Shown here: positions 1-64,000 of the stretch, one piece after another | How the letters are laid out: each line of letters opens with the position of its first letter | Numbering within the stretch: the first letter of the stretch is position 1 | From: an uncultured Tateyamaria sp. | GTDB lineage: Bacteria; Pseudomonadota; Alphaproteobacteria; Rhodobacterales; Rhodobacteraceae | Direction: 5' to 3' | Assembly (NCBI RefSeq): GCF_947503385.1 | Contig: NZ_CANNDO010000008.1 | Span: 62,001-126,000, forward strand | Length of the DNA: 64,000 nucleotides | Position numbers and translations under genes: made by a program | Notes under the pieces: model-generated | The model's input: the letters and a program-made list of their open reading frames with translations, nothing else | The model's database searches: none | What the model was told of the DNA's origin: nothing

Positions 1-731
1 GAGCTGTTCGCACAGATGATCTCAATGTTCAGCTCCGCGAGAGCACGCCCGAATTGGGTCATGCCCGTCATATGTTCATTGGGTTTTGGAACTCGGAACA
101 CTGTGTGCTTGTCACTGTAGAAAGCAACAGGGCGTCCATGCTTCAGCAGATAGCTTTCCACTGCCTCGAAATAGCTGAACGTGCTCTCGGACGTGACGAA
201 GCGCAGCTCCATCAACGTGCTGGTGGCATCGTCGATGAAGACGAGCAGGGTGCAAGGATCGCCCCGATCCTCGAACCAACGGTGGTCTGATCCGTCAATC
301 TGGATCAGCGCGCCGAAGCATTCCCGGCGCAAACGCGGCTGGTGGGACGTGCGGCGTTGTTTGCGAGAGAGCCAGATGCCATCTTCCTGCATCCACTTAC
401 GAACCGTCTCGCGCGAGACTTTGAAGCCGTGATGCTCGGCCAGCATCTCAGCCGCCAAGGTCGGCCCGAAGTCGGCGTAGCGCTCCTTGATGAGGCTGAG
501 CGCATAGTCGCGTTTGGCATGGTGAATGCGATTGTTCGGAGGTTTGCCACGCGCTTTGTGCCGGATCGCCGATGCGCCATCCTGACAATACCGCTTCAAC
601 AGTCGGAAAATCTGTCGCCGTGTCAGGCACAACATGTTCGCCGCAGTATCGACCGTCAGCCGACCATCATCGACCTGCGCCAAAACCTCCACGCGGTTCA
701 ACTCGCGCTCGCTCATAATTACCCATCCCAT
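1..731 (-). CDS. Transposase, DDE/rve type (ISNCY/IS1202-like), partial
   Basis: Partial reading frame whose C-terminal part lies outside the window. The visible N-terminal part has a helix-turn-helix region (TVDTAANMLCLTRRQIFRLL) and the start of the integrase-core catalytic domain with QIDGSDHRW and FYSDKHTVFR, carrying the first two catalytic aspartates. It matches the complete copy at 62084-63409. The start is either MGWVIM (731) or MSEREL (716); I use the longer form, which has a GAGGG-like site about 10 nt upstream. Assignment to ISNCY is from general family resemblance. Confidence 0.9.
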   Translation of the reverse strand, partial: MGWVIMSERELNRVEVLAQVDDGRLTVDTAANMLCLTRRQIFRLLKRYCQDGASAIRHKARGKPPNNRIHHAKRDYALSLIKERYADFGPTLAAEMLAEHHGFKVSRETVRKWMQEDGIWLSRKQRRTSHQPRLRRECFGALIQIDGSDHRWFEDRGDPCTLLVFIDDATSTLMELRFVTSESTFSYFEAVESYLLKHGRPVAFYSDKHTVFRVPKPNEHMTGMTQFGRALAELNIEIICANS

Positions 732-813
732 GTCTGCTCACCCTCAGTAATTTTTGAGGGCAGAGTGACATTCCTGAATTGCTCATGGGTGACATTATCG
801 CTTTGCGGCTACA
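1..813 (-). mobile_element. Insertion sequence copy 1, partial (cut by window edge)
   Basis: Bases 1-813 match 62679-63491 wherever I compared them; the two copies diverge right after the shared 'ggctaca'. It is therefore the right-hand end of a second copy of the element described at 61548-63491, in the same orientation. Only the transposase N-terminal half and the right inverted-repeat end are visible. The element ends 33 bp past the stop codon of the neighbouring histidine kinase, so the insertion did not disrupt that gene. The left end lies outside the window. Confidence 0.93.
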
Positions 814-845
814 TGCAAAGCGACGAATAATCATACTTATGTAAA

Positions 846-3065
846 TTATCCGACCTGCACCCGCTGGTCCGCGCCGAACCCTTCGCTCAGGAAATCGCAG
901 ACACGTTGGGCGTTTACCGGTTTCGCCAGCAATTTGATGTGCAGGCGTTTGCAGTGGGATCGCAACTCCATCGTGCGATCGGCAGAGATAATGGCCGCCG
1001 GAACGCGCCCGTAGCGGTGCAGGATACTTTCGTACAGTTCGACGCCGTTCATCCCGTCGCCCAGTTGGAAATCCAGCAGGAACACATCCGGCACCAGATC
1101 AATCTCGGAAATGGTGGCCAGCGCCTCTTCGGCGGATTCGGCGACGATTACCTCGCCGCCGCAGCTTTCGATCAGGTGGCTGATGGCTTGCGCAACGCTG
1201 CGGTTGTTTTCCACCAGCATGACCAGCAGCCCATTCAGATCGCGCAGCGCGTGTGACGGCGCAGGCGCGCGCGTGTTGAGCAGCCGGGCGGCCGGGGCCG
1301 ACACGGGCACCATCACGGAAAAGCAGCTGCCCGTGCCCGGTTTCGACCACAGTTCAAGCGGGTGGCGCAGCCCTTTGCAGGCGCGTTCGACAATCGCCAG
1401 CCCAAGGCCGAGCCCGGTGTTGGCGGCCCCCGGCCCAAGCTGTTTGAATTCCTGAAAAATCGTGTCCTGATCCTGTTCGGCGATGCCGCAGCCGGTGTCC
1501 CAGACCTCGATCCGGGCAAAGTCACCCACCTGCCGCACCCCGGCCAGCACGCGGCCCGTTTCGGTATAGCGAATGGCGTTCGACAGCAGGTTCTGCACGA
1601 TCCGCCGCAGGTAACCGGGGTCGCTGACAACGGTCAGCCCGCTGTGAACGAGGGTGAATTTCAGCCCTTTGGCGCGGGCGCTTGGGGCCAGTTCATCACG
1701 CAGAGGGTTGAACACTTCGCTCAGCGAAATGGGTTGCACGTCGAACACCGCATGGCCCGCATCCAGTTTCGAAATGGCCGACAGCGCCTCGATGATTTGT
1801 TCGACGCCTTGCAGGGCGGTTTCGGTCTTGTCCACCACGCGCTGGATATCGGGGTTGTCGGTCTGGTCGGCGATGGAGGACACAAAGAGTTTCGCCGCCG
1901 ACAGCGGCTGCAACAGATCGTGGCTCGCGGCGGCGACAAAGCGGGATTTGGACGCGTTGGCGCGCTCGGCTTCGGCCAGCGCCTCTTCCAGTTCGGCGGT
2001 GCGTTCTTCGACCCAGCCTTCGAGCTTTTCGTTCACCTCGGCCAGCGCCCGTGTGGCGGCGCGTTCGGATGTCACGTCCGTCAGGCTGATTACGAACCCA
2101 CGATCCGGCATTTCCTGCGCAAAGATGCTGTAGATTTGGTCACCCTTGCGCGTCACTTCGAAAGCGATGGGTTCGCGCGGGCGCGCGCGTTTGGTCCAGT
2201 CTATCAGGCGCTGCGCGCTGAACGTGGCGTTAAAGGTCAGTTCCTCGCGGAACTGATCCATCAGATCGTCAAAGGTCAGCTTGCGGCGCGTTTTGATCGG
2301 GGCCACGTCCAGCAGCCGGTCCATGCGTTTGTTCCAGCCCACCAGCGTTTTGTCGTGGTCAAAGATGCAGACGCCCTGATTGAGGTGGTCCAGCGTGGCT
2401 TGCAGCTTGCGCGCCTCCTGATGTCGCATCTTGTCGCGTTCCTGCCGCTCCATCCGGATGATGTCGGTCACGTCCGTTTGCAGGATCACGGTCCCGTTGC
2501 GCGAAGTGCGGTGTTCTGAGGCCTGTAGCCAGCGGTCCCAGATCAGGCTGACATTAAACACCACATGTTCTTCGCGGTGCCGTTCAAGGCGCAGTTGCGC
2601 CCAGTCATCCGCCGTCTGGCCGTCCGGCAGCGCGAGAAAGCGGCTGTTGGACAGGGAGGTGACGTAGTCGTGAAAGGTCAGCCCTTCTTGCAGGTGCGGT
2701 TCGACGTCTTGCAGGTCGCGGCAGAACCGGCTGTTGAACAGCACCAGCCGGTCGTCCTGATCAAAGAGCGCAAAGCCTTCGTTGATGGTCTCGATCGCCT
2801 CGGTCAGGTTGGCCTGCGCCGTTTCGGTTTCGAGATTGGCCTGTTCGAGCCGCGCGTTGGAGTCCTGCAACAGGTCCAACGTGCGTTCCAGATCGCGGGT
2901 GCGTTGGCGCACCTCTGATTCCAGCAGTGCGGCGCGTTCAAACTGCTGATAGGCAAAGCCGGATTGTTCGGTCTTTTGTTCGACCCGGCGCATGAGCGCC
3001 TGCGAGATTTGCAGCAGTTTTTGGTTCTGCCGCTCAAGCGAATCCTGTGGGTTGATCAGCGACAT
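846..3065 (-). CDS. Hybrid sensor histidine kinase with two PAS domains and C-terminal receiver
   Basis: Cytoplasmic hybrid kinase of 739 residues with no obvious membrane segment. Order: N-terminal coiled coil (about 1-85), PAS (about 88-205), second PAS (about 222-335), HisKA with the phospho-acceptor in ASHDLLQPLSA (His382), HATPase with N-box QNLLSNAIRY and the TGLGLGLAI glycine box, then a receiver domain (about 610-735) with Asp665 in FLLDF. The start overlaps the end of the FIST gene by 10 bp, so the two are probably translationally coupled. A FIST protein beside such a kinase resembles NosP/NahK nitric-oxide sensing pairs, and the kinase plus LuxR regulator beside an alcohol dehydrogenase resembles Paracoccus FlhSR. 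The signal sensed is inferred, not shown. Confidence 0.9.
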   Translation of the reverse strand: MSLINPQDSLERQNQKLLQISQALMRRVEQKTEQSGFAYQQFERAALLESEVRQRTRDLERTLDLLQDSNARLEQANLETETAQANLTEAIETINEGFALFDQDDRLVLFNSRFCRDLQDVEPHLQEGLTFHDYVTSLSNSRFLALPDGQTADDWAQLRLERHREEHVVFNVSLIWDRWLQASEHRTSRNGTVILQTDVTDIIRMERQERDKMRHQEARKLQATLDHLNQGVCIFDHDKTLVGWNKRMDRLLDVAPIKTRRKLTFDDLMDQFREELTFNATFSAQRLIDWTKRARPREPIAFEVTRKGDQIYSIFAQEMPDRGFVISLTDVTSERAATRALAEVNEKLEGWVEERTAELEEALAEAERANASKSRFVAAASHDLLQPLSAAKLFVSSIADQTDNPDIQRVVDKTETALQGVEQIIEALSAISKLDAGHAVFDVQPISLSEVFNPLRDELAPSARAKGLKFTLVHSGLTVVSDPGYLRRIVQNLLSNAIRYTETGRVLAGVRQVGDFARIEVWDTGCGIAEQDQDTIFQEFKQLGPGAANTGLGLGLAIVERACKGLRHPLELWSKPGTGSCFSVMVPVSAPAARLLNTRAPAPSHALRDLNGLLVMLVENNRSVAQAISHLIESCGGEVIVAESAEEALATISEIDLVPDVFLLDFQLGDGMNGVELYESILHRYGRVPAAIISADRTMELRSHCKRLHIKLLAKPVNAQRVCDFLSEGFGADQRVQVG

Positions 3066-4261
3066 GGCGTGCCCGCCTTGTCATGGGGCGCGGGATGGTA
3101 GAAGGCCACGCCGCTCATCGTGTGGTTTACGTGCAGGGGGCCAATCTGTTCGCCATAGGTGGAAAACCCGGTGACGTGATTGGCGCTGAGCACGTCGGAG
3201 ATCTGGCGGGTTTGCTGGGTCTGCTCCGCCTCGATCCGGCGCAGAATGCAATCGCAGCCGATGATATTGGCCGGTTTCTGCGCGTGGCCCAGGTCAGACA
3301 GCTTGTCTTGCAGGTGGGTCGACAGGTTTTCCTGTGACGCGACAGTCAGCACCATTCCTTCGTCGATGGCGGAAAAGAACACCAGTTCGCCATGTTCATT
3401 CACCTGCTGGATGGCGCGCACGTGGTGGGTGTCGCCGATGCGCACAACAACCGGGTGCGAGGCAAAGGTAAAGCGGTCCAGCTGATCCGGGTCCTTGCCC
3501 ACGAGGCGTGCATATTCCCGCGCGGCGGGTTCGGCGTTGATCTCCTTGACGATGCGGCGGGCCGGATCGGCCCCGGTCACGACCATCTGGGTGTCGCCGG
3601 GCACAAGGTGGTTGAGGCTGAACACCCGTGTCTGGAAGCGGCTGCGCGCAAGGGTCAGGATCGCCGCGTTGCTGGCGACCTTGCCGTTCAGTGCGACAAA
3701 GGTCTGGGCAAAGCTGGTCCCGTCCCCCGCAGAGCCGCCAAAGATCGGAAAGTCGCGCAGGGCGGGCGCAATGGTGGCGGCCAGCGTATCCTCGCTGAGC
3801 GACAGACCGTCCACGACCAGAAAGGCAAAGCTGTCGTCAAGGTCGGGCGTCCGGTCCCGCAGGGCGATCCGTTCCAGCGTCACACGGTCGATGGTCGCCT
3901 GCATGTCGAGCGCGCTGATATCCTCGATCATCAGCGATTTGGTGACAAACCCGTCCGAGGGGAAGCCAATGGCCACCACCAGCCCTTCCTCGTATCCGGT
4001 TGTGCCGATCTCGCCCGCTGTGGTGCAGGCCAATACGTCGGTGTCTGGAAACAGCGCGGCCGCCTCTGCGACGACGGTATGAAAGTCGATCGTGGGCGTG
4101 ACAAACAGTGCGACCAGCGCGAACGGGCCTTCGCCCAGTTCACGTTTCAGATGTTTGACGGGTGACGTCGTTGAAGCGCGCACTTCACCGGTGCAAAGAA
4201 TGTCACACTGGTCTGCCACGGCACGTCCTTCAAGCCTGTCGGCCTTGGACTGCAATGTCAT
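3056..4261 (-). CDS. FIST N/C-domain signal sensor protein (NosP-like)
   Basis: Soluble protein of 401 residues with the FIST N-terminal signature (FPDTDVLACTTAGEI, then IFGGSAGDGTSF) and a FIST C-terminal half ending in FSTYGEQIG and an HTMSGVAFY segment. FIST proteins are ligand-sensing partners of kinases; some (NosP) bind heme and respond to nitric oxide. It sits second in the regulator-FIST-kinase operon, 32 bp after the LuxR regulator and overlapping the kinase by 10 bp. A GGGAG site precedes the start. Heme or NO binding here is inference from gene partnership only. Confidence 0.85.
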   Translation of the reverse strand: MTLQSKADRLEGRAVADQCDILCTGEVRASTTSPVKHLKRELGEGPFALVALFVTPTIDFHTVVAEAAALFPDTDVLACTTAGEIGTTGYEEGLVVAIGFPSDGFVTKSLMIEDISALDMQATIDRVTLERIALRDRTPDLDDSFAFLVVDGLSLSEDTLAATIAPALRDFPIFGGSAGDGTSFAQTFVALNGKVASNAAILTLARSRFQTRVFSLNHLVPGDTQMVVTGADPARRIVKEINAEPAAREYARLVGKDPDQLDRFTFASHPVVVRIGDTHHVRAIQQVNEHGELVFFSAIDEGMVLTVASQENLSTHLQDKLSDLGHAQKPANIIGCDCILRRIEAEQTQQTRQISDVLSANHVTGFSTYGEQIGPLHVNHTMSGVAFYHPAPHDKAGTPCR

Positions 4262-4293
4262 TTGATTTCTCCCTGACCCTCACGATACGGGGG

Positions 4294-4995
4294 TCAGTCC
4301 GAGCTTGGCAAGACCTTAGAGTACTTGGCTTCCTGTGCGACAAGAACCGCTTGTGTCCGGCTTTGCACACTGAGCTTGCGCATGATCGCCGTCACGTGCG
4401 CCTTGACCGTGGTTTCCGCGATGGACAGGTCAAAGGCGATCTGTTTGTTCAGCTTGCCCTCACAGATGAGGTCTAGGATGCGCGCCTGCTGATTGGTCAG
4501 CGAACACAAGCGGGTCAGGTGGTCTTCCTTGCCTTCGGCGCCGTTGCCTTCGACGTACCCTGCGGGTTTGTAGATGTCGCCCGCCGCGATGGTCTGGATC
4601 GCTTCGCGGAACACCGACCGGTGCGAATGTTTCGGGACAAAGCCCTGCGCGCCCGCGGTGATGGAATTGGCGATGATGGAATTATCGGTCATCGACGACA
4701 CGATGATCACCGGCGTGTTTTCCGCCGTACGCTTGAGACGCATCAGCCCGTCCAGCCCGTCCACATCCGGCAGGTTCAGGTCCAGCAGGATCAGCGAGGG
4801 CGGCACGTCTTGGTTCAGCCGGTCAAGGGCGCGTTCGAGGCTGTCGGCTGTCACCACGTTGGCAAAATTGGCCACCGACCTCAGGGTCAGTTCAAGCGCG
4901 TCGCAGAACAGCGGGTGATCGTCGATCACCAGCGCCCAGCCTTGCGGCATTTTGGTTTCGGAAGGATCGGATACGGGCACAGGATGAAGCGACAT
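4294..4995 (-). CDS. LuxR/NarL-family response regulator (FlhR/ExaE-like)
   Basis: Response regulator of 233 residues. The N-terminal receiver has the acidic pocket VIDDH and phospho-acceptor Asp72 in LILLDLNLPD; the C-terminal LuxR helix-turn-helix (about 165-225) reads LTNQQARILDLICEGKLNKQ followed by IAFDLSIAETTVKAHV. It heads the sensor operon and lies beside a PQQ alcohol dehydrogenase gene. Regulators of this type (FlhR, ExaE/AgmR, MxaB) activate quinoprotein alcohol and formaldehyde oxidation genes, so this is the best candidate to bind the shared promoter motif of this cluster. Its own upstream region carries a variant of the motif. Confidence 0.92.
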   Translation of the reverse strand: MSLHPVPVSDPSETKMPQGWALVIDDHPLFCDALELTLRSVANFANVVTADSLERALDRLNQDVPPSLILLDLNLPDVDGLDGLMRLKRTAENTPVIIVSSMTDNSIIANSITAGAQGFVPKHSHRSVFREAIQTIAAGDIYKPAGYVEGNGAEGKEDHLTRLCSLTNQQARILDLICEGKLNKQIAFDLSIAETTVKAHVTAIMRKLSVQSRTQAVLVAQEAKYSKVLPSSD

Positions 4996-5001
4996 GACAT
5001 C

Positions 5002-5048
5002 AGCTTAGCCCACGGTGCGGCGTGCGGTCACTTGCCAAAAGGTACTAG
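5002..5048 (-). promoter_or_regulatory. Putative promoter/activator site of the response-regulator operon
   Basis: Read on the minus strand, the site TAGTACCTTTTGGCAAG is followed 36 bp later by a TAAGCT hexamer, the same geometry as other motif copies in this cluster. The hexamer lies only a few bases from the annotated start codon, so the mRNA would be leaderless or the true start lies further in. It is a divergent variant of the motif. Confidence 0.4.
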
Positions 5049-5061
5049 ACCCTAACGTAAA

Positions 5062-5085
5062 GCGCCCCCGCAGATGCAGGGGCGC
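5062..5085 (-). terminator. Hairpin terminator of the alcohol dehydrogenase gene
   Basis: GCGCCCC and GGGGCGC arms flank a 10-base loop. On the minus strand the stem is followed by a short TTTA stretch. It lies about 20 bp past the alcohol dehydrogenase stop codon and before the regulator operon, as expected of a rho-independent terminator with a weak U-tract. Confidence 0.6.
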
Positions 5086-5106
5086 CAGAGCGTGCTTTGT
5101 GTTGGA

Positions 5107-6873
5107 TCAGTTGGCGGAGGCCAGCTGTTTGGGCAGGCGGAAGGTCCAGAGCGTACCACCTTGGTTCAGGTAGTTGACCTTCTTGGCCACCTCACCACCC
5201 CAGAGCGGAACCGCGCCACCCCAGCCGGAGATCACGGTGACGTATTGTTCGCCGTCCTGTTCCCATGTCACGGGCTGACCCACGATGCCGGACCCGGTCT
5301 GGAACGACCACAGCACGTCGCCGGTGTCGTCGTCAAAGGCGATAAAGCGACCGTCCGGCGTGCCGGTGAACACAAGGCCACCCGCCGTTGTCATCACGCC
5401 ACCCCAAAGCGGTGCGTCGTTCTTGAATTCCCACTTCACGTCGCCGGTGTCGGGGTCGATCGCCTTGAGGCTGCCGATGTGGTCTTCGTAGTTGGGCTTG
5501 ATGGTAAAGCCCGAGCCCAGATAGGCGGCACCTTTCTTGTAGGTGATCGGCTCGTTCCAGATGTCCATGCCCCATTCGTTCGAGGGCACGTAGAAGTTGC
5601 CGGTGCGCTGGCTGAACGCCATCGGCATCCAGTTCTTGCCCCCGAGGAAGGACGGCGAGGCAAAGACGACTTCGCCCTTTTTGCCATCGGCAGCCGCAGC
5701 CGGATCACCGGGGCGGTTTTCCTCGTTGTAGATCGGGCGGCCATTCTCATCGAGACCTGCGGCCCACGAGATGTCCTTGACGAAGGGCACGCCACGGACG
5801 AATGCGCCGTCGTCGCGGTTCAGCACGTAGAAAAAGCCGTTGCGGTCCGCCGTGGCAAAGCGTTTTTCGCCTGCCCGGTTTTCATAGGCCACAACTTCGT
5901 TGACGCCGTCATAGTCCCAGCCCTCGCGCGGTGTGGTCTGGAAGTGCCACTTGATTTCACCGGTTGCAGGGTCGATGCCGATCCGCGAGGCGGCATAAAG
6001 GTTGTCGCCCGAGCCGTCATTGTTCTGGCCCGCATCCCGCAGCCAAGAATTCCAAGGCGCAGGGTTGCCGGTGCCAAAGACCAGCGTGTCGGTGTCCGCG
6101 TCATAGGACCCGCCCAGCCACGTGGCGCCGCCGCCGGTTTTCCACATGTCGCCCGGCCATGTCGCGTTCAGCGTGCCGGTCATGGTGCTTTCTTCGCCGT
6201 TGAGCATCCCCATGTGACCTTCGATCACGGGGCGGTCCCAGACGAGTTCGCCGGTTTCGGCGTCACGCGCCTGCACGGCACCGACGATGCCAAACTCACC
6301 ACCCGAATTGCCGGTGATGATCAGGCCGTTCACGATCAGCGGTGCAGCAGTATAGCTGTAGCCCGCCTTGTAGTCGGCGATTTTCTTGTTCCAGACGGTG
6401 TCGCCCGTCTTGGCATTCAGCGCCACGATGCGCGCGTCCAGCGTGCCGAAATAGATATTGTCGCCATAGATGGCCGCGCCGCGGTTGACCACGTCACAGC
6501 AGGGCAGGATGCCTTCGGGCAGGCGGGCGTCATATTGCCAAATCTCCTGACCGGTTTTCACGTCGATGGCGTACATCCGGCTGTAGGAGCCGGTGATATA
6601 CATGACACCGTCATGCACGATGGGCTGTGTTTCCTGCCCGCGCTGTTTCTCACCGCCCAGCGAAAAGGCCCACGCCGGAACCAGATTGTCCACGTTGTCC
6701 TTGTTCAGTATGTCGAGCGGCGAATACCGTTGCAGGTGGCGGCCCATGCCGTTGGTCAGAACGTCCCCGGTGCTTGCCGTGTCGTTTGCCAGCATCTCTT
6801 CGGTGACGCCTTCTGCGAATGCAGACGTCGCCGCAAGGATGCCCGCGACGGTAAGCGCAATAAATCTGTTCAT
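5107..6873 (-). CDS. PQQ-dependent alcohol dehydrogenase (methanol/ethanol family, ExaF/PedH type)
   Basis: Periplasmic quinoprotein of 588 residues with an eight-bladed propeller fold and a Sec signal peptide ([20 protein letters not shown]). Key features are the vicinal disulfide Cys125-Cys126 ([10 protein letters not shown]), metal ligands Glu193 (GGEFG) and Asn270 (GNPAPWN), and catalytic Asp320 with Asp322 in WDYDG. The extra aspartate two residues after the catalytic one is the known signature of lanthanide-dependent enzymes; calcium enzymes carry Ala, Ser or Thr there. The N-terminal [18 protein letters not shown] stretch and the loop after GNPAPWN resemble ethanol dehydrogenases (ExaA/PedH/ExaF) more than XoxF. 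The start at 6873 has a GGAGG site; the upstream in-frame extension lacks coding character. Likely oxidises ethanol or methanol and passes electrons to the cytochrome c at 14087. Confidence 0.95.
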
Positions 6874-6992
6874 ATCTTTTCCTCCCAAGACCCGTTGGTG
6901 GGCAGTTCTCGCAAAGGCGTGCCGTGCGCACTGCGCAGCCTTCGCCCTGCTGATGATTATTCGTGCAAAAGGGGTGCACAGGTATTGCACAA

Positions 6993-7012
6993 TGGTCGTA
7001 AGACCCCAAAGA
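6993..7012 (-). promoter_or_regulatory. Putative activator site upstream of the alcohol dehydrogenase
   Basis: On the minus strand the sequence AAGGTCTTTGGGGTCTTACG lies about 120 bp upstream of the alcohol dehydrogenase start, in the divergent intergenic region. It shares the CTTTGG core with the cluster motif and contains the near-palindrome GGTCTTACGACC when extended by two bases. It is weaker than the sites at 7030 and 7620. Confidence 0.4.
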
Positions 7013-7029
7013 CCTTGACAGGAACCCCG

Positions 7030-7070
7030 CGACTTTGGTCGCAGAGCGACTCGATCCGGCACGTCATATC
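7030..7070 (+). promoter_or_regulatory. Promoter with shared motif, upstream of gene 7093
   Basis: The element CGACTTTGGTCGCAGAG (7030-7046) is followed 36 bp from its start by an ATATCC-like -10 region and then the ribosome-binding site of the gene at 7093. This is one of the strongest copies of the motif shared by the PQQ/alcohol units. Confidence 0.6.
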
Positions 7071-7092
7071 CTGCGCATGGGAGGACGGTGCC

Positions 7093-7614
7093 ATGAAATT
7101 CGCAGCACCTATCGTGCTGGCATTTGTGGCCGCTGCCGCCGCAGCGGAGCCACAGGGCGTCTATCTTGAGTCGCAGGATGGGACGCGGGTAAAGATTGCC
7201 ACAGTAGAGGTGTCGGGCAGTGGCGACTACACGGTCGAGATGGCTGAGGCCCCCTTTGCCGATCACTTCCTGTCGATGCGCCCGTTTCGCTGTCTCGAAG
7301 GGCCGGCCAAGCATTGGTGCCACGTCCCCTACCCTTACGAGATCGCGCGCAATATCGGCGCGGACCTGACCGATCTGGAATATGACTTTCTCTTTCTGTG
7401 GAAGGGCGCCACGGAATACGGGATCAACATGTGGAACGGGGTCTACTACAAACTCGACCGCGCGGACGGGCGTCTGATCGGCACCCTGCACGAAATGGAC
7501 ATGGACCTGCTGTCCGCCCCGCCGGGGGCGGGGGACCTGCGCCCCTTGCGGGCCAGTGACCTGCACGAAAGTGACCCGGACAGCCATTGGCTGCCACGCA
7601 TGATCATCGAATGA
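7093..7614 (+). CDS. Conserved hypothetical exported protein of the alcohol oxidation cluster
   Basis: Protein of 173 residues with a signal peptide ([20 protein letters not shown]). I do not recognise a characterised family. The mature part has two cysteines close together ([19 protein letters not shown]) that could form a disulfide or bind metal, and a tryptophan/tyrosine-rich segment ([10 protein letters not shown]). The start at 7093 has a GGGAGGA site. It is transcribed divergently from the alcohol dehydrogenase and carries the shared promoter motif, so a periplasmic role in alcohol oxidation or its regulation is likely; its biochemical function is unknown. Confidence 0.75.
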
Positions 7615-7619
7615 ACCTG

Positions 7620-7661
7620 CGGCTTTGGTCGCATTCCGGCGCGGGGCGAACCTGCTAGGCT
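7620..7661 (+). promoter_or_regulatory. Promoter with shared motif, upstream of ABC binding-protein gene
   Basis: CGGCTTTGGTCGCATTC (7620-7636) with TAGGCT at 7656-7661, 36 bp from the motif start. It lies between two co-directional genes and shows that the binding-protein gene at 7684 can be transcribed separately. Confidence 0.6.
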
Positions 7662-7683
7662 GGACCGATACGGGGAGGATCGC

Positions 7684-8655
7684 ATGACGTTTTTCAAAGC
7701 AGTGACCGGGGCGGTGATCGCCGCTGTTGTGGCCACGGTTGGCTGGGCCGACACACCGACGCTGCGCGCGTCTGTGCTCAAGTTCGGGACCGTCAATTGG
7801 GAACTGAACACGATCCGGCACCACGGCTTCGACGCCGCGCATGGGTTCAACTTGCAGGTACAGGGTGTCGCCGGTGGATCAGCGGCCAAGGTCGCGTTTC
7901 AAGGCGGCGAGGCGGATGTGATCGTGTCGGACTGGCTGTGGGTCGCACGTCGGCGCGCGGCGGGCAAGGACTACGTGTTCATCCCGTATTCCAAGGCGGT
8001 GGGCGGTGTGATGGTGCCCGCTGACAGCCCCGCACAGTCGCTGGCCGACCTTGCCGGGGCCAAGATCGGCATCGCCGGTGGACCATTGGACAAAAGCTGG
8101 CTGATTTTGCAGGCCTATGCGGAACAGGCCCACGGCCTCGATCTCAAGGCAGACACCGAACAGGTGTTTGCCGCGCCGCCGCTGATCTTCAAATCCGCCC
8201 TGTCGGGCGAGGTGGGGGCGGCCATCAACTTTTGGCACTTCCTCGCTAAGATGGAGGCGTCGGGGATGCGCAAGCTGGTCGATGTGGCCGATGCCGCCAC
8301 GGCGCTGGGGTTGGACCCGGATACGCCACTGCTGGGCTACGTGATCAAGGGCGAGATGCTGCGCGACAATCCCGACCTTGTACACGGCCTTGCAGCCGCC
8401 TCGCGCGATGCCAAGGATCTGTTGGCCGCGAATGATGCCGAATGGGACCGCTTGCGCGACAAGATGAACGCCAAGACGGATGCGCAGTTTGCCGCCCTCA
8501 AGGCCGGGTTCCGTGCAGGCATTCCCGCGCCGGGCCCGGTGGACGAGGATGCCGCCGCCCGGATGCTGGCGCTGATGGTCGCGCTTGGCGGTGACGATCT
8601 TGTGGGCGAGGCGCGCACGTTGCCCGCAGGTACATTCCTCCAACCGGGCAGCTAG
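7684..8655 (+). CDS. ABC transporter substrate-binding protein, NitT/TauT (SsuA/NMT1) type
   Basis: Exported protein of 323 residues with a signal peptide ending at VGWADT. The body has the SsuA/NMT1 fold pattern: [37 protein letters not shown], and [15 protein letters not shown]. It starts from a strong GGGGAGG site, and its stop codon abuts the GTG start of the ATPase gene. The likely permease partner is at 23144, about 14 kb away within the same regulon. The substrate is unknown; because the system is linked to a PQQ enzyme with a lanthanide signature, a role in uptake of a cofactor-related compound or metal chelate is possible but unproven. Confidence 0.85.
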
Positions 8656-9321
8656 GTGGCGGCACCGCTTCTTGATCTGCGACTGCGCGCGCTGGACCAT
8701 CAGGGCACGCCCGTGCTGCGGGACGTGGCGCTGCAAATGGCGCGGGGCGAGACTTTGGCGCTGGTGGGGCCGTCAGGTATTGGCAAGTCGTCCTTGCTGC
8801 GTGTGATCGCGGGGATCGACGCAGGACAGGATGCAATCTGCACGCTGCGCGGCACCTGTGCGATGGTGTTTCAGGAGCCCACCCTGCTGCCGTGGCGGTC
8901 CGTGGCCGACAACATCCGCGTGACGACTGGCGTGTCGGACAAAGTGGTCGACGCCGCGCTGCGTGACGTCGGGCTGGATGGGCGTGGCGCGGATTATCCG
9001 AGCCAATTGTCCCTCGGCCAGCAGCGCCGGTTGTCGCTGGCCCGCGCCTTTGCGGTGACGCCCGACCTGCTGTTGTTGGATGAGCCGTTTGTGTCGCTGG
9101 ACCCCGAACTGGCGCAGGAGATGATGGCGCTGTTTGCGCAGCTGCGGGCGCAGCACGACGTGGCCACGATCCTTGTGACCCACGTGGCGGACGAGGCGCA
9201 AAAGCTGGCGAGCCGCATCGTGACACTGGGCGGCAGCCCCGCGACGATCACCGACGACGTTCAGAACGACGGGGCGTATTTCCAGTTGTCGGCATCCGGC
9301 GTGACCTCGTCGAGGTCGTAG
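8656..9321 (+). CDS. ABC transporter ATP-binding protein (NitT/TauT type)
   Basis: ATPase of 221 residues starting at GTG directly after the binding-protein stop. Walker A is GPSGIGKSS, the Q-loop is FQEPTLLPW, the signature is LSLGQQRRLSLARAF and Walker B is LLLLDEPF, followed by the H-loop VTHVADEA. It pairs with the binding protein at 7684 and probably the permease at 23144. Its 3' end overlaps the convergent Sel1-repeat gene by about 60 bp. Confidence 0.9.
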   Translation: MAAPLLDLRLRALDHQGTPVLRDVALQMARGETLALVGPSGIGKSSLLRVIAGIDAGQDAICTLRGTCAMVFQEPTLLPWRSVADNIRVTTGVSDKVVDAALRDVGLDGRGADYPSQLSLGQQRRLSLARAFAVTPDLLLLDEPFVSLDPELAQEMMALFAQLRAQHDVATILVTHVADEAQKLASRIVTLGGSPATITDDVQNDGAYFQLSASGVTSSRS

Positions 9322-9785
9322 CCCGCGCGTTGCAGCCGTTGCGCGATCACCAGCCCTTCGCCCGCCGCTTCGTCGACCAACGCACGCCCGCGGGCCTCGT
9401 CCCGTGCCACACCGTGGCCACGCATCAGGGCAATGCCATAATTGAACTTGCCCACTGGGTCGCCAGCGTCAGCTGCGCGGCGGTCCCATGTGGCGGCGGC
9501 ATCCGGGTCGTAGTCGCCGCCCAAACCATTGTTGTCCAACTGACCCATCCACGTCATGGCACCGGTGTACCCGGCCTCTGCGCAGTTCTCGAACAGGGTG
9601 CGGGCGGCGGCGTGATCGCCCGATTTGGTCAGCATGTAGCCGCTGGCACACAGGGCAAGGCCGGTCTCGCCCCGCTCCGCCTCGTTTAGGAAATGCTGCC
9701 ACGACATCTCGTCGGGATTGAGGGTGCCGAACTCTTCGGCGAGCGCTGGCGTGGCGCAGAGGGCAAGGGCAATCAGATAACGCAT
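9261..9785 (-). CDS. Sel1/TPR-repeat exported protein
   Basis: Protein of 174 residues with a signal peptide (MRYLIALALCATPALAEE). It contains Sel1-like repeats, for example TKSGDHAAARTLFENCAEAG and ATWDRRAADAGDPVGKFNYG followed by IALMRGHGVARD. Such repeats mediate protein contacts. Start chosen at 9785 because the signal peptide begins there. It overlaps the 3' end of the ATPase gene on the other strand and precedes the ped-type ABC genes read from the same strand. No specific partner can be named. Confidence 0.8.
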   Translation of the reverse strand: MRYLIALALCATPALAEEFGTLNPDEMSWQHFLNEAERGETGLALCASGYMLTKSGDHAAARTLFENCAEAGYTGAMTWMGQLDNNGLGGDYDPDAAATWDRRAADAGDPVGKFNYGIALMRGHGVARDEARGRALVDEAAGEGLVIAQRLQRAGYDLDEVTPDADNWKYAPSF

Positions 9786-9824
9786 GGCCCACATATAGCA
9801 CAAAGGACAGGCCCCGTCGAAGCC

Positions 9825-10616
9825 TCAGCCACGCCGCCCGATCCGCGTGCGCGCCGGGTCATAGCCGATGAGCGCGGCAGCAGCGAAGAGGCCCGCCGCC
9901 AGCACCGTCCAAAGCAGCGCCATTCCGCTCCATTCGACATAAAGCGCAAAGCGGATCAGCTCGACCGCGTGGGTAAACGGGTTGAGCGCGCAAATGTCGT
10001 GCAGCAGTTCCGAGCTTTCGGCCATTTTCCACAGCGGGTAGAGTGCGGAAGACAGAAAGAACATCGGAAAGATGACAAAGTTCATCACCCCCGCAAAATT
10101 CTCCAACTGCTTGATAAAACTCGACAGGACCAGCCCCAGAGCCCCAAGCATCAGCCCCGCCACGACCAGCGCGGGTAGCACAGTGACGTATCCCCAGCCC
10201 GGCATTGTGATGCCAAAAAGTGCGGCAATTGCCAGAAACGCATAGACTTGCAGGATCGAGATCGCGGTGGACCCCAACAGCTTGCAAAACAGCAACCATC
10301 CACGCGGCAAGGGTGAGGTCAGCAACAGCTTCATCGACCCCATTTCGCGGTCGTAAACAAGGCTCAGAGACGACTGCATCCCGTTGAACAGCAGGATCAT
10401 GCCGCAGAGGCCGGGCACGATATAGGTCTCGTAGGTGATATAGGTCTGGTAGGGCGGAATGATGCTGAGGCCGAGGGCCGCGCGGAACCCGGCGGCAAAC
10501 ACCAACAGCCAGACCAAGGGCCGCACAAGGGCCGCCACAAACCGCTCGCGCTGGTGGATGAACCGCAGGGCCTCGCGCGTCACAATCGCGTGCAGGGAGG
10601 TGAGATAGGCGGTCAT
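9825..10616 (-). CDS. ABC-2 type transporter permease, PQQ alcohol system (PedC-like)
   Basis: Integral membrane protein of 263 residues with about six hydrophobic segments. It is an ABC-2 (exporter) permease of the set that accompanies quinoprotein alcohol dehydrogenases. The conserved YREMGSMKLLLTSP-like segment (here YDREMGSMKLLLTSPLPR) is typical of ABC-2 permeases. The start overlaps the ATPase stop by 4 bp. Order in this operon: binding protein, beta-propeller, small exported protein, ATPase, permease. The transported substrate of ped-type systems is not established. Confidence 0.88.
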   Translation of the reverse strand: MTAYLTSLHAIVTREALRFIHQRERFVAALVRPLVWLLVFAAGFRAALGLSIIPPYQTYITYETYIVPGLCGMILLFNGMQSSLSLVYDREMGSMKLLLTSPLPRGWLLFCKLLGSTAISILQVYAFLAIAALFGITMPGWGYVTVLPALVVAGLMLGALGLVLSSFIKQLENFAGVMNFVIFPMFFLSSALYPLWKMAESSELLHDICALNPFTHAVELIRFALYVEWSGMALLWTVLAAGLFAAAALIGYDPARTRIGRRG

Positions 10617-11329
10617 GCCGCCGCTCCGGTCAGCGTCAGGAACCGATCCTGCAAAGTCGTATCGCCCGCAATGTCACGCGCCGTGCCAGTGGCCAGTATC
10701 CGCGCGCGGTGCAGGATGATCAGGGCATCGTCGGGCTGTACCTCGTCCGTCAGATGCGTCGCCCAGAGGATCGTCTTGCCCTGCCCCGCCAGCCCATGGG
10801 CATAGTCTGTGATCGACGCGCGCGCCGCAGCATCCAGACCCACGGTTGGCTCATCCAGCAGCAGGACGCTCGGGTCATGCAGCAATGCGCGGGCAATCTC
10901 GGTCCGGCGACGGTGGCCGCCATTGAGGCTGCGCGCTTTCTCCCCTGCCCGCTCGCGCATGTCGAGTTGTTCAAGGGCCGCATCAATGCGGCTGCGCGCG
11001 GTGCGACCCGACAGCCCGTGCAGCGCCGCAAAGTAGCTGAGGTTCTGCAGCACCGTCAGATCCAGGTCCAGCGTGGTCTGCTGAAACACGATCCCCAGTT
11101 CGGCCAAGGCTGCACGCGGTGCAGCGCGCAGGTCGTGACCGGCGATGCGGATCGTGCCCGAGGGCGCCACAAACAGCCGGGTCAGCAAATTGAACAGGGT
11201 CGATTTGCCCGCGCCGTTTGGACCCAGCAGCGCACAGAACGTGCCTGCGGCAACGCTGAACGACACATCGTCCAGCGCCTGCTTTGGTCCGTAAGCATAG
11301 CTGAGGCCCTGCGCCTCAAGTCCGGTCAT
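10613..11329 (-). CDS. ABC transporter ATP-binding protein, PQQ alcohol system (PedB-like)
   Basis: ATPase of 238 residues with Walker A GPNGAGKSTLF, Q-loop FQQTTLDLDLT and Walker B VLLLDEPTVGLD. The signature region reads LNGGHRRRTEIARAL, a departure from LSGGQ that is typical of this exporter subfamily. It overlaps both neighbours by 4 bp, so it is translated with the permease and the small exported protein. Confidence 0.92.
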   Translation of the reverse strand: MTGLEAQGLSYAYGPKQALDDVSFSVAAGTFCALLGPNGAGKSTLFNLLTRLFVAPSGTIRIAGHDLRAAPRAALAELGIVFQQTTLDLDLTVLQNLSYFAALHGLSGRTARSRIDAALEQLDMRERAGEKARSLNGGHRRRTEIARALLHDPSVLLLDEPTVGLDAAARASITDYAHGLAGQGKTILWATHLTDEVQPDDALIILHRARILATGTARDIAGDTTLQDRFLTLTGAAA

Positions 11330-11778
11330 TTGATGGTGATGTCCAACCGTTGCGTTTCGCCGGTCGTGCCGGGGATCTTGATGTAATATGCACCGGGTTT
11401 GATCGCGACGAAACCAATCTCCATCTCGCCCGCCTCGTCGAACTCGATACTGTCAAGACCAAGGGGGCGGATCTCAAGCCCTTCCACCACGATCTCGTCG
11501 ATCCAGATCGCACGAAAAAACTCAGGTCCCACCAGCGCCAGTTCCTGACTGCCATCGCCCTGAATTTCGAACTCGTAATAGGTGCCCGATTGCAGCACCC
11601 ACGGGCCGTCGGGCGCGATGGGTTCACCTGCGGACAGGATGATGGGGGGCAGGACTTTCTTGTTCTTGCCGCCCAACAGGCCTGCGGCGCCGTAGCTGGG
11701 GCCGTCATCATCGTTGTCGGCAAATGCGGTGCTGGGCATGGTAAGCGCCAGCGCGGCGATCAGGGCGAGGGTCTTCAT
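11326..11778 (-). CDS. Conserved hypothetical exported protein of the PQQ ABC operon
   Basis: Protein of 150 residues with a signal peptide (MKTLALIAALALTMPSTAFA) followed by an acidic linker (DNDDDGPSYG). The rest looks like an all-beta, cupredoxin-like sandwich (GTYYEFEIQGDGSQ, KPGAYYIKIPGTTGETQ), but no histidine or cysteine copper ligands are visible in the positions of a blue copper protein. It overlaps the ATPase start by 4 bp. Function unknown; a periplasmic accessory role is inferred from the operon. Confidence 0.75.
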   Translation of the reverse strand: MKTLALIAALALTMPSTAFADNDDDGPSYGAAGLLGGKNKKVLPPIILSAGEPIAPDGPWVLQSGTYYEFEIQGDGSQELALVGPEFFRAIWIDEIVVEGLEIRPLGLDSIEFDEAGEMEIGFVAIKPGAYYIKIPGTTGETQRLDITIK

Positions 11779-11801
11779 CTGTGTCCTCCTGAAAATCTGG
11801 A

Positions 11802-12764
11802 TTAGGATCCGGTGGGCCGGAACGCGGCCCCCCAGGGAAAGCGGCCCACCTTGATCGACTTGATCGCCGTGCGTTTGGCCACGTCGATCACCGTGACGTC
11901 GCCGGAAACACCATTGGTGGTGAACAGCAGCGACCGGTCCGCGTTAAAATCCATGTGCCAGACGCGACGCCCGACAAGGATGTAATCCTCCACCTCATAG
12001 GTGTCGGCATTGACAACAGCCACGTGGTTCGAGGGGCCAAGCGCCACATAGGCGTGCGTGTCCCCAGCCGTAAATTCGAACCCAACGGGCTGCACCCGGT
12101 CGGGGTGTACGCCCTGCACTTCAAACTCGATCTTGGCCTTTTCGCCTTGGGTGGCCACGTCAAAAACGGTGAGCGTGCCGCCAATCTCTGAACTCACCCA
12201 CATCTCGGTCCCGTCTTTGACGAATTCGGCGTGGCGCGGGCGGCTGTCGACAAGCGTGTTGGCAAACAGTTCCTGCGTTTCGGTGTCAATCCAGTGGGCC
12301 ATGTTGGTGGTCTCGGACGTGGTAATCGCGATTCTGCCATCGGGGCTGACGGCCATCCCTTCGGGTTCCACGCCCACGTCGATCTGGGCGATAACCTTGC
12401 GGGTTTCGGTGTCCACCACGGTGGTGATCGCGTCGTCCTCATTCGCGATGTAAAGGTGGCGGTCATTGGGGTGCAGCACGAACTGTTCCGGGTCATCGCC
12501 CGAGGGCAATTCATGCAGGATCTCGCCCGAATTGGGGTCCATCACCTGCACCGCGTTGCTGTCGGAGGCGCAGATATAGACCCGGCTGTAATCCTTGGAA
12601 AAGATGATGCCGCGCGGGCGTTCGCCCGTTTCATAGGTGCGCACCACCTCCAGTGTCTCGGTGGAGATGACCGAAATGGTATCGTCCTTTTCATTCGTCA
12701 CCCAAATCTCACCCGCCATCGCGGTGGTGGACAGGAGCGTCAGCAGTGCAGTCAGTCGGATCAT
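11802..12764 (-). CDS. PQQ-dependent catabolism-associated YVTN beta-propeller protein
   Basis: Exported protein of 320 residues (signal peptide MIRLTALLTLLSTTAMAGE) built from repeated YVTN/WD-like blades such as IWVTNEKDDTISVISTETLE, LYIANEDDAITTVVDTETRK and AYVALGPSNHVAVVNADTYE. It matches the beta-propeller protein that regularly accompanies PQQ alcohol dehydrogenase ABC genes. The start at 12764 gives an ATGA overlap with the preceding gene. Probably periplasmic and protein-binding; the exact role is unknown. Confidence 0.9.
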   Translation of the reverse strand: MIRLTALLTLLSTTAMAGEIWVTNEKDDTISVISTETLEVVRTYETGERPRGIIFSKDYSRVYICASDSNAVQVMDPNSGEILHELPSGDDPEQFVLHPNDRHLYIANEDDAITTVVDTETRKVIAQIDVGVEPEGMAVSPDGRIAITTSETTNMAHWIDTETQELFANTLVDSRPRHAEFVKDGTEMWVSSEIGGTLTVFDVATQGEKAKIEFEVQGVHPDRVQPVGFEFTAGDTHAYVALGPSNHVAVVNADTYEVEDYILVGRRVWHMDFNADRSLLFTTNGVSGDVTVIDVAKRTAIKSIKVGRFPWGAAFRPTGS

Positions 12765-13939
12765 TGGAACGCCTCGCATTTGCTTTCGGGACGGTCGAGC
12801 CCCAGGCTGTCTAGTTCATTGATCTGGTGCAGGAACCCATCCAGCGGGGCCTGCGCCACCAGCGCACGGGGGTGCGCCACGGCAATGGGCTGGCGCAACT
12901 GCCCGTTCCAGTCGCGATAGGTCAGCGGACGCCCCTTGAAACCGGCCAGTTCAAACGCGTCGGACAGGATATAGGCGCGCAGCGTCTCGGGGTCGGTGGC
13001 ATTTGTCCGCGTCAGCGCCTCGCCCAATGTGCGCAGGGCGGCCCACGCGGCATAGTCCTGCGCCGTCATTTCGCGCTGGTGCTGTTCCTCGAACCGGGAT
13101 TGTAACTGCGCTGCCCCCCATTGTTCGATCACCGGGGACCAGCCCACGGCGGTTAACCCTTCGGACCCCACCACGGGTCGTGCTTCCCACGTGTTATATA
13201 GCACATAACGCCCGAAATCATGCACCTCATCGGCAATGATCAGTGCGTCGTAGTCGCCAAAGTCTTGGGTGAACAGCGGCACCTCCTGACTGGCGGTGCG
13301 GCGCATATCGGCGTCAAACGCCCATTCCTTTTCCGCCTCAAGCGACAGGCCGAACTTGGTCAGGGATCGGCGCATCGCCTGCGCATAGCTGATATCGGCG
13401 GGATGTGTGCCGGTGATCATCACCAGATCGTCCCAGCGCCGCTTGACCAGCACCTGCGCCAGCGCATCCGTGCGCATCGCGTCTGACGCGAGCGTGTGAA
13501 ACAGGTTGGCCCGGCAGGCCGTATCACGCAGGTCCAGATCACCCGCGGATGTGTTGAACAGCATCGCACCCGCTGCCTCGGGCAAATCCGCAATGGCCAG
13601 CAGATCGGATGCGGCGGCATCAAGCACGAGGTAGGGTGAGGCCGCCAGAAGGTCGCGCGCCGCAGCCAGCGGGTCGTCCCCTTCGGCCACGTCGACGCGC
13701 GTCATCTCATAGGTCTGTCCCAGAAACTTGCCCGTGGTCAGGTTGTCCGCCAGCCCCGTTTCCGCACCTGCGAGACCGTTTTTGTCCGGGATGGGATCGA
13801 GGTTCGACAGCGTGGGCGGCAGGGGCTGGGCCACCCGCAGATATCCAATGCGCAACACCGTCTCCGCCATGGCGGGTGCGGCCAGCGCAAGACTGGCGCA
13901 CGCCGCCAAAACGAGATGTCTGAAGCTGGAATTTCCCAT
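12761..13939 (-). CDS. ABC substrate-binding protein, PQQ-dependent alcohol dehydrogenase system
   Basis: Exported protein of 392 residues (signal peptide MGNSSFRHLVLAACASLALA). It has the branched-chain-amino-acid-type periplasmic fold seen in the ped-type system: ETVLRIGYLRVAQPLPPTLS at the start and VLVKRRWDDLVMITGTHPAD in the middle. It is the first gene of the operon running to 9825. The start at 13939 is chosen for the signal peptide. It is divergent from the cytochrome gene; the shared intergenic region carries the motif in both orientations. Confidence 0.88.
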   Translation of the reverse strand: MGNSSFRHLVLAACASLALAAPAMAETVLRIGYLRVAQPLPPTLSNLDPIPDKNGLAGAETGLADNLTTGKFLGQTYEMTRVDVAEGDDPLAAARDLLAASPYLVLDAAASDLLAIADLPEAAGAMLFNTSAGDLDLRDTACRANLFHTLASDAMRTDALAQVLVKRRWDDLVMITGTHPADISYAQAMRRSLTKFGLSLEAEKEWAFDADMRRTASQEVPLFTQDFGDYDALIIADEVHDFGRYVLYNTWEARPVVGSEGLTAVGWSPVIEQWGAAQLQSRFEEQHQREMTAQDYAAWAALRTLGEALTRTNATDPETLRAYILSDAFELAGFKGRPLTYRDWNGQLRQPIAVAHPRALVAQAPLDGFLHQINELDSLGLDRPESKCEAFQ

Positions 13940-13974
13940 GTCTGCAACGCTAACGTGCCGGTCTGATCGCCCGT

Positions 13975-14018
13975 AATAGGACCTTGGTACTACTCCCCCT
14001 GAATCGCAACCAAAGTCC
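13975..14018. promoter_or_regulatory. Divergent promoter with two oppositely oriented shared motifs
   Basis: The plus strand carries GGACCTTGGTACTACTC (13979-13995), facing the cytochrome gene. The minus strand carries GGACTTTGGTTGCGATTC (14018 to 14001), facing the binding-protein operon, with a CTATTA -10 candidate about 36 bp downstream. Both have the same core as the sites at 7030, 7620 and 15696. This is the clearest sign that both operons answer to one regulator. Confidence 0.6.
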
Positions 14019-14086
14019 AATACCACCACCCTTTCCCGTGGCGTAGGACAGGACCAACACGAACGCTCATGTCAGGGAGGCATGTG

Positions 14087-14785
14087 ATGCCCAGCACTAC
14101 GAACAAGAGACTTCTGATCGCCGGCGCGCTGACCGTGGCCGCCACATTCGCTGTTGCCCACGGGGATGTCGCCCCGCAGGCGGTGGACACCACCGGCCTG
14201 CCCGCCATCGAAGGCGACTGGTTGACCGAAAACCCCTATCGCGCCGACAAGGTGGGCGAAGAGACGTGGATGCGCGCCATCGAAATTGGCGCCTCTGGCT
14301 ATAACCAGAACTGCGCACGGTGCCACGGGCTTGAGGTCGTGTCGGGCGGTCTCGCCCCCGACCTGCGGTTCCTTGAGGCCGAGGAATACGGCGACGAATG
14401 GTATGTGGAGCGGTTCCGCACCGGTTACACTCAGAACGGCACCACCAAGATGCCCGCCTTTGGCGAATTGCTGGGCCAAGAGGCCGCATGGGCCATCCGC
14501 ACCTACATCGAGGCGCGCCCGGATGACGTCGCGATGGAAGAGATCGCCGAAGAGCTCAAGACACTCCGCGACGAACTTGCGGGCTATGCCACGGATGCCA
14601 GCGGCGCAGACGCTGATGCGCTCAAGGGGCGGTTGAACGAGATTGCGGGTGAAATCCCGACCCTGTCAGGCGCACCTGTTGCCGACAGTGTCGCCTTTCG
14701 CGCGGCAAACCTGATCGACGGAACACCGGATGCCTACAAGTCCGCTTCCGAAGCCTTGACCATCGGACTGTCTGCCGCAAACTGA
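14087..14785 (+). CDS. pedF: Cytochrome c-550 (PedF-like), electron acceptor of the alcohol dehydrogenase
   Basis: Exported mono-heme cytochrome of 232 residues. After a signal peptide (LLIAGALTVAATFAVAHG) comes the conserved GDVAPQAVDTTGLP segment, then a heme site NCARCHGLE and a likely Met ligand in TKMPAFGELLG. This matches the PedF/c-550 family that takes electrons from quinoprotein alcohol dehydrogenases. The start at 14087 has GGGAGG six bases upstream; a nearer ATG at 14082 is followed at once by a stop. A C-terminal helical tail (about 150-232) is extra to the cytochrome fold. The binding protein at 14790 follows after 4 bp. Confidence 0.88.
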   Translation: MPSTTNKRLLIAGALTVAATFAVAHGDVAPQAVDTTGLPAIEGDWLTENPYRADKVGEETWMRAIEIGASGYNQNCARCHGLEVVSGGLAPDLRFLEAEEYGDEWYVERFRTGYTQNGTTKMPAFGELLGQEAAWAIRTYIEARPDDVAMEEIAEELKTLRDELAGYATDASGADADALKGRLNEIAGEIPTLSGAPVADSVAFRAANLIDGTPDAYKSASEALTIGLSAAN

Positions 14786-14789
14786 CGGC

Positions 14790-15692
14790 ATGACATTCCG
14801 TACCACGTTCTTCTCCCTGGTGGTGGCGGGTCTGTCCCTGAGCGGACAGGCCCACGCTGCTGATCCCTGTGCCGACCACGTCCCGCAGGCCAAACCCCAG
14901 AATGTGGGGCGTGACATTGTCGGGCAGGAACTGGACCAGATCCAGGACCAGGGCCACATGCTCTTTGCCGTCTACGAGGATTATCCGCCCTATTCGTGGG
15001 AAGAGAACGGAGAGGCCCGCGGCGTCGACATCGAGATTGCGCGCATCATTGCCGAAGACATCGGCGTCGAGGCGCGGTTTAACTTTGTCGCAGCGGGTGA
15101 AAACCTTGATGCGGACTTGCGCAACAACATCTGGCGCGGCGCGCTGATTGGCGGACGCATTGCCAACGTGATGATGCGCATCCCCTATGACAGCGCGTTC
15201 AAATGCCGGGTGGAACAGGTCGTGTTCACGGGCCAATACGCGGGCGAAAGTATCGCGATTGCCTATGACAAGGCGTCCTATCCGGACGAAAAACCTGTGC
15301 CCGCCTATTTCCGGTTCGACACGGTGGGGGTCGAGAATGACTCGATCTCTGACTTTTACCTGTCGGGCTTTGTCGGTGGGCAATTACAGAAGAACATCCG
15401 CCGTTTTCCCACCACCGTAGACGCCATGGCGGCGCTGAACGCGGGCGAGGTGATGGCGGTGATGGGTCCTTTGGGCGCGCTGGAACACGGGCTGACCGAC
15501 CGGACAGCTGTCCATCAACCGCCGCTCGCCGGATTTGCGGTGAGCGAATGGACCCTCGGTGTGGCGGTGAATTTCCGCTATCGGCCCCTGTCCTATTTCG
15601 TCGATGACGCGATCAATTACGCGCTTCAGGACGGGCGGATTCCGGCGATCTACGAGAAATACAGACTGACCCACCAAACGCCGGAAAGATAA
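14790..15692 (+). CDS. Quinoprotein-associated periplasmic binding protein (XoxJ/MoxJ-like)
   Basis: Exported protein of 300 residues (signal peptide ending at AHAADP) with the type II solute-binding fold: MLFAVYEDYPPYSWEENGEA, GVDIEIARIIAEDIGVEARF and NIRRFPTTVDAMAALNAGEV. Proteins of this kind sit beside the dehydrogenase and cytochrome genes in xoxFGJ clusters and are thought to help activate the quinoprotein rather than feed a transporter. Here it follows the cytochrome by 4 bp, but the dehydrogenase gene is 8 kb away. Confidence 0.85.
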   Translation: MTFRTTFFSLVVAGLSLSGQAHAADPCADHVPQAKPQNVGRDIVGQELDQIQDQGHMLFAVYEDYPPYSWEENGEARGVDIEIARIIAEDIGVEARFNFVAAGENLDADLRNNIWRGALIGGRIANVMMRIPYDSAFKCRVEQVVFTGQYAGESIAIAYDKASYPDEKPVPAYFRFDTVGVENDSISDFYLSGFVGGQLQKNIRRFPTTVDAMAALNAGEVMAVMGPLGALEHGLTDRTAVHQPPLAGFAVSEWTLGVAVNFRYRPLSYFVDDAINYALQDGRIPAIYEKYRLTHQTPER

Positions 15693-15695
15693 GGC

Positions 15696-15752
15696 CGACT
15701 TTGGTCGTACACACTTGGTCGAATGGTGCCCTGCCCCATGGCCCCATAGGCT
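15696..15752 (+). promoter_or_regulatory. Promoter with tandem shared motif, upstream of coxG-like gene
   Basis: CGACTTTGGTCGTACAC (15696-15712) is followed by a second, shorter copy CACACTTGGTCG (15710-15721). TAGGCT lies at 15747-15752, 37 bp from the start of the second copy, matching the spacing of the 7620 site. This ties the molybdenum hydroxylase operon to the alcohol regulon. Confidence 0.6.
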
Positions 15753-15777
15753 TTCGGCCAAGCAAAGGGGGCATTCC

Positions 15778-16296
15778 ATGAATCTCAGCGACTCACGTGT
15801 CATCAACGCCGACCGCGCAACCGTCTGGGCCGCGATCCTTGACCCTGATGTGCTCAAGGCGTGCGTGCCCGGTTGTCAGGAGATGGACGGCACGCCCGAA
15901 GACGGCTTTACCGCCACGGTTGTGCAAAAGGTCGGCCCGGTAAAGGCGACCTTCAAAGGGGCGGTCAGCCTGTCCGACATGCAGCCGCCGCAAAGCGTCA
16001 CAATCTCGGGCGAGGGCAAGGGCGGCGCGGCTGGTTTCGCGAAAGGCGGCGCGCAGGTGCGCCTTGAGGAACAAGGCGCGCAGACCGTGCTGCACTATGA
16101 CGTGGAGGCCAAGGTGGGCGGCAAGCTGGCACAGCTGGGCAGCCGCATCATCGACGGGTTCGCCAAGAAAATGGCGGACCAGTTCTTTAACAACTTTCAG
16201 GACCATGTGGGCGCGCCTGCGCCTGACGCGGAGCAAGAGCCGGAGACGTCCAACGAGACCCCCAAAAAGGGCTGGCTCAAGCGCCTCGTGACCTGA
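15778..16296 (+). CDS. coxG: CoxG/SRPBCC family protein
   Basis: Protein of 172 residues of the CoxG (SRPBCC, START-like) family, with the conserved MNLSDSRVINADRATVWAAI N-terminus and a VLKACVPGCQEM segment. CoxG proteins help dock or mature aerobic CO-dehydrogenase-like enzymes at the membrane. The C-terminus has an acidic, proline-containing linker and a basic end (KKGWLKRLVT). It is first in the coxG-S-L-M operon. Confidence 0.9.
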   Translation: MNLSDSRVINADRATVWAAILDPDVLKACVPGCQEMDGTPEDGFTATVVQKVGPVKATFKGAVSLSDMQPPQSVTISGEGKGGAAGFAKGGAQVRLEEQGAQTVLHYDVEAKVGGKLAQLGSRIIDGFAKKMADQFFNNFQDHVGAPAPDAEQEPETSNETPKKGWLKRLVT

Positions 16297-16335
16297 GCGC
16301 GCAGAACAGAAAACGACATTCCAAGGGAGGAACGC

Positions 16336-16821
16336 ATGACAAAGGTAACCATGACGGTGAACGGCAAGGCCGTCTCCGGGGACGTGGAAGGGCGCACATT
16401 GTTGTCGTCCTTTCTGCGTGAGGATCAAGGCCTGACAGGCACTCATGTGGGCTGCGACACATCGCAATGCGGCGCTTGCGTGGTGCATGTAGACGGTGCC
16501 GCGGTCAAAGCCTGCACCATGCTCGCCGCCGAAGCCGACGGCGCAGAGGTCAATACGATCGAAGGGCAGGCCAATGCTGACGGTTCGCTCAACGTGATCC
16601 AGCAGGCGTTTCAGGACCATCACGGCCTGCAATGCGGGTTCTGCACCCCCGGCATGGTGATGTCGGCTGCGGCGCTGCTCAAGGACAACCCGAAACCCAG
16701 CGAGCAGGAGGTGCGTGACTACCTCGAAGGCAACATCTGCCGCTGCACCGGGTATCACAACATCGTCAAGGCCATCATGGCTGCGTCCGGGCAGGACGTG
16801 CCTGCCATGGCCGCCGAATAA
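16336..16821 (+). CDS. coxS: Molybdenum hydroxylase small subunit, [2Fe-2S] (CoxS type)
   Basis: Protein of 161 residues with the two [2Fe-2S] cluster motifs of xanthine-oxidase-family small subunits: [16 protein letters not shown] with a following Cys in VKACTM, and CGFCTPGM with CRCTGYHN. Electrons pass through these clusters from the molybdenum site to FAD. GGGAGG precedes the start. The gene order S-L-M is that of form II systems. Confidence 0.95.
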
Positions 16822-16839
16822 GAAGAGGAGCATCAGACA

Positions 16840-19212
16840 ATGCCCAAAGACACAGGGATAGGCGCCTCGACCGTGCGCCGCGAAGACGTTCGCTTCCTCA
16901 CCGGAACCGGCGAATATACCGATGACATCGTGTTGGCGAAACAGACCTACGCGGTCTTTGCCCGCTCGACCGTGGCGCATGGCACGATCAAATCCATCGA
17001 CACGTCCGCCGCCGAGGCGATGCCCGGCGTGCTGGCGGTGTTCACCGGCGAGGACTTCGTCGAGGTCGGCGGCAACCCCGCTGGCTGGCTGATCAACTCG
17101 CGCGATGGCGAACCGATGAAGGAACCCAAACGTCCCGTGCTGGCGCACGGCAAGGTGCGCCATGTGGGCGACGCCTATGCCGCCGTCATCGCGGAAACGA
17201 TTGAACAGGCCCGCGACGCGGTCGAAGCCATTGAGGCGGATATCGACGAACTGCCCGCTGTTGTGGACATGAATGATGCCCTGTCGGGGTCCAATTTCGT
17301 CCATGACGAGATCGAGACGAACCAGTGCTTTGACTGGGGCTGGATCGAGGACAACCGCGAGGCGACAGACAACGCGATCAAGAACGCGCATCACGTCACC
17401 ACGCTGGAACTGGTGAACAACCGTCTGGTGCCCAACGCGATGGAACCGCGCGCCTCGATCGGCAGCTACAAGGCCAGCACCGGTGAATACACCCTGCACA
17501 CCACGTCGCAGAACCCGCACCTGACGCGGCTGCTGATCTCGGCCTTTGTGCTGGGCATCCCGGAAAACATGCTGACCGTGATTGCACCGGATGTGGGCGG
17601 CGGCTTTGGCTCCAAGATCTACCACTACGGCGAAGAGGCGCTGGTGCTGGCGGCGGCCAAGAAACTGGGCCGCCCGGTGAAATGGACGGCGGACCGGACG
17701 GAATCCTTCCTGACCGACGCCCATGGCCGCGACCACGTGACCAAAATTGAACTGGCGCTGGATGCCGAGGGGAATTTCCTCGCCTTCCGTACCGACACCA
17801 AGGCGAATGTGGGCGCCTATCTGTCGAACTTCTCGACCGCGACGCCGACATTCCTGCATGGGACGCTGATGGCCGGGAACTATACCGTTCCGCTGGTCTA
17901 CGTGAACGTAAAGGCGGTGTTCACCAACACCGCCCCCGTGGACGCCTATCGCGGCGCGGGTCGGCCCGAGGCGACCTATTCGCTGGAACGTGTGATCGAC
18001 AAGGCCGCACGCGAACTGGGCATGGACCCGATTGAACTGCGCCGCAAGAACTTCATCAAGCCGGATCAGTACCCCTACGCCTCGGCGGCGGGTCTGGAAT
18101 ATGACGCGGGCAATTACGACGCGCTCATGGACAAGATGGAAGAGGTCGCGGACGTGGCCGGTTTCGAGGCCCGGCGCCAAGCGTCGGAGGCCAAGGGCCT
18201 GCTGCGCGGCTTTGGCGTAAACGCCTATATCGAGGCGTGTGGTATTGCGCCGTCAAACCTTGTCGGTGTGCTGGGGTCCCGCGTGGGTCTCTATGATGCG
18301 GCGACGGTGCGTGTGAATGCCACTGGCAACCTCAGCGTTATGGTCGGTGCGCACAGTCACGGTCAGGGTCACGAGACGGCCTTTCCCCAAGTGGTGGCCG
18401 AAATGCTGGGCATTGATCCCGCCGTCATCGACATCGTGCACGGTGATACCTCCAAGATCCCATTTGGCATGGGCACCTATGGCTCGCGCAGCCTCGCGGT
18501 CTGCGGATCAGCAGTGGTGCGCGCGACCGAAAAGATTATCAACAAGGCCAAGAAGATCGCAGGCCACATGCTGGAAGCGTCCGAACATGACATCACCCTG
18601 TCGGACGGTGTGTTCTCGGTCGATGGGACGGACAAATCCGTGACCTTCGGCGAGGTTGCGCTCAAGGCCTACATCCCGCACGAATACCCGCTCGAAGATA
18701 TCGAACCGGGGCTGGAGGAAACGGCGTTCTACGATCCGGCGAACTTTACCTACCCTTCGGGCGCCTATGCCTGCGAGGTCGAGGTGGACCCGGACACCGG
18801 CAAGGTGCGGGTGGACCGGATGACGGCGGTGGACGATTTTGGCAACGTGATCAACCCGATGATCGTGACCGGTCAGGTCCATGGTGGTCTGGCCCAAGGT
18901 ATCGGGCAGGCACTGGTCGAAAACACGTCCTATGACGAAAACGGCCAACTGCTCAGCGCGTCCTACATGGATTATACCATGCCCCGCGCTGACGACATGC
19001 CGATGTTTGCGGTGGACCACAGCCAAGGCACGCTCTGCACCCACAACCCGCTTGGGGTCAAAGGCTGCGGCGAGGCGGGGGCAATTGGCTCACCTCCGAC
19101 AGTTGTGAACGCGGTGATCGACGCGCTGCAATCGGGGGGCCGGAATGTCACCCATATCGACATGCCTGTCACGCCCGCGCGGGTGTGGGACGCCATGCAG
19201 AACGCCAAGTAA
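16840..19212 (+). CDS. coxL: Molybdenum hydroxylase large subunit, form II CoxL-like
   Basis: Protein of 790 residues, the molybdopterin-binding subunit. The active-site loop reads AYRGAGR (369-375), the form II signature; true CO dehydrogenase (form I) has AYxCSFR with a copper-binding cysteine, which is absent here. The catalytic glutamate lies in GCGEAGAIG (Glu745). It starts 19 bp after the small-subunit stop, from a GAGGAG site. Form II enzymes have varied or unknown substrates; with an alcohol dehydrogenase next door, an aldehyde or related carbonyl compound is a reasonable guess. Confidence 0.93.
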
Positions 19213-19224
19213 GGGAGGCTTCAG

Positions 19225-20007
19225 ATGTATAATTTCGACGTTGAAAAACCGGGCACAATTGCCGAAGCCGCCGCTGCCATGGGCGCCGACGAGGCGCAGG
19301 CTTTGGGTGGGGGTCAGACGCTGATCCCCACGCTGAAACAGCGCCTTGCCAGCCCGTCCACTCTGGTCTCGCTCAGGGGCGTGGCCGAGATGCAGGGCAT
19401 CACCCGCGATGGTGACAGCCTGCGCATCGGTGGGGCCACAACCCACGCGGCGGTCGCCGCTGACGGCAGCTATCCGGCGCTGTCGGCGCTGGCCGCACAT
19501 ATCGGGGACCCGGCAGTGCGCAACCGCGGCACCATCGGCGGGTCGCTGGCCAATAACGACCCCGCAGCCTGCTATCCGGCGGCGGCACTGGCGTCAGGCG
19601 CAACCATCGTGACGAACACGCGCGAGATCGCGGCGGACGACTATTTTCAGGGCATGTTCGAAACGGCTCTGGACGAAGGTGAGATCATCACCGCCGTCCG
19701 CTTTCCGATCCCGCAGGCCGCGCATTACGAGAAGTTCGTGCAGCCCGCGTCGCGCTTTGCGCTCGTTGGGGTGTTTGTGGCCAAGTTTGCGGACGGCGTG
19801 CGTGTCGCAGTGACAGGCGCGTCGAACGAGGGGGTCCACCGCTGGGCCGAGGCCGAAGCGGCGCTGAGCGCGGATTTCTCCGCCGGTGCCATCGACGGGC
19901 TGAGCGTATCCGCCGACAACCTGATCGCGGACCTGCACGGCTCTGCCGCGTATCGCGCGCATTTGGTCAAGGTGATGACGGGCCGCGCGGTGTCCGCCGC
20001 CAGCTGA
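19225..20007 (+). CDS. coxM: Molybdenum hydroxylase FAD-binding (medium) subunit (CoxM type)
   Basis: Protein of 260 residues with the two FAD motifs of the family, GGGQTLIPTLK (about 31-41) and TIGGSLANNDPAACYPAA (about 108-125). It transfers electrons from the iron-sulfur subunit to the respiratory chain. GGGAGG precedes the start. It is the last gene of the cox-like operon and is followed by a strong bidirectional terminator. Confidence 0.93.
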   Translation: MYNFDVEKPGTIAEAAAAMGADEAQALGGGQTLIPTLKQRLASPSTLVSLRGVAEMQGITRDGDSLRIGGATTHAAVAADGSYPALSALAAHIGDPAVRNRGTIGGSLANNDPAACYPAAALASGATIVTNTREIAADDYFQGMFETALDEGEIITAVRFPIPQAAHYEKFVQPASRFALVGVFVAKFADGVRVAVTGASNEGVHRWAEAEAALSADFSAGAIDGLSVSADNLIADLHGSAAYRAHLVKVMTGRAVSAAS

Positions 20008-20029
20008 CACAAGCGCCACAGCCAATGAC

Positions 20030-20058
20030 AAAGGGCGGGGAATTCCCCGCCCTTTTGC
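20030..20058. terminator. Bidirectional rho-independent terminator
   Basis: A perfect 26-base palindrome (AAAGGGCGGGG arm, AATT centre, CCCCGCCCTTT arm) with T-runs on both sides. It lies between the convergent coxM-like and ApbE-like genes and can end transcription from both strands. Confidence 0.9.
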
Positions 20059-20061
20059 CGT

Positions 20062-20934
20062 TTACACTGTGGTCAGGTCCCCGCCCGGATCAACCAAGGT
20101 GATCCGGTGGACCCCTTTGGCCCTGCGTACCCGCGCCACCAGATCGAGGTCTGCAAGAACCAGCCCGGTCGACAGCGCATCGGCCATCGCCGCCGTCTCT
20201 GCCTCGACCGACACGGTGGACCAGCGCGGGTGTTCGGCGGCGTGTACGATATGGCCCTGCGCCCCGATCGGCGTTGCCATGGGACTGGATGTGGCAATGG
20301 CCATGTCACCAATTGTCCGCGTCCCCAGCAGGCCATGCACCGGATCCTCCAGACCCAGTCGCCATGGCCCGCCTGCCCCGCGATGCTCTCCGATATTGAC
20401 CAATGTGCGTTCGAACCCGTGGGCGCGCAGCATGTCCGCGACCAAATCCGTGGCAAAACCCTGCGCAATCCCGTTGAAGGTCAGCGCCTGACCGGCCCCC
20501 AGACGCACGCGGTTGCCACGCATTTCCACCCGGTCCCATCCGACACGCTTGCGCGCTGCATCCACATCCGCGCCCTCGGCCACAGCACGCCAAAGCGGCT
20601 GGACCGTTGGATCGAACAGCCCCTCCGTCAGGTCGTGTGCGCGCGCCGCGATCCGCATCAGCGCCTCGAACCGCACCGGGACCGTGTGTGTGCCTTGCGC
20701 GTTCAACCGCGACAGATCGGACGCCGGGTCGTACAGGGAAAACATCGCCTCGACCTCTGCAATCAACGTCTGCGCCGCAGCCAGTGCCGGGCGTGCCGCA
20801 TCGGCAGGCCCGTCGAGGTCAATCGACACCTCCGCCCCAAAGGCGCGCCCGGTCCAGGCGTGGCGCTGCGCGACCGCCGGGGTTGCGGCAAAACTTGCCG
20901 CAATGGCAAGAAAACGTCGGCGCGTCACTGTCAT
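20062..20934 (-). CDS. apbE: FAD:protein FMN transferase (ApbE/NosX-like)
   Basis: Protein of 290 residues with a Tat-type signal (MTVTRRRFLAIAASFAATPA). ApbE enzymes attach FMN through a phosphoester to a Ser/Thr of periplasmic FMN-binding domains. Family features include the GQALTFNGIAQGFATD segment, the HGFERTLVNIGEHRGAGG stretch and the DALSTGLVLAD metal/active-site region. The start at 20934 overlaps the stop of the NosR-like gene (ATGA), so that protein's FMN-binding domain is the obvious target. Confidence 0.92.
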   Translation of the reverse strand: MTVTRRRFLAIAASFAATPAVAQRHAWTGRAFGAEVSIDLDGPADAARPALAAAQTLIAEVEAMFSLYDPASDLSRLNAQGTHTVPVRFEALMRIAARAHDLTEGLFDPTVQPLWRAVAEGADVDAARKRVGWDRVEMRGNRVRLGAGQALTFNGIAQGFATDLVADMLRAHGFERTLVNIGEHRGAGGPWRLGLEDPVHGLLGTRTIGDMAIATSSPMATPIGAQGHIVHAAEHPRWSTVSVEAETAAMADALSTGLVLADLDLVARVRRAKGVHRITLVDPGGDLTTV

Positions 20935-23039
20935 TCCGCAGCCACCTGTAATTTGCGCCCCTTCGCGGCAAGGATCAGCGGCACGCACTGCGCCTTGTCA
21001 TCGTGGATTGTCACGCAGTCGAGGCACTGGAAACATTCGGAATACTGAATCTCACCCGTTTTCTTGATCGCGCCATAGCTGCATTTGACCTTGCACAGTT
21101 GGCAGGGCGACCCGCATTCGGCCCGTCGCGCAATCCAGTCGCGGCCCCGCACCAGCCCGCCAATCGCCATGACGGCGCCCAGCGGGCACAGGTAGCGGCA
21201 GAATCCCTTGAACAGCACCATCGACACCAGCAGCAGACCCACCGCATAGGCCACATAATACCACTCGCGGACAAAGAACGTGGTGATCGCCGTCTTGAAC
21301 GGCTCCACTTCGATCGCCTTGTCCAACGCGGCAGGCACCGTGAACAACAACGCCACAAGCCCGGCCAACACGACATATTTCAGCCCCTTCAACCGCGCAT
21401 CCCAGAACGCATTGGGCTCGATCTGCGGCAGGTGTAAAAGGCGGCCCAGATGGTGCGCGAACTCCTGCAAGGCCCCAAACGGACACAGCCAGCCGCAAAA
21501 CAGCCCCCGCCCCCACAGCACAAACCCGAGGATCGACACACCCCAGACCACCAGCGAAAACGGATCATAGAGCAGGAAGGCATAGCTGCCGCCCTCAAGC
21601 GCTGCGCGCGCCACCGCCAGCGGCGTGGCAATCGACAATTGCCCCTGCCCCCACCAGCCGATGAACACCGTGACAAAGGCCAGAATGCCCAGCCGCAGCG
21701 GCGTGAACAACGGATGCCCCGCCAGCCGGTTCATCCCGAACAACAGCAGCACAACCAAGCCCGCCAGAAACCCCCCAAGCACGATCAGATCCGTCGCCCG
21801 GTTGCGCAGCGCATCGACCCAAGGCGGCGCGGGCTTGATGATCTCGGGCCGGGAATAGAACCGCTCTGGCGTGACATGGGGCACGTCCAGCGTCACCGAT
21901 CCGATTTCGGGCTGGAAGGATCCGTGTTCGCGCAGCGCCTTGACCTTGAGCGTCCATTCCGCCGTTGGATCAAAGCCAAGCCGCCGGTCCGTCCGCAAGA
22001 TCAGAGCGGCACCATCGTAAACCGCGTTGTGCAGATCATTGGGCAGCGCATCGTTCAGTTCCACGTAGATATCACTGTCGCGGAACGCGATGGGAAAGCC
22101 GCCCTGTTCCGCGCTGATCAGATCGGGTGCGGTGTTGCGCACAAATTCTTCGGTCACCAGCCCGTGCCGCGCCGTCTCGATCAGCAGCACGGGTTCGTCC
22201 GTGTCCGCAATCTCCATAAAGTCCCGTAACTCTTCGAACCCGCTCTTGCTGAGCACCGCGCGGGCCACGGACGGCGCGCCGATATCCACCACCCACAGGT
22301 CAAGGAAGGTGCCATCGGGATCGTCCTTGGCCTCCGGGTCGTCATCCTCCCACAAGGTGCCGTCAAAATGCGCGTCCATCTCGGCGTTGGTCACGATCTT
22401 GCGGGTCACGATACCCTGCGCGACCAGATCGTCCCATGTCAGGTCCTCGTCATAGCCCGTGTTGGGATAGGCGGGCGGGCCGGACGATATGCCGCCCATC
22501 TTTTCGCGCGCGACCTGCAAGGCGGCGGCCAGAATGCTTTCATGGGCGATGCGCACCGACGCGGTGCCCTTGGTCACCCCGTCGAGGTAAACCAGCGCCG
22601 AGCCTTCGCTGCCCGCGCCATAGGGCGAGCCAACCACCAGCGAATCCGAAATGGAATGGCCCCGGTATTGCTTGAAAAAGTCGTAAAACAGCTTCTCCGG
22701 CAGGCCCGAGACAAAGATCGGCTCGTTATGCGAGATCAACTGCACATCCAGAAACCGACCCTCCAGATCGAGCACCACCAGCATGTTGATCGACGCACCG
22801 GAAAAGCCGGGCAGCGGCGCCATCGGCTCGGTCTCGAACACGTATCCCGCCTCGGCCCCGCCGGAGTTCAGCAGTTGCCAGACTCCCTTGTCATTGATCG
22901 GCTCGCCCAGCGACATGGGCGGCACGATATAGGGTGCCAGCACCTCGCGCTGGAGCGGTTCGGCCACTGCCGAAACGACACCCATACACCACAGTATGGA
23001 TGCCAGCAGCACAGCCCTTATGGAATTGATCAACCACAT
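20931..23039 (-). CDS. NosR/NirI-family membrane iron-sulfur flavoprotein
   Basis: Protein of 702 residues. A signal peptide is followed by a periplasmic FMN-binding-type domain (about 90-185; the stretch GVTKGTASV aligns with the flavinylation motif), a further periplasmic region, several membrane helices from about 400, CGWLCPFGALQE and CRYLCPLGAVMA cysteine motifs, and a C-terminal ferredoxin-like part with CGSPCQLCKVKC and CFQCLDC. NosR passes electrons from quinol to nitrous oxide reductase, but no nosZ is present. The upstream region shares the alcohol-regulon motif, so this copy probably serves electron transfer linked to that pathway. Confidence 0.9.
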   Translation of the reverse strand: MWLINSIRAVLLASILWCMGVVSAVAEPLQREVLAPYIVPPMSLGEPINDKGVWQLLNSGGAEAGYVFETEPMAPLPGFSGASINMLVVLDLEGRFLDVQLISHNEPIFVSGLPEKLFYDFFKQYRGHSISDSLVVGSPYGAGSEGSALVYLDGVTKGTASVRIAHESILAAALQVAREKMGGISSGPPAYPNTGYDEDLTWDDLVAQGIVTRKIVTNAEMDAHFDGTLWEDDDPEAKDDPDGTFLDLWVVDIGAPSVARAVLSKSGFEELRDFMEIADTDEPVLLIETARHGLVTEEFVRNTAPDLISAEQGGFPIAFRDSDIYVELNDALPNDLHNAVYDGAALILRTDRRLGFDPTAEWTLKVKALREHGSFQPEIGSVTLDVPHVTPERFYSRPEIIKPAPPWVDALRNRATDLIVLGGFLAGLVVLLLFGMNRLAGHPLFTPLRLGILAFVTVFIGWWGQGQLSIATPLAVARAALEGGSYAFLLYDPFSLVVWGVSILGFVLWGRGLFCGWLCPFGALQEFAHHLGRLLHLPQIEPNAFWDARLKGLKYVVLAGLVALLFTVPAALDKAIEVEPFKTAITTFFVREWYYVAYAVGLLLVSMVLFKGFCRYLCPLGAVMAIGGLVRGRDWIARRAECGSPCQLCKVKCSYGAIKKTGEIQYSECFQCLDCVTIHDDKAQCVPLILAAKGRKLQVAAE

Positions 23040-23046
23040 CTGGCCC

Positions 23047-23089
23047 AGCCTATTCCGCTGCGCCCCGCGCCCCTATGCGACTAAGGTAT
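23047..23089 (-). promoter_or_regulatory. Promoter with shared motif, upstream of NosR-like gene
   Basis: Minus-strand site ATACCTTAGTCGCATAGGG (23089 to 23071) with TAGGCT at 23052 to 23047, 37 bp from the site start. The hexamer is only 7 bp from the annotated ATG, so transcription may start at or very near the start codon. The plus strand of the same site could also serve the permease gene at 23144. Confidence 0.5.
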
Positions 23090-23143
23090 GACCGGCGGCC
23101 AACAACGCTTTGGACGCGATCACAAATGTGACAGGTTCGGGAC

Positions 23144-23908
23144 ATGACCGACACGCGTTTCGACTTTACGGCGGTGGCTCTGTCGCTGCTTGGCCTGCTG
23201 GCCCTGTGGTGGGCGGCGGCGTGGTTGGGCGATGACCCCAGCGTCCTGCCCACCCCGGCAGAGGTCTGGGTGATTTTTCGGGCTGAAATGGCCAGTGGCG
23301 AAATGCAGCTGCATTTTTTCGCGACATTGCTGCGCGTGGCGGCGGCCTTTGCGCTGGCGATGGGCATCGGCTGTGTCATCGGGTTGATCATGGGGCTGAA
23401 CGCCACGATCAACCGGTGGTTTTCAACGTGGCTTGTGGTGCTGCTGAACGTGCCAGCGCTGGTGGTCATCGTGCTGTGTTACCTGTGGATCGGCCTGAAC
23501 GAGGTGGCCGCCATTACCGCGGTGGCGCTGAACAAGACCGCGATGGTCGCCGTGGCCATCCGCGAAGGGGTCCACGCGCTCGACCCCCGATTGCGCGACA
23601 TGGCGCAGGTGTTCGGGATGCGCCCCTCAGCGCGGCTGCGCCACGTGATCCTGCCGCAACTCTGGCCCTATATCGCGACCTCCACCCGCAACGGGCTCGC
23701 CATCATCTGGAAGATCGTGCTGGTGGTCGAATTTCTGGGCCGATCCAATGGGATCGGCTTCCAGATCCACCTCTACTTTCAACTTTTTGAAACAGGCTAC
23801 GTGCTGGCCTATGCGCTCAGCTTTGTGGCGTTCATGCTGCTGATCGAATTCACCCTGCTGCGCGCTCTGGAAACCCGCGCAACACAGTGGCGGCAGGTCA
23901 GCGCCTAG
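23144..23908 (+). CDS. ABC transporter permease, NitT/TauT (SsuC) type
   Basis: Membrane protein of 254 residues with five to six hydrophobic helices and the permease coupling motif region EGVHALDPRLRDMAQVFGMR followed by VILPQLWPYIATSTRNGLAI. It is a BPD_transp_1 permease of the nitrate/taurine/sulfonate class. No ATPase or binding protein is adjacent; the only matching partners in the window are at 7684 and 8656. The 3' end overlaps the convergent VWA gene by 4 bp. Confidence 0.88.
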   Translation: MTDTRFDFTAVALSLLGLLALWWAAAWLGDDPSVLPTPAEVWVIFRAEMASGEMQLHFFATLLRVAAAFALAMGIGCVIGLIMGLNATINRWFSTWLVVLLNVPALVVIVLCYLWIGLNEVAAITAVALNKTAMVAVAIREGVHALDPRLRDMAQVFGMRPSARLRHVILPQLWPYIATSTRNGLAIIWKIVLVVEFLGRSNGIGFQIHLYFQLFETGYVLAYALSFVAFMLLIEFTLLRALETRATQWRQVSA

Positions 23909-24606
23909 AACAGCAGCTTGCACCCCAACGTCCGGTTCATCGCCGCCACCAGTTGATCCACCGTTTCGGTGTTCACATATTCCCCGCCCGTCAGATCAGC
24001 GAGGCATTTGGCCACGCTGACCGTCACGTTGTACCCCATGGCGTCGTCCGACTGCCAACCAAAGTGTTCGCCGCGCACCTTGAACCCGATCACATGCACG
24101 GTCAGCCCCGTGCCGGACAGGTCCGCCGCCAGCGCGCAGGTCTGGCCGCCGCAGGTCTCCTTGCCATCGGTGACCAGCACGACGGTGCCGGGCCGGTCGG
24201 GGTATCCCAGCGTGTCGGCGGCCAGCGATACGGCTTCGGTCAGCGCGGTGCGGCCTTCGGGCTCCAGCCCATCGACGGCAGCAATCACGTCCAACGCCGC
24301 ATCCGCCCGCGGGGCAAAGCGCAGTTCGATCCCCGAACACTCGCCCACGCCCCCTGCCCCGCCGGGACCATAGACAACCAGCCCGATGCGCCGGAACGGG
24401 GCAACCTGCGGCATGGCGGTGCGCACGGCGCGGCGCGCTTCGAAAATGCGCGGCTCGTCAATCTGGTTGAACCCCATTTCCGCCATGGACCCCGATCCGT
24501 CAAAGACGATCATCGCGTCCTCGGTACAACTGGCGCGCACAGGCGTGGACAGGAGGATCGCCGCGATGCTCGCGGCCGCTGCTGCCTTGTGTCCCCTGCG
24601 TCCCAT
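23905..24606 (-). CDS. Exported von Willebrand factor A domain protein of the PQQ cluster
   Basis: Protein of 233 residues with a signal peptide and a VWA domain carrying an intact MIDAS motif (VFDGSGSMAEM, then a Thr in GRTALTEAV and Asp in VLVTDGKETCGG). Two cysteine pairs suggest a periplasmic disulfide-bonded protein. The start at 24606 is preferred because the AGGAG site lies 6 bases upstream; the ATG at 24612 is too close to it. It follows pqqE on the same strand, so it is likely co-transcribed with pqq genes. Partner unknown. Confidence 0.82.
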   Translation of the reverse strand: MGRRGHKAAAAASIAAILLSTPVRASCTEDAMIVFDGSGSMAEMGFNQIDEPRIFEARRAVRTAMPQVAPFRRIGLVVYGPGGAGGVGECSGIELRFAPRADAALDVIAAVDGLEPEGRTALTEAVSLAADTLGYPDRPGTVVLVTDGKETCGGQTCALAADLSGTGLTVHVIGFKVRGEHFGWQSDDAMGYNVTVSVAKCLADLTGGEYVNTETVDQLVAAMNRTLGCKLLF

Positions 24607-24615
24607 GACCATCTC

Positions 24616-25701
24616 CTAGCGTCGGTATACAAACTCCGGCGGCGCGACCTCTCGCACTTCTTCGGTCAAAAGCGCATCCAGCGCCGCGCGACCGGCAGAT
24701 TTGCGGCACACCGGGTCGGGCGCCGATGCGTCCCCCAGCACTGCCATCGCCTGACAGCGGCATCCGCCAAAATCAATGTCGCGCCGTTCGCATCCCTGAC
24801 ACAGGTCCGGCAACCAATCCGTCCCGCGATAGGCGTTGAACGCCGACCCGTCATACCAGATATCCGCCAGTTTGCGCGCGGTCACGTTGTCAAAGGTCAG
24901 ATGCGGGATGGTTTCAGCGGCATGGCAGGGCAGCACCGTGCCATCCGGCGTGACGTTCAGTCCGGTGGACCCCCAGCCATTCATGCACGCCTTGGGGAAA
25001 TCCGAGTAGTAGTCCGGCGGCACGAAATCGATAACCAACTGCCCCCTGAGCGATTCCACCGCCCGCGCAACGGTCTTTTTCGCCGTCTCCACCTGCGCCC
25101 GACTGGGTTGCAGCGCGGCACGGTTGACCAGCGCCCAGCCCTGAAACTGCACGCAGGCAATCTCGATCCGCCGCGCACCAAGGCGCAGCGCCATGTCGAT
25201 GGTCGCAGGCAGGTCGTCGAGGTTCTCGCGGTGCATCACCGCGTTCAGCGTCAGCGGAAAGCCGATGTCGGATATGATCTCGGCCACGTGCATCTTGCGG
25301 TCAAACCCACCGTCATAACCGCCGATGCGGTCCGCCATCGCCGCCGTGACGCCTTGCAGGGACAGCTGCACATGGTCCAGCCCCGCATCGTCCAGCGCGC
25401 GCAGGCGGCGTTCATTCAGCCCGACGCCCGAGGTGATAAGGTTGGTGTATAACCCCGCCTCCCGCGCCGCCGCCACAAGTGCCTCCAGATCACGCCGCGA
25501 CGCAGGCTCACCCCCCGAAAGGTGCAGCTGCAACACGCCCAGCTTGGCCGCCTGTACAAAGACATCCGCCCACGCCTCGGTGCTCAATTCGGCATCGCGC
25601 GCCAGCAACTCGGTCGGGTTCGAGCAATAGGGGCAGGCCAGCGGACAACGGTGCGTCAGCTCGGCCAGCATCGCCATGGGGGGATCAATGCGGACGGACA
25701 T
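24616..25701 (-). CDS. pqqE: PQQ biosynthesis radical SAM peptide cyclase PqqE
   Basis: Radical SAM enzyme of 361 residues that forms the Glu-Tyr carbon-carbon link in PqqA. The [4Fe-4S]/SAM motif is CPLACPYCSNP (about 19-29), and the C-terminal SPASM-type cysteines include LCQGCERRDIDFGGCRCQA. The start at 25701 (MSVRIDPP) fits the family and overlaps pqqD by 17 bp. It works with PqqD as the peptide chaperone. Confidence 0.97.
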   Translation of the reverse strand: MSVRIDPPMAMLAELTHRCPLACPYCSNPTELLARDAELSTEAWADVFVQAAKLGVLQLHLSGGEPASRRDLEALVAAAREAGLYTNLITSGVGLNERRLRALDDAGLDHVQLSLQGVTAAMADRIGGYDGGFDRKMHVAEIISDIGFPLTLNAVMHRENLDDLPATIDMALRLGARRIEIACVQFQGWALVNRAALQPSRAQVETAKKTVARAVESLRGQLVIDFVPPDYYSDFPKACMNGWGSTGLNVTPDGTVLPCHAAETIPHLTFDNVTARKLADIWYDGSAFNAYRGTDWLPDLCQGCERRDIDFGGCRCQAMAVLGDASAPDPVCRKSAGRAALDALLTEEVREVAPPEFVYRR

Positions 25702-25963
25702 GCACCATCCCCCGATCCCGCAGGTCTTCGACAAACGCCACCACATCCGGCGCGATCACGTCCAACGGCGCGTCATAGACCTGCGCCAGCGCCTCCGAAA
25801 TCTCCGACAGGCTCGCCTCTCCGTCCAGTTGCCCCAACACCGCCGTGCCCACCTGATCCAGCACCAGCACCCGCTCGGGTCCCAGCAGCACATCCACCTT
25901 GCGCACCGCATCGAACTGCGTCCGCACGCCGCGCGGCAGGAATGGCACGTCCTCAGGGCTCAT
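25685..25963 (-). CDS. pqqD: PQQ biosynthesis peptide chaperone PqqD
   Basis: Protein of 92 residues of the PqqD (RRE) family; PqqD binds the PqqA peptide and presents it to PqqE. The segment VLVLDQVGTAVLGQLDGEAS matches the winged-helix core of the family. It overlaps pqqC by 4 bp and pqqE by 17 bp. It is a separate gene here rather than fused to pqqC as in some methylotrophs. Confidence 0.95.
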   Translation of the reverse strand: MSPEDVPFLPRGVRTQFDAVRKVDVLLGPERVLVLDQVGTAVLGQLDGEASLSEISEALAQVYDAPLDVIAPDVVAFVEDLRDRGMVHVRPH

Positions 25964-26706
25964 GCGGCGAGCCCCTCACCCGGTTGCCAGCCGCCGGGCG
26001 GAATGCGACCGGGTTCCACATAAGCCGACCACAGCGCGTCCAACTGTGCCCACAGCACCTCGGTCTTGAAAGTCAGCGCGCGCACGGCTGCGTCCTGATC
26101 GGGCCGCGTTACGGCGTGATCCATCACCCATTTCAGGCCAAAGGCCACGTCTTTGGGCGCCTCGTTCAGACGGTTCTGGAAATAGGACAGCGTGTCGGCA
26201 TTGGCGAACTCGTAATGCTCCAGCAGGCCCGCGATACGGTTCTTGTGGATGGCCGGTGCGAACAGTTCGGTCAGCGACGATGCCACGGCGGGCAACAGCG
26301 GCTCGTCCCGCACAAACCGCACATAGGCGTCAACGGCAAAGCGTGTGGCAGGCAGAATGCCCGCTTCGGACGCGACATAATCAGGGTCCAGCCCCACGCC
26401 CTCGGCCAGTTTCAGCCAACGGGCAATGCCGCCCTCGCCCGGGGCCGACCCATCGTGATCCTCGATCCGCGACCGCCACGCGCGGCGCAGGGCCGGATCG
26501 CTCACACGGGACATGAAAGCGGCGTCCTTCATCGGAATGCGCGTCTGGTAATAATACCGGTTGATCACCCACGCCCGCACCTGATCCGGCGTGCAATCGC
26601 CCGCGTGCAGCTTGTGGTGAAACGGGTGCTTGTCGTGATAGCGCGCGTCGCCAACGGCGCGCAACCGCGCCTCGAAGGCCTCGGCACTGTCAGGCTGATC
26701 GGTCAC
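25960..26706 (-). CDS. pqqC: Pyrroloquinoline-quinone synthase PqqC
   Basis: Protein of 248 residues, an all-helical oxidase that performs the last ring closure and eight-electron oxidation of PQQ. The family region YHDKHPFHHKLHAGDCTPDQ, then WVINRYYYQTRIPMKDAAFM, is intact. It overlaps pqqB and pqqD by 4 bp each. Confidence 0.97.
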   Translation of the reverse strand: MTDQPDSAEAFEARLRAVGDARYHDKHPFHHKLHAGDCTPDQVRAWVINRYYYQTRIPMKDAAFMSRVSDPALRRAWRSRIEDHDGSAPGEGGIARWLKLAEGVGLDPDYVASEAGILPATRFAVDAYVRFVRDEPLLPAVASSLTELFAPAIHKNRIAGLLEHYEFANADTLSYFQNRLNEAPKDVAFGLKWVMDHAVTRPDQDAAVRALTFKTEVLWAQLDALWSAYVEPGRIPPGGWQPGEGLAA

Positions 26707-27590
26707 AGCGTGATCTCCATCCCGTCAAAGGCAATTTCCCACCCGCGCGCCAGCACCTCCGCCCGCTCGGGCGCGTCCGGTTGCAGGATGGGGTTTGTGT
26801 TGTTGATGTGGATGAACAGCTTGCGCCCGCCCACATTGTCCAGCCGCGCCAGCGACCCCAGGTCCCCGTTCAACGGCACATGGCCCATGCGCGCGCCGGT
26901 TTTCTCGCCCGTGCCGGTGCGCTGCATGTCGTCATTGTTCCAAACCGTGCCATCAAACAGCAGCAGGTCCACGGCACCGAGCCGGTCCAGCAACCAGTCG
27001 GGAATGGCGGCGCATCCCGGCACATAGGCCGCCCGCGTCGTGCCGTCCTCCAGCATCAGGCCCACGGTCTGCTCTCCCACTTCTTCAAGGTTCAGCGTCT
27101 CCCCTTCGAGAAACAGCGCCACCTTTCCCGGCACGGCAAAGGGGGTGACTGTCAGGCCGGGCACCGGTTCAAACGGCACATCCAGCGTGATCCGGTGCTG
27201 CGCCACCAGTGCAGCGTCCAGCACCCCAAACACCGAATTGCTCTGCAAAATTTCCAGCCCCGCCGCCGTGGCAAAGACATCGAACGGCGTCTTTTCCCGC
27301 AAGGTCAGCAGGCCCGCGATATGGTCAATATCGCCGTTGGTCAGCACCACCGACGCAATGGGCGAGCCGCGCAATCCCGGCGGGTGCATCTGCGCACAGG
27401 CATCCACCTGCGCCCGGATGTCGGGCGAGGCGTTCAGCACCGCCCACGCAGCCCCGTCCACCGACACGGCGACCGACGATTGCGTCATGCGCGGGATCAC
27501 ACCCTTGCGCGCGTCCGTGCAGTTGCGGCAGCCACAATTCCATTGGGGCAGCCCCCCGCCGGCGGCTGCCCCAAGAACAATCAATCTCAT
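26703..27590 (-). CDS. pqqB: PQQ biosynthesis protein PqqB
   Basis: Protein of 295 residues with a metallo-beta-lactamase fold. It shows the N-terminal family motif GGGLPQWNCGCRNCTDARKG and the NGDIDHIAGLL metal-site region. PqqB is an iron-dependent hydroxylase acting on the processed Glu-Tyr precursor. It follows pqqA by 15 bp and overlaps pqqC by 4 bp. Confidence 0.97.
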   Translation of the reverse strand: MRLIVLGAAAGGGLPQWNCGCRNCTDARKGVIPRMTQSSVAVSVDGAAWAVLNASPDIRAQVDACAQMHPPGLRGSPIASVVLTNGDIDHIAGLLTLREKTPFDVFATAAGLEILQSNSVFGVLDAALVAQHRITLDVPFEPVPGLTVTPFAVPGKVALFLEGETLNLEEVGEQTVGLMLEDGTTRAAYVPGCAAIPDWLLDRLGAVDLLLFDGTVWNNDDMQRTGTGEKTGARMGHVPLNGDLGSLARLDNVGGRKLFIHINNTNPILQPDAPERAEVLARGWEIAFDGMEITL

Positions 27591-27605
27591 GTAAGTCTGT
27601 GTGGC

Positions 27606-27713
27606 TTAGATCACGTCGCGCTCGGCGCCGCGGTCATCGTCCTCACCGGGGCCATACATGTTGATCTCCATGCCGCACTTCACTTCGCGCGCTTTGGGTT
27701 TTGTCCATGCCAT
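27606..27713 (-). CDS. pqqA: PQQ precursor peptide PqqA
   Basis: A gene of 35 codons. The peptide begins MAWTKPKAREVKCGMEINMY and continues with an acidic tail. Glu16 and Tyr20 in EINMY are the residues that PqqE cross-links to build PQQ. A strong GGAGG site precedes the ATG at 27713. It is first in the pqqABCDE operon. Confidence 0.96.
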   Translation of the reverse strand: MAWTKPKAREVKCGMEINMYGPGEDDDRGAERDVI

Positions 27714-27741
27714 AACGAATTCCTCCTCTTTTGCCTGATCA

Positions 27742-27783
27742 CGATAACGGGGCAGCGGCGCGGGACATATGCGACTTTAGCCC
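27742..27783 (-). promoter_or_regulatory. Promoter with shared motif, upstream of pqqA
   Basis: Minus-strand site GGGCTAAAGTCGCATATGT (27783 to 27765) shares GGCTnnnGTCGCAT with the 7620 site. A GTTATCG -10 candidate lies at 27748 to 27742, about 36 bp from the motif start, and the pqqA ribosome-binding site follows. Confidence 0.5.
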
Positions 27784-27788
27784 TAGCC

Positions 27789-29135
27789 TCACTCGGACCA
27801 GACCGCCATCTTGCGGTCGATGGTCTTGCGCGAGACGCCCAGACGGCGGGCCGCCTCGGCCCGGTTGCCGTCACACAGGTCGAGCATCCGCAGGATGTGC
27901 CGCTGCACCACCAGATCAAGGTTTTCGATCGCCTGCGCCCCTGTCACACTGCCCCCGCCGGAAAACTCCTCCGGGAAAGCGCCCAGAATGACCGACCGTT
28001 CAATAAGGTTGCGCAATTCCCGCACATTGCCTGGCCATGCGTAGCGCCGCAGCTTCAGCAATGTTTCCTCGTCCAGTTCCAGCGACGGCATGGCAAGCGA
28101 GGCGGAAAACTGCGCCATGAAATGCGCGGCCAATTCAACGATATCGTCCATCCGGTCCCTGAGCGGCGGCATGTCGATCTTGACCACGTGGATGCGGTGA
28201 TACAGGTCCGCCCGGAACCGCCCCGCCGCCACTGACGCCTCGATGTCGTCATTGGTGGCAAAGAGGAACCGCACGTTCAGCGGGATCTCCCGCTCGGCAC
28301 CGACGGGCCGCACTTTCTTGTCCTCCAGCACGCGCAGCAGCGCGGCCTGCACCGTCTCGGGCATCTGCGCAATCTCGTCGAGCAGCAGCGTGCCGCCATC
28401 AGCCAGCAGCAACAGCCCCGGTTTCAGCCGGTCCTCCGCCTCGACCACGCCAAAAAGTTCATCGGCGAAACGGTCCGGCTGGATCGTGGCGCAGTTCACG
28501 GGAACAAAGGGCGCATCGGCCCGGTCCGACGCGTCGTGCAGGTGGCGCGCGGCCATCTCCTTGCCCGTGCCGCTGGCGCCGGTGAACAGCACCGGCGTGG
28601 GCAGCGGGGCCAGCCGTGCCAGCATCCCGCGCACATCCTCCATCGGTTCGGAATTGCCCAAAAGCTTGCCATGCCCTTGCCCCGACGACAGTTCGCGCCG
28701 CAGCAGCGTGTTGTCCCGTTGCAGGTATTTGCGGTCCAGCGTGCGGGCCACGGCGCTGAGAATTTGATTGGCGCGGAATGGTTTGAGGACAAAATCGCTG
28801 ACCCCTGCCCGCAGGGCTGCAATCGCTGTCTCAAGGTCCGCATAAGCGGTAATCAGGATCGCGTCAGCAAACAGGCCCTTGCGCTTTTGTTCCGTCAGCC
28901 AGTCAAGGCCCGTCCCCCCCGGCATCAGATTGTCGAAAATCACCAGATCATATTGCGCGTCATCCAGCGCCTTGGTCGCCTGCGCAGGCGATCCCACGGC
29001 CTCCACACGCTTGACCCGCGGCTCCAGCGTCTTGGTCAGAAAATGCCGCATCCCCGGCTCGTCATCAATCACGAGGATCGACGCGCCAGCCAGCGACTTG
29101 CCGTAGATATCCGGGGTGGAGCGCGGCGCGTTCAT
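27789..29135 (-). CDS. NtrC-family response regulator with AAA+ domain lacking GAFTGA
   Basis: Protein of 448 residues: receiver domain (phospho-acceptor in VIFDNLMPGGTG), central AAA+ domain with Walker A TGASGTGKE and Walker B GGTLLLDEI, and a C-terminal Fis-type helix-turn-helix (GNRAEAARRLGVSRKTID). The GAFTGA loop that contacts sigma-54 is missing; DELFGVVEAEDRLKPGLLLL occupies that place. Such regulators (R. capsulatus NtrC is the known case) act with the housekeeping sigma factor. It is last in the formate dehydrogenase operon direction; no kinase is adjacent. The start at 29135 follows a small membrane-protein gene by 4 bp. Confidence 0.92.
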   Translation of the reverse strand: MNAPRSTPDIYGKSLAGASILVIDDEPGMRHFLTKTLEPRVKRVEAVGSPAQATKALDDAQYDLVIFDNLMPGGTGLDWLTEQKRKGLFADAILITAYADLETAIAALRAGVSDFVLKPFRANQILSAVARTLDRKYLQRDNTLLRRELSSGQGHGKLLGNSEPMEDVRGMLARLAPLPTPVLFTGASGTGKEMAARHLHDASDRADAPFVPVNCATIQPDRFADELFGVVEAEDRLKPGLLLLADGGTLLLDEIAQMPETVQAALLRVLEDKKVRPVGAEREIPLNVRFLFATNDDIEASVAAGRFRADLYHRIHVVKIDMPPLRDRMDDIVELAAHFMAQFSASLAMPSLELDEETLLKLRRYAWPGNVRELRNLIERSVILGAFPEEFSGGGSVTGAQAIENLDLVVQRHILRMLDLCDGNRAEAARRLGVSRKTIDRKMAVWSE

Positions 29136-29139
29136 CGGC

Positions 29140-29265
29140 TCAGTCCAGCCGCACAGCGTCGCCTGACTGTACCGCGTCAGACGAAAACCCCATCTCGTGC
29201 AGCACAAAATACGATGCCACGGAAATCACGATCATCGCGGCAAATCCCATCATCATGGCCTTCAT
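29140..29265 (-). CDS. Small single-helix membrane protein
   Basis: A 41-codon gene between the WD40-cytochrome and the NtrC-like regulator. The product begins MKAMMMGFAAMIVISVASYF, a single hydrophobic helix, and ends in a short polar tail (SDAVQSGDAVRLD). A GGAGAG site precedes the ATG, and both neighbours are within 10 bp, which supports real translation. Function unknown; it may be a small subunit or stabiliser of the membrane-bound formate dehydrogenase. Confidence 0.7.
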   Translation of the reverse strand: MKAMMMGFAAMIVISVASYFVLHEMGFSSDAVQSGDAVRLD

Positions 29266-29274
29266 CGGTCTCTC

Positions 29275-30564
29275 CTATTCGGTTGCGTCGCGCAAAAAGG
29301 CGATCAAATCGGCGCGGTCCTGCGGTGCCGCGATCACCTGCATCGGCATCTTTGATCCCGGAATGTAGTGGTCCGGGCCTTCGTCAAACAGGGCGTCAAT
29401 CGTGGTGTCATCCCAGACAATCGCAGACCCGTCCAGCGTTGGCGAGTAGCGATAGCCCGGCACCACACCCGCCTTGCGCCCGAAGACCCCGTGCAGCGTC
29501 GGCCCCGCCTTGCGCGACGGTCCGTCCTCAAGGCTGTGGCAGATCGAACATTTGCGCATGAACTGCCGTTCACCATTGCTCATCGTCGCTGCGTCGCGCA
29601 GGAAACTGCGGGTGTCGCCGCCCGCCGGGTCGTAGGTATCCAAAAGCGCCACAGGCCAGGCATAAATCACGTCGTCGATCCCACCCGCATGGATCACCGT
29701 CCCGTCCGTGGAAAAGGCCAGCGCCCAGACCGGCCCTTGCCGCATGGCGCGAAAGTCGCGGGCAATCCGCCAGTCGTTTGTGTCCACCATCATGATGTGC
29801 CCCTCACCATCCCCGATGGCGAGTTGCCCGGTGGGCGCGTGAAAATCCATCGACAGGATGGGGCGGCGGTCGAGGGTGAAATCTGCAATCTCTTCACCCG
29901 TCTCCCGGTTGATCACCCGCGTGGTGCCGTCGACAGCGCCATAGGCGAGCCAGTCGCCGTGAACGACAATCCGGTTGATGCCAAACCCCTGATTGGCAAT
30001 GATCCGCGATCCCATCCCGCCCCAAACGCGCACTGTCCCGTCGGACGATGCCGAATAAAGCGCACCGTCAGGATCAAAGGCGACATCCGTCACGTTCGAC
30101 CGGTGATCGGTCAGGTCGCCGCCGATCTTGGCAGATGGCTGCGCACCATCCGACAGCAGCGAGGAAAACAGGCTCATTATCCGAATGGAGCCGTCCCAAC
30201 TGGCTATCGCCGCGCTCCGCCGATCCGGTGCAATGGCAATGGCACTGATCTTGCCCTTCATCCGGGTCACTTCAAAAGGCTCCGGGTCATCGGGACGCCA
30301 CATCAGAACGCGGAAATCGTCACCGCCCGAAAACGCCACGGACGCGCTATATGTCACTGCCGTTACCGCCGCATCATGGCCTTCGCGCCATTCCGGCCCC
30401 GGCCACAGACCGACCGAGTTGTCGAAACTCGCAGACGCCAGTGCCCCGTCCGGCGACACATCCAGCGCCATGACAGGGCCGCCATGGCCCTTGTAGGTCG
30501 TGAATTCCTGCGCGGCGGCGGGCAGCGCGAGGCACAGCAAAAGACTACTCAGCAGGTGTCGCAT
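29275..30564 (-). CDS. Exported WD40-repeat protein fused to cytochrome c
   Basis: Protein of 429 residues with a signal peptide (MRHLLSSLLLCLALPAAAQE). Residues about 25-310 form WD40-like blades (TYKGHGGPVMALDVSPDGAL and similar). Residues about 330-429 form a class I cytochrome c domain with heme site KCSICHSLE and a Met ligand candidate in GSKMPMQVI. The start overlaps the cytochrome b gene end by 20 bp. A periplasmic electron carrier or docking factor for formate dehydrogenase is likely. Confidence 0.88.
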   Translation of the reverse strand: MRHLLSSLLLCLALPAAAQEFTTYKGHGGPVMALDVSPDGALASASFDNSVGLWPGPEWREGHDAAVTAVTYSASVAFSGGDDFRVLMWRPDDPEPFEVTRMKGKISAIAIAPDRRSAAIASWDGSIRIMSLFSSLLSDGAQPSAKIGGDLTDHRSNVTDVAFDPDGALYSASSDGTVRVWGGMGSRIIANQGFGINRIVVHGDWLAYGAVDGTTRVINRETGEEIADFTLDRRPILSMDFHAPTGQLAIGDGEGHIMMVDTNDWRIARDFRAMRQGPVWALAFSTDGTVIHAGGIDDVIYAWPVALLDTYDPAGGDTRSFLRDAATMSNGERQFMRKCSICHSLEDGPSRKAGPTLHGVFGRKAGVVPGYRYSPTLDGSAIVWDDTTIDALFDEGPDHYIPGSKMPMQVIAAPQDRADLIAFLRDATE

Positions 30565-31729
30565 CTTTAGGTGCTGCCTTGCCCTTTGCCTCCAACTCTT
30601 CGAGCCACAGCGAATGGTGCTGGCGCGCCCACGCCTCGTCCACCTCGCCCGTGCCCATCGCGTCATAGGCGCCTTCCATGCCCACCGACCCGATGTAGAT
30701 ATGCGCGATGATGATCGCCATCAGAACAAAGGCCACAATGGCGTGCCACGCTTGGGCGTATTGCATCTCTTCGTGCGGGGCGAGGCCCTCGGGCAACGGC
30801 CCGTAAATCGGCAGGCTTTCGATCCCCACGGACCGCATCAAATCAAACGTCTTCATGAACATCGGGAACTCAAAGGGGAACAGCAACGACACACCCGAAA
30901 GCGAAATTGAACCGCCCAGCAGGATCACCGACCAAAAGATGATCTTTTGCCCGCCGTTGAACTTTTTCGCTGGCGGGTGTTTCGATCCAATGATGCCGCC
31001 CGCTTGGGCAAACCACGTGATGTCGGTGCGGTTCGGGATATTGTGCCAGACCCACAGCACAAAAATGGCGACCAGCGCCACGATAAACGCCCACGCCACA
31101 TTGTTGTGGATGTATTTCGACGCCATCAGCAGCGTCGCGTTGAACTCTTTGGAGATGTAAGGCGCGATGAACATGCGCCCGAACAGGGTCAGCAACCCGG
31201 TGATCCCCAGCAGGATGAACGACCCGGCCAGCAACCAGTGCGATGCCCGCTCAAAGCTCTTGAAGCGGGTGACCGTGCGGCCCGTTTTCTCGTAATCCAG
31301 CTTGACCCGGCCCCGCAGGACAAAGAACACGACAAGCAAGGCGATGGTGCCCAGCAGCAGATAGCCCCCGTATTTCGCCAAAGGTCCCTGCCGGAATTGC
31401 AGCCACGCCATGCCGCCATCCTGCACCAGAACGGTGGCCACCTCACCGCCCGACGACACGGTGATGTCAGCCGATCCGTAGCGCAGCGCACGCCACAGGT
31501 CCGGGTCGGACGCGCCGCCCAATGTGCCAAGTTGCCCCGAAAGGTCGCGCGCAGCCCCCGCCGCATCGCCGGTTTTGGGCGCGACCTCTTCGCCGCGCTG
31601 GCGGGCCATGATGTCCTCAAGCGTCTGTGCGCCGCCCGTTGCGGCGCGGTCGCCCGCCGCGTCCTGCGCATCCGCCAACGCAGGCCACATCCCCAGGCAC
31701 AACACAAAAACCAGAATGGCACGTAGCAT
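30545..31729 (-). CDS. fdhI: Formate dehydrogenase gamma subunit, cytochrome b
   Basis: Membrane protein of 394 residues: a signal peptide, a periplasmic N-terminal region (to about 120) and four to five helices with the FdnI/FdhI-type cytochrome b pattern (FERASHWLLAGSFILLGITG, YIHNNVAWAFIVALVAIFVL, YAQAWHAIVAFVLMAIIIAH). Histidines in these helices are the likely heme b ligands. It anchors the complex and passes electrons to quinone. The extended N-terminal region is larger than in E. coli FdnI. Confidence 0.92.
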   Translation of the reverse strand: MLRAILVFVLCLGMWPALADAQDAAGDRAATGGAQTLEDIMARQRGEEVAPKTGDAAGAARDLSGQLGTLGGASDPDLWRALRYGSADITVSSGGEVATVLVQDGGMAWLQFRQGPLAKYGGYLLLGTIALLVVFFVLRGRVKLDYEKTGRTVTRFKSFERASHWLLAGSFILLGITGLLTLFGRMFIAPYISKEFNATLLMASKYIHNNVAWAFIVALVAIFVLWVWHNIPNRTDITWFAQAGGIIGSKHPPAKKFNGGQKIIFWSVILLGGSISLSGVSLLFPFEFPMFMKTFDLMRSVGIESLPIYGPLPEGLAPHEEMQYAQAWHAIVAFVLMAIIIAHIYIGSVGMEGAYDAMGTGEVDEAWARQHHSLWLEELEAKGKAAPKDATPAE

Positions 31730-31765
31730 ATCTTGTCTCTCCTCATGCCGCGCCCGGGCGCGGCG

Positions 31766-32467
31766 TTATCCTTCGATGCTGATCAGCTCGATCGTGAAAT
31801 TCAGCACTTCGTTTGGCCCAATGGCCTGCCCTGCACCATTGGCCCCATAGGCCAGGTCGGATGGAATCCAGACGTCCCATTTGGCGCCGGGTGACATCAG
31901 TTGCAGCACCTCCTGCCAGCCGGGAATGACACCGCCCACAGGGAACGTCGCAGGTTCGCCACGCGCGATCGAACTGTCGAAAACGCTGCCATCCAGCAGG
32001 CGGCCCTCGTAATGCACCGTGACCGTCTGATCCGCCGACGGGCTGTCACCACTGCCCGCCGCGCGGACCTCGTATTGCAGACCACTGTCAGTCGTGACCA
32101 CCCCGCTGCGTGTGGCGTTGGCTTCGAGATAGGCGGCATTGTCCGTCAGCTTCTGTTCCGCACTGGCGGCAGCTTCGGCTTGCTGGCGCTGCTGGACAAC
32201 AGCCTGCATCGCGCCCACTGCGGCCTGCATCTCTTCGGAGGTCAGCCGGGGTTCCTTGCCGTCCACGGCGTCCTGAATGGCGAGGGCCAGTGCGGCCACG
32301 TCGACTTCGGCAAAACCCTGATCGCGAATGTTCAGCCCGACCTGCAATCCAATGGCATAGCTGGCGCGGGCGATATCGGTGTCCAGCGGGGGTGCGTCCT
32401 GCGCCACCACGGGCAGTGGGGACAGACACAAGGCGCTGACAGTGAGCGCGGGTACGAGACGATGCAT
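31766..32467 (-). CDS. FKBP-type peptidyl-prolyl cis-trans isomerase, exported
   Basis: Protein of 233 residues with a signal peptide (VPALTVSALCLSPLPVVAQD), an FkpA-like helical N-terminal domain (about 30-120) and a C-terminal FKBP domain (about 130-233: VTVHYEGRLLDGSVFDSS, FPVGGVIPGWQEVLQLM, PNEVLNFTIELISIEG). It probably aids folding of periplasmic formate dehydrogenase or cytochrome subunits, given its place between the beta and gamma subunit genes. An alternative start lies at 32497. Confidence 0.92.
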   Translation of the reverse strand: MHRLVPALTVSALCLSPLPVVAQDAPPLDTDIARASYAIGLQVGLNIRDQGFAEVDVAALALAIQDAVDGKEPRLTSEEMQAAVGAMQAVVQQRQQAEAAASAEQKLTDNAAYLEANATRSGVVTTDSGLQYEVRAAGSGDSPSADQTVTVHYEGRLLDGSVFDSSIARGEPATFPVGGVIPGWQEVLQLMSPGAKWDVWIPSDLAYGANGAGQAIGPNEVLNFTIELISIEG

Positions 32468-32547
32468 GGTAAGCCTTTCAAAAATCGGAAACATCATGAC
32501 TCCGTAGCTATCGCCCCCGGCGACCCATGCCAAATGAACTGAAAGGG

Positions 32548-32604
32548 AGCGCGGATATCCGCCGCGCTGCCAGATTGCCCGGGCAGCCTTGCCGCTGCCC
32601 GGGC
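32548..32604. repeat. Two tandem hairpins between fdh beta and FKBP genes
   Basis: The first inverted repeat (32548-32568) has AGCGCGG and CCGCGCT arms with the palindrome CGGATATCCG inside. The second (32577-32604) has perfect 11-bp arms GCCCGGGCAGC and GCTGCCCGGGC around a 6-base loop. No T-run follows on the minus strand, so these may be attenuators or mRNA-stabilising structures rather than simple terminators. Confidence 0.75.
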
Positions 32605-32657
32605 GTGCTGGAATCGCCGGTGCACGTGTTGCGCACACTGACCGGCGATCCCGTCGC

Positions 32658-33266
32658 TTAGCCGTCCTGACGACCGTAGGCCGAACCCCAGCCCCACGCG
32701 CCCGAACCAAAGCCGCGCGCCACGACGCGCTCGCGGTAGATGGCGGACACAACGTCACCATCACCCGCCAACAGCGCCTTGGTGGAACACATCTCGGCGC
32801 AGATGGGCAGCTTGCCCTCGGCGATCCGGTTGCGCCCGTACTTGGCGAATTCGGCGGTCGAGTGGGTTTCTTCGGGACCACCGGCGCAGAAGGTACATTT
32901 GTCCATCTTGCCGCGGCTGCCAAAGTTGCCGGCCTGCGGGAATTGCGGCGCGCCAAAGGGGCACGCGTAAAAGCAATAACCACACCCGATGCAGAGGTCC
33001 TTGGAGTGCAGAACCACCCCTTCCTCGTTTTGGTAAAAGCAGTCCACAGGGCAGACCGCCATACAAGGCGCATCGGAACAGTGCATACACGCCACAGAGA
33101 TCGACCGTTCGCCGGGATCACCATCATTGATGGTGACCACGCGGCGGCGGTTGATGCCCCAAGGCACTTCATGCTCGTTCTTACAGGCCGTGACGCAGGC
33201 GTTGCATTCAATGCAGCGCTCGGCGTCGCACAGGAACTTGGCTCTCGCCTGTCCTCCTAATGCCAT
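32658..33266 (-). CDS. fdhB: Formate dehydrogenase beta subunit, four [4Fe-4S] clusters
   Basis: Protein of 202 residues with the ferredoxin-type cysteine groups of FDH beta subunits: CIECNACVTACKNEH, CMHCSDAPCMAVCPVDC, CIGCGYCFYACPFG, and CTFC with a later CAEMC. It links the catalytic subunit to the cytochrome b subunit. It lies 13 bp downstream of the alpha subunit. No C-terminal membrane helix is present, unlike FdnH. Confidence 0.94.
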   Translation of the reverse strand: MALGGQARAKFLCDAERCIECNACVTACKNEHEVPWGINRRRVVTINDGDPGERSISVACMHCSDAPCMAVCPVDCFYQNEEGVVLHSKDLCIGCGYCFYACPFGAPQFPQAGNFGSRGKMDKCTFCAGGPEETHSTAEFAKYGRNRIAEGKLPICAEMCSTKALLAGDGDVVSAIYRERVVARGFGSGAWGWGSAYGRQDG

Positions 33267-33279
33267 GTCGTAATCCTCC

Positions 33280-36177
33280 TTACGCTGTCCAGATTTTGCA
33301 GAGAGTCGCTTTGGTCTCTTGCATCTGGGTTACTGAATCATAGCCATAGGTCTGGGCCGTGTTGGTGGATTCACCAAGCACGTATGGATCGGCACCCTCG
33401 GGATATTTCGAGCGTTGATCCTCACCCTGGAAATGACCGCCAAAGTGGAAGGGCATAAAGGCCACGCCTTCGCCCACCCGGTTGGTGACCATCGCCATAA
33501 CCTTGACCTTGCCGCCTTCGGGCCCTTCGACCCAGACCTGTGTGCCGTCCCGCACGCCCAAATTGTTGGCGTCACGCGGGTTGATCTCGACAAACATGTC
33601 CTGTTGCAGTTCGGCCAGCCACGGGTTGGACCGGGTTTCGTCCCCGCCGCCCTCATATTCGACCAGACGGCCAGAGGTGAGGATGATCGGGTAGTCCTTC
33701 GAAAAGTCCTGCTTTTGGATCGACGCATACATCGTCGGCAGGCGATAGAACTTCCGGTCTTCGTAGGTGGGGTAGTCAGCCACAAGGTCCCTGCGATTGG
33801 TATACAGGGGCTCGCGGTGGACAGGCACCGGATCAGGGAAGGTCCACACAACCGCGCGGGCCTTGGCGTTCCCGAAGGGCGCACAGCCATGCTTGATCGC
33901 GACCCGCTGGATGCCGCCCGACAGGTCGGTCTTCCAGTTGGTCTTGGGACCCGCAACCGCATCAATCGCGGCGCGTTCGTCGTCCGTCAGATCACCGTCC
34001 CAGCCCAGATCCATCAGCATCTGCATCGTGAATTCAGGGTATCCATCCTGAATTTCCGATCCGACACTGTAGACCCCTTCGGCCAGCAGGTTGTCGCCGT
34101 CCCGTTCCACGCCGAAACGCGCGCGGAAGGTCAGACCACCCTCGGCCACGGGTTTCGACATGTCATAAAGGTTCGGCGTGCCCGGGTGGTTCATCTCGGG
34201 CGTGCCCCAGCTGGGCCATGGCAGACCGTAATAATCGCCATCTGCGGGGCCACCAATGGCCTGCAACGTGGTGCGATCAAACGTGTGCTGGTTCGCCATG
34301 TGCTTCTTGATCCGCTCAGGGCTCTGGCCGGTGTAACCCACCGTCCACATGCCCCGGTTGATCTCGCGCAGCGTGTCCTCCGGCTCGGGCGTCAGGCCGT
34401 CTTCTTCCAGCTTGATGTTGCGGAAGATACGGTCGTGGAACCCGAACTTTTGGGCGAACAGGGCAATGATCTCTTCGTCCCGCTTGGATTCAAACAGGGG
34501 ATCAATGACCTTTTCGCGCCACTGGATCGACCGGTTCGACGCCGTGACAGAACCACGCGTTTCGAACTGGGTACAGGCCGGCAGCAGGTACACACCGTCC
34601 GTGCGGTCATGCAGCACGGCAGACACGGTCGGGAAGGGGTCGATGACAACCAGCATATCCAGCTGTTCCATCGCCTTCTTCATTTCGACCATGCGGGTTT
34701 GCGAGTTGGGCGCGTGGCCCCACAGAACCATGGCGCGGACCTTGTTGGGCTGATCCGTGTTCTCCGGGTCTTCCAACACACCGTCGATCCAGCGCGACAC
34801 CGGAATACCGGTGAGGTTCTGAAGCGACTTTTCCTTGCCATCAGTGCCGGTGACCTTGTCAAACTGACCGGCCAGCCATTCGGAGTCCTCACCCCAAACG
34901 CGACCCCAGTGGCCCCATGCGCCTGCCGACAGACCGTAGTAGCCGGGCAGCGTGTGGGACAGAACACCAAGGTCCGTCGCGCCTTGTACGTTGTCGTGGC
35001 CGCGGAAGATGTTGGTGCCGCCACCGCTGGTGCCCATGTTGCCAAGGGCAAGCTGAAGCACACAATAGGCACGGGTGTTGTTGTTGCCGTTGGTGTGCTG
35101 CGTGCCACCCATGCACCAGATCACGGTGCCGGGGCGGTTGTTGGCCAGCGTCCGCGCAACCCGCTTGAGTTGGCTTCCGGGGGCACCGGTGACGCGCTCC
35201 ACCTCTTCGGGTGTCCACTTGGCCACTTCTTCCTTGATCTGGTCCATGCCCCAGACGCGGGTGCGGATGAATTCCTGATCCTCCCACCCGTTGTCGAAGA
35301 TGTGCCACAGGATACCCCAGACCAGCGCCACGTCGGAACCGGGACGGAACCGCACATATTCGTCCGCGTGGGCCGCCGTGCGGGTAAAGCGCGGGTCACA
35401 CACGATGACGGGGGCGTTGTTCTGCTCTTTGGCGCGCAGCAGGTGCAGCAGGGACACGGGGTGTGCCTCAGCCGGGTTGCCGCCGATGATAAAGATCGCC
35501 TTGGAGTTATGGATGTCATTGTAGCTGTTGGTCATGGCGCCGTAGCCCCATGTGTTCGCAACACCCGCAACAGTGGTCGAGTGACAGATCCGCGCCTGAT
35601 GATCCACGTTGTTCGTGCCCCAATAGGCGGCGAACTTGCGGAACAGGTAGGCCTGTTCGTTGTTGTGCTTGGCCGAACCCAGCCAATAGACGCTGTCCGG
35701 GCCGCTTTCGTCCCGGATGTTCATCATGCCGCCGCCGATCTCGTCGATCGCCTGCTCCCATGAGACGCGCTTCCACTCACCACCCTCTTTCTTCATCGGG
35801 TATTTGAGGCGGCGTTCCCCATGGGCGTGCTCGCGAACAGCGGCCCCCTTGGCGCAATGCGCACCCAGGTTGAACGGGCTGTCCCAGCCGGGTTCCTGAC
35901 CCGTCCAGACACCGTCCTGCACCTCGGCCACGACCGTACAGCCGACCGAGCAGTGCGTGCACACCGTCTTTTTCAAATCCACTTTGCCCGCTGCTGCCGT
36001 GGCAGCATTGGCCTGGGTGACGGTTCCGCCCGTGGCGGCAATGGCCGACAGGCCCCCAATCACCAGTCCCGATCCGCGCAGGAATGCGCGCCGGTCTACC
36101 GAAGCGTTTGCCGCCTCGGTCAGGATACTTGTCCGCTGGGGGCGTCGCGCAACCCCGTTGGTCTTTTTCCTAAGCAT
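33280..36177 (-). CDS. fdhA: Formate dehydrogenase catalytic (alpha) subunit, Cys-type, Tat-exported
   Basis: Protein of 965 residues that oxidises formate to CO2 at a bis-pterin Mo or W site. A twin-arginine signal (DRRAFLRGSG) directs it to the periplasm. The N-terminal [4Fe-4S] site is Cys73, Cys76, Cys80 and Cys108. The active-site residue is Cys198 followed by His199 in ARICHSTTVAG; there is no in-frame TGA, so it is not a selenoprotein. The C-terminal molydopterin-dinucleotide domain ends at KATLCKIWTA. The start at 36177 has a GGAGAGGA site. The tungstate transporter nearby hints at tungsten use. Confidence 0.96.
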   Translation of the reverse strand: MLRKKTNGVARRPQRTSILTEAANASVDRRAFLRGSGLVIGGLSAIAATGGTVTQANAATAAAGKVDLKKTVCTHCSVGCTVVAEVQDGVWTGQEPGWDSPFNLGAHCAKGAAVREHAHGERRLKYPMKKEGGEWKRVSWEQAIDEIGGGMMNIRDESGPDSVYWLGSAKHNNEQAYLFRKFAAYWGTNNVDHQARICHSTTVAGVANTWGYGAMTNSYNDIHNSKAIFIIGGNPAEAHPVSLLHLLRAKEQNNAPVIVCDPRFTRTAAHADEYVRFRPGSDVALVWGILWHIFDNGWEDQEFIRTRVWGMDQIKEEVAKWTPEEVERVTGAPGSQLKRVARTLANNRPGTVIWCMGGTQHTNGNNNTRAYCVLQLALGNMGTSGGGTNIFRGHDNVQGATDLGVLSHTLPGYYGLSAGAWGHWGRVWGEDSEWLAGQFDKVTGTDGKEKSLQNLTGIPVSRWIDGVLEDPENTDQPNKVRAMVLWGHAPNSQTRMVEMKKAMEQLDMLVVIDPFPTVSAVLHDRTDGVYLLPACTQFETRGSVTASNRSIQWREKVIDPLFESKRDEEIIALFAQKFGFHDRIFRNIKLEEDGLTPEPEDTLREINRGMWTVGYTGQSPERIKKHMANQHTFDRTTLQAIGGPADGDYYGLPWPSWGTPEMNHPGTPNLYDMSKPVAEGGLTFRARFGVERDGDNLLAEGVYSVGSEIQDGYPEFTMQMLMDLGWDGDLTDDERAAIDAVAGPKTNWKTDLSGGIQRVAIKHGCAPFGNAKARAVVWTFPDPVPVHREPLYTNRRDLVADYPTYEDRKFYRLPTMYASIQKQDFSKDYPIILTSGRLVEYEGGGDETRSNPWLAELQQDMFVEINPRDANNLGVRDGTQVWVEGPEGGKVKVMAMVTNRVGEGVAFMPFHFGGHFQGEDQRSKYPEGADPYVLGESTNTAQTYGYDSVTQMQETKATLCKIWTA

Positions 36178-36324
36178 GTTTGCTTCCTCTCCCTTGCTTG
36201 CCATCGTTCCCGAATGGCTCGCTTGGTCTCTCATGGTTCTCAGCAGTCGGGCGTCACGCAACCAGTCGCTGATCCCCTGCCCCGTCCGGGGTCATTCCCG
36301 GGCGTTGCATCCTTTGTGTGCACC

Positions 36325-36513
36325 TCAGAACTTGGCGCTTTCAAAATACGCGCGGGTGTGCGCGGTATCCTGCATCTTCTCCGAGGTCAGGTCCGGCTCT
36401 GCCGCGGCCTGCGCCCCGCCTGCCGTTGCAACCGCCACCGCTGCTGCGGGGGCTGCCGTTCCGGCCAGCTTCAGAAAGTCGCGGCGCGATGCACCATCTT
36501 CTTTCCTGCTCAT
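36325..36513 (-). CDS. Formate dehydrogenase region Tat-signal small protein
   Basis: Protein of 62 residues beginning MSRKEDGASRRDFLKLAGTA, a twin-arginine signal, followed by an alanine-rich stretch and a short tail ending in HTRAYFESAKF. It belongs to the small Tat-target family found beside formate dehydrogenase genes; its role is not established, but a subunit or maturation function is assumed. It lies between the TorD-like chaperone and the alpha subunit. Confidence 0.9.
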   Translation of the reverse strand: MSRKEDGASRRDFLKLAGTAAPAAAVAVATAGGAQAAAEPDLTSEKMQDTAHTRAYFESAKF

Positions 36514-36567
36514 GCGATCGTCTCCTCTCGCTGCTCAAGGCCGGGTTGCCCCGACCGGTTTGACGCC

Positions 36568-37191
36568 TCAGTCGGCGCCGCTCATCCGGAAGGCTTCCGC
36601 CTCCACGGACATGAAGATTTTGCCGACCGTGCCCACGGGGCTGTAAAAGACGGATGTCTTTGCCTCCTCCAGATCGGTAAAGAAATGCCCGGCCCACGGG
36701 CCGATATGCTTGTTGAAGAACGTCTTTTGCGCCGTCACATCCGCAGGGGTACCGAACCGGCCCACGATCATCGCGGCCATCATCTCCATCAGGCTGGCAA
36801 TGCTGTCTTCGGGCTCGAACACGGTCTCTGACCGCTGCATCCCGATCCGGCCCATGTCCTGCCGCAGGACCGCCAGCGGCTTTTCGTTCAGGAACCCGGT
36901 CAGGTAGTAGCTGGCAAAGGGCAGCAGCTCGCCCCGGCCCAAACCGATGAACAGCTTGTTGAACTCCGATTCCGCCGCCTTGGGCTTGGTCACCTTGGCC
37001 AGTCTGGCCAGCGTGCCAATGGCCTGTCCCAGCTCGGTGTCGTCACCTGACAGCCCTGCCGTCTGCGCCAGAAGCATCTCGTCCGGCGGCCCGGCCAGCA
37101 ACGCACCAAGGAAGTTGTAAAGATCGGCGCGGGCGCGATCCATATCGGTGATCGTGGTGTCTTCGGCGGCTGTCACTGTCTTGTCTTCCAT
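36568..37191 (-). CDS. TorD/DmsD-family molybdoenzyme chaperone
   Basis: Protein of 207 residues, all-helical, of the TorD (cytoplasmic chaperone) family. The typical ELLPFASYYLTGFLNEKPLA segment and a later EPEDSIASLMEMMAAMI match the family. Such chaperones bind the Tat signal and help cofactor insertion into the catalytic subunit. Its ATG overlaps the stop of the DUF3306 gene (TAATG), indicating coupling. Confidence 0.92.
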   Translation of the reverse strand: MEDKTVTAAEDTTITDMDRARADLYNFLGALLAGPPDEMLLAQTAGLSGDDTELGQAIGTLARLAKVTKPKAAESEFNKLFIGLGRGELLPFASYYLTGFLNEKPLAVLRQDMGRIGMQRSETVFEPEDSIASLMEMMAAMIVGRFGTPADVTAQKTFFNKHIGPWAGHFFTDLEEAKTSVFYSPVGTVGKIFMSVEAEAFRMSGAD

Positions 37192-37739
37192 TAGCTCATG
37201 TCGAATGCGAACCGCATCCGGCGCTGCGGCATTGCGGGCGCTTCGGGTTCCGGTTCCGGCAAGGGGGTCGGTTCGGCAGCCGCGATCAGCGGGGCCTCTT
37301 CTTCTTCGTCTGCGAATTCTTCGGCGGGGGCCTCTTCGGTATCCTCATCGGCCTCTTCATCCTCAAGGAACGCTGTCACCATGCCTTTGCCGACCTGATA
37401 GACGGTCTGCATGTTCTCGATCACCGTGGCCGCATCGGTGTAATCCTCACCGTAATCCACCAGCCCATCCAGATTGGCGAGCATCGGGTTCAGCCGCCAC
37501 ATCCGGCGCAGCGCGCGGGTCTTGAGCCGTTGCGGCAACTCTTGCCTGAGAAAGTCCCGGATGGCCTCCGGGCTGTCCAGCGCCTCCGGCTCGGGCAGGT
37601 TCAACTCGGCCAGAATCTCGTCATCGGGCCGCTCGTCGCGCCTGGCCAATTCGGCCTCGGCCACGCGCGCCTCCACGGCCTGCGCTTCGGCTTCAACCCC
37701 GGCACGCCGCCGGGACCAGAAATCACGCCCCTCGCTCAA
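37191..37739 (-). CDS. DUF3306 protein, formate dehydrogenase accessory
   Basis: Protein of 182 residues. It begins with the family motif SEGRDFWSRRRAGV and ends in a long acidic, proline-rich tail (EEFADEEEEAPLIAAAEPTP). The start is a TTG at 37739 that overlaps the TGA of the DUF3305 gene, with GGAGG 8-9 bases upstream; longer ATG-based frames run back into the DUF3305 gene. It probably has an FDH assembly role, but the function is unknown. Confidence 0.88.
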   Translation of the reverse strand: MSEGRDFWSRRRAGVEAEAQAVEARVAEAELARRDERPDDEILAELNLPEPEALDSPEAIRDFLRQELPQRLKTRALRRMWRLNPMLANLDGLVDYGEDYTDAATVIENMQTVYQVGKGMVTAFLEDEEADEDTEEAPAEEFADEEEEAPLIAAAEPTPLPEPEPEAPAMPQRRMRFAFDMS

Positions 37740-38299
37740 TGCACCCGCCTCCGCTGCCGCGCAGGCGACGCATAGATATCCGCCGCCGATGAAATCCGCG
37801 GATCGCCAATCCCGTCTTGCGTCAGATCGATGCGCTTCTTGTCGCGCTTGCGCTTGATGAACACTTCGTCCTCGTGAAAGGCGCTGACAAAGCCCTGCAC
37901 CCACGCCATCAGCCCGGGCGGCATCGGGACCTTTTCCACGATCTCCTCGCCGCTGTCGGTGTAATCCTGCGCCTCATAGGGCGACGCGGTGACCAGCAGA
38001 ACATCCAGCGGCTGATCCCCCTCGCCGTCCCGCATGATCACGTAGATCGACGGAACCTCGGCGGACAACCCATGCAGATACGCCTCCGTCTCGGCCCCGT
38101 GCAGGTCCAGCGGCAACGTGGCGGCGTGGTATTCCACGGCCTCCCCCTCGCGGCGCAGCTCCTGCCAATCGGCAAGCCCTGCACCCGGCAGCACGGCAAC
38201 CGCCTTCCAGCTGTGCGTGGCCCAACGGGTCACGCCCGGCAGGCGCCGCAACACGACGCCCAAAGGCATTGTTTGATACTGGTCGGGGTTACGGATCAC
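37736..38299 (-). CDS. DUF3305 protein, formate dehydrogenase accessory
   Basis: Protein of 187 residues of the DUF3305 family (MPLGVVLRRLPGVTRWATHS, then WKAVAVLPGA). It starts at GTG 38299 after a GGGAGG site and is first in the long minus-strand formate dehydrogenase operon. It overlaps DUF3306 by 4 bp. The pair is regularly found with formate dehydrogenases; no activity is known. Confidence 0.88.
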   Translation of the reverse strand: MIRNPDQYQTMPLGVVLRRLPGVTRWATHSWKAVAVLPGAGLADWQELRREGEAVEYHAATLPLDLHGAETEAYLHGLSAEVPSIYVIMRDGEGDQPLDVLLVTASPYEAQDYTDSGEEIVEKVPMPPGLMAWVQGFVSAFHEDEVFIKRKRDKKRIDLTQDGIGDPRISSAADIYASPARQRRRVH

Positions 38300-38630
38300 C
38301 CTATGTCCTCCCTTGGTGTTATCAAACTGCCAAAAATTTCATCCTCAAAGCGGCTTGTTCAGGATTTGTCGCTTCGCACCTACCCAAAGGCAATTTGGCC
38401 AGCCTGTCTGAGGCCGCAGGTCATGTAGGGACGAAATGTCCATCACGACTATTTCAGTCGGGAATACATCCGCATACCGAATCGCGAATCACCACATGCC
38501 CACCCGGGCAATTCCAGCCCGCAACCGAACCGTAAAACGGTTTGTGAAGCGGTCCGAATCATGTCTAGGCTGCCGCAGCTACACGGGCGACGAAGGACCA
38601 AGAAAGGCCCTTCAGACGGGGGAGACGAAC
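38300..38630. promoter_or_regulatory. Divergent promoter region of the formate dehydrogenase locus
   Basis: No gene is supported in these 331 bases. They contain two short inverted repeats, CGACT-ATTTC-AGTCG (38446-38460) and AACCGT-AAA-ACGGTT (38528-38542), that could be operators for the divergent DUF3305 operon and the iron-sulfur protein gene. The regulator cannot be named from sequence. Confidence 0.5.
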
Positions 38631-40577
38631 GTGGTCAAATCATTGATAACATGCGATTGTTTGGGAACCCAGACCATCGACGCCGAAGGGCTGTCCAACG
38701 CCACCGGACTGGACGTCCGCCCCCCCTGCTCTGCCCTCTGCACCACGCAGATCAACATCGCGCAGGCCGCCCTCGCCGACCCCGATGCCGTTTTTTGCTG
38801 CACCCAAGAAGCCCGCCTGTTCGAAGAGCTGGCAGAGGGTCTGGACCGCCCCGCACCCCCTACGCTGGACCTGCGCGACCGCGCCGGGTGGAGCGCGGAT
38901 GACACCCTAAAACTGCCCAAAATGTCCGCACTCATCGCAGACGCCATGCTGCCCGCCGATGCGGAAAAGACGCTGGATGTGGTCAGTGAGGGGCTGTGCC
39001 TGATCCTTGGGCCTGCCGCTGTGGCGCTCGACGCCGCCGAACAGCTCAAGGATCATTTGGGTGTCACCGTCCTGCTGTCCGACGCCGCCGACATCCCCGA
39101 CACCCGCGCCTATGACGTGGTGGTTGGGCGCTTGCGCCGCGCCGCCGGTGCGTTTGGCCAGTTCGACGTGGTGATCGACGCCCTGCAACAGATTGAACCG
39201 GGCGGGCGCGGCGCGTTTACGCTCACCGATCCGCGCGACGGGGCACTGTCGCAATGCGACATCATCCTTGATCTGCGGGGCGACACGGCGCTGTTTCCCG
39301 CGCCGGAAAAACGCGACGGCTATCTGCGGGCCGACCCCGGCCATGCGCCCGGTGTCGCGGCTGCGATCATGGCCGCGTCGCACCTGACCGGCACGTTCGA
39401 AAAGACGCTCTATGTCAAAACCGCGCCCCTGCTCTGCGCCCATTCGCGCGCCGAACAGACCGGCTGCACCAACTGCCTCGACCTGTGTCCGACGGGGGCG
39501 ATTACTTCTGCGGGCGAACATGTGAGCACCGACCCGATGATCTGCGCGGGTTGCGGGGCGTGCTCTGCCGCCTGCCCATCGGGTGCTATCACCTATGATG
39601 CACCCGCGGTGGACCTGACCATGCGGCGCGTCCAGACGATGGCCAAAGCGTTCCTCGACGCGGGCGGCACCGCGCCCCGCCTGCTGGTCCACAACGCCCA
39701 CGGAGCCGAGATGGTGCGCCTGAGCGCGCGCCACGGGCGCGGGTTGCCCGCTGACGTGATCCCGCTTGAGATGTCGGCCATCGGCGCCTTTGGCCATGCC
39801 GAGGCGGTCGCCGCCCTTGCCGCCGGGTTTGCACATGTCACCCTTTTGCCCGGCCCGACATCGGATATCCCCGCGTTAGAGACGCAGATTGCCCTCGCCA
39901 ATGCCATCGCAGGGGCGGGCAAGGTTGCGCTGCTCGACACACCCGACCCCGACGCGATGAGCGATGCGCTCTTTGCGGGCGAGGCCCCTGCCCCCGTTGC
40001 CCAGCCCGTTCGCCCCATGGGCACCCGCCGCCAGATCGCCCGCCAAGCCGCCAAAGCACTGCATCCAGACACCGACAGGATCGCGCTGCCGGACGGTGCG
40101 CCATACGGTGCGGTGGTCGTCGACACGGACGCCTGCACGCTTTGCCTGAGCTGCGTGTCGCTTTGCCCCTCCGGTGCGCTTGGCGACAACTCCGACAAAC
40201 CGCAACTGCGGTTTCAGGAGGACGCCTGCCTGCAATGCGGTCTGTGCGCCAATATCTGCCCCGAGGATGCCATCACCTACGCGCCCCGCCTTGACCTGAC
40301 CGACGCGGCGCTGACCCAGACCATCCTCAACGAGGAAGAGCCGTTTCCCTGCATCGAATGCGGGTCACTCTTTGGCTCCAAATCCGCCATCGACCGGATC
40401 ACCGACAAGCTCAAGGACCACGCCATGTTTGCCGGTGACAAACTGCGCATGATCCAGATGTGCGACAACTGCCGGGTAACGGCGCAGTTCCACGCGGACG
40501 ACAACCCGTTTCAGGGCGGCGAGCGCCCGCGCGTGCGCACCACCGACGACTACCTGTCAAAGCGGCGCGATCACTGA
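38631..40577 (+). CDS. Multi-cluster 4Fe-4S ferredoxin-type protein of the FDH locus
   Basis: Cytoplasmic protein of 648 residues. Start chosen at GTG 38631, with GGGGGAG upstream; the family begins near LITCDCLGTQ. It has an N-terminal Cys-containing region (CDCLGTQ, PPCSALCTTQ), then CTNCLDLCPTGAI with CAGCGACSAACPSG, and near the C-terminus CTLCLSCVSLCPSG with CLQCGLCANICPED plus CIECG. This suggests four cubane clusters and possibly more. It is divergent from the fdh operon and ends convergent with a cytochrome gene, overlapping it by 7 bp. Possibly an electron donor or reductase for FDH or its maturation. Confidence 0.85.
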   Translation: MVKSLITCDCLGTQTIDAEGLSNATGLDVRPPCSALCTTQINIAQAALADPDAVFCCTQEARLFEELAEGLDRPAPPTLDLRDRAGWSADDTLKLPKMSALIADAMLPADAEKTLDVVSEGLCLILGPAAVALDAAEQLKDHLGVTVLLSDAADIPDTRAYDVVVGRLRRAAGAFGQFDVVIDALQQIEPGGRGAFTLTDPRDGALSQCDIILDLRGDTALFPAPEKRDGYLRADPGHAPGVAAAIMAASHLTGTFEKTLYVKTAPLLCAHSRAEQTGCTNCLDLCPTGAITSAGEHVSTDPMICAGCGACSAACPSGAITYDAPAVDLTMRRVQTMAKAFLDAGGTAPRLLVHNAHGAEMVRLSARHGRGLPADVIPLEMSAIGAFGHAEAVAALAAGFAHVTLLPGPTSDIPALETQIALANAIAGAGKVALLDTPDPDAMSDALFAGEAPAPVAQPVRPMGTRRQIARQAAKALHPDTDRIALPDGAPYGAVVVDTDACTLCLSCVSLCPSGALGDNSDKPQLRFQEDACLQCGLCANICPEDAITYAPRLDLTDAALTQTILNEEEPFPCIECGSLFGSKSAIDRITDKLKDHAMFAGDKLRMIQMCDNCRVTAQFHADDNPFQGGERPRVRTTDDYLSKRRDH

Positions 40578-41302
40578 TGCTCCAGCGGTTTGCCCAGATC
40601 GGCCGGGGCCAGCGCGGCCACGTAGGCCAGAATCGCCTCAAGATCGTCGAGCGTCAGTTCGATCGGGGCGATGGGCGACGGGCGGTCGATGGGAAACGGG
40701 TCCGTGACCCCTTCGAGCTGGGTAAAGGCCGCGTGCGGTTTCAGGAAATAGAACCCGGCAAAGCGCGATTCCCAATCCTCGAACCCGCGCATCACGAAAA
40801 AGCTGGGGGTGGAGCCGATGCCAAAACCGCCCCTGCCCCGCTCGGTCACGTGGCAGCGCCCGCATTTGGCCCAGGACGCCTCTTGTCCCGCCACCGCATC
40901 GCCGGTCATCTCGACCTTGGCCACGACAACCTTTTGCACCTTGGGTTCGGTAAACAGCGCGTCGCCGTCCGGCGCAAAGCTCTGGATGGTGCGGCTGCCC
41001 ACCTGCGAGGTCAGCCACTCGGCAAAGCGTTGCGCCCCCTTGGTGTCACTGCGCAGGTCCAGATGCCACGTCTCGCCCAGCCCCGAAAACAGCGCGCGCC
41101 CCTCAGGCCCCAGCACCAGCTCGGCCTGTGCCGGGTCGTCGACAATTTCGACCCTAACTTGGGTTTTCAGCGAGAAACGCGGCGCGATATGCTTGATCAG
41201 ACCGCTTTCGACAAGGGCGGGCGCGGCATAGAATGCCACCCGCTTGTCATCGGCCATTGCCAAACCGGGCAACAGGGCCAAGATCAACACCAACACGCGC
41301 AT
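40571..41302 (-). CDS. Exported cytochrome c fused to a binding-protein-like domain
   Basis: Protein of 243 residues with a signal peptide (MRVLVLILALLPGLAMADDK). Residues about 22-125 resemble a shortened ModA/TupA-type binding protein (AFYAAPALVESGLIKHIAPR, later QRFAEWLTSQVGSRTIQSFA). The C-terminal part has a heme site AKCGRCHVTERG and ends in a helical cytochrome tail (LTLDDLEAILAYVAALAPAD). The heme is likely periplasmic. It is convergent with the iron-sulfur protein gene. Role unknown; electron transfer from formate dehydrogenase is plausible. Confidence 0.82.
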   Translation of the reverse strand: MRVLVLILALLPGLAMADDKRVAFYAAPALVESGLIKHIAPRFSLKTQVRVEIVDDPAQAELVLGPEGRALFSGLGETWHLDLRSDTKGAQRFAEWLTSQVGSRTIQSFAPDGDALFTEPKVQKVVVAKVEMTGDAVAGQEASWAKCGRCHVTERGRGGFGIGSTPSFFVMRGFEDWESRFAGFYFLKPHAAFTQLEGVTDPFPIDRPSPIAPIELTLDDLEAILAYVAALAPADLGKPLEHQ

Positions 41303-41360
41303 GACCGCAGCCTACGGCCCGTCCATGCGCCCCGTCAACGATAGGGAGGGCACAGGCCCA

Positions 41361-41552
41361 ATGAGCGACGATTTCAACATGTCCATGCGCAAGTTCCTGA
41401 AACAGGTCGGCGTCACCTCGCAACAGGCCATCGAAGAGGCTGTGCGCAACGCCGGACCCGGCGGCAAGACCTATGCGGTCAAGGCCGTCGTGACCATCGA
41501 AGAGCTCGACATGACCCACGAGGTCACGGGCACCATCACCGGTCAGGACTAG
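41361..41552 (+). CDS. DUF6494 family small protein
   Basis: Protein of 63 residues (MSDDFNMSMRKFLKQVGVTS at the N-terminus) of a small family found with mrp-type genes in Alphaproteobacteria. The start has AGGGAGGG upstream. It is first in an operon of four genes, 3 bp before the Mrp gene. Function unknown; a role in iron-sulfur or FDH maturation is inferred from neighbours only. Confidence 0.82.
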   Translation: MSDDFNMSMRKFLKQVGVTSQQAIEEAVRNAGPGGKTYAVKAVVTIEELDMTHEVTGTITGQD

Positions 41553-41555
41553 GGC

Positions 41556-42611
41556 GTGAGCAGAGAACAGGTACTTGAGGTCCTCAAGGGGATCGACGCG
41601 CCCGGCGGCGACATCGTGTCGACGGGCGTCATGCGGGCGCTGAATGTGGACGGCGGCAGCGTCCGCTTTGTGATGGAGATCAACCCGGCGCAGGCGTCAG
41701 CCTACGAAGGGGTCAAGGCGCAAGCCGAAACGGCATTGACCGCGCTGGACGGGATCGAGAACGTGGCGATTGTGCTGACCGGTCACACGGAAAAGGCACC
41801 CCCGCCCGACCTGAAACCGCAACGTCCCGCAGATCCGAAAGGGCCACAGAAGGTCCCCGGCATCGACCGCATTCTGGCGATTGCCTCCGGCAAAGGCGGC
41901 GTGGGCAAATCCACCGTGTCCGCAAATCTCGCCTGCGCGCTTGCGCAACAGGGGCGGCGCGTGGGGCTGCTTGATGCGGATGTCTATGGACCGTCGCAGC
42001 CGCGGATGCTGGGCGTGTCCGGGCGGCCCGCCTCACCCGATGGCAAAACCATCCTGCCCATGCGCAATCATGGCGTCACGATGATGTCCATCGGCCTGAT
42101 GATGAACGACGATCAGGCCGTTGTGTGGCGCGGGCCGATGCTGATGGGCGCGCTGCAACAGATGATGACCCAAGTGCAGTGGGGCGCGCTGGATGTGTTG
42201 ATCGTCGACCTGCCGCCGGGCACCGGTGACGTGCAGATGACGCTGGCGCAGAAATTCGTGGTGGACGGGGCCATTGTCGTCTCTACACCGCAGGATGTGG
42301 CCCTGTTGGACGCGCGTAAGGGTGTGGACATGTTCCAGCAATTGCACGTGCCCATCGTCGGCATGATCGAAAACATGAGCACGCATATCTGCTCCAATTG
42401 CGGGCACGAAGAGCACGTGTTTGGCCATGGCGGCGTCAAGGCCGAGGCCGAGAAACTGGGTGTACCCCTGCTGGCCGAAGTGCCGCTGGACCTGCAAATC
42501 CGGCTCGCCGCGGACGGCGGTGCCCCCATTGCCGTCAGCCAACCCGACAGCCCGCAGGCCAAAGCGTTCCAAGACGTGGCCGCCGGTCTGGTCGCACAGG
42601 GCGCGGCATGA
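41556..42611 (+). CDS. mrp: Mrp/NBP35 (ApbC) family iron-sulfur carrier ATPase
   Basis: Protein of 351 residues starting at GTG: an N-terminal MIP18-like domain (about 1-90), then a P-loop ATPase with the deviant Walker A GKGGVGKST and a CSNCG cluster motif near the C-terminus. ApbC/Mrp proteins bind and transfer [4Fe-4S] clusters to apo-enzymes. In this setting it is probably dedicated to the many iron-sulfur proteins of the formate dehydrogenase locus. It overlaps the next gene (ATGA). Confidence 0.94.
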   Translation: MSREQVLEVLKGIDAPGGDIVSTGVMRALNVDGGSVRFVMEINPAQASAYEGVKAQAETALTALDGIENVAIVLTGHTEKAPPPDLKPQRPADPKGPQKVPGIDRILAIASGKGGVGKSTVSANLACALAQQGRRVGLLDADVYGPSQPRMLGVSGRPASPDGKTILPMRNHGVTMMSIGLMMNDDQAVVWRGPMLMGALQQMMTQVQWGALDVLIVDLPPGTGDVQMTLAQKFVVDGAIVVSTPQDVALLDARKGVDMFQQLHVPIVGMIENMSTHICSNCGHEEHVFGHGGVKAEAEKLGVPLLAEVPLDLQIRLAADGGAPIAVSQPDSPQAKAFQDVAAGLVAQGAA

Positions 42612-43318
42612 GCGACACGGCAGAGGTCACATTCCCACCCCTGATGTGGGGTGAGGCGGCACCGGACAACGCCTTGGATCACGCCGTGATGCGCGCGACG
42701 CTGGGTTGTGACGCCGGGTTGATCTCTTACAAATTGGGTGCAGCAGAGATGGAGGCCGCGCTGGTCTTTGCCCCCGAAGTGCCCTTGCGGGACGCCATGG
42801 CGATGCTGCCGCTCTGCGGTGTGGGGTTTCAGAACGCGCTCGGCGCATTGGCCCCGCCCGAAGTGGCCGTGCATCTCGATTGGTGGGGCGGCATCCGGGT
42901 GAATGGCGCGCGCTGTGGCGGGTTCCGGGTGGTGGCGTCGGACACGGACCCCGAGGCTGTGCCCGATTGGCTGGTTGTGGGTTTCACCCTGCCCCTGATG
43001 CCCCCGTCCGAGGATATGGGCCTGACCCCGGACCGAACCGCGCTTTTTGCCGAAGGCTGTGCCGATGTTGCACCGCCGACCCTGCTCGAAGCATGGGCGC
43101 GGCATACGCTCAACTGGCTGAACCGCTGGGAAGACGACGGCAACGCGCCGCTGCATTCCGAATGGCGCGGCTTGGCCCATGGGATTGGGGAACGTGCGAC
43201 GCATCAGTCTCTAACCGGGACATTTTTGGGCATAGATGAGGGGTTTGGTATGCTGCTGCGCGATGAGGACACGACACATCTGATCCCGCTGACATCCCTG
43301 CTGGAGGCACAGACATGA
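42608..43318 (+). CDS. Biotin/lipoate ligase-like family protein
   Basis: Protein of 236 residues of the biotin/lipoate protein ligase-like superfamily (DUF4444-type C-terminus). It has the TFPPLMWGEAAPDNALDHAV N-terminal segment and GALAPPEVAVHLDWWGGIRV, which matches the ligase core where biotin ligases carry a KWPND-like motif. That lysine motif is absent, so classical ligase activity is doubtful. The ATG overlaps the Mrp stop. An FDH-related role is inferred. Confidence 0.82.
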   Translation: MSDTAEVTFPPLMWGEAAPDNALDHAVMRATLGCDAGLISYKLGAAEMEAALVFAPEVPLRDAMAMLPLCGVGFQNALGALAPPEVAVHLDWWGGIRVNGARCGGFRVVASDTDPEAVPDWLVVGFTLPLMPPSEDMGLTPDRTALFAEGCADVAPPTLLEAWARHTLNWLNRWEDDGNAPLHSEWRGLAHGIGERATHQSLTGTFLGIDEGFGMLLRDEDTTHLIPLTSLLEAQT

Positions 43319-43806
43319 AGCTCGCCCGCGCAATCCATTTTGACGAAAGCGACATGAACGTCTTTGCCTCACCCGCCCGCACGGGCGAATGGTGCATCTC
43401 GGGCGGGTTCGAATTTTCGAACTGGGGCGAAGGCGATCTGACCGGCAAAGCGCGTCAGGCCTTTGCCAATGGATGGTTTGGGCTGGAGACCGGTGGCCGC
43501 GTGACCTTTGTCGCCGTGACGCAACTGGAAGCGGCCGAACTGGAGACACTGACCGCCCTATTGGCGCAGCATTTCGTGACCTACTACGGCGCGCCCTCTG
43601 TCGAGGCTGCGCGGCCTGTGGCAGCCGAAGAACTCGCGCAGATGATCGAGATGTGCGAAGACCACGACCCCAACACCTTGCTGACGGTTGCGCGTGAGTT
43701 AACGGAGGCAGGGGTGCGGGAGGCGTATCGGTCGATCCAGCCGCAGGATGCGGGGTTGGATCAGTTTGCAGTCCACGGCGATATGGACCACGGCCACGAT
43801 CATTGA
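43315..43806 (+). CDS. DUF6505 family protein
   Basis: Protein of 163 residues (MKLARAIHFDESDMNVFASP). It ends in a histidine- and aspartate-rich tail (DMDHGHDH), suggesting metal binding. It overlaps the ligase-like gene by 4 bp and closes the four-gene operon. I cannot assign a function. Confidence 0.8.
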   Translation: MKLARAIHFDESDMNVFASPARTGEWCISGGFEFSNWGEGDLTGKARQAFANGWFGLETGGRVTFVAVTQLEAAELETLTALLAQHFVTYYGAPSVEAARPVAAEELAQMIEMCEDHDPNTLLTVARELTEAGVREAYRSIQPQDAGLDQFAVHGDMDHGHDH

Positions 43807-43836
43807 TGTCGCATTGGCTGCGCCAATCCGACGTCT

Positions 43837-43857
43837 GCGAGGGGCGCTGCCCCTCGC
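43837..43857. terminator. Intergenic hairpin repeat/terminator
   Basis: Perfect 9-bp arms GCGAGGGGC and GCCCCTCGC around GCT. The sequence after it (CTCCCCGGAGTATTTTC) resembles intergenic repeats often seen in Rhodobacterales. It lies between the convergent DUF6505 and tupA genes and may end transcription from either side. Confidence 0.65.
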
Positions 43858-43908
43858 GCTCCCCGGAGTATTTTCAAAGAGAAGAAGCCAAAAAGGGCTG
43901 ATTAGAGC

Positions 43909-44712
43909 CTATCTTGCATTGAAGACGAACAGCGTTTCGCTATCAATCGTGTAGCTGTCGATCAGAGATTTCGCGCGCTCGGATGTGAGCCAGGTTTCGA
44001 GTTTGGCGGTCAGGTCCGATTTGACATGCGAGTGCAGCGCCGGGTTCACAGGCAGGTAGGCGTATTGGTTGAACAGCACGGGATCGCCAGCAAACAGCAG
44101 GGCCAGATCGCCCTTGTTGCCGAAGTTCAGCCAGCTGGCGCGGTCCGACAGGACATAGGCGTTGAGACCGGACGCCGTGTTGAGCGCCGCGCCCATGCCC
44201 GCACCCACCGCGCGATACCAGTCGCCCGACGGATCAATACCATCACCGGCGGCCTCCCATAGCTCCAGTTCCTTTTTGTGCGTACCGCTGTTGTCACCGC
44301 GGCTGACGAACAGCGCTTGCTGTCGTTTGATCCGCTGAAAGGCGTCAAGGACAGTCTCGGCACCCGACACCTGCGCGGGATCCGCAGACGGGCCAATCAC
44401 GACAAAATCATTATACATAATCTCGCGCCGGTGGGTGCCGTAGCCATCTGCCACAAACGCCTCCTCCGCCGCGCGGGAATGGACGAGGATCGCGTCGACA
44501 TCCCCCGCCTGCCCCAATTTGAGCGCCTGACCCGTGCCGACGACCAGCAATTGCACCTCCAGATCCAGATCATGTGCGATTTCCGGCAGCAGCACATCCG
44601 CAAGGCCCGAATTGTGGAAGGATGTGGTGACAGCCATGCGCATCTGATCGGCAGCCTGCGCCAGTCCGGCTGTCATCAGGGTCACAAAGGCCAGTATCAG
44701 TGTCTGTTTCAT
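43909..44712 (-). CDS. tupA: Tungstate ABC transporter substrate-binding protein TupA
   Basis: Exported protein of 267 residues (signal peptide ending at LAQAAD). It has the TupA-type oxyanion-binding pattern: MAVTTSFHNSGLADVLLPEI, VGTGQALKLGQAGDVDAILV, and SRGDNSGTHKKELELWEAAG. TupA binds tungstate with very high selectivity. It is last in the tupB-tupC-tupA operon. The link to formate dehydrogenase suggests tungsten supply for that enzyme. Confidence 0.9.
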   Translation of the reverse strand: MKQTLILAFVTLMTAGLAQAADQMRMAVTTSFHNSGLADVLLPEIAHDLDLEVQLLVVGTGQALKLGQAGDVDAILVHSRAAEEAFVADGYGTHRREIMYNDFVVIGPSADPAQVSGAETVLDAFQRIKRQQALFVSRGDNSGTHKKELELWEAAGDGIDPSGDWYRAVGAGMGAALNTASGLNAYVLSDRASWLNFGNKGDLALLFAGDPVLFNQYAYLPVNPALHSHVKSDLTAKLETWLTSERAKSLIDSYTIDSETLFVFNAR

Positions 44713-45425
44713 TCCACGATATCTCCGTTCAGAAAGGCGCGGGCCTGCGGTGTTTTGGGCCCGTCGAAAAACGCGGCGGCGGGCCCGGTTTCCTGCACCG
44801 TGCCACCCAGAATGAAAACAACCTCATCCGCGATACGCCGCGCTTGACCCATGTCATGGGTCGACAGGATCAGGCGCGTGCCGTCCGCCTTGGCCCGGAG
44901 CAGGATCGCTTCGATTTCGCGCATGGCACGCCCGTCAAGCGACGCAGTGGGTTCGTCTAGAAACACCAGCGCAGGTTCGGTGATCAGGGCGCGTGCGATG
45001 GCCAGTTTCTGTTGCTCACCGCCCGACAGGACCATGGCACGGCGGGTCAGGTGCGGGCCCAGCCCCACCCGTTCCGCCCAGTCGCGCGCGGCCACCTGCG
45101 CCACCTTGCGCGAGGTGCCGCGCAGGCGCAGCGGGTAGGTCAGGTTTTCCTCGACCGTGCGGCGCAGGACCACGGGCCGCTGAAAGACAAAGGCCTGATG
45201 ATGGCGCGCCACATCCGTGTCGCAGGCCCATGTCACGGACCCGCCTGTCAGCCGAGCGGTGCCGTGCATCAGCCGCAAGAGCGTTGTCTTGCCAGACCCG
45301 TTGGGGCCCATCACAACGCACAGCCCCTGCCCGTCCAGCGACAGATCAACGGGGCCAACCAGACGTTTGCCACGGCGCGATGTCTCAGCGCCTTTGAGGG
45401 TCAGCGGGAACAATTCGGTCACCAT
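44709..45425 (-). CDS. tupC: Tungstate ABC transporter ATP-binding protein TupC
   Basis: ATPase of 238 residues with Walker A GPNGSGKTTLL, signature LSGGEQQKLAIARAL and Walker B LVFLDEPTASLD. It overlaps the permease by 7 bp and tupA by 4 bp, so the three genes form one transporter. Confidence 0.9.
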   Translation of the reverse strand: MVTELFPLTLKGAETSRRGKRLVGPVDLSLDGQGLCVVMGPNGSGKTTLLRLMHGTARLTGGSVTWACDTDVARHHQAFVFQRPVVLRRTVEENLTYPLRLRGTSRKVAQVAARDWAERVGLGPHLTRRAMVLSGGEQQKLAIARALITEPALVFLDEPTASLDGRAMREIEAILLRAKADGTRLILSTHDMGQARRIADEVVFILGGTVQETGPAAAFFDGPKTPQARAFLNGDIVE

Positions 45426-46138
45426 CGGCTGTCCCGCTCGGTCTGGCCGATCCAGTGGATCATCAGGTTCACCCCAAGGGCCAGCGCAATCAGGATAAAT
45501 CCAAGCGCCAGCGCCAGCGCGAACTGCCCCTTGCCGGTCTCCAGTGCGATGGCCGTGGTCAGCACGCGGGTCGCGTTGTCGATATTGCCGCCGACGATCA
45601 TGATGGCACCAACCTCACCGATGCCACGGCCAAAGCCCGCCAGCGCGGCTGTCAGCAACGCCCGCCGCGCGTCCCACAGCAGGGTGCGCATCTTTTGCAT
45701 CTGCGTGACGTTCATCGAAATCAGCAGGTCGTGGTATTCCGCCCACAACTCGCGCAGGGACTGATGCGCAATGGAGGCGATGAGGGGCACAATTATGATG
45801 ACCTGCGCGATGATCATGGCCGTGGGCGTGAACAGCAGGCCAAGCGCGCCCAGAGGGCCGGACCGCGACAGAAAGATGTAGACGATCAGGCCCACGACCA
45901 CTGGCGGCAGGCCCATTAGCGCGTTCAGCATTGCAATTGTGGCGCGTCGCCAGCGGAACCGGCGCACAGCCAGCATCGCGGCGAGGGGCAGGGCGATCAG
46001 GCAGGCAATGACCAATGCGGAGAGGGTCACGCGGAGCGAGCGCAGCGCAATCTCCGCCAGCGCGGCGTCAAACGTGACGACCAGCCAAAAGGCGTGGCGC
46101 AGACCCTCCCACAGATCGACGATGGCCGATCCTCCCAT
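45419..46138 (-). CDS. tupB: Tungstate ABC transporter permease TupB
   Basis: Membrane protein of 239 residues with about five helices and the permease loop ALLTAALAGFGRGIGEVGAI, the EAA-type coupling region of oxyanion permeases. It is first in the operon, with a roughly 180-bp upstream region that also contains the paired palindromes next to parB. Confidence 0.88.
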   Translation of the reverse strand: MGGSAIVDLWEGLRHAFWLVVTFDAALAEIALRSLRVTLSALVIACLIALPLAAMLAVRRFRWRRATIAMLNALMGLPPVVVGLIVYIFLSRSGPLGALGLLFTPTAMIIAQVIIIVPLIASIAHQSLRELWAEYHDLLISMNVTQMQKMRTLLWDARRALLTAALAGFGRGIGEVGAIMIVGGNIDNATRVLTTAIALETGKGQFALALALGFILIALALGVNLMIHWIGQTERDSRW

Positions 46139-46265
46139 TGCTTGTTTTGCCTGAAATTGGACGGTTTTGCGGGGGGATACCAGCCCTGTTCTGTGGCGGT
46201 GTCAGTCTGTCTTGGTCCGTATGCGTTGTGGGGTGGACCGGGGTCAGATTGTCCGCCCAGCCTTG

Positions 46266-46318
46266 AATTGCCCACGGGCAATTTCCGCATCAGCCACAGG
46301 AATTGCCCATGGGCAATT
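46266..46318. repeat. Paired 18-bp palindromes, candidate parS centromere
   Basis: Two copies of AATTGCCCAyGGGCAATT lie at 46266-46283 and 46301-46318, 35 bp apart start to start. The second, AATTGCCCATGGGCAATT, is a perfect palindrome; the first differs only at the centre (AC). They sit 9 bp past the parB stop codon, where partition sites of low-copy alphaproteobacterial plasmids often occur. No copies elsewhere in the window were noticed. Confidence 0.7.
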
Positions 46319-46326
46319 TCTTGGGT

Positions 46327-47316
46327 TCATCCGTCGAAGGTCGCCTTGAGGTAGGCGGCGAACGCCCCTTCGAGCTGGGTCCGGGACATGTCCTTGTCAA
46401 ACTCCATGCGCATCTTGCGGCCCTTCTGGACCACTGCGACACCTTTGTCATGCGGGGTGCGGCGATAGATGCGCCCTTCGGTTTCGGCTTTGGGTTGCAG
46501 CGGTTTGCCCGCCCGTGACAACCGCCGCATGACGGTTGCGGCATCCACAAAGGACCCGCGCCCGCTGCGGGCCTGTGCCTGTGTGCGGCCTATGGCATTT
46601 GCTTCGTCCAATACAGCGCGCGCGGTCTCTGGCTGCGCCAAAAGCGGCTTTAGCTCGCGCGCGTTGCGTTCGCGAATCTCGCGGATGTTGGGAAAGGCAT
46701 CAACGATGGCTTGGGGCAGCTTGGCCAGTTGCAAATAGCGCGACAGCCATGGCTGGCTGACCTCGAGCCGTTCGGCCATCGCCTTTTGCTTGCCGCCATA
46801 GTAGCGCGCAACCGCATCAGCATAGTCCAGCGCCCGTTCATAATCCGAGATATCTTCGCGGTCGCGGTTTTCGATATCGGCGAGGCGGAACGCCTCTTCG
46901 TCGCTCAGTTGGCGGGCCTCAATCAGATATTTGAACTGCGTGTAATTGTTGGCGCGCAGCCATGACACGGCGAAATGGCGGCGCGCACCGCAGATCACTT
47001 CGAAGTCGTAATCGGGGTCGTCCACGGGGCGCACAATGGCCGGGAATTCCTGTTGGCCTTGGCTGCGGATACCGTCGATCAGGTCGCGGCAATTGTCTTC
47101 GGTCAGCAGGGCGTAATCGCGGTTGTGCCGGTCCCACATGCGGCAACGGGCGGGATCGACCCACCGCAGGGTCTTTTCCTCAACCTCTCCGGCCAGCCTG
47201 TCGCTGATTGCCGTCGACCGCTTCAGGAACCGCGCGCCGGCGCGGTCGCTGGCATCCGGCGCGCTGTCCAGATCGCTGAGCACATCGTCAAAGATCGCAT
47301 CGTGTTTGCGGGTCAT
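46327..47316 (-). CDS. parB: ParB-family plasmid partition protein
   Basis: Protein of 329 residues: an N-terminal ParA-interaction region (MTRKHDAIFDDVLSDLDSAP), a ParB/Srx NTPase-type domain (ICGARRHFAVSWLRANN, the GxRR motif region) and a helix-turn-helix (QKAMAERLEVSQPWLSRYLQ). The ATG at 47316 overlaps the ParA stop. It should bind the nearby palindromes and spread on DNA to seed the partition complex. Confidence 0.93.
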   Translation of the reverse strand: MTRKHDAIFDDVLSDLDSAPDASDRAGARFLKRSTAISDRLAGEVEEKTLRWVDPARCRMWDRHNRDYALLTEDNCRDLIDGIRSQGQQEFPAIVRPVDDPDYDFEVICGARRHFAVSWLRANNYTQFKYLIEARQLSDEEAFRLADIENRDREDISDYERALDYADAVARYYGGKQKAMAERLEVSQPWLSRYLQLAKLPQAIVDAFPNIREIRERNARELKPLLAQPETARAVLDEANAIGRTQAQARSGRGSFVDAATVMRRLSRAGKPLQPKAETEGRIYRRTPHDKGVAVVQKGRKMRMEFDKDMSRTQLEGAFAAYLKATFDG

Positions 47317-48515
47317 AGCAGTCCCTCCTTGCGCAGGCCCGCATGGTGGCTGGGCCATGTTTTGCGGATCAGCACCTCGATCTCGCGGCACACGGCATCG
47401 AGATAGGCGCGGCAGCGCTTGTGGGTTTCGGTCCGGGTGGCGGGGCCGGTGAGTTCGTAGACCGTGCTGAGGTTCGCCGCGGCATTGTCGATTTCGGCGC
47501 TGTCCTTGAGCACCGCTTGCAACATGTCGAGGGGGAACACCGCGTCCATCATCCGTTTGATCGCCATATGCGCTGATTTCGAGTCGTTCATTTTGGTTGC
47601 GAGGATCTTAACGAAAGCATAATCGCGCGTACCCCCGTGGCGGGCGAGTTCGTTGAGCGTGGCACCCAACATCTTGAGAAAGTGCGCGGTAGAGCCGAAA
47701 TCAATGTTGTTGGGCGGGGCAGGGATCACCAGCGCGTCGGCGGCACGCAACACAGACAGGGACAACATGCCCAAGGCCGGGGGCGGGTCGAGCAGGATGA
47801 CGTCAAAGCGGTCCTTTATGGTCTCCAGCCCGTTGCGCAGCCGGTCCAGCACAAACACCTGCTCGCGGGCCATGCGGGCGGCGAATTCATATTCCGCATC
47901 ATAGAGACCCAGATTGGCGGGGATGAGCGCGATATTCGGCCAGTAGGTGGCGCGCAGGGCATAGCTGAGGTCTTGCGGCCCGCCATGGCGAAAAAAGGGG
48001 TAAAGCGTGTCCTCCTCCTCATCGACATCCACATCCGGGTTGAGGCCAAAAACAGAGGTCGTGCTGGCCTGACTGTCGCAATCCACGACGCAGACGCGGT
48101 AGCCGCGCAGGGCGAGGTGTTGAGCAAAATGGCAGACCATCGTGGATTTGCCGACGCCGCCTTTGAAGTTCTGGATCGCCAGCACCATTGCCGGGTCGCT
48201 GTCGGCGCGGTGGGGCAGGGTGCCGAACACCTGCCGCATCCGGTTGACGTCCGACAGGGAATAGCCAGTGCGACGGCCCGTGTTAGGGTCTTTTTCCGGC
48301 ATGGGCAGGCGGCCATCGGCCTCGGCATCGCGGATCAGCTTGTCACTGCGCCCGACCATGTCTGCGGCGCGTTTCACGTTGAACCGCAGGTCCAGCATTT
48401 TCTGTGCGCCGGGCGCATAAAGCCGGTCGCGCAGACGGTCGATTACAGTCGAGGCGCGTGTGGCCAGCTTGTCCAACTCCTCAAGGGAGACGGGGGGTAG
48501 GGCGGACTGCTCCAT
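47313..48515 (-). CDS. parA: ParA-family plasmid partition ATPase
   Basis: Protein of 400 residues: an N-terminal region with a MerR-like helix-turn-helix (RAADMVGRSDKLIRDAEADG, then RTGYSLSDVNRMRQVFG) and a ParA ATPase domain with the deviant Walker A FKGGVGKSTMV and Walker A' VVDCDSQAS, plus Walker B ILLDPPPALG. The N-terminal domain suggests it also autoregulates parAB. It is transcribed divergently from the initiator gene, with the iteron region between them. Confidence 0.94.
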   Translation of the reverse strand: MEQSALPPVSLEELDKLATRASTVIDRLRDRLYAPGAQKMLDLRFNVKRAADMVGRSDKLIRDAEADGRLPMPEKDPNTGRRTGYSLSDVNRMRQVFGTLPHRADSDPAMVLAIQNFKGGVGKSTMVCHFAQHLALRGYRVCVVDCDSQASTTSVFGLNPDVDVDEEEDTLYPFFRHGGPQDLSYALRATYWPNIALIPANLGLYDAEYEFAARMAREQVFVLDRLRNGLETIKDRFDVILLDPPPALGMLSLSVLRAADALVIPAPPNNIDFGSTAHFLKMLGATLNELARHGGTRDYAFVKILATKMNDSKSAHMAIKRMMDAVFPLDMLQAVLKDSAEIDNAAANLSTVYELTGPATRTETHKRCRAYLDAVCREIEVLIRKTWPSHHAGLRKEGLL

Positions 48516-48848
48516 AGGGACCTCTTGTGGGTGCGTTGGCGCGAATCATGACGGGTGCTGGCCTTTGCCTCAAGTGCAAACTTTTGGACAGAGGCCTGAA
48601 AAAAGCGGAAATTGGCGAAGGGGCTGCGAAAGGATGGAAATCAGACGCGGACCAACCCTTGTGTGGACGTGTAGCCGGTATTCTGGGCAACAGAACCCAT
48701 TATGTACGACTGTGCAGGCAGAGAGCAGCGATATGCAACCGGAACCCCCAAAACATCTAAATACAAATCACCCCTCTATTCAAAATTCTTAGAGTTCAGT
48801 GTTCCCAAAGGCCAAGACATTGAAACCTTTGTATAAAGTCGCTCGAAA

Positions 48849-49105
48849 CCTTACATATAGGGGTTGATCCGCTTACATGCGGGGATGCAAAAACCTACAT
48901 GCGGGGACGGCAAACCTTACGTCTTGGGTGGGGTCTAATCCTTACGTTTTGGGTGACTCCGTGCGGCGACTCAGCCCTTTGATTTTTGGGTGTATTTCGA
49001 ATCGCTTGCGCGGTGCGTTGAGTCCCGGCCTTTGTCTTATCCTTACAAATTGGGTGCCCTCGTTTTCGTGGACGGCTGTGGGCGCGGCTGTTATTCTTAC
49101 GTCAC
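48849..49105. other. Iteron-type replication origin (oriV) candidate
   Basis: The 620 bases between parA and the initiator gene contain no supported gene but carry repeats of the pattern CCTTACrTnnnGGGTG. Copies are at 48849 (CCTTACATATAGGGGTTG), 48871 and 48894 (CTTACATGCGGGG types), 48915 (CCTTACGTCTTGGGTG), 48940 (CCTTACGTTTTGGGTG) and 49041 (CCTTACAAATTGGGTG), with a partial CTTACGTCAC at 49096. All are in the same orientation and lie just upstream of the Rep gene, as iterons of Rep_3-type plasmids do. Confidence 0.78.
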
Positions 49106-49135
49106 ACTGCCCGTCAGAGGTAAGAGAAGAGCAGC

Positions 49136-50152
49136 ATGGCGCAGCGCCCATCGCAAACATACCGGACCATCGACGCGCGGCCAAATGCGCAGAGCCTGGT
49201 CAAACCCGGAGAGTTGGTGGACCTTGTGGAGGTCACGCCGCTGACGCTGGCCGACCGGCGCATTTACAACCAGCTTCTGGAAAATGCGTGGGACGCGATC
49301 GAAAAGCCGGTGACCCACGTGATTGCCAAGGCGGACCTGCGTGGCTCGCACAATTCCAACGACCGCGTGGGGGATTCTGTCGAGCGGTTGATGGGGGCCA
49401 TCGTCAAGGTGAAGGTCACCCATGAGGGTGAAGACGCCATTGAGCGGGTGCAATTGCTGGGCGGCAATATCGAGACGACGCGGCGCGATGGGGTGCTGGA
49501 ATACGAGATCCCGCAGCGGCTGCGCAAGATCATCAAGGACAGCACCGTGTTTGCGCGGCTGCAACGGGAGGTGATGTTCGCGCTGAGTTCGAAATACGCG
49601 CTGACGCTCTATGAAATGATCCAGAAACGCGGGAACCTGCGCTATCGCTCGTCCGAGAAATTTGCGCTGGACGATCTGCGCGGGGTGCTGGGTGTGCCCA
49701 AGGGCAAACTGACCTCGTGGTCGAACCTGAAACTGCGGGCGATTGAGCCTGCGGTGGCGGAGGTGAATATGCTGTCGGATTACGTGGTCGAGGTGTCGCC
49801 GATTAAAACGGGGCGGCGGGTGACCCATATCGAGCTGAAATGGTGGCGCAAGGACGGGGCAGGGACCGCAGAGACGGAGCGCGAATTGTCCTTTTCCAAA
49901 GTTGGGCGCCGCGCGCGTATGGAAGGCACGACCGAAGACCTCAAGCCGCGCCCGGCGTGGCTGGAGGCGGCAGGCCCCGCGCTGCGCACCGAAACTTACG
50001 AGACGGCGCGTCTGCGCCATCCCGGCTATGACATCTACCATGTGGAAAAGGAGTGGCGCGCGTGGGCCGCTGGCAAGGACGCGCCGCGCGATGCCGACCG
50101 CGCCTATCTCGCCTTTTTCCGGAGTTTTGCGGAAAACAACCCGCTGTTGTAG
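49136..50152 (+). CDS. Plasmid replication initiator, Rep_3/RepB-type
   Basis: Protein of 338 residues with the two-winged-helix architecture of Rep_3 initiators. Landmarks are VTPLTLADRRIYNQLLENAW, ALSSKYALTLYEMIQKRGNL (the conserved SxxxxxLYExL segment), and FALDDLRGVLGVPKGKLTSW followed by SNLKLRAIEPAVAEVN. It should bind the upstream iterons to open the origin. Together with parAB it makes a complete low-copy plasmid maintenance module. Confidence 0.9.
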   Translation: MAQRPSQTYRTIDARPNAQSLVKPGELVDLVEVTPLTLADRRIYNQLLENAWDAIEKPVTHVIAKADLRGSHNSNDRVGDSVERLMGAIVKVKVTHEGEDAIERVQLLGGNIETTRRDGVLEYEIPQRLRKIIKDSTVFARLQREVMFALSSKYALTLYEMIQKRGNLRYRSSEKFALDDLRGVLGVPKGKLTSWSNLKLRAIEPAVAEVNMLSDYVVEVSPIKTGRRVTHIELKWWRKDGAGTAETERELSFSKVGRRARMEGTTEDLKPRPAWLEAAGPALRTETYETARLRHPGYDIYHVEKEWRAWAAGKDAPRDADRAYLAFFRSFAENNPLL

Positions 50153-50161
50153 CGTGATGCC

Positions 50162-52102
50162 ATGAATTCCGTTCGTCTCCGTCTGCTGATCCTCGCGCTT
50201 GCGCCGATGGTCGTGCTGATGCCGCTGCTTTTGTTTCTGGGCATGACGCGGTGGACGGCGGATTACGACGAGGTGCTGATTGCCAATGTAGAGAGCGATT
50301 TGCGCATCGCGGAGCAGTATCTGTCGCGGCTGATGGTCGAGACCGGCGACGAATTGCAGGCGGTTGCGGGATCGGTCGAATTTGCGCAAACGCCGCCCGA
50401 AGGTTTCGACGCCTTTTTTGAGGACAAGCGCGCGGCGCTTGAGCTGGATTTCCTTTACTACCTGCCGCGCCGTGATGTCACGGACACGTGGCCGGTTATT
50501 GTCAGCGCAGGCCAAGGGCAGGGGCGGACAGAGATCGACATATTCTCGGGCGCGGCGCTGGTGGCCATCTCACCCGACCTCGCGACCCGCGCGCGCCTGC
50601 CCCTGATCGAGACGGAGGCCGCGGTGCCCACCGACCGCACGGCGGAAGATCGGGGGATGGTGATCCATTCGGCCATTCCGGTGACCTTGCCGGGACGTGA
50701 CGGGGTGCTGGTGGGCGGCATCCTGCTGAACCGCAATCTGGGTTTCATCGATACGATCAACGCGCTGGTCTATCAGGACGGCGCGACAGGCGGGTCGCGG
50801 CAGGGCACCGCGACGCTATTTCTGGAAGATGTGCGCGTTTCGACCAATGTGCGCCTGTTCGAGGATGTGCGCGCGCTTGGCACCCGCGTATCGGCGGCGG
50901 TGCGCGGCAAGGTGCTGGGCGAGGGGCTGACATGGCTGGACCGCGCGTTTGTGGTGAACGACTGGTACATCTCGGGCTATCTGCCGCTGACCGACAGTTT
51001 CGGAACCTCTGTCGGAATGCTTTATGTCGGGTTTCTGGAAGAGCCGTTTACAACCGCCAAACGGAATGCCTTTCTTGCCATCCTTGGCGCGTTTGTCGTG
51101 GTGCTGCTGATTTCGGCGCCGGTGTTTCTGCGGTTGGCCAAAGGTATCTTTGCCCCGCTGGAACGCATGACCCACACCATGTTTCTGGTCCGGCGCGGCA
51201 ACCTGTCGGCGCGCAACGGGGACATGGGCGGCACGGGCGAGATTGGCGAAGTGGCGGGCCACCTTGATGACCTGCTGGATCAGGTGCAGGAGCGGGACGA
51301 AGAGTTGAACGTCCGGGTTGAGCAGCGCACCGATGAACTCAAGCGCGCCAACGAAAAGTTGGAAGAGACGTTCCGCCAGCTTGTGATGAGCGAAAAGCTC
51401 GCCTCGATCGGTGAGATTACGGCAGGGGTCGCGCATGAGATCAACAACCCCGTGGCGGTCATTCAGGGCAATATGGACGTGATCCGGGAATCTCTGGGGG
51501 ACGAGGGCGACAGTATCCAGACGGAACTGGCGCTGGTCGACCGGCAGATTGCACGCATTCAGACCATCGTTGGCAAGCTGTTGCAGTTTGCCCGTCCGGG
51601 GGAGTTTGCGGATCTGGAACAGACCGTGCCGCTGGGACCGGTGATCACCGATTGTCTGGTGTTGGTCAATCACGTGATTTCCCAGTCCGATATCAAGGTG
51701 GAAACGCGGCTGGACGCCCTGCACGCGGTGCGCGTCGATCCCGGTGAGATACAGCAGGTGATGATCAACCTGATTGTGAACGCGGTGCAGGCCATGGGCG
51801 CGCAGGGCACGTTGACCCTGACAACTGAAGACGAGGATCGCGACGGAGTGCCGGGGGTTTGCGTGACGGTTCAGGACACAGGGCCGGGGATCAGCCCGGC
51901 GCGGGTCGATGATGTCTTTGCCCCGTTCTACACCACCAAGCAGGCCGAGGGCACGGGGCTGGGCCTGTCGATTTCCCAGACGCTGATCCAGCGGGCCGGT
52001 GGTCTGATCCGGGCGCGCAACCGCGACACGGGCGGGGCCAGTTTCGAGATATGGTTGCCCGCTGCGGAACTGGACGAAACGCGGCTGCCGCACAGCGCCT
52101 GA
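50162..52102 (+). CDS. Membrane sensor histidine kinase with HAMP domain
   Basis: Protein of 646 residues: a first membrane helix (about 7-28), a cache-like periplasmic sensor domain (about 30-295), a second helix (AFLAILGAFVVVLLISAPVF), HAMP (to about 390), a coiled coil, HisKA with AGVAHEINNPVAVIQGN (phospho-His) and HATPase with NLIVNAVQAMGAQG and GTGLGLSIS boxes. It lies 9 bp after the replication gene. No receiver gene is adjacent; the NtrC-like regulator at 27789, which has no kinase, is a possible partner by elimination. Confidence 0.9.
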   Translation: MNSVRLRLLILALAPMVVLMPLLLFLGMTRWTADYDEVLIANVESDLRIAEQYLSRLMVETGDELQAVAGSVEFAQTPPEGFDAFFEDKRAALELDFLYYLPRRDVTDTWPVIVSAGQGQGRTEIDIFSGAALVAISPDLATRARLPLIETEAAVPTDRTAEDRGMVIHSAIPVTLPGRDGVLVGGILLNRNLGFIDTINALVYQDGATGGSRQGTATLFLEDVRVSTNVRLFEDVRALGTRVSAAVRGKVLGEGLTWLDRAFVVNDWYISGYLPLTDSFGTSVGMLYVGFLEEPFTTAKRNAFLAILGAFVVVLLISAPVFLRLAKGIFAPLERMTHTMFLVRRGNLSARNGDMGGTGEIGEVAGHLDDLLDQVQERDEELNVRVEQRTDELKRANEKLEETFRQLVMSEKLASIGEITAGVAHEINNPVAVIQGNMDVIRESLGDEGDSIQTELALVDRQIARIQTIVGKLLQFARPGEFADLEQTVPLGPVITDCLVLVNHVISQSDIKVETRLDALHAVRVDPGEIQQVMINLIVNAVQAMGAQGTLTLTTEDEDRDGVPGVCVTVQDTGPGISPARVDDVFAPFYTTKQAEGTGLGLSISQTLIQRAGGLIRARNRDTGGASFEIWLPAAELDETRLPHSA

Positions 52103-52474
52103 GGGGCGACTCAACACGGTGGCGCGCTGCGTGATTCTGGGTAGACAGTCGATACGTCACCGTCGGTTGACAATTTGTCACATCTTGGGCGCGCGACATG
52201 TCATTCGCTAACAGTATGCAAACGGATACCGTTCCCGTTTTGGTGGAAAATGCTACGGTGCAGAAAACCTTGGGAAAATTGCGCTGCAAATAAACAGATT
52301 TACAAGATGCGTGCCGGGGCAGAACAAAAATTTACAAAAAAACTGTGCAAAGCCAGCATCCAACGCACGTTTTTACACAAACGTGTATGGTCCCCTCAAA
52401 CAGGCGAGTGATGCACGCCCCGGGCCGGAAAGCCGATGCAAAGCGGACAAAGGCCCAAACCGGAGGAGACACAG
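52103..52474. promoter_or_regulatory. Upstream region of acetyl-CoA synthetase
   Basis: A 372-base gap without a supported gene. It is AT-richer than its surroundings and contains an inverted repeat CACGTTT-TTACAC-AAACGTG (52366-52385) about 90 bp before the acs start, plus TTGC/GCAAA stretches around 52278-52289 and 52344-52351. The inverted repeat could be an operator; the regulator is unknown. Confidence 0.5.
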
Positions 52475-54448
52475 ATGAATATGCAAGGTGCGCCCAACGC
52501 GGCGAAATTCCCCCCATCCAAAGAGACAAAGGCCCGCGCCCATCTGGACGCTGCAGGCTATGCTGACATGTACGCGGCATCCGTTCGCGACCCCGAGGCG
52601 TTCTGGGGTGAACACGGCAAGCGGCTGGACTGGATCACGCCCTACACAACGGTCAAGAACACGTCGTTTGCGCCGGGCAATATCGACATCCGCTGGTTCG
52701 AGGATGGCACGCTGAACGTGGCGGCCAACTGCATCGACCGGCATTTGGACACGCGCGGCGATCAGACGGCGATCATCTGGGAACCCGATGACGTGTCCAA
52801 GGACGCGCCGAAACATATTACCTATCGCGACCTGCACAGCTCTGTTTGCAAAATGGCAAATATCCTCGAAACGCTGGGCGTTCGCAAAGGCGACCGGGTT
52901 GTCATCTACCTCCCCATGATCCCGGAAGCCGCTTATGCGATGCTGGCCTGTGCCCGCATCGGTGCCATCCATTCGATTGTGTTTGCCGGTTTCTCCCCGG
53001 ACGCGCTTGGGGCGCGGATCAACGGTTGTGACGCAAAGGTTGTCATCACCGCCGATTACGCGCCCCGGGGCGGACGTGAGACCCCGCTGAAATCCAACAC
53101 GGATGCCGCGCTGCTGCATTGCAAGGACAGTGTGAAATGTCTGGTGGTCAAGCGGACGGGCGGTCAGACGACGTGGACGGACCGCGACTATGATTACAAC
53201 GAGATGGCGCTGGAGGCGTCGGACTATGCCGCCCCTGCCGAGATGAACGCCGAAGACCCGCTGTTCATCCTCTACACCTCCGGTTCGACCGGTCAGCCCA
53301 AGGGTGTGGTGCATACTTCGGGTGGGTATCTGGCCTATGCGGCGATGACCCACCAGTACACGTTCGACTATCACGACGGCGATGTGTTCTGGTGTACGGC
53401 GGATGTCGGCTGGGTCACGGGCCACAGCTATATCGTCTATGGTCCGCTCGCCAATGGTGCGACGACGATCATGTTCGAGGGTGTGCCGACCTTTCCCGAT
53501 GCAGGCCGGTTCTGGGACGTGTGCGAGCGCCATAAGGTGACGCAGTTTTACACCGCGCCCACGGCGATCCGCGCCCTGATGGGGGCGGGAAATGAATGGG
53601 TCGAAAAGTACGACCTGTCGTCGCTGCGCTTGCTTGGGTCGGTTGGTGAGCCGATCAATCCCGAGGCGTGGACATGGTATCACGAGGTGGTGGGCAAAGG
53701 CGCGTGTCCCATCGTTGACACGTTCTGGCAGACCGAGACGGGGGGCCACATGCTGACCCCGCTGCCGGGCGCCACGGATCTGAAACCCGGATCGGCGCAG
53801 CAGCCGTTCTTTGGCGTCCAGCCGGTGGTTCTCGACCCGCAAAGCGGGGTAGAGATCAAGGGCAACGATGTCGAGGGCGTGCTGTGCATCGCGGACAGTT
53901 GGCCCGGTCAGATGCGCACGGTCTGGGGCGACCACGAGCGGTTCGAAAAGACCTATTTTGGCGATTACAAAGGCTACTATTTCTCGGGCGACGGCTGTCG
54001 CCGGGATGCCGATGGGGATTACTGGATCACGGGCCGCGTCGATGACGTGATCAACGTGTCCGGGCACCGCATGGGCACCGCCGAAGTGGAAAGCGCGCTG
54101 GTCGCGCACGCCAAGGTCGCCGAAGCGGCGGTCGTGGGGTATCCGCATGAGGTGAAAGGGCAGGGGATCTACGCTTATGTGACCCTGATGAATGGCGAAG
54201 AGCCCAGCGATGAGCTGCGCAAAGAGCTTGAGACCTGGGTGCGGACCGAGATCGGCCCGATTGCCAAACCTGACCTGATCCAGTGGGCCCCGGGCCTGCC
54301 CAAGACCCGGTCCGGCAAGATCATGCGGCGCATCCTGCGCAAGATCGCCGAGGATGACTTTGGCGCGCTTGGCGACACCTCGACGCTGGCCGATCCGTCG
54401 GTGGTCGATGACCTGATCGAGAACCGCATGAACCGGAGTGCTGACTGA
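52475..54448 (+). CDS. acs: Acetyl-CoA synthetase (AMP-forming)
   Basis: Enzyme of 657 residues that converts acetate, ATP and CoA to acetyl-CoA, AMP and PPi. The adenylation motif is [19 protein letters not shown], and the C-terminal lysine motif is [11 protein letters not shown]. The [19 protein letters not shown] and [10 protein letters not shown] segments are typical of Acs. The start at 52475 has GGAGGAGA upstream and gives the usual length. It overlaps adenylate kinase (TGATG), a logical pairing because the enzyme releases AMP. Confidence 0.97.
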
Positions 54449-55134
54449 TGGATGGTGCGCAAGTGACGGCGACGGCGCCTGTGTTTATCCTGCTTGGCCC
54501 CCCCGGCGCCGGCAAGGGCACGCAGGCCCGCATGTTGCAGGACGCCCACGGGCTGGTGCAACTGTCGACCGGTGATCTGCTGCGCGCGGCGGTGGCTGCG
54601 GGCACGGAAGCGGGCAAGGCCGCCAAGGCGGTGATGGAGTCGGGCGGGCTGGTGAGCGACGAGATCGTGATTGCCATCCTCAAGGACCGGCTGGCCGATG
54701 CGGATTGCGCCGCTGGCGTGATCCTTGACGGCTTTCCCCGGACCACGGGGCAGGCGGCGGCGCTGGACGCCTTGCTGGCGGATAGCGGTCAGCACATCAA
54801 CGCGGCGATCAGCCTAGAGGTGGACGACACGGCGATGGTCGCGCGCATCTCGGGCCGGTTCACCTGCGGTGGTTGCGGTGAGGGCTATCACGACGTGCAC
54901 AAGCCCACGGCGGTGCAAGGCACCTGTGACAAATGTGGCAGCACCAACATGAAGCGCCGCGCGGATGACAATGCCGAAACCGTGGCGCAGCGGCTGAAGG
55001 AATACCATGCGCAGACCGCCCCTCTGATTGCCTATTACGGGGACAAGGGTGTGCTGCAATCCCTCGACGCGATGGGAGAGATCGACGCAATCGCGGCGAC
55101 CCTGTCGGGGATGGTGAAGGACGCCACGGGCTAA
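54448..55134 (+). CDS. adk: Adenylate kinase with zinc-lid motif
   Basis: Enzyme of 228 residues (AMP + ATP to 2 ADP) with P-loop GPPGAGKGTQA, the DGFPRT motif and a Cys4 lid (CGGCGEGYHDV with CDKCGS). Its ATG overlaps the acs stop codon, so the two are translated together. It probably recycles the AMP made by Acs. The chromosomal housekeeping adk is expected elsewhere, so this looks like a dedicated extra copy. Confidence 0.93.
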   Translation: MDGAQVTATAPVFILLGPPGAGKGTQARMLQDAHGLVQLSTGDLLRAAVAAGTEAGKAAKAVMESGGLVSDEIVIAILKDRLADADCAAGVILDGFPRTTGQAAALDALLADSGQHINAAISLEVDDTAMVARISGRFTCGGCGEGYHDVHKPTAVQGTCDKCGSTNMKRRADDNAETVAQRLKEYHAQTAPLIAYYGDKGVLQSLDAMGEIDAIAATLSGMVKDATG

Positions 55135-55326
55135 CCCCGGCGGTCCAGACGACAAAACGGAACGCGGCTGTGTGTGTGGCCGCGCCTGTGCCCGCACCCC
55201 GCGTGGCACGGGAGGGTCCCGGCATGTCCGGGGCTGCGTATCTCGGTGCGCGATATCGCTTGATTTGGGTCAACGCCCGGCGGGTCGGATCGCAGCACTA
55301 TAAGAGAAACCAAAGGAGGAGCCGCA

Positions 55327-55611
55327 ATGGCGGATGAATCTACGAATGCTGCCCGTGTGGCAGAACAGGACAAGGGCTATTGGGCCGCGAATGTCCGCAT
55401 GATCTTAATTTCGCTGGTGATCTGGGCCGTTGTGTCCTTTGGCTTTGGCATCATCCTGCGACCTTTGCTGAGCGGTATTCCCGTGGGCGGCACCGACCTT
55501 GGATTTTGGTTCGCCCAACAGGGGTCGATCCTCGTCTTTCTGGCGCTGATCTTCTTCTACGCCTGGCGGATGAACAAGCTCGATAAGCAATACGGCGTGG
55601 AAGAGGAATAG
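55327..55611 (+). CDS. DUF4212 small subunit of sodium/solute symporter
   Basis: Protein of 94 residues with two membrane helices (MILISLVIWAVVSFGFGIIL; GSILVFLALIFFYAWRM) and a short acidic tail. DUF4212 proteins are small partners of SSS-family symporters. AAAGGAGG precedes the start. The symporter gene follows after 4 bp. Confidence 0.92.
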   Translation: MADESTNAARVAEQDKGYWAANVRMILISLVIWAVVSFGFGIILRPLLSGIPVGGTDLGFWFAQQGSILVFLALIFFYAWRMNKLDKQYGVEEE

Positions 55612-55615
55612 GACG

Positions 55616-57400
55616 ATGGACCAGTTTACCCTTAACCTGCTGTTTGTGGGCGCGTCCTTTGCGCTGTACATCGGCATCGCCGTTTGGGCCCGTGCGGGTT
55701 CGACCAGCGAGTTTTACGCCGCCGGGCGCGGCGTGCACCCGGTCACCAACGGCATGGCCACGGCGGCTGACTGGATGTCGGCGGCCTCCTTCATCTCCAT
55801 GGCGGGGCTGATTGCGTTTACGGGCTATGACAACTCGTCCTTCCTGATGGGCTGGACGGGCGGCTATGTGCTCCTCGCGCTGCTCCTCGCCCCTTACCTG
55901 CGCAAGTTCGGCAAGTTCACGGTGTCCGAATTCATCGGCGACCGGTTCTATAGTTCGACCGCGCGTCTGGTGGCCGTGATCTGCCTGCTGGTGGCGTCGA
56001 TCACCTATGTGATCGGTCAGATGCAGGGCGTGGGCATTGCCTTTGGCCGCTTCCTTGAGATCGACACCACATGGGGTCTGCTGATCGGGTCCTGCGTCGT
56101 GTTTGCCTATGCCGTGTTTGGCGGCATGAAAGGCGTGACGTACACACAGGTGGCGCAATATTGCGTGCTGATCACCGCCTATACCATTCCGGCGGTCTTT
56201 ATCTCGCTACAGCTGACGGGCAATCCGATCCCGGCGCTGGGTCTGTTCGGCACGGTGGAAAGCGGTGAGCCGCTGCTGGCCAAGCTGGACGCCATTGTGA
56301 CCGATCTGGGCTTTGCCGAATACACGGCGGCGCATGGATCGACCATCAATATGGTGCTCTTTACCCTGTCGCTGATGATCGGCACCGCGGGTCTGCCCCA
56401 TGTCATCATGCGCTTTTTCACCGTGCCGCGCGTGTCTGATGCGCGCTGGTCTGCGGGCTGGACACTGGTGTTTATCGCGCTGCTTTACCTGACCGCCCCT
56501 GCGGTGGGTGCCATGGCGCGCCTCAACATTTCCGAGCTGATGTGGCCCAACGGGACGAGCGGCGAGGCGGTGAGCGTCGAGGCGATCGACAGCGATCCTG
56601 ACTATGCGTGGATGGCGACATGGCAGAAGACCGGTCTTCTGGATTGGGAAGACAAGAACGGCGACGGCAAAATCCAGTACTACAACGACGCCAATGCCGA
56701 TCTGCAAGCCAAGGCGGCGGAAAACGGTTGGGAAGGCAATGAGCTGACCAACTTTAACCGCGACATCCTTGTGCTGGCCAACCCCGAGATTGCGTCCCTT
56801 CCGGGCTGGGTGATCGGCCTTGTGGCGGCGGGTGGCCTTGCGGCGGCCCTGTCCACGGCGGCGGGTCTGTTGCTCGCGATCTCGTCGGCGGTGAGCCACG
56901 ACCTGCTCAAAGGTCAGTTGACGCCCAACATGTCCGAGAAATCCGAGCTGCTGGCAGCGCGTATTTCGATGGCGGCGGCAATTGTGGTGGCTGTGATCCT
57001 CGGCCTGAACCCGCCGGGATTTGCGGCGCAGACAGTGGCGCTGGCCTTTGGTCTGGCGGCGGCGTCGATCTTCCCCGCGCTGATGATGGGCATCTTCTCG
57101 ACCCGGATCAACAATGTGGGTGCCGTGGCAGGGATGCTGGCCGGTCTGGTCGTGACCTTGCTGTACATCTTCCTGCACAAGGGCTGGTTCTTTGTTCCGG
57201 GGACAAACATGTTCACGGATGCTGACCCGCTGCTGGGGCCGATCAAGTCGACATCGTTTGGCGCGATCGGGGCCATGGTCAACTTTGCCACCGCGTATGT
57301 GGTGTCGGGCATGACCAAGGAGACCCCGCAGGAGATCAAGGACCTTGTGGAAAGCGTGCGCATCCCGCGTGGAGCGGGTGCGGCAGCGGCTGACCACTGA
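55616..57400 (+). CDS. Sodium:solute symporter family protein, acetate permease-like (ActP type)
   Basis: Membrane protein of 594 residues with about 13 helices of the SSS family. It shows the N-terminal GSTSEFYAAGRGVHPVTNGM motif and GGLAAALSTAAGLLLAISSA, as in ActP-like acetate and monocarboxylate transporters. A hydrophilic insertion with a calcium-loop-like sequence (DKNGDGKIQYYNDANAD) sits near residue 345. Downstream of acs it most likely imports acetate or a related acid; exact substrate not proven. Confidence 0.9.
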   Translation: MDQFTLNLLFVGASFALYIGIAVWARAGSTSEFYAAGRGVHPVTNGMATAADWMSAASFISMAGLIAFTGYDNSSFLMGWTGGYVLLALLLAPYLRKFGKFTVSEFIGDRFYSSTARLVAVICLLVASITYVIGQMQGVGIAFGRFLEIDTTWGLLIGSCVVFAYAVFGGMKGVTYTQVAQYCVLITAYTIPAVFISLQLTGNPIPALGLFGTVESGEPLLAKLDAIVTDLGFAEYTAAHGSTINMVLFTLSLMIGTAGLPHVIMRFFTVPRVSDARWSAGWTLVFIALLYLTAPAVGAMARLNISELMWPNGTSGEAVSVEAIDSDPDYAWMATWQKTGLLDWEDKNGDGKIQYYNDANADLQAKAAENGWEGNELTNFNRDILVLANPEIASLPGWVIGLVAAGGLAAALSTAAGLLLAISSAVSHDLLKGQLTPNMSEKSELLAARISMAAAIVVAVILGLNPPGFAAQTVALAFGLAAASIFPALMMGIFSTRINNVGAVAGMLAGLVVTLLYIFLHKGWFFVPGTNMFTDADPLLGPIKSTSFGAIGAMVNFATAYVVSGMTKETPQEIKDLVESVRIPRGAGAAAADH

Positions 57401-57452
57401 GGCCTCGGGGCGCGTCGCAGCCTCTCCCCCTGCGATGCGCCTGATGATCATC

Positions 57453-57495
57453 GGCCCGCCTGCGCGCATATGCGTGGGCGGGCCTGCCCCTTTTC
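57453..57495 (+). terminator. Rho-independent terminator after the symporter
   Basis: Arms GGCCCGCC (57453-57460) and GGCGGGCC (57477-57484) with a partly paired inner segment, followed a few bases later by TTTT. It lies 50 bp past the symporter stop and just before the DUF294 gene. Confidence 0.75.
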
Positions 57496-57511
57496 AAGGA
57501 CAAGGCCCGAC

Positions 57512-58924
57512 ATGTCTGCCCCAACCCCACAGGACCTGACCGCCTTGCCGGTTGCGCGGTTGATGACGCGTGACCCGGTGACCTGCGCGCCGGACACGTC
57601 GATCCGTGAGGCGGCGCAAATGATGGCGGCGCGGCGCATCTCGTCCATTTGCGTGGCGGATGCGGATGGCTTTCGCGGCATCGCCACGGTGCGCGACATG
57701 AATGCCAAGGTGGTGGCGGGCGATCTGGGCCGTGACCTGCCCGTGGCGCAGGTGATGACGGCGGACCCGTTGACATTGGGGCCGGATGCGCTTGGCCTTG
57801 ATGTGCTGCACATGATGATGGAGCGATGCATTGGCCACGTGCCGATTGTCGAGGGCGGGCGGTTGCTGGGCATTGTGACCCAGACGGATTTGACGCGGTT
57901 TCAGGCGCTGTCGTCGGCGGAACTGGTGCGCCGTGTGGCCGAAGCAGGCGACGTGGCGACCATGGCCGAGGCGACGGCGGGCATTCCGACGCTGCTGGCG
58001 CAGTTGGTGGGCACGGGCACGCGGCACGATAGTGTCACGCGTCTGATTACGGATGTTGCCGACACAGTCACCCGCCGATTGCTGAACATGGCAGAAGCGA
58101 CGCTGGGCGCGCCGCCAGTGCCGTATCTGTGGCTGGCCTGCGGCAGCCAAGGGCGGCGGGAACAAACGGGCGTGTCGGATCAGGACAATTGCCTGATCCT
58201 GTCGGACGCAGTGACCGAGGCCGACATGCCCTATTTTGCGCAGCTTGCACAGATTGTGAGCGATGGGCTCAACGCCTGTGGCTACGTCTATTGCCCCGGC
58301 GACATGATGGCGACAAACCCGCGCTGGTGTCAGCCGCTGGCGGTCTGGCGCAGCTATTTCGAGGGCTGGATTGCCAAGCCAAATCCCGAGGCGCAGATGC
58401 TGGCGTCGGTCATGTTTGATCTGCGGCCCATCGGCGGCGACGAAGATCTGTTCGCCGGTCTGCAAACCGACACATTGGCCCGTGCCGCGCGCAATTCGAT
58501 CTTTGTGGCGCACATGATTTCCAACGCGCTCAAGCACGCGCCGCCCTTGGGCATGTTCAACCGGCTGTCGCGGGGCACGCTCGACCTCAAGCACAGCGGG
58601 GTGGTGCCGGTGGTCGATCTGGGTCGCGTCTATGCGCTGCGTGGGCAGTTGGTTGAGGTCAACACCCGCGCGCGGTTCGAGGCGGCAATGGGGGCAGGGG
58701 CCTTGTCCGCGACAGGGGGGGCGGACCTGCTGGACGCCTATGACCTGATCGCCACCACGCGACTGGCGCATCAGGCGGCACAGGTGCGCGCGGGGCAAGG
58801 GCCGGACAACCACTTGCCGCCCGCGACCCTGTCGGGTCTGGAGCGTGCCCACCTGCGGGACGCTTTTGTCGTCGTCAAGACCATGCAATCGGCCATAGGG
58901 TCGGGCACGGGAACGTTGGGATGA
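57512..58924 (+). CDS. CBS-domain/DUF294 nucleotidyltransferase-like protein
   Basis: Protein of 470 residues: two CBS domains (about 15-135; MTRDPVTCAPDTSIREAAQM and VMTADPLTLGPDALGLD), then a putative nucleotidyltransferase (DUF294) domain with the GSQGRREQTGVSDQDNCLI motif (the GS and DxD metal site), then a DUF294 C-terminal region. Related proteins accompany ActP-like symporters and exonuclease genes in many proteobacteria and may act in carbon/nitrogen signalling. Start at 57512, although no strong ribosome-binding site is evident. Confidence 0.9.
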   Translation: MSAPTPQDLTALPVARLMTRDPVTCAPDTSIREAAQMMAARRISSICVADADGFRGIATVRDMNAKVVAGDLGRDLPVAQVMTADPLTLGPDALGLDVLHMMMERCIGHVPIVEGGRLLGIVTQTDLTRFQALSSAELVRRVAEAGDVATMAEATAGIPTLLAQLVGTGTRHDSVTRLITDVADTVTRRLLNMAEATLGAPPVPYLWLACGSQGRREQTGVSDQDNCLILSDAVTEADMPYFAQLAQIVSDGLNACGYVYCPGDMMATNPRWCQPLAVWRSYFEGWIAKPNPEAQMLASVMFDLRPIGGDEDLFAGLQTDTLARAARNSIFVAHMISNALKHAPPLGMFNRLSRGTLDLKHSGVVPVVDLGRVYALRGQLVEVNTRARFEAAMGAGALSATGGADLLDAYDLIATTRLAHQAAQVRAGQGPDNHLPPATLSGLERAHLRDAFVVVKTMQSAIGSGTGTLG

Positions 58925-58927
58925 GCT

Positions 58928-59446
58928 ATGTTTGTTGAATTGATCGCGACCCTATTTGCCGGGATTGGCTGCGCCGGTATTGTGATGCTGCTGAATATCG
59001 CGCTGGCCCGGCGCCTGCCCAAATGGCTGATGCCTGTGGCGGCGGGGGCCGGGATGATCGGCATGACCATTTCGAACGAATACACGTGGTTCGGGCGCAC
59101 AGCCGACCGGCTGCCCGAGGGGGTCGAGATTGCGCTGACCGTGGACGAACAAAGCTGGTTGCGCCCGTGGACGCAGGCGGTGCCTTACACCAAACGCTTT
59201 GTGGCGGTGGATGTGGCCGGACAGCGCCGGAATGCGGCGCAACCGGATCAACGGCTGGTCGATGTGTATTTCTTTGGCCGCTGGTCGCCGGTGAACCTGA
59301 CGCCCATGCTGCTGGATTGCGCAGGCGCGCGGTCTGCGGTGCTGATCGACGGTGCCGCCTTTGCGGATGACGGATCGGTGGCGGATGCGGATTGGCAGGC
59401 GATGCCCGCCGGTGATCCGATCCTGAAAACGGTGTGCGAGACCTGA
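58928..59446 (+). CDS. Conserved hypothetical membrane-anchored protein
   Basis: Protein of 172 residues with two N-terminal membrane segments (MFVELIATLFAGIGCAGIVM; LPKWLMPVAAGAGMIGMTIS) and a soluble C-terminal domain. It lies 3 bp after the DUF294 gene and 1 bp before the exonuclease gene, so it belongs to that operon. Family not recognised beyond general occurrence in such operons. Confidence 0.78.
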   Translation: MFVELIATLFAGIGCAGIVMLLNIALARRLPKWLMPVAAGAGMIGMTISNEYTWFGRTADRLPEGVEIALTVDEQSWLRPWTQAVPYTKRFVAVDVAGQRRNAAQPDQRLVDVYFFGRWSPVNLTPMLLDCAGARSAVLIDGAAFADDGSVADADWQAMPAGDPILKTVCET

Positions 59447-59447
59447 G

Positions 59448-60857
59448 ATGCTGACCCGCCTGTCCCTGCGCCTGCGCATTTTTCTGTTCTTCTGCCTGCT
59501 GGCGGCGGGTGGGGCGGCGCTGGCGGCGGGTGCTTTGTATTTCGGCTGGTCGCGGGCGGACCCGGCGCTGCCCGCTGCGCCTTTCATGTCGGCCTTTGTC
59601 CTGTTTACCTTTGCCAATATGGGGCTCGCGGCGGTGGTGTGGTTCCTCTTTGACGAGAATGTCGCCAAGCCGATCAACGCCTTGGCGGCACAGTTGCGGT
59701 TGCGGGCGCATTCGGGTGTGGATGCCGATCTGGATGCGGATGCGGCGCGCTATCTGGGTGATCTGGCCCCGGCGGCGCGGGCGGTGTCGCATTGCCTGAG
59801 CGCCAGCGTCATGGACACCGCGTCAGCCGTGGCACATGAAACCGCGCGCCTGCAAGCCGAGGCGGAGCGGCTGACCGCCCTGCTGACCGAAATTCCCGTG
59901 GCCACGATCATGCTGAACGAACGGATGTGCATTGTTCTTTATGACGGGCAGGCGGCGGACATCCTGTCGGGCATCGCGCCGCCGCGGCTCAAGGCGCCGC
60001 TGGTCGATTACTTTTACGCGGCTGATCTGGGGCGGGCAAAGTCGGCGCTGAACCAGACCGGGGCCGAGGTGGCTTTTGACCTGCGGGACAGGGACGGGGC
60101 GATGACGTTCCTTGCCAAGCTGAAGCCGCTGGATGGTGCGGGCTATATGCTGTTGATCGACATGCCAGACATCCCGCTGACCCCGGAGGCGGCGCGTCCG
60201 CTGGTGTATGATTTCGACCTGCTGAACGCGGGCGACGATGCGGATACGCTGGACACAGCCCTGTCGGAGTTGTGCTGTGTCGCCTTTGATTCCGAAACCA
60301 CGGGGCTGTCGACCGAACGGGACGACGTGGTGCAATTGGGGGCCGTGCGTATACTCAATGGCCGGATTGTCGAGGGTGAGGTTCTGGACAGTTATGTTGA
60401 TCCGGGGCGCCGCATCCCGCCTGCGTCCACGGCGGTGCATCACGTGTCGGACGCGGATGTGCGCGGTGCGCCGGATTTCGCAACGGCGGGTCGCGCCCTG
60501 CACGGGTTTTGCCGCGATGCGGTTCTGGTGGCGCACAACGCGCCTTTCGACCTTGCCTTTTTGCGCCGGGCCGAAGGTGAAATGGGGGTCGTCTGGGACC
60601 ATCCGGTACTGGATACCGTGTTGTTGTCGGCCATCGTCTTTGGCACGACCGAGGTGCATACGCTTGACGCGCTGTGCGACCGGCTGGGCATCACCATTCC
60701 CCCCGAGCACCGGCACACGGCACTGGGAGACGCGCAGGTGACGGCGGCGGCGCTGGTCAAGCTGATGCCACTGCTTGAGGCCAAGGGGCTGCGCACCCTG
60801 CGGGATGTGATTTCCGAGAGCAAGAAACATGGGCGCCTTTTGCAGGATCTGAACTAA
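59448..60857 (+). CDS. Membrane-anchored DnaQ-like 3'-5' exonuclease
   Basis: Protein of 469 residues: two N-terminal helices, a PAS/HAMP-like middle region (about 70-250) and a C-terminal DEDDh exonuclease domain (about 275-440) with FDSETTGLS (first acid pair), HNAPFDLAFL and HRHTALGDAQVTAAAL (His and last Asp). Such exonuclease genes sit after DUF294 genes beside ActP symporters; why an exonuclease joins an acetate-uptake operon is unclear. Confidence 0.9.
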   Translation: MLTRLSLRLRIFLFFCLLAAGGAALAAGALYFGWSRADPALPAAPFMSAFVLFTFANMGLAAVVWFLFDENVAKPINALAAQLRLRAHSGVDADLDADAARYLGDLAPAARAVSHCLSASVMDTASAVAHETARLQAEAERLTALLTEIPVATIMLNERMCIVLYDGQAADILSGIAPPRLKAPLVDYFYAADLGRAKSALNQTGAEVAFDLRDRDGAMTFLAKLKPLDGAGYMLLIDMPDIPLTPEAARPLVYDFDLLNAGDDADTLDTALSELCCVAFDSETTGLSTERDDVVQLGAVRILNGRIVEGEVLDSYVDPGRRIPPASTAVHHVSDADVRGAPDFATAGRALHGFCRDAVLVAHNAPFDLAFLRRAEGEMGVVWDHPVLDTVLLSAIVFGTTEVHTLDALCDRLGITIPPEHRHTALGDAQVTAAALVKLMPLLEAKGLRTLRDVISESKKHGRLLQDLN

Positions 60858-60890
60858 GCGCCCCTCTTGCGCGGGCAGTCATCGCCTCTT

Positions 60891-60905
60891 TATACTACTC
60901 AGTAG
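60891..60905 (+). promoter_or_regulatory. Promoter/operator of the toxin-antitoxin pair
   Basis: A TATACT hexamer (60891-60896) overlaps the palindrome CTACT-C-AGTAG (60895-60905), directly upstream of the antitoxin ribosome-binding site. This fits autorepression by the antitoxin. Confidence 0.55.
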
Positions 60906-60921
60906 CAACAGGAGTATGCGC

Positions 60922-61191
60922 ATGTCCGTCAAAGCCTCCGTTTCGATTACGGATCAACAAGACGAGTTTGCCCGGCAGTTGGTGGCCGACGGCCAGTATT
61001 CCAGCGTCAGCGCGGTTGTGCAGCGGGGCCTTGAACTGGTCCGCACCGAGAAAGAGCGTGAAGCGGCGGAACTGGCGGCCTTGCAGGCGTTTTTCGCCGA
61101 GCGAGCGGCCGGGTCGTTTGTGTCGGCGGAGGAAGGACGCCGCCGGACCGATGACATGATCGCGGCCAAGATCCGTGCCCACGGACTATAA
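60922..61191 (+). CDS. parD: ParD/CopG-like antitoxin (ribbon-helix-helix)
   Basis: Protein of 89 residues with an N-terminal ribbon-helix-helix (SVKASVSITDQQDEFARQLV, then YSSVSAVVQRGLELVRTE) and a long helical C-terminus that would wrap the toxin. The start at 60922 is set by an AGGAG seven bases upstream. It overlaps the toxin gene by 17 bp. Typical plasmid-maintenance module. Confidence 0.88.
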   Translation: MSVKASVSITDQQDEFARQLVADGQYSSVSAVVQRGLELVRTEKEREAAELAALQAFFAERAAGSFVSAEEGRRRTDDMIAAKIRAHGL

Positions 61192-61537
61192 GGTATTGCG
61201 CAGCGCGGCCTGCGACGCGGATATCGAGATCATTTTTGACCACCTGTTCGGGGCCTATCGCGACCTTGGCGAACCAATTGCGGATGCGCTGACCCGCGCC
61301 GCAGCCCGTGTGCGCGGGATCGAGGACGCGCTGGCGCGGTTGGGCGATGTGCCGTTTCAGGGCACGCTAGTGCCACACATTATGGACGGGCTGCGCCACG
61401 TGACCAAGGACAGTGCCGTGTTCTATTTTGTCACCGACGAGGCGCGGGCAGAGGTGCGCGTGCTTGGCGTGTTCTTTGGCGGTCAGGATCACCGGCGGCA
61501 TATCTTGCAGCGCATCCTGCATGTTTCAACCAAGTAG
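61175..61537 (+). CDS. parE: ParE/RelE-family toxin
   Basis: Protein of 120 residues starting at GTG inside the antitoxin end. Family pattern: YKVLRSAACDADIEIIFDHL at the start, then FQGTLVPHIMDGLRHVTKDS and a C-terminal GVFFGGQDHRRHILQRIL strand. ParE toxins target DNA gyrase; the target here is not shown. It ends 10 bp before the insertion sequence, so it is intact. Confidence 0.86.
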   Translation: MPTDYKVLRSAACDADIEIIFDHLFGAYRDLGEPIADALTRAAARVRGIEDALARLGDVPFQGTLVPHIMDGLRHVTKDSAVFYFVTDEARAEVRVLGVFFGGQDHRRHILQRILHVSTK

Positions 61538-61596
61538 AAATGTCTACTGGGTTTGCAAAGCAGAAGTGTCACCAACAGCGCTGACGGTAGCAAGGC

Positions 61597-61929
61597 TTAG
61601 CAGCCCGGAGACCTCAAATATCGCAGGGCTGAAAAGCCTTGCGGGACTGGTCGTCCGGAGATCAGGGTGGCGTATTCTTCGCGAACGTCATCATCAATCT
61701 GTACACCGCTATTGCCGCCGTACAGACGATCATTCTGGTCTTTCCGAGGCCCTGAAATCCAGTAGTGACCACCGGTCTCAGTCTCGAAATAGTTCGCTTT
61801 GAAACCTGCGCCCTTCAGGCTCTGGAATTTGAGACCCTTGTAGTACAGCGTCTTCCCCGACTTCGAGAAATATACACGCCCAATCACAGCAGGGCCTTCA
61901 AGCCCGTCTGCCTTGCTTTCGATGTACAT
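61597..61929 (-). CDS. Small conserved protein, probable IS passenger gene
   Basis: Protein of 110 residues beginning MYIESKADGLEGPAVIGRVY, with SGKTLYYKGLKFQSLKGAGF and a GGHYWISGPRKDQNDRLYGG stretch. It belongs to a widespread small family (about 80-90 residues) that databases sometimes mislabel as 1-deoxyxylulose-5-phosphate synthase; no such enzyme domain is present. I start it at 61929 where the family begins; a longer frame reaches 62013 or 62154. It lies between the transposase and the left inverted repeat, so it seems to travel with the element. Confidence 0.75.
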   Translation of the reverse strand: MYIESKADGLEGPAVIGRVYFSKSGKTLYYKGLKFQSLKGAGFKANYFETETGGHYWISGPRKDQNDRLYGGNSGVQIDDDVREEYATLISGRPVPQGFSALRYLRSPGC

Positions 61930-62083
61930 GATCTTTGAACGTGACAGCCGGAACTGCGAGGGTAATTCCTCGTCGAGCTGTAGCTTGTCCATCCAATGAT
62001 CGGCGTGTCTCATGCCGTCCTGATAGTTACATTGCTCTCTAAAGTCATCCCTCGGCGGCGGCTCGCTCGGCGCGTCTGCGCTG

Positions 62084-63409
62084 TTAGTACGCTTCCATCT
62101 TTGACGGGCGTCCTCTGGGTCGGCGTCCGGTCTTCTTGTAGCCGTTCCTCGCACTCTCGGGTTTGACCTTTGGCGGCGGTGTGGCCTTCTCCTGTTCTTC
62201 CTTGATGTGGGCCAGAACGGCGCTTAGGTGCTTGTTCTCTGTGATCGCCGCATGGGTCACCCGCTGCTGATGTGGATCGAAGATGCTGCAGGGCAGGGCG
62301 ACGCCTTTGGCGCGGACTTGGATGCGCCCGTCCGGCATCTCATAAACATCCACGTATTTACCGGCGAGACCGCGCGTCAGATCGTTAACCTCCAGCCGTA
62401 TGCGCTTGCGGTCGTACGTGAGCGTCAAATCCTTAGTGACATAGCGTTTATCGCGCAGACAGAATACTTCCGCCAGCCGATCCGGCTCAATGTTCAAAGC
62501 ACGATGCAGATTGTCTGTCTTTACCGGGGCCTTTGCGAACTTGGCGTTGTAGCGTTTGACGAAGCCCGCAAGGAAAGCGTTGCCGTCTTCCATGTTTGAG
62601 ATGCCTGCGATGCGCAGCTCTTTGACCAACCGATCTTGCAGTGTCCGGTTGGCCCGTTCAACACGGCCTTTGGCCTGAGAGCTGTTCGCACAGATGATCT
62701 CAATGTTCAGCTCCGCGAGAGCACGCCCGAATTGGGTCATGCCCGTCATATGTTCATTGGGTTTTGGAACTCGGAACACTGTGTGCTTGTCACTGTAGAA
62801 AGCAACAGGGCGTCCATGCTTCAGCAGATAGCTTTCCACTGCCTCGAAATAGCTGAACGTGCTCTCGGACGTGACGAAGCGCAGCTCCATCAACGTGCTG
62901 GTGGCATCGTCGATGAAGACGAGCAGGGTGCAAGGATCGCCCCGATCCTCGAACCAACGGTGGTCTGATCCGTCAATCTGGATCAGCGCGCCGAAGCATT
63001 CCCGGCGCAAACGCGGCTGGTGGGACGTGCGGCGTTGTTTGCGAGAGAGCCAGATGCCATCTTCCTGCATCCACTTACGAACCGTCTCGCGCGAGACTTT
63101 GAAGCCGTGATGCTCGGCCAGCATCTCAGCCGCCAAGGTCGGCCCGAAGTCGGCGTAGCGCTCCTTGATGAGGCTGAGCGCATAGTCGCGTTTGGCATGG
63201 TGAATGCGATTGTTCGGAGGTTTGCCACGCGCTTTGTGCCGGATCGCCGATGCGCCATCCTGACAATACCGCTTCAACAGTCGGAAAATCTGTCGCCGTG
63301 TCAGGCACAACATGTTCGCCGCAGTATCGACCGTCAGCCGACCATCATCGACCTGCGCCAAAACCTCCACGCGGTTCAACTCGCGCTCGCTCATAATTAC
63401 CCATCCCAT
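62084..63409 (-). CDS. Transposase, DDE/rve type (ISNCY/IS1202-like)
   Basis: Protein of 441 residues: an N-terminal helix-turn-helix (TVDTAANMLCLTRRQIFRLL), a second HTH-like part (HHGFKVSRETVRKWMQEDGI), an rve integrase core with catalytic residues in QIDGSDHRW (Asp), FYSDKHTVFR (Asp) and SQAKGRVERANRTLQ (Glu), and a basic C-terminal tail (RRPRGRPSK). All three catalytic residues are present, so it is probably active. It starts at 63409 or 63394. The 5' part matches copy 1. Confidence 0.93.
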   Translation of the reverse strand: MGWVIMSERELNRVEVLAQVDDGRLTVDTAANMLCLTRRQIFRLLKRYCQDGASAIRHKARGKPPNNRIHHAKRDYALSLIKERYADFGPTLAAEMLAEHHGFKVSRETVRKWMQEDGIWLSRKQRRTSHQPRLRRECFGALIQIDGSDHRWFEDRGDPCTLLVFIDDATSTLMELRFVTSESTFSYFEAVESYLLKHGRPVAFYSDKHTVFRVPKPNEHMTGMTQFGRALAELNIEIICANSSQAKGRVERANRTLQDRLVKELRIAGISNMEDGNAFLAGFVKRYNAKFAKAPVKTDNLHRALNIEPDRLAEVFCLRDKRYVTKDLTLTYDRKRIRLEVNDLTRGLAGKYVDVYEMPDGRIQVRAKGVALPCSIFDPHQQRVTHAAITENKHLSAVLAHIKEEQEKATPPPKVKPESARNGYKKTGRRPRGRPSKMEAY

Positions 63410-63549
63410 GTCTGCTCACCCTCAGTAATTTTTGAGGGCAGAGTGACATTCCTGAATTGCTCATGGGTGACATTATCGCTTTGCGGCTACAGGTAATACT
63501 CCGTTTAAGGTTAGTTATGTTAAAGTACGCCGCAATTTGTGGGCAAATT

Positions 63550-63924
63550 TCACCCGGCCTCGTTTGCGTCACGTGAGACGTCGATGAGATCGGCGAAATC
63601 ATCGTCTGAAAACTGTAGTGTATATGGCGTGATATCGGCTTCGGTCCCGTCCGCATAAAGCGCGCGGGCACGGATTTCGAACGCGCCCCATGTCCAGAAC
63701 GTGATGGAAAAGTCGTTGCCGCGGTTGCGGGACTGGCGTTCGGCATTGGCGAAGGTGTGGTGCAGTCTGTATTTCACCCCCGCGATCGCTTCCAATTCCC
63801 GCGGATTATCCGCATCCAGCCAGACACCCACGTGAAAATGGCGTTTGCCCCCGGCGCGCAGGACCTTGTATTTGGTGCGGCCTGCGCGGTCCTTGATCAG
63901 GCTGTTTTTCAGTCTGAGTGCCAT
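63550..63924 (-). CDS. pYEATS-domain protein
   Basis: Protein of 124 residues. Residues about 45-110 (VKYRLHHTFANAERQSRNRG, then FSITFWTWGAFEIRARALYA) match the prokaryotic YEATS (pYEATS) domain, an immunoglobulin-like fold whose eukaryotic relatives read acylated lysines. In bacteria it occurs in signalling and predicted conflict systems. It follows another gene by 3 bp on the same strand. No function can be assigned to this copy. Confidence 0.75.
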   Translation of the reverse strand: MALRLKNSLIKDRAGRTKYKVLRAGGKRHFHVGVWLDADNPRELEAIAGVKYRLHHTFANAERQSRNRGNDFSITFWTWGAFEIRARALYADGTEADITPYTLQFSDDDFADLIDVSRDANEAG

Positions 63925-63927
63925 GGT

Positions 63928-64000
63928 TCAGCCCTCCTGTCCGATTGCACGCATGGAGGTGTCCGCCTCTTCGGTGGTGGGGCTGTCGTCGCCGATATAC
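63928..64000 (-). CDS. C-terminal end of an unidentified gene (partial)
   Basis: An open frame entering from the window edge gives a tail that includes YIGDDSPTTEEADTSM and ends at a TGA (63930 to 63928), 3 bp before the pYEATS ATG; its GGAGGG near the stop would serve as the pYEATS ribosome-binding site. Too short to identify; likely co-transcribed with the pYEATS gene. Confidence 0.6.
   Translation of the reverse strand, partial: YIGDDSPTTEEADTSMRAIGQEG

Follow-up and report, generated by a model that had tools for sequence, protein, structure and literature searches.

The window, the whole 64,000-nucleotide stretch of marine bacterial DNA that was analysed, carries genes for PQQ-linked alcohol oxidation beside an operon that runs, in the order regulator, FIST, kinase, from 4995 down to 846. 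Its genes and units are the following.

846..3065, minus strand: PAS hybrid histidine kinase, the proposed partner of the regulator
3056..4261, minus strand: FIST-domain (NosP-like) protein (Pfam FIST N and C), in the middle of the regulator-FIST-kinase operon
4294..4995, minus strand: response regulator (Pfam Response_reg and GerE), the candidate binder
5107..6873, minus strand: PQQ-dependent methanol/ethanol dehydrogenase (PQQ-ADH; TIGR03075 above cut-off)
7093..7614, plus strand: gene 7093, family not recognised, with a signal-peptide-like start judged by eye
7684..9321, plus strand: SBP1 (NMT1-like) and ABC ATPase genes
9825..13939, minus strand: PedC, PedB, a small gene, a PedA2-like propeller, and a PedA1-like SBP (Pfam)
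14087..15692, plus strand: cytochrome c (PedF-like) and SBP_bac_3 genes
15778..20007, plus strand: coxG-like, coxS, coxL, and coxM, a molybdenum hydroxylase unit (Pfam for S, L, and M)
20062..23039, minus strand: NosR-like Fer4_5 protein and ApbE
24616..27713, minus strand: pqqA, pqqB, pqqC, and pqqE, covering all but the gap 25747-25959
27606-27713, minus strand: pqqA, an ORF read by eye

The product of 4294-4995 matches PF00072 (6.4e-23) and PF00196 (2e-18), both over cut-off, which places it among the NarL/FixJ (LuxR-type) regulators; its solved relatives include NarL (1a04) and DevR (3c3w). It is the only close copy in the genome, the next best having 30% identity. The FIST protein scored 361.9 bits against NosP (NF041558), under the cut-off of 450, and the kinase scored 406.7 bits against NahK (NF041831), under the cut-off of 1500; the two genes were matched in 78 and 80, respectively, of 80 regulator loci. 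TIGR03861 and TIGR03864 were above cut-off in the ped block, as were the NCBIfam models for PqqB, PqqC, and PqqE. Orthologues of the cytochrome c carry the annotation cytochrome c-550 PedF, and an orthologue of the coxG ORF is annotated as carbon monoxide dehydrogenase subunit G. Gene 7093 had no NCBIfam match, and a longer in-frame ORF there had no Pfam match.

Eight promoters of these units contain an inverted repeat of 16 to 18 bp, TNCGACYW|WRGTCNAATA, with a TAnnnT -10 box about 21 bp beyond the repeat and no conservation at -35. The orientation of the block follows the gene, and the distance to the -10 box is constant. The sequence-only reading had described a shorter recurring core, which belongs to this real element but covers half of it. 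Exact copies of CTTTGGTCGYR occur in the window only at 7033, 7623, and 15699, all on the plus strand, and the other sites then listed carry mismatches. The operators and their -10 boxes are given promoter by promoter, with scores.

6983..7000, minus strand: PQQ-ADH operator, TACGACCATTGTGCAATA, score 23.1 (23.0 in another model version); -10-like AATAAT at 6956-6961
7028..7045, plus strand: operator of gene 7093, score 22.5; -10 TATCCT at 7067-7072
7618..7635, plus strand: operator of the SBP1-ABC ATPase unit, score 20.1; -10 TAGGCT at 7656-7661
13975..13992, minus strand: PedA1 unit operator, score 26.0; -10 TAGCGT at 13947-13952
14005..14022, plus strand: cytochrome c unit operator, score 18.3 (operator part 21.3, -10 part -3.7); -10-like TAGGAC at 14044-14049
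15694..15711, plus strand: distal tandem operator before coxG, operator part 13.5, without a -10 in register
15708..15725, plus strand: proximal operator before coxG, score 18.7; -10 TAGGCT at 15747-15752
23074..23091, minus strand: operator of the NosR-like/ApbE unit, score 24.5; -10 TAGGCT at 23047-23052
27768..27785, minus strand: pqqA unit operator, score 20.8; -10 TATCGT at 27741-27746
5026..5047, minus strand: regulator promoter, with the variant element TAGTACCTTTTGGCAAGTGACC; TAAGCT as -10 at 5002-5007

A perfect GCGAC-TTTG-GTCGC lies at 7029-7042, within the operator of gene 7093, and no good -10 is present at the cytochrome promoter. The earlier observation of a TAGGCT hexamer at a set distance from the motif holds at 7656, 15747, and 23047-23052 (minus), and the other five promoters have TAnnnT-like boxes of other sequence; TAGGCT probably is one form of the -10 and, taken alone, shows no enrichment across the window (8 versus 6.6 expected).

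The element was recovered by de novo discovery in relatives, as the sequence-only reading had suggested checking. Without the window it was found in 96% of 112 relatives' promoters, and without both the window and Tateyamaria, the nearest genus, in an estimated 98% of 92. Near-identical promoters had been removed (133 to 112, 109 to 92, and 118 to 98), as had orthologues that fell below set bit scores or whose alignment began only after residue 60; the cytochrome c and gene 7093 promoters were excluded because their regions are shared with PedA1 and ADH. The promoters of the same genes share the element in relatives that have retained the regulator, and the element is rare upstream of operon-internal genes. 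Across 132 sites, a set from which near-duplicates and sites with fewer than 48 bases from centre to start codon were dropped, 60 have a TANNNT whose first base is +31 to +33 relative to the centre and 4 have one at +34, against 0 or 1 at any other position, and the spacer from +13 to +31 carries at most 0.15 bits per position. Eight promoters of PQQ-linked alcohol oxidation thus share one conserved site at constant spacing from the core promoter; very probably the response regulator encoded next to them binds it, so that all of the pathway could be turned on and off together.

Scanning the window with a promoter model from which the window itself and all Tateyamaria loci had been left out placed exactly eight promoters on top (18.3 to 26.0), the next score being 13.0, and two other versions of the model gave the same eight best hits. 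These serve PQQ-ADH, gene 7093, SBP1, PedA1, cytochrome c, coxG, the NosR-like gene, and pqqA. The recurrence noticed earlier at 7030, 7620, 15696/15710, 23089 (minus), and 27783 (minus) was thereby borne out. Both operators near 13979 and 14018, in the divergent PedA1/cytochrome region, also stand, but their pairing with genes had to be revised: by -10 spacing, the first fits PedA1 on the minus strand and the second to the cytochrome on the plus strand. No hit of at least 8 was found at the weak site suggested at 7012 (minus), which was discarded as the ADH site in favour of the strong operator adjoining it at 6983-7000. The other weak site, at 5048 (minus), fails the general operator matrix, the regulator promoter in the window scoring -1.5 at best, and a general operator was dropped there; what lies at that place is the variant element, a distinct conserved feature of regulator promoters.

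The model also carried over to loci outside its training set. When it was trained on 42 ADH loci and tested on 38 loci without ADH, there were 22 hits of at least 16 versus 2 in reversed DNA; 24 of the 38 had a hit of at least 14 (versus 4 reversed), and 14 of the 38, all with the regulator, had none. Among the 23 test loci that lack every known regulon head, 9 had such a hit. Over all 80 loci, including training loci, 184 of 197 hits of at least 16 lay upstream of regulon genes in the correct orientation. On nine named plasmids, 42 of 43 hits preceded annotated genes and were oriented accordingly (2 for the reversed control), and for six of the nine the figures were 36 of 37 placed and 0 reversed. 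Within the FIST coding region, operator-like matches of at least 12 occurred in 24 of 79 loci and full-model matches of at least 12 in 15 of 79. The lone strong background hit, L147:499, was discarded because it lies inside ORF 308-1702.

The third gene of the FlhRS, AfdRS, and RfdRS operons encodes a FIST protein. In the accessible part of PMC4776306, FlhRS and orf2 of Paracoccus denitrificans form one operon of regulator, third gene, and kinase, as in the window, and AfdRS/RfdRS with afdT/rfdT of Rhodobacter sphaeroides have the same order; these systems are linked there to formaldehyde and methanol oxidation genes, RfdRS being thought to repress. Judged by gene order and gene content, the window operon resembles them. 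No published operator site for FlhR-type regulators was found in the available portions of the literature searched, and a search on the motif letters gave no title on the subject among the matches listed.

A second likeness concerns the site itself. The ACTU motif of the Pseudomonas regulators CrbR/ErdR is described, in the part of PMC5715377 that was available, as a 17-bp imperfect inverted repeat at -52 to -36 before the core promoter, and taking -12 as the first position of the TAnnnT box would put the window element at about -51 to -35. All 15 distinct sequences in the table seen in that source score 9.4 to 20.0 with our matrix, whereas 99.9% of random 17-mers score below 8.1; 11 of the 15 match on the printed strand in register and 4 match best as the reverse complement, and the scores of the first five were reached in 0 to 3 of 3,000 shuffles. 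The recognition helix of the window regulator, ETTVKAHVTAIMRKL, is very similar to that of an ErdR (L129), EATVKAHVTAIFRKL; the regulator scored 162.8 bits against the ErdR family NF041830, far under the cut-off of 390. In that text, CrbR/ErdR control acetate genes, among them acs and actP, and work with a kinase of SLC5 type; in the window, by contrast, the genes are those of PQQ alcohol oxidation and the kinase is paired with a FIST protein.

We consider it highly probable (roughly 85%), judging from the sequence, that the NarL/LuxR-type regulator at 4294-4995 has the element as its operator and acts by class II-like activation on one regulon of eight promoters. Conservation in the promoters of the same genes, rarity inside operons, the fixed -10 spacing, and the ACTU match make the single regulon proposed earlier the best reading. 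The layout is of class II type, with the operator in the place of the -35 and a fixed -10 spacing; NarL/FixJ class II activators are likewise two-domain response regulators with an operator near -43 replacing the -35, as predicted here. We infer a mechanism in which a regulator-FIST-kinase operon like those of FlhR, AfdR, and RfdR has the regulator as its output. As a phosphorylated dimer, the regulator would bind a pair of inverted half-sites, TNNGACYW, whose centre lies about 43.5 bp ahead of the predicted transcription start, in the place otherwise taken by a -35, and would bring the housekeeping polymerase to a TAnnnT -10 box that has no -35. The eight promoters would then be switched on together for PQQ-ADH, its cytochrome, PedABC, another ABC transporter, the Cox-like molybdenum hydroxylase, NosR-like/ApbE, gene 7093, and PQQ synthesis, and the variant element may give the regulator control over its own operon. 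Against this reading count the 14 test loci with the regulator and no hit of at least 14, the cytochrome promoter's poor -10, the misfit of the regulator's own promoter to the operator matrix, and the operator-like matches within FIST coding DNA.

It is also conceivable, though improbable, that the operator is genuine and is bound by a factor encoded elsewhere, the neighbouring regulator controlling something else. Of 295 family genomes, just 12 hold the strict form of the element, and 4 of these lack the regulator, as this explanation would allow; the strict form is absent from 136 of the 144 family genomes that have a regulator match, which counts against the main reading. So does the finding that the element can be absent where the regulator is more distantly related: a Paracoccus pantotrophus plasmid (regulator 50% identical) and Sinorhizobium pSymB (46%) each had 0 element hits. 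AgmR-type systems have a recognition helix about as similar, yet five of their ped loci (L168, L169, L171, L176, and L180) had 0 hits of at least 14 (reversed, 2), and operator-only matches there did not exceed those in reversed DNA except in L168 (3 versus 1). Against an unrelated factor, plasmids of several genera, as well as Shinella from another order, have the element next to the regulator-FIST-kinase genes; in Ruegeria and Leisingera, canonical operators precede the regulator gene itself; and the element matches the ACTU motif, whose regulator has a very similar helix. The NtrC-like protein at 27789 was discarded as a binder, being matched in only 1 of 80 loci.

That the conserved block is instead an extended promoter for an alternative sigma factor, with no activator site, would suit its constant distance from the -10 and its orientation with the gene; this is very unlikely, however, as the inverted repeat is centred about 43.5 bp before the predicted start, too far for a -35, the TAnnnT box is that expected for the housekeeping sigma factor, and copies of the element stand in tandem before coxG. 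Least probable is that a G+C-rich string recurs in promoters by chance. In favour of this the short core, hardly enriched in the window at up to 2 mismatches (85 matches versus 64.8 ± 8.2 in shuffled DNA, with 3 of 100 shuffles reaching 85) and present in 26 exact copies elsewhere in the genome, could be cited, but for the full element chance is refuted by its de novo recovery from other genera, by the placement of its hits on the named plasmids, and by 8 hits of at least 18 for element plus -10 in 64 kb versus 0 in reversed DNA and 1 hit, inside an ORF, even at a threshold of 14, in 396 kb elsewhere in the same genome (reversed control 3, or 0 at 16 or more). Equal density in unrelated DNA, which would have counted against a dedicated element, is not seen for the full form. 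Genome-wide, the exact core occurs 29 times versus 12 for the reversed pattern, and the 15-mer GCGACTTTGGTCGCA at up to 3 mismatches is not enriched (145 + 139 versus 138 + 129 reversed). Counting the short core was discarded as evidence, because with mismatches it is near chance in the window and the 15-mer is not enriched genome-wide.

If the regulator at 4294-4995 is the binder, a regulator type familiar from studies of formaldehyde and methanol gains a concrete candidate operator that comes with both coordinates and a scoring model. ADH, the Ped transporter, the molybdenum hydroxylase, NosR-like/ApbE, gene 7093, and cofactor synthesis are tied into one proposed regulon, and the less understood genes therefore gain functional context. 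In the available parts of PMC12997753 and PMC13390443, the Pseudomonas AgmR/ErbR/PedR1 regulator lies near NosP-like and hybrid kinase genes and controls PQQ-ADH, ped genes, and pqq (ped/exa); the window has this gene content, the PedB, PedC, PQQ-ADH, and PqqB/C/E models being above cut-off, and its regulator is 40 to 41% identical to AgmR-like regulators. Tentatively, and with somewhat less than even confidence, we suggest that an ancestral operator was kept in the FlhR and CrbR/ErdR branches across Alphaproteobacteria and Gammaproteobacteria as its target genes shifted from acetate use to PQQ alcohol oxidation, probably of the lanthanide type, that the AgmR branch uses a different site, and that the regulon is mobile. 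If so, the AgmR branch would control homologous ped genes in Pseudomonas through another site, and the regulon would move as a complete unit, in many cases on a plasmid, that brings along its regulator together with matching promoters, up to eight or more of them. The ACTU match makes conservation of the operator across two bacterial classes testable. Residues 320-322 of the PQQ dehydrogenase in the window are DYD.

The sequence-only reading had proposed that a short core recurring before the alcohol and PQQ genes is bound by the NarL/LuxR-type response regulator (4294 to 4995, minus strand). A conserved element is present, but the core is only one half of an inverted repeat, as read at sites such as GCGAC-TTTG-GTCGC (7029 to 7042), and CTTTGGTCGYR has just three exact matches in the window (7033, 7623, and 15699). 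With up to two mismatches it matched 85 times in the window versus 64.8 ± 8.2 times in shuffles, and the whole genome contained 29 exact matches versus 12 of the reversed pattern; given these counts, the core by itself is insufficient for the claim.

The complete element was borne out by motif discovery on the upstream regions of relatives. A regulator scan yielded 558 loci, of which the best 80 (L009 to L088, from other genomes) were taken; the nearest among these were Tateyamaria (87 to 90% identical), and matches to the kinase, FIST gene, and PQQ-dependent alcohol dehydrogenase (ADH) were found in 80, 78, and 44 of the 80, respectively, with 42 of the dehydrogenases reaching at least 700 bits. 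As input, 300-base upstream regions were taken from four operon heads (ADH, PedA1, SBP1, and coxG), with 112 of 133 promoters kept once near-duplicates were dropped. An expectation-maximisation search excluding the window returned TACGACCAAaGTCCAATAcC as the top motif, estimated to occur in 96% of these promoters, and six refined solutions were shifted versions of it; it was recovered again when seven loci from Tateyamaria were omitted, this time from 92 promoters kept out of 109 (estimated in 98%). As a plain string in the regulator loci, CTTTGGTC or its complement lay upstream of SBP1 (21/29), ADH (16/42), PedA1 (10/34), the cytochrome (9/34), coxG (9/28), the homolog of the gene at 7093 (6/19), and PedB (3/37), and in no upstream region of PedC (0/37), PedA2 (0/36), SBP3 (0/26), the ABC ATPase (0/28), the FIST gene (0/78), or the kinase (0/79).

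Aligning 132 nonredundant sites on the repeat centre revealed a second conserved block (T at +32, A at +33, and T at +37), with conservation of at most 0.15 bits per position between +13 and +31. TANNNT started at +31, +32, and +33 in 16, 29, and 15 of the 132 sites and at the remaining offsets from +11 to +43 in 0 or 1 site each, except for 4 at +34; without Tateyamaria, the three counts were 11, 27, and 13 of 112 sites. The TAGGCT hexamer previously suggested as the −10 is one form of this TANNNT box. If the −10 box is assumed to start at −12, the repeat centre would fall near −43.5, so that the repeat occupies the −35 position. The repeat carries an extra AATA on its gene-facing side.

Specificity was assessed with a model combining repeat and −10 box, in which no Tateyamaria locus was used at any step. 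Its eight top hits in the window were the promoters of the PQQ-dependent ADH, gene 7093, SBP1, PedA1, cytochrome c, coxG, NosR-like, and pqqA units, which scored from 26.0 down to 18.3, whereas the next-ranked hit (48819) reached 13.0. For background, 20 segments totalling 396 kb of the 4.57-Mb genome were scored: four came from the window's contig, ten surrounded core-like matches, and six were freely chosen. This background gave 3 hits versus 11 in reversed DNA at scores of at least 12, 1 versus 3 at 14, and 1 versus 0 at 16. The sole strong background hit (comparison locus L147) was rejected, as it lies within an open reading frame (308 to 1702). For a second model, training was confined to the 42 ADH-containing loci, and testing on the 38 lacking ADH gave 22 hits of at least 16 versus 2 reversed. 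A hit of at least 14 occurred in 24 of these 38 loci (reversed, 4), including 15/15 with another regulon head and 9/23 of the remainder. Across all 80 loci, training loci included, 184 of 197 hits of at least 16 sat 15 to 260 bases 5′ of a regulon gene in the correct orientation.

Among 295 family genomes, 144 contained a regulator match at 1e-30. The strict pattern ACRACCAWWGTNNAATA was found 15 times, spread over 12 genomes (once in the reversed control); 11 of these sites were in 8 regulator-bearing genomes, 7 of them within 10 kb of the regulator, and 4 were in genomes without it. This strict form was absent from 136 of the 144 genomes with a regulator match. PedB exceeded the family cutoff in 22 genomes, and 19 of these regions were fetched. 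One (L167, regulator 57% identical) had four hits of at least 14 and none reversed; five with AgmR-like regulators (40 to 41%; L168, L169, L171, L176, and L180) had 0 hits (reversed, 2), and a single weak hit came from the other 13 together (reversed, 3).

The regulator was found on 134 plasmid records at 1e-50, and nine were fetched and scored using a model counted without Tateyamaria, the sites having been picked with a matrix that had seen it. At scores of at least 14 there were 43 hits, 42 of them upstream of annotated genes and correctly oriented (reversed DNA, 2); in the six records left after omitting Sulfitobacter CB2047, which is close to the training loci, and two records without hits, 36 of 37 were so placed (reversed, 0). 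The targets were ADH, PedA1, pedF, SBP1, coxG, NosR-like, and pqqA genes, a winged-helix gene (Ruegeria), the regulator gene itself (Ruegeria and Leisingera), and an aldehyde dehydrogenase gene (Leisingera). The last, in Leisingera thetidis (L194, 18215, minus strand; score of 21.7), is likely an extra regulon member. A Shinella record, from another order, had four hits. No model hits were found on the Paracoccus pantotrophus plasmid (regulator 50% identical) or Sinorhizobium meliloti pSymB (46%), and the pSymB operator may have diverged. On pSymB (L192), the regulator-FIST-kinase operon lies near genes for glutathione-dependent formaldehyde dehydrogenase, fghA, and a PQQ methanol/ethanol dehydrogenase.

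The proposed site before the regulator gene itself was missed by the general matrix (best score in the window, −1.5), but a conserved variant emerged from a separate search of 73 nonredundant regulator promoters: TaAGACCTTTtGgCAAGT was found in 70. It matched at 13 or more of 18 positions in 63 of 80 regulator promoters (reversed string, 0), and 57 of these 63 had TANNNT at +32 or +33. Because this variant retains one half-site and the operator's −10 distance, autoregulation of the operon appears likely, if unproved. In the window (4995 to 5007, minus strand), the −10 box begins exactly 12 bases 5′ of the start codon, which points to a leaderless messenger; when start codons in relatives were assigned by script, 35 of the 58 counted shared this distance. 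Operator-like matches also recur inside the FIST gene, in the final part of its coding sequence (window position of about 3147), scoring at least 12 in 24 of 79 loci; five that were examined had no −10 box, and these matches are probably conserved codons.

The regulator has a single close copy in the genome (runner-up, 30% identical). Its recognition helix region, ETTVKAHVTAIMRKL, is nearly the same as those of an ErdR (L129; EATVKAHVTAIFRKL) and AgmR-like proteins (ETTVKAHVSAILRKL). The ACTU motif of the Pseudomonas acetate regulators CrbR/ErdR is reported as a 17-bp imperfect inverted repeat at −52 to −36 (PMC5715377). Fifteen distinct sequences from its table, most of them predictions that the authors call uncertain, scored 9.4 to 20.0 with our operator matrix, and 11 scored best in the same strand and register; for random 17-mers, the 99.9% level was 8.1 and the maximum of 20,000 was 13.1. 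The four supported targets scored 16.2 (acs), 12.0 (actP operon), 12.5 (PFLU5625), and 18.4 (PFLU0110). A review (PMC4776306) outlines FlhRS, AfdRS, and RfdRS as systems in which a third gene separates the regulator gene from the kinase gene, as in the window. The portion of the literature consulted on FlhR, AfdR, RfdR, and AgmR, with the primary FlhR and RfdR papers outside its scope, yielded no operator sequence, and a missing published sequence is not proof of novelty.

No permease gene was found beside the SBP1-ATPase pair (7684 to 9321). A BPD permease gene (23144 to 23908) diverges from the NosR-like gene, and no operator facing it was found in the window; the pair and the permease could belong to a single transporter encoded at two separate loci. 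The window dehydrogenase contains DYD residues, which we take to be a lanthanide-type mark. Together with a review section heading that names PedA1A2BC a lanthanide transporter, this suggests that the PQQ alcohol oxidation is probably of the lanthanide type. The protein encoded at 7093 to 7614, under its own operator, has no NCBIfam match and was matched in 19 of the 80 regulator loci.
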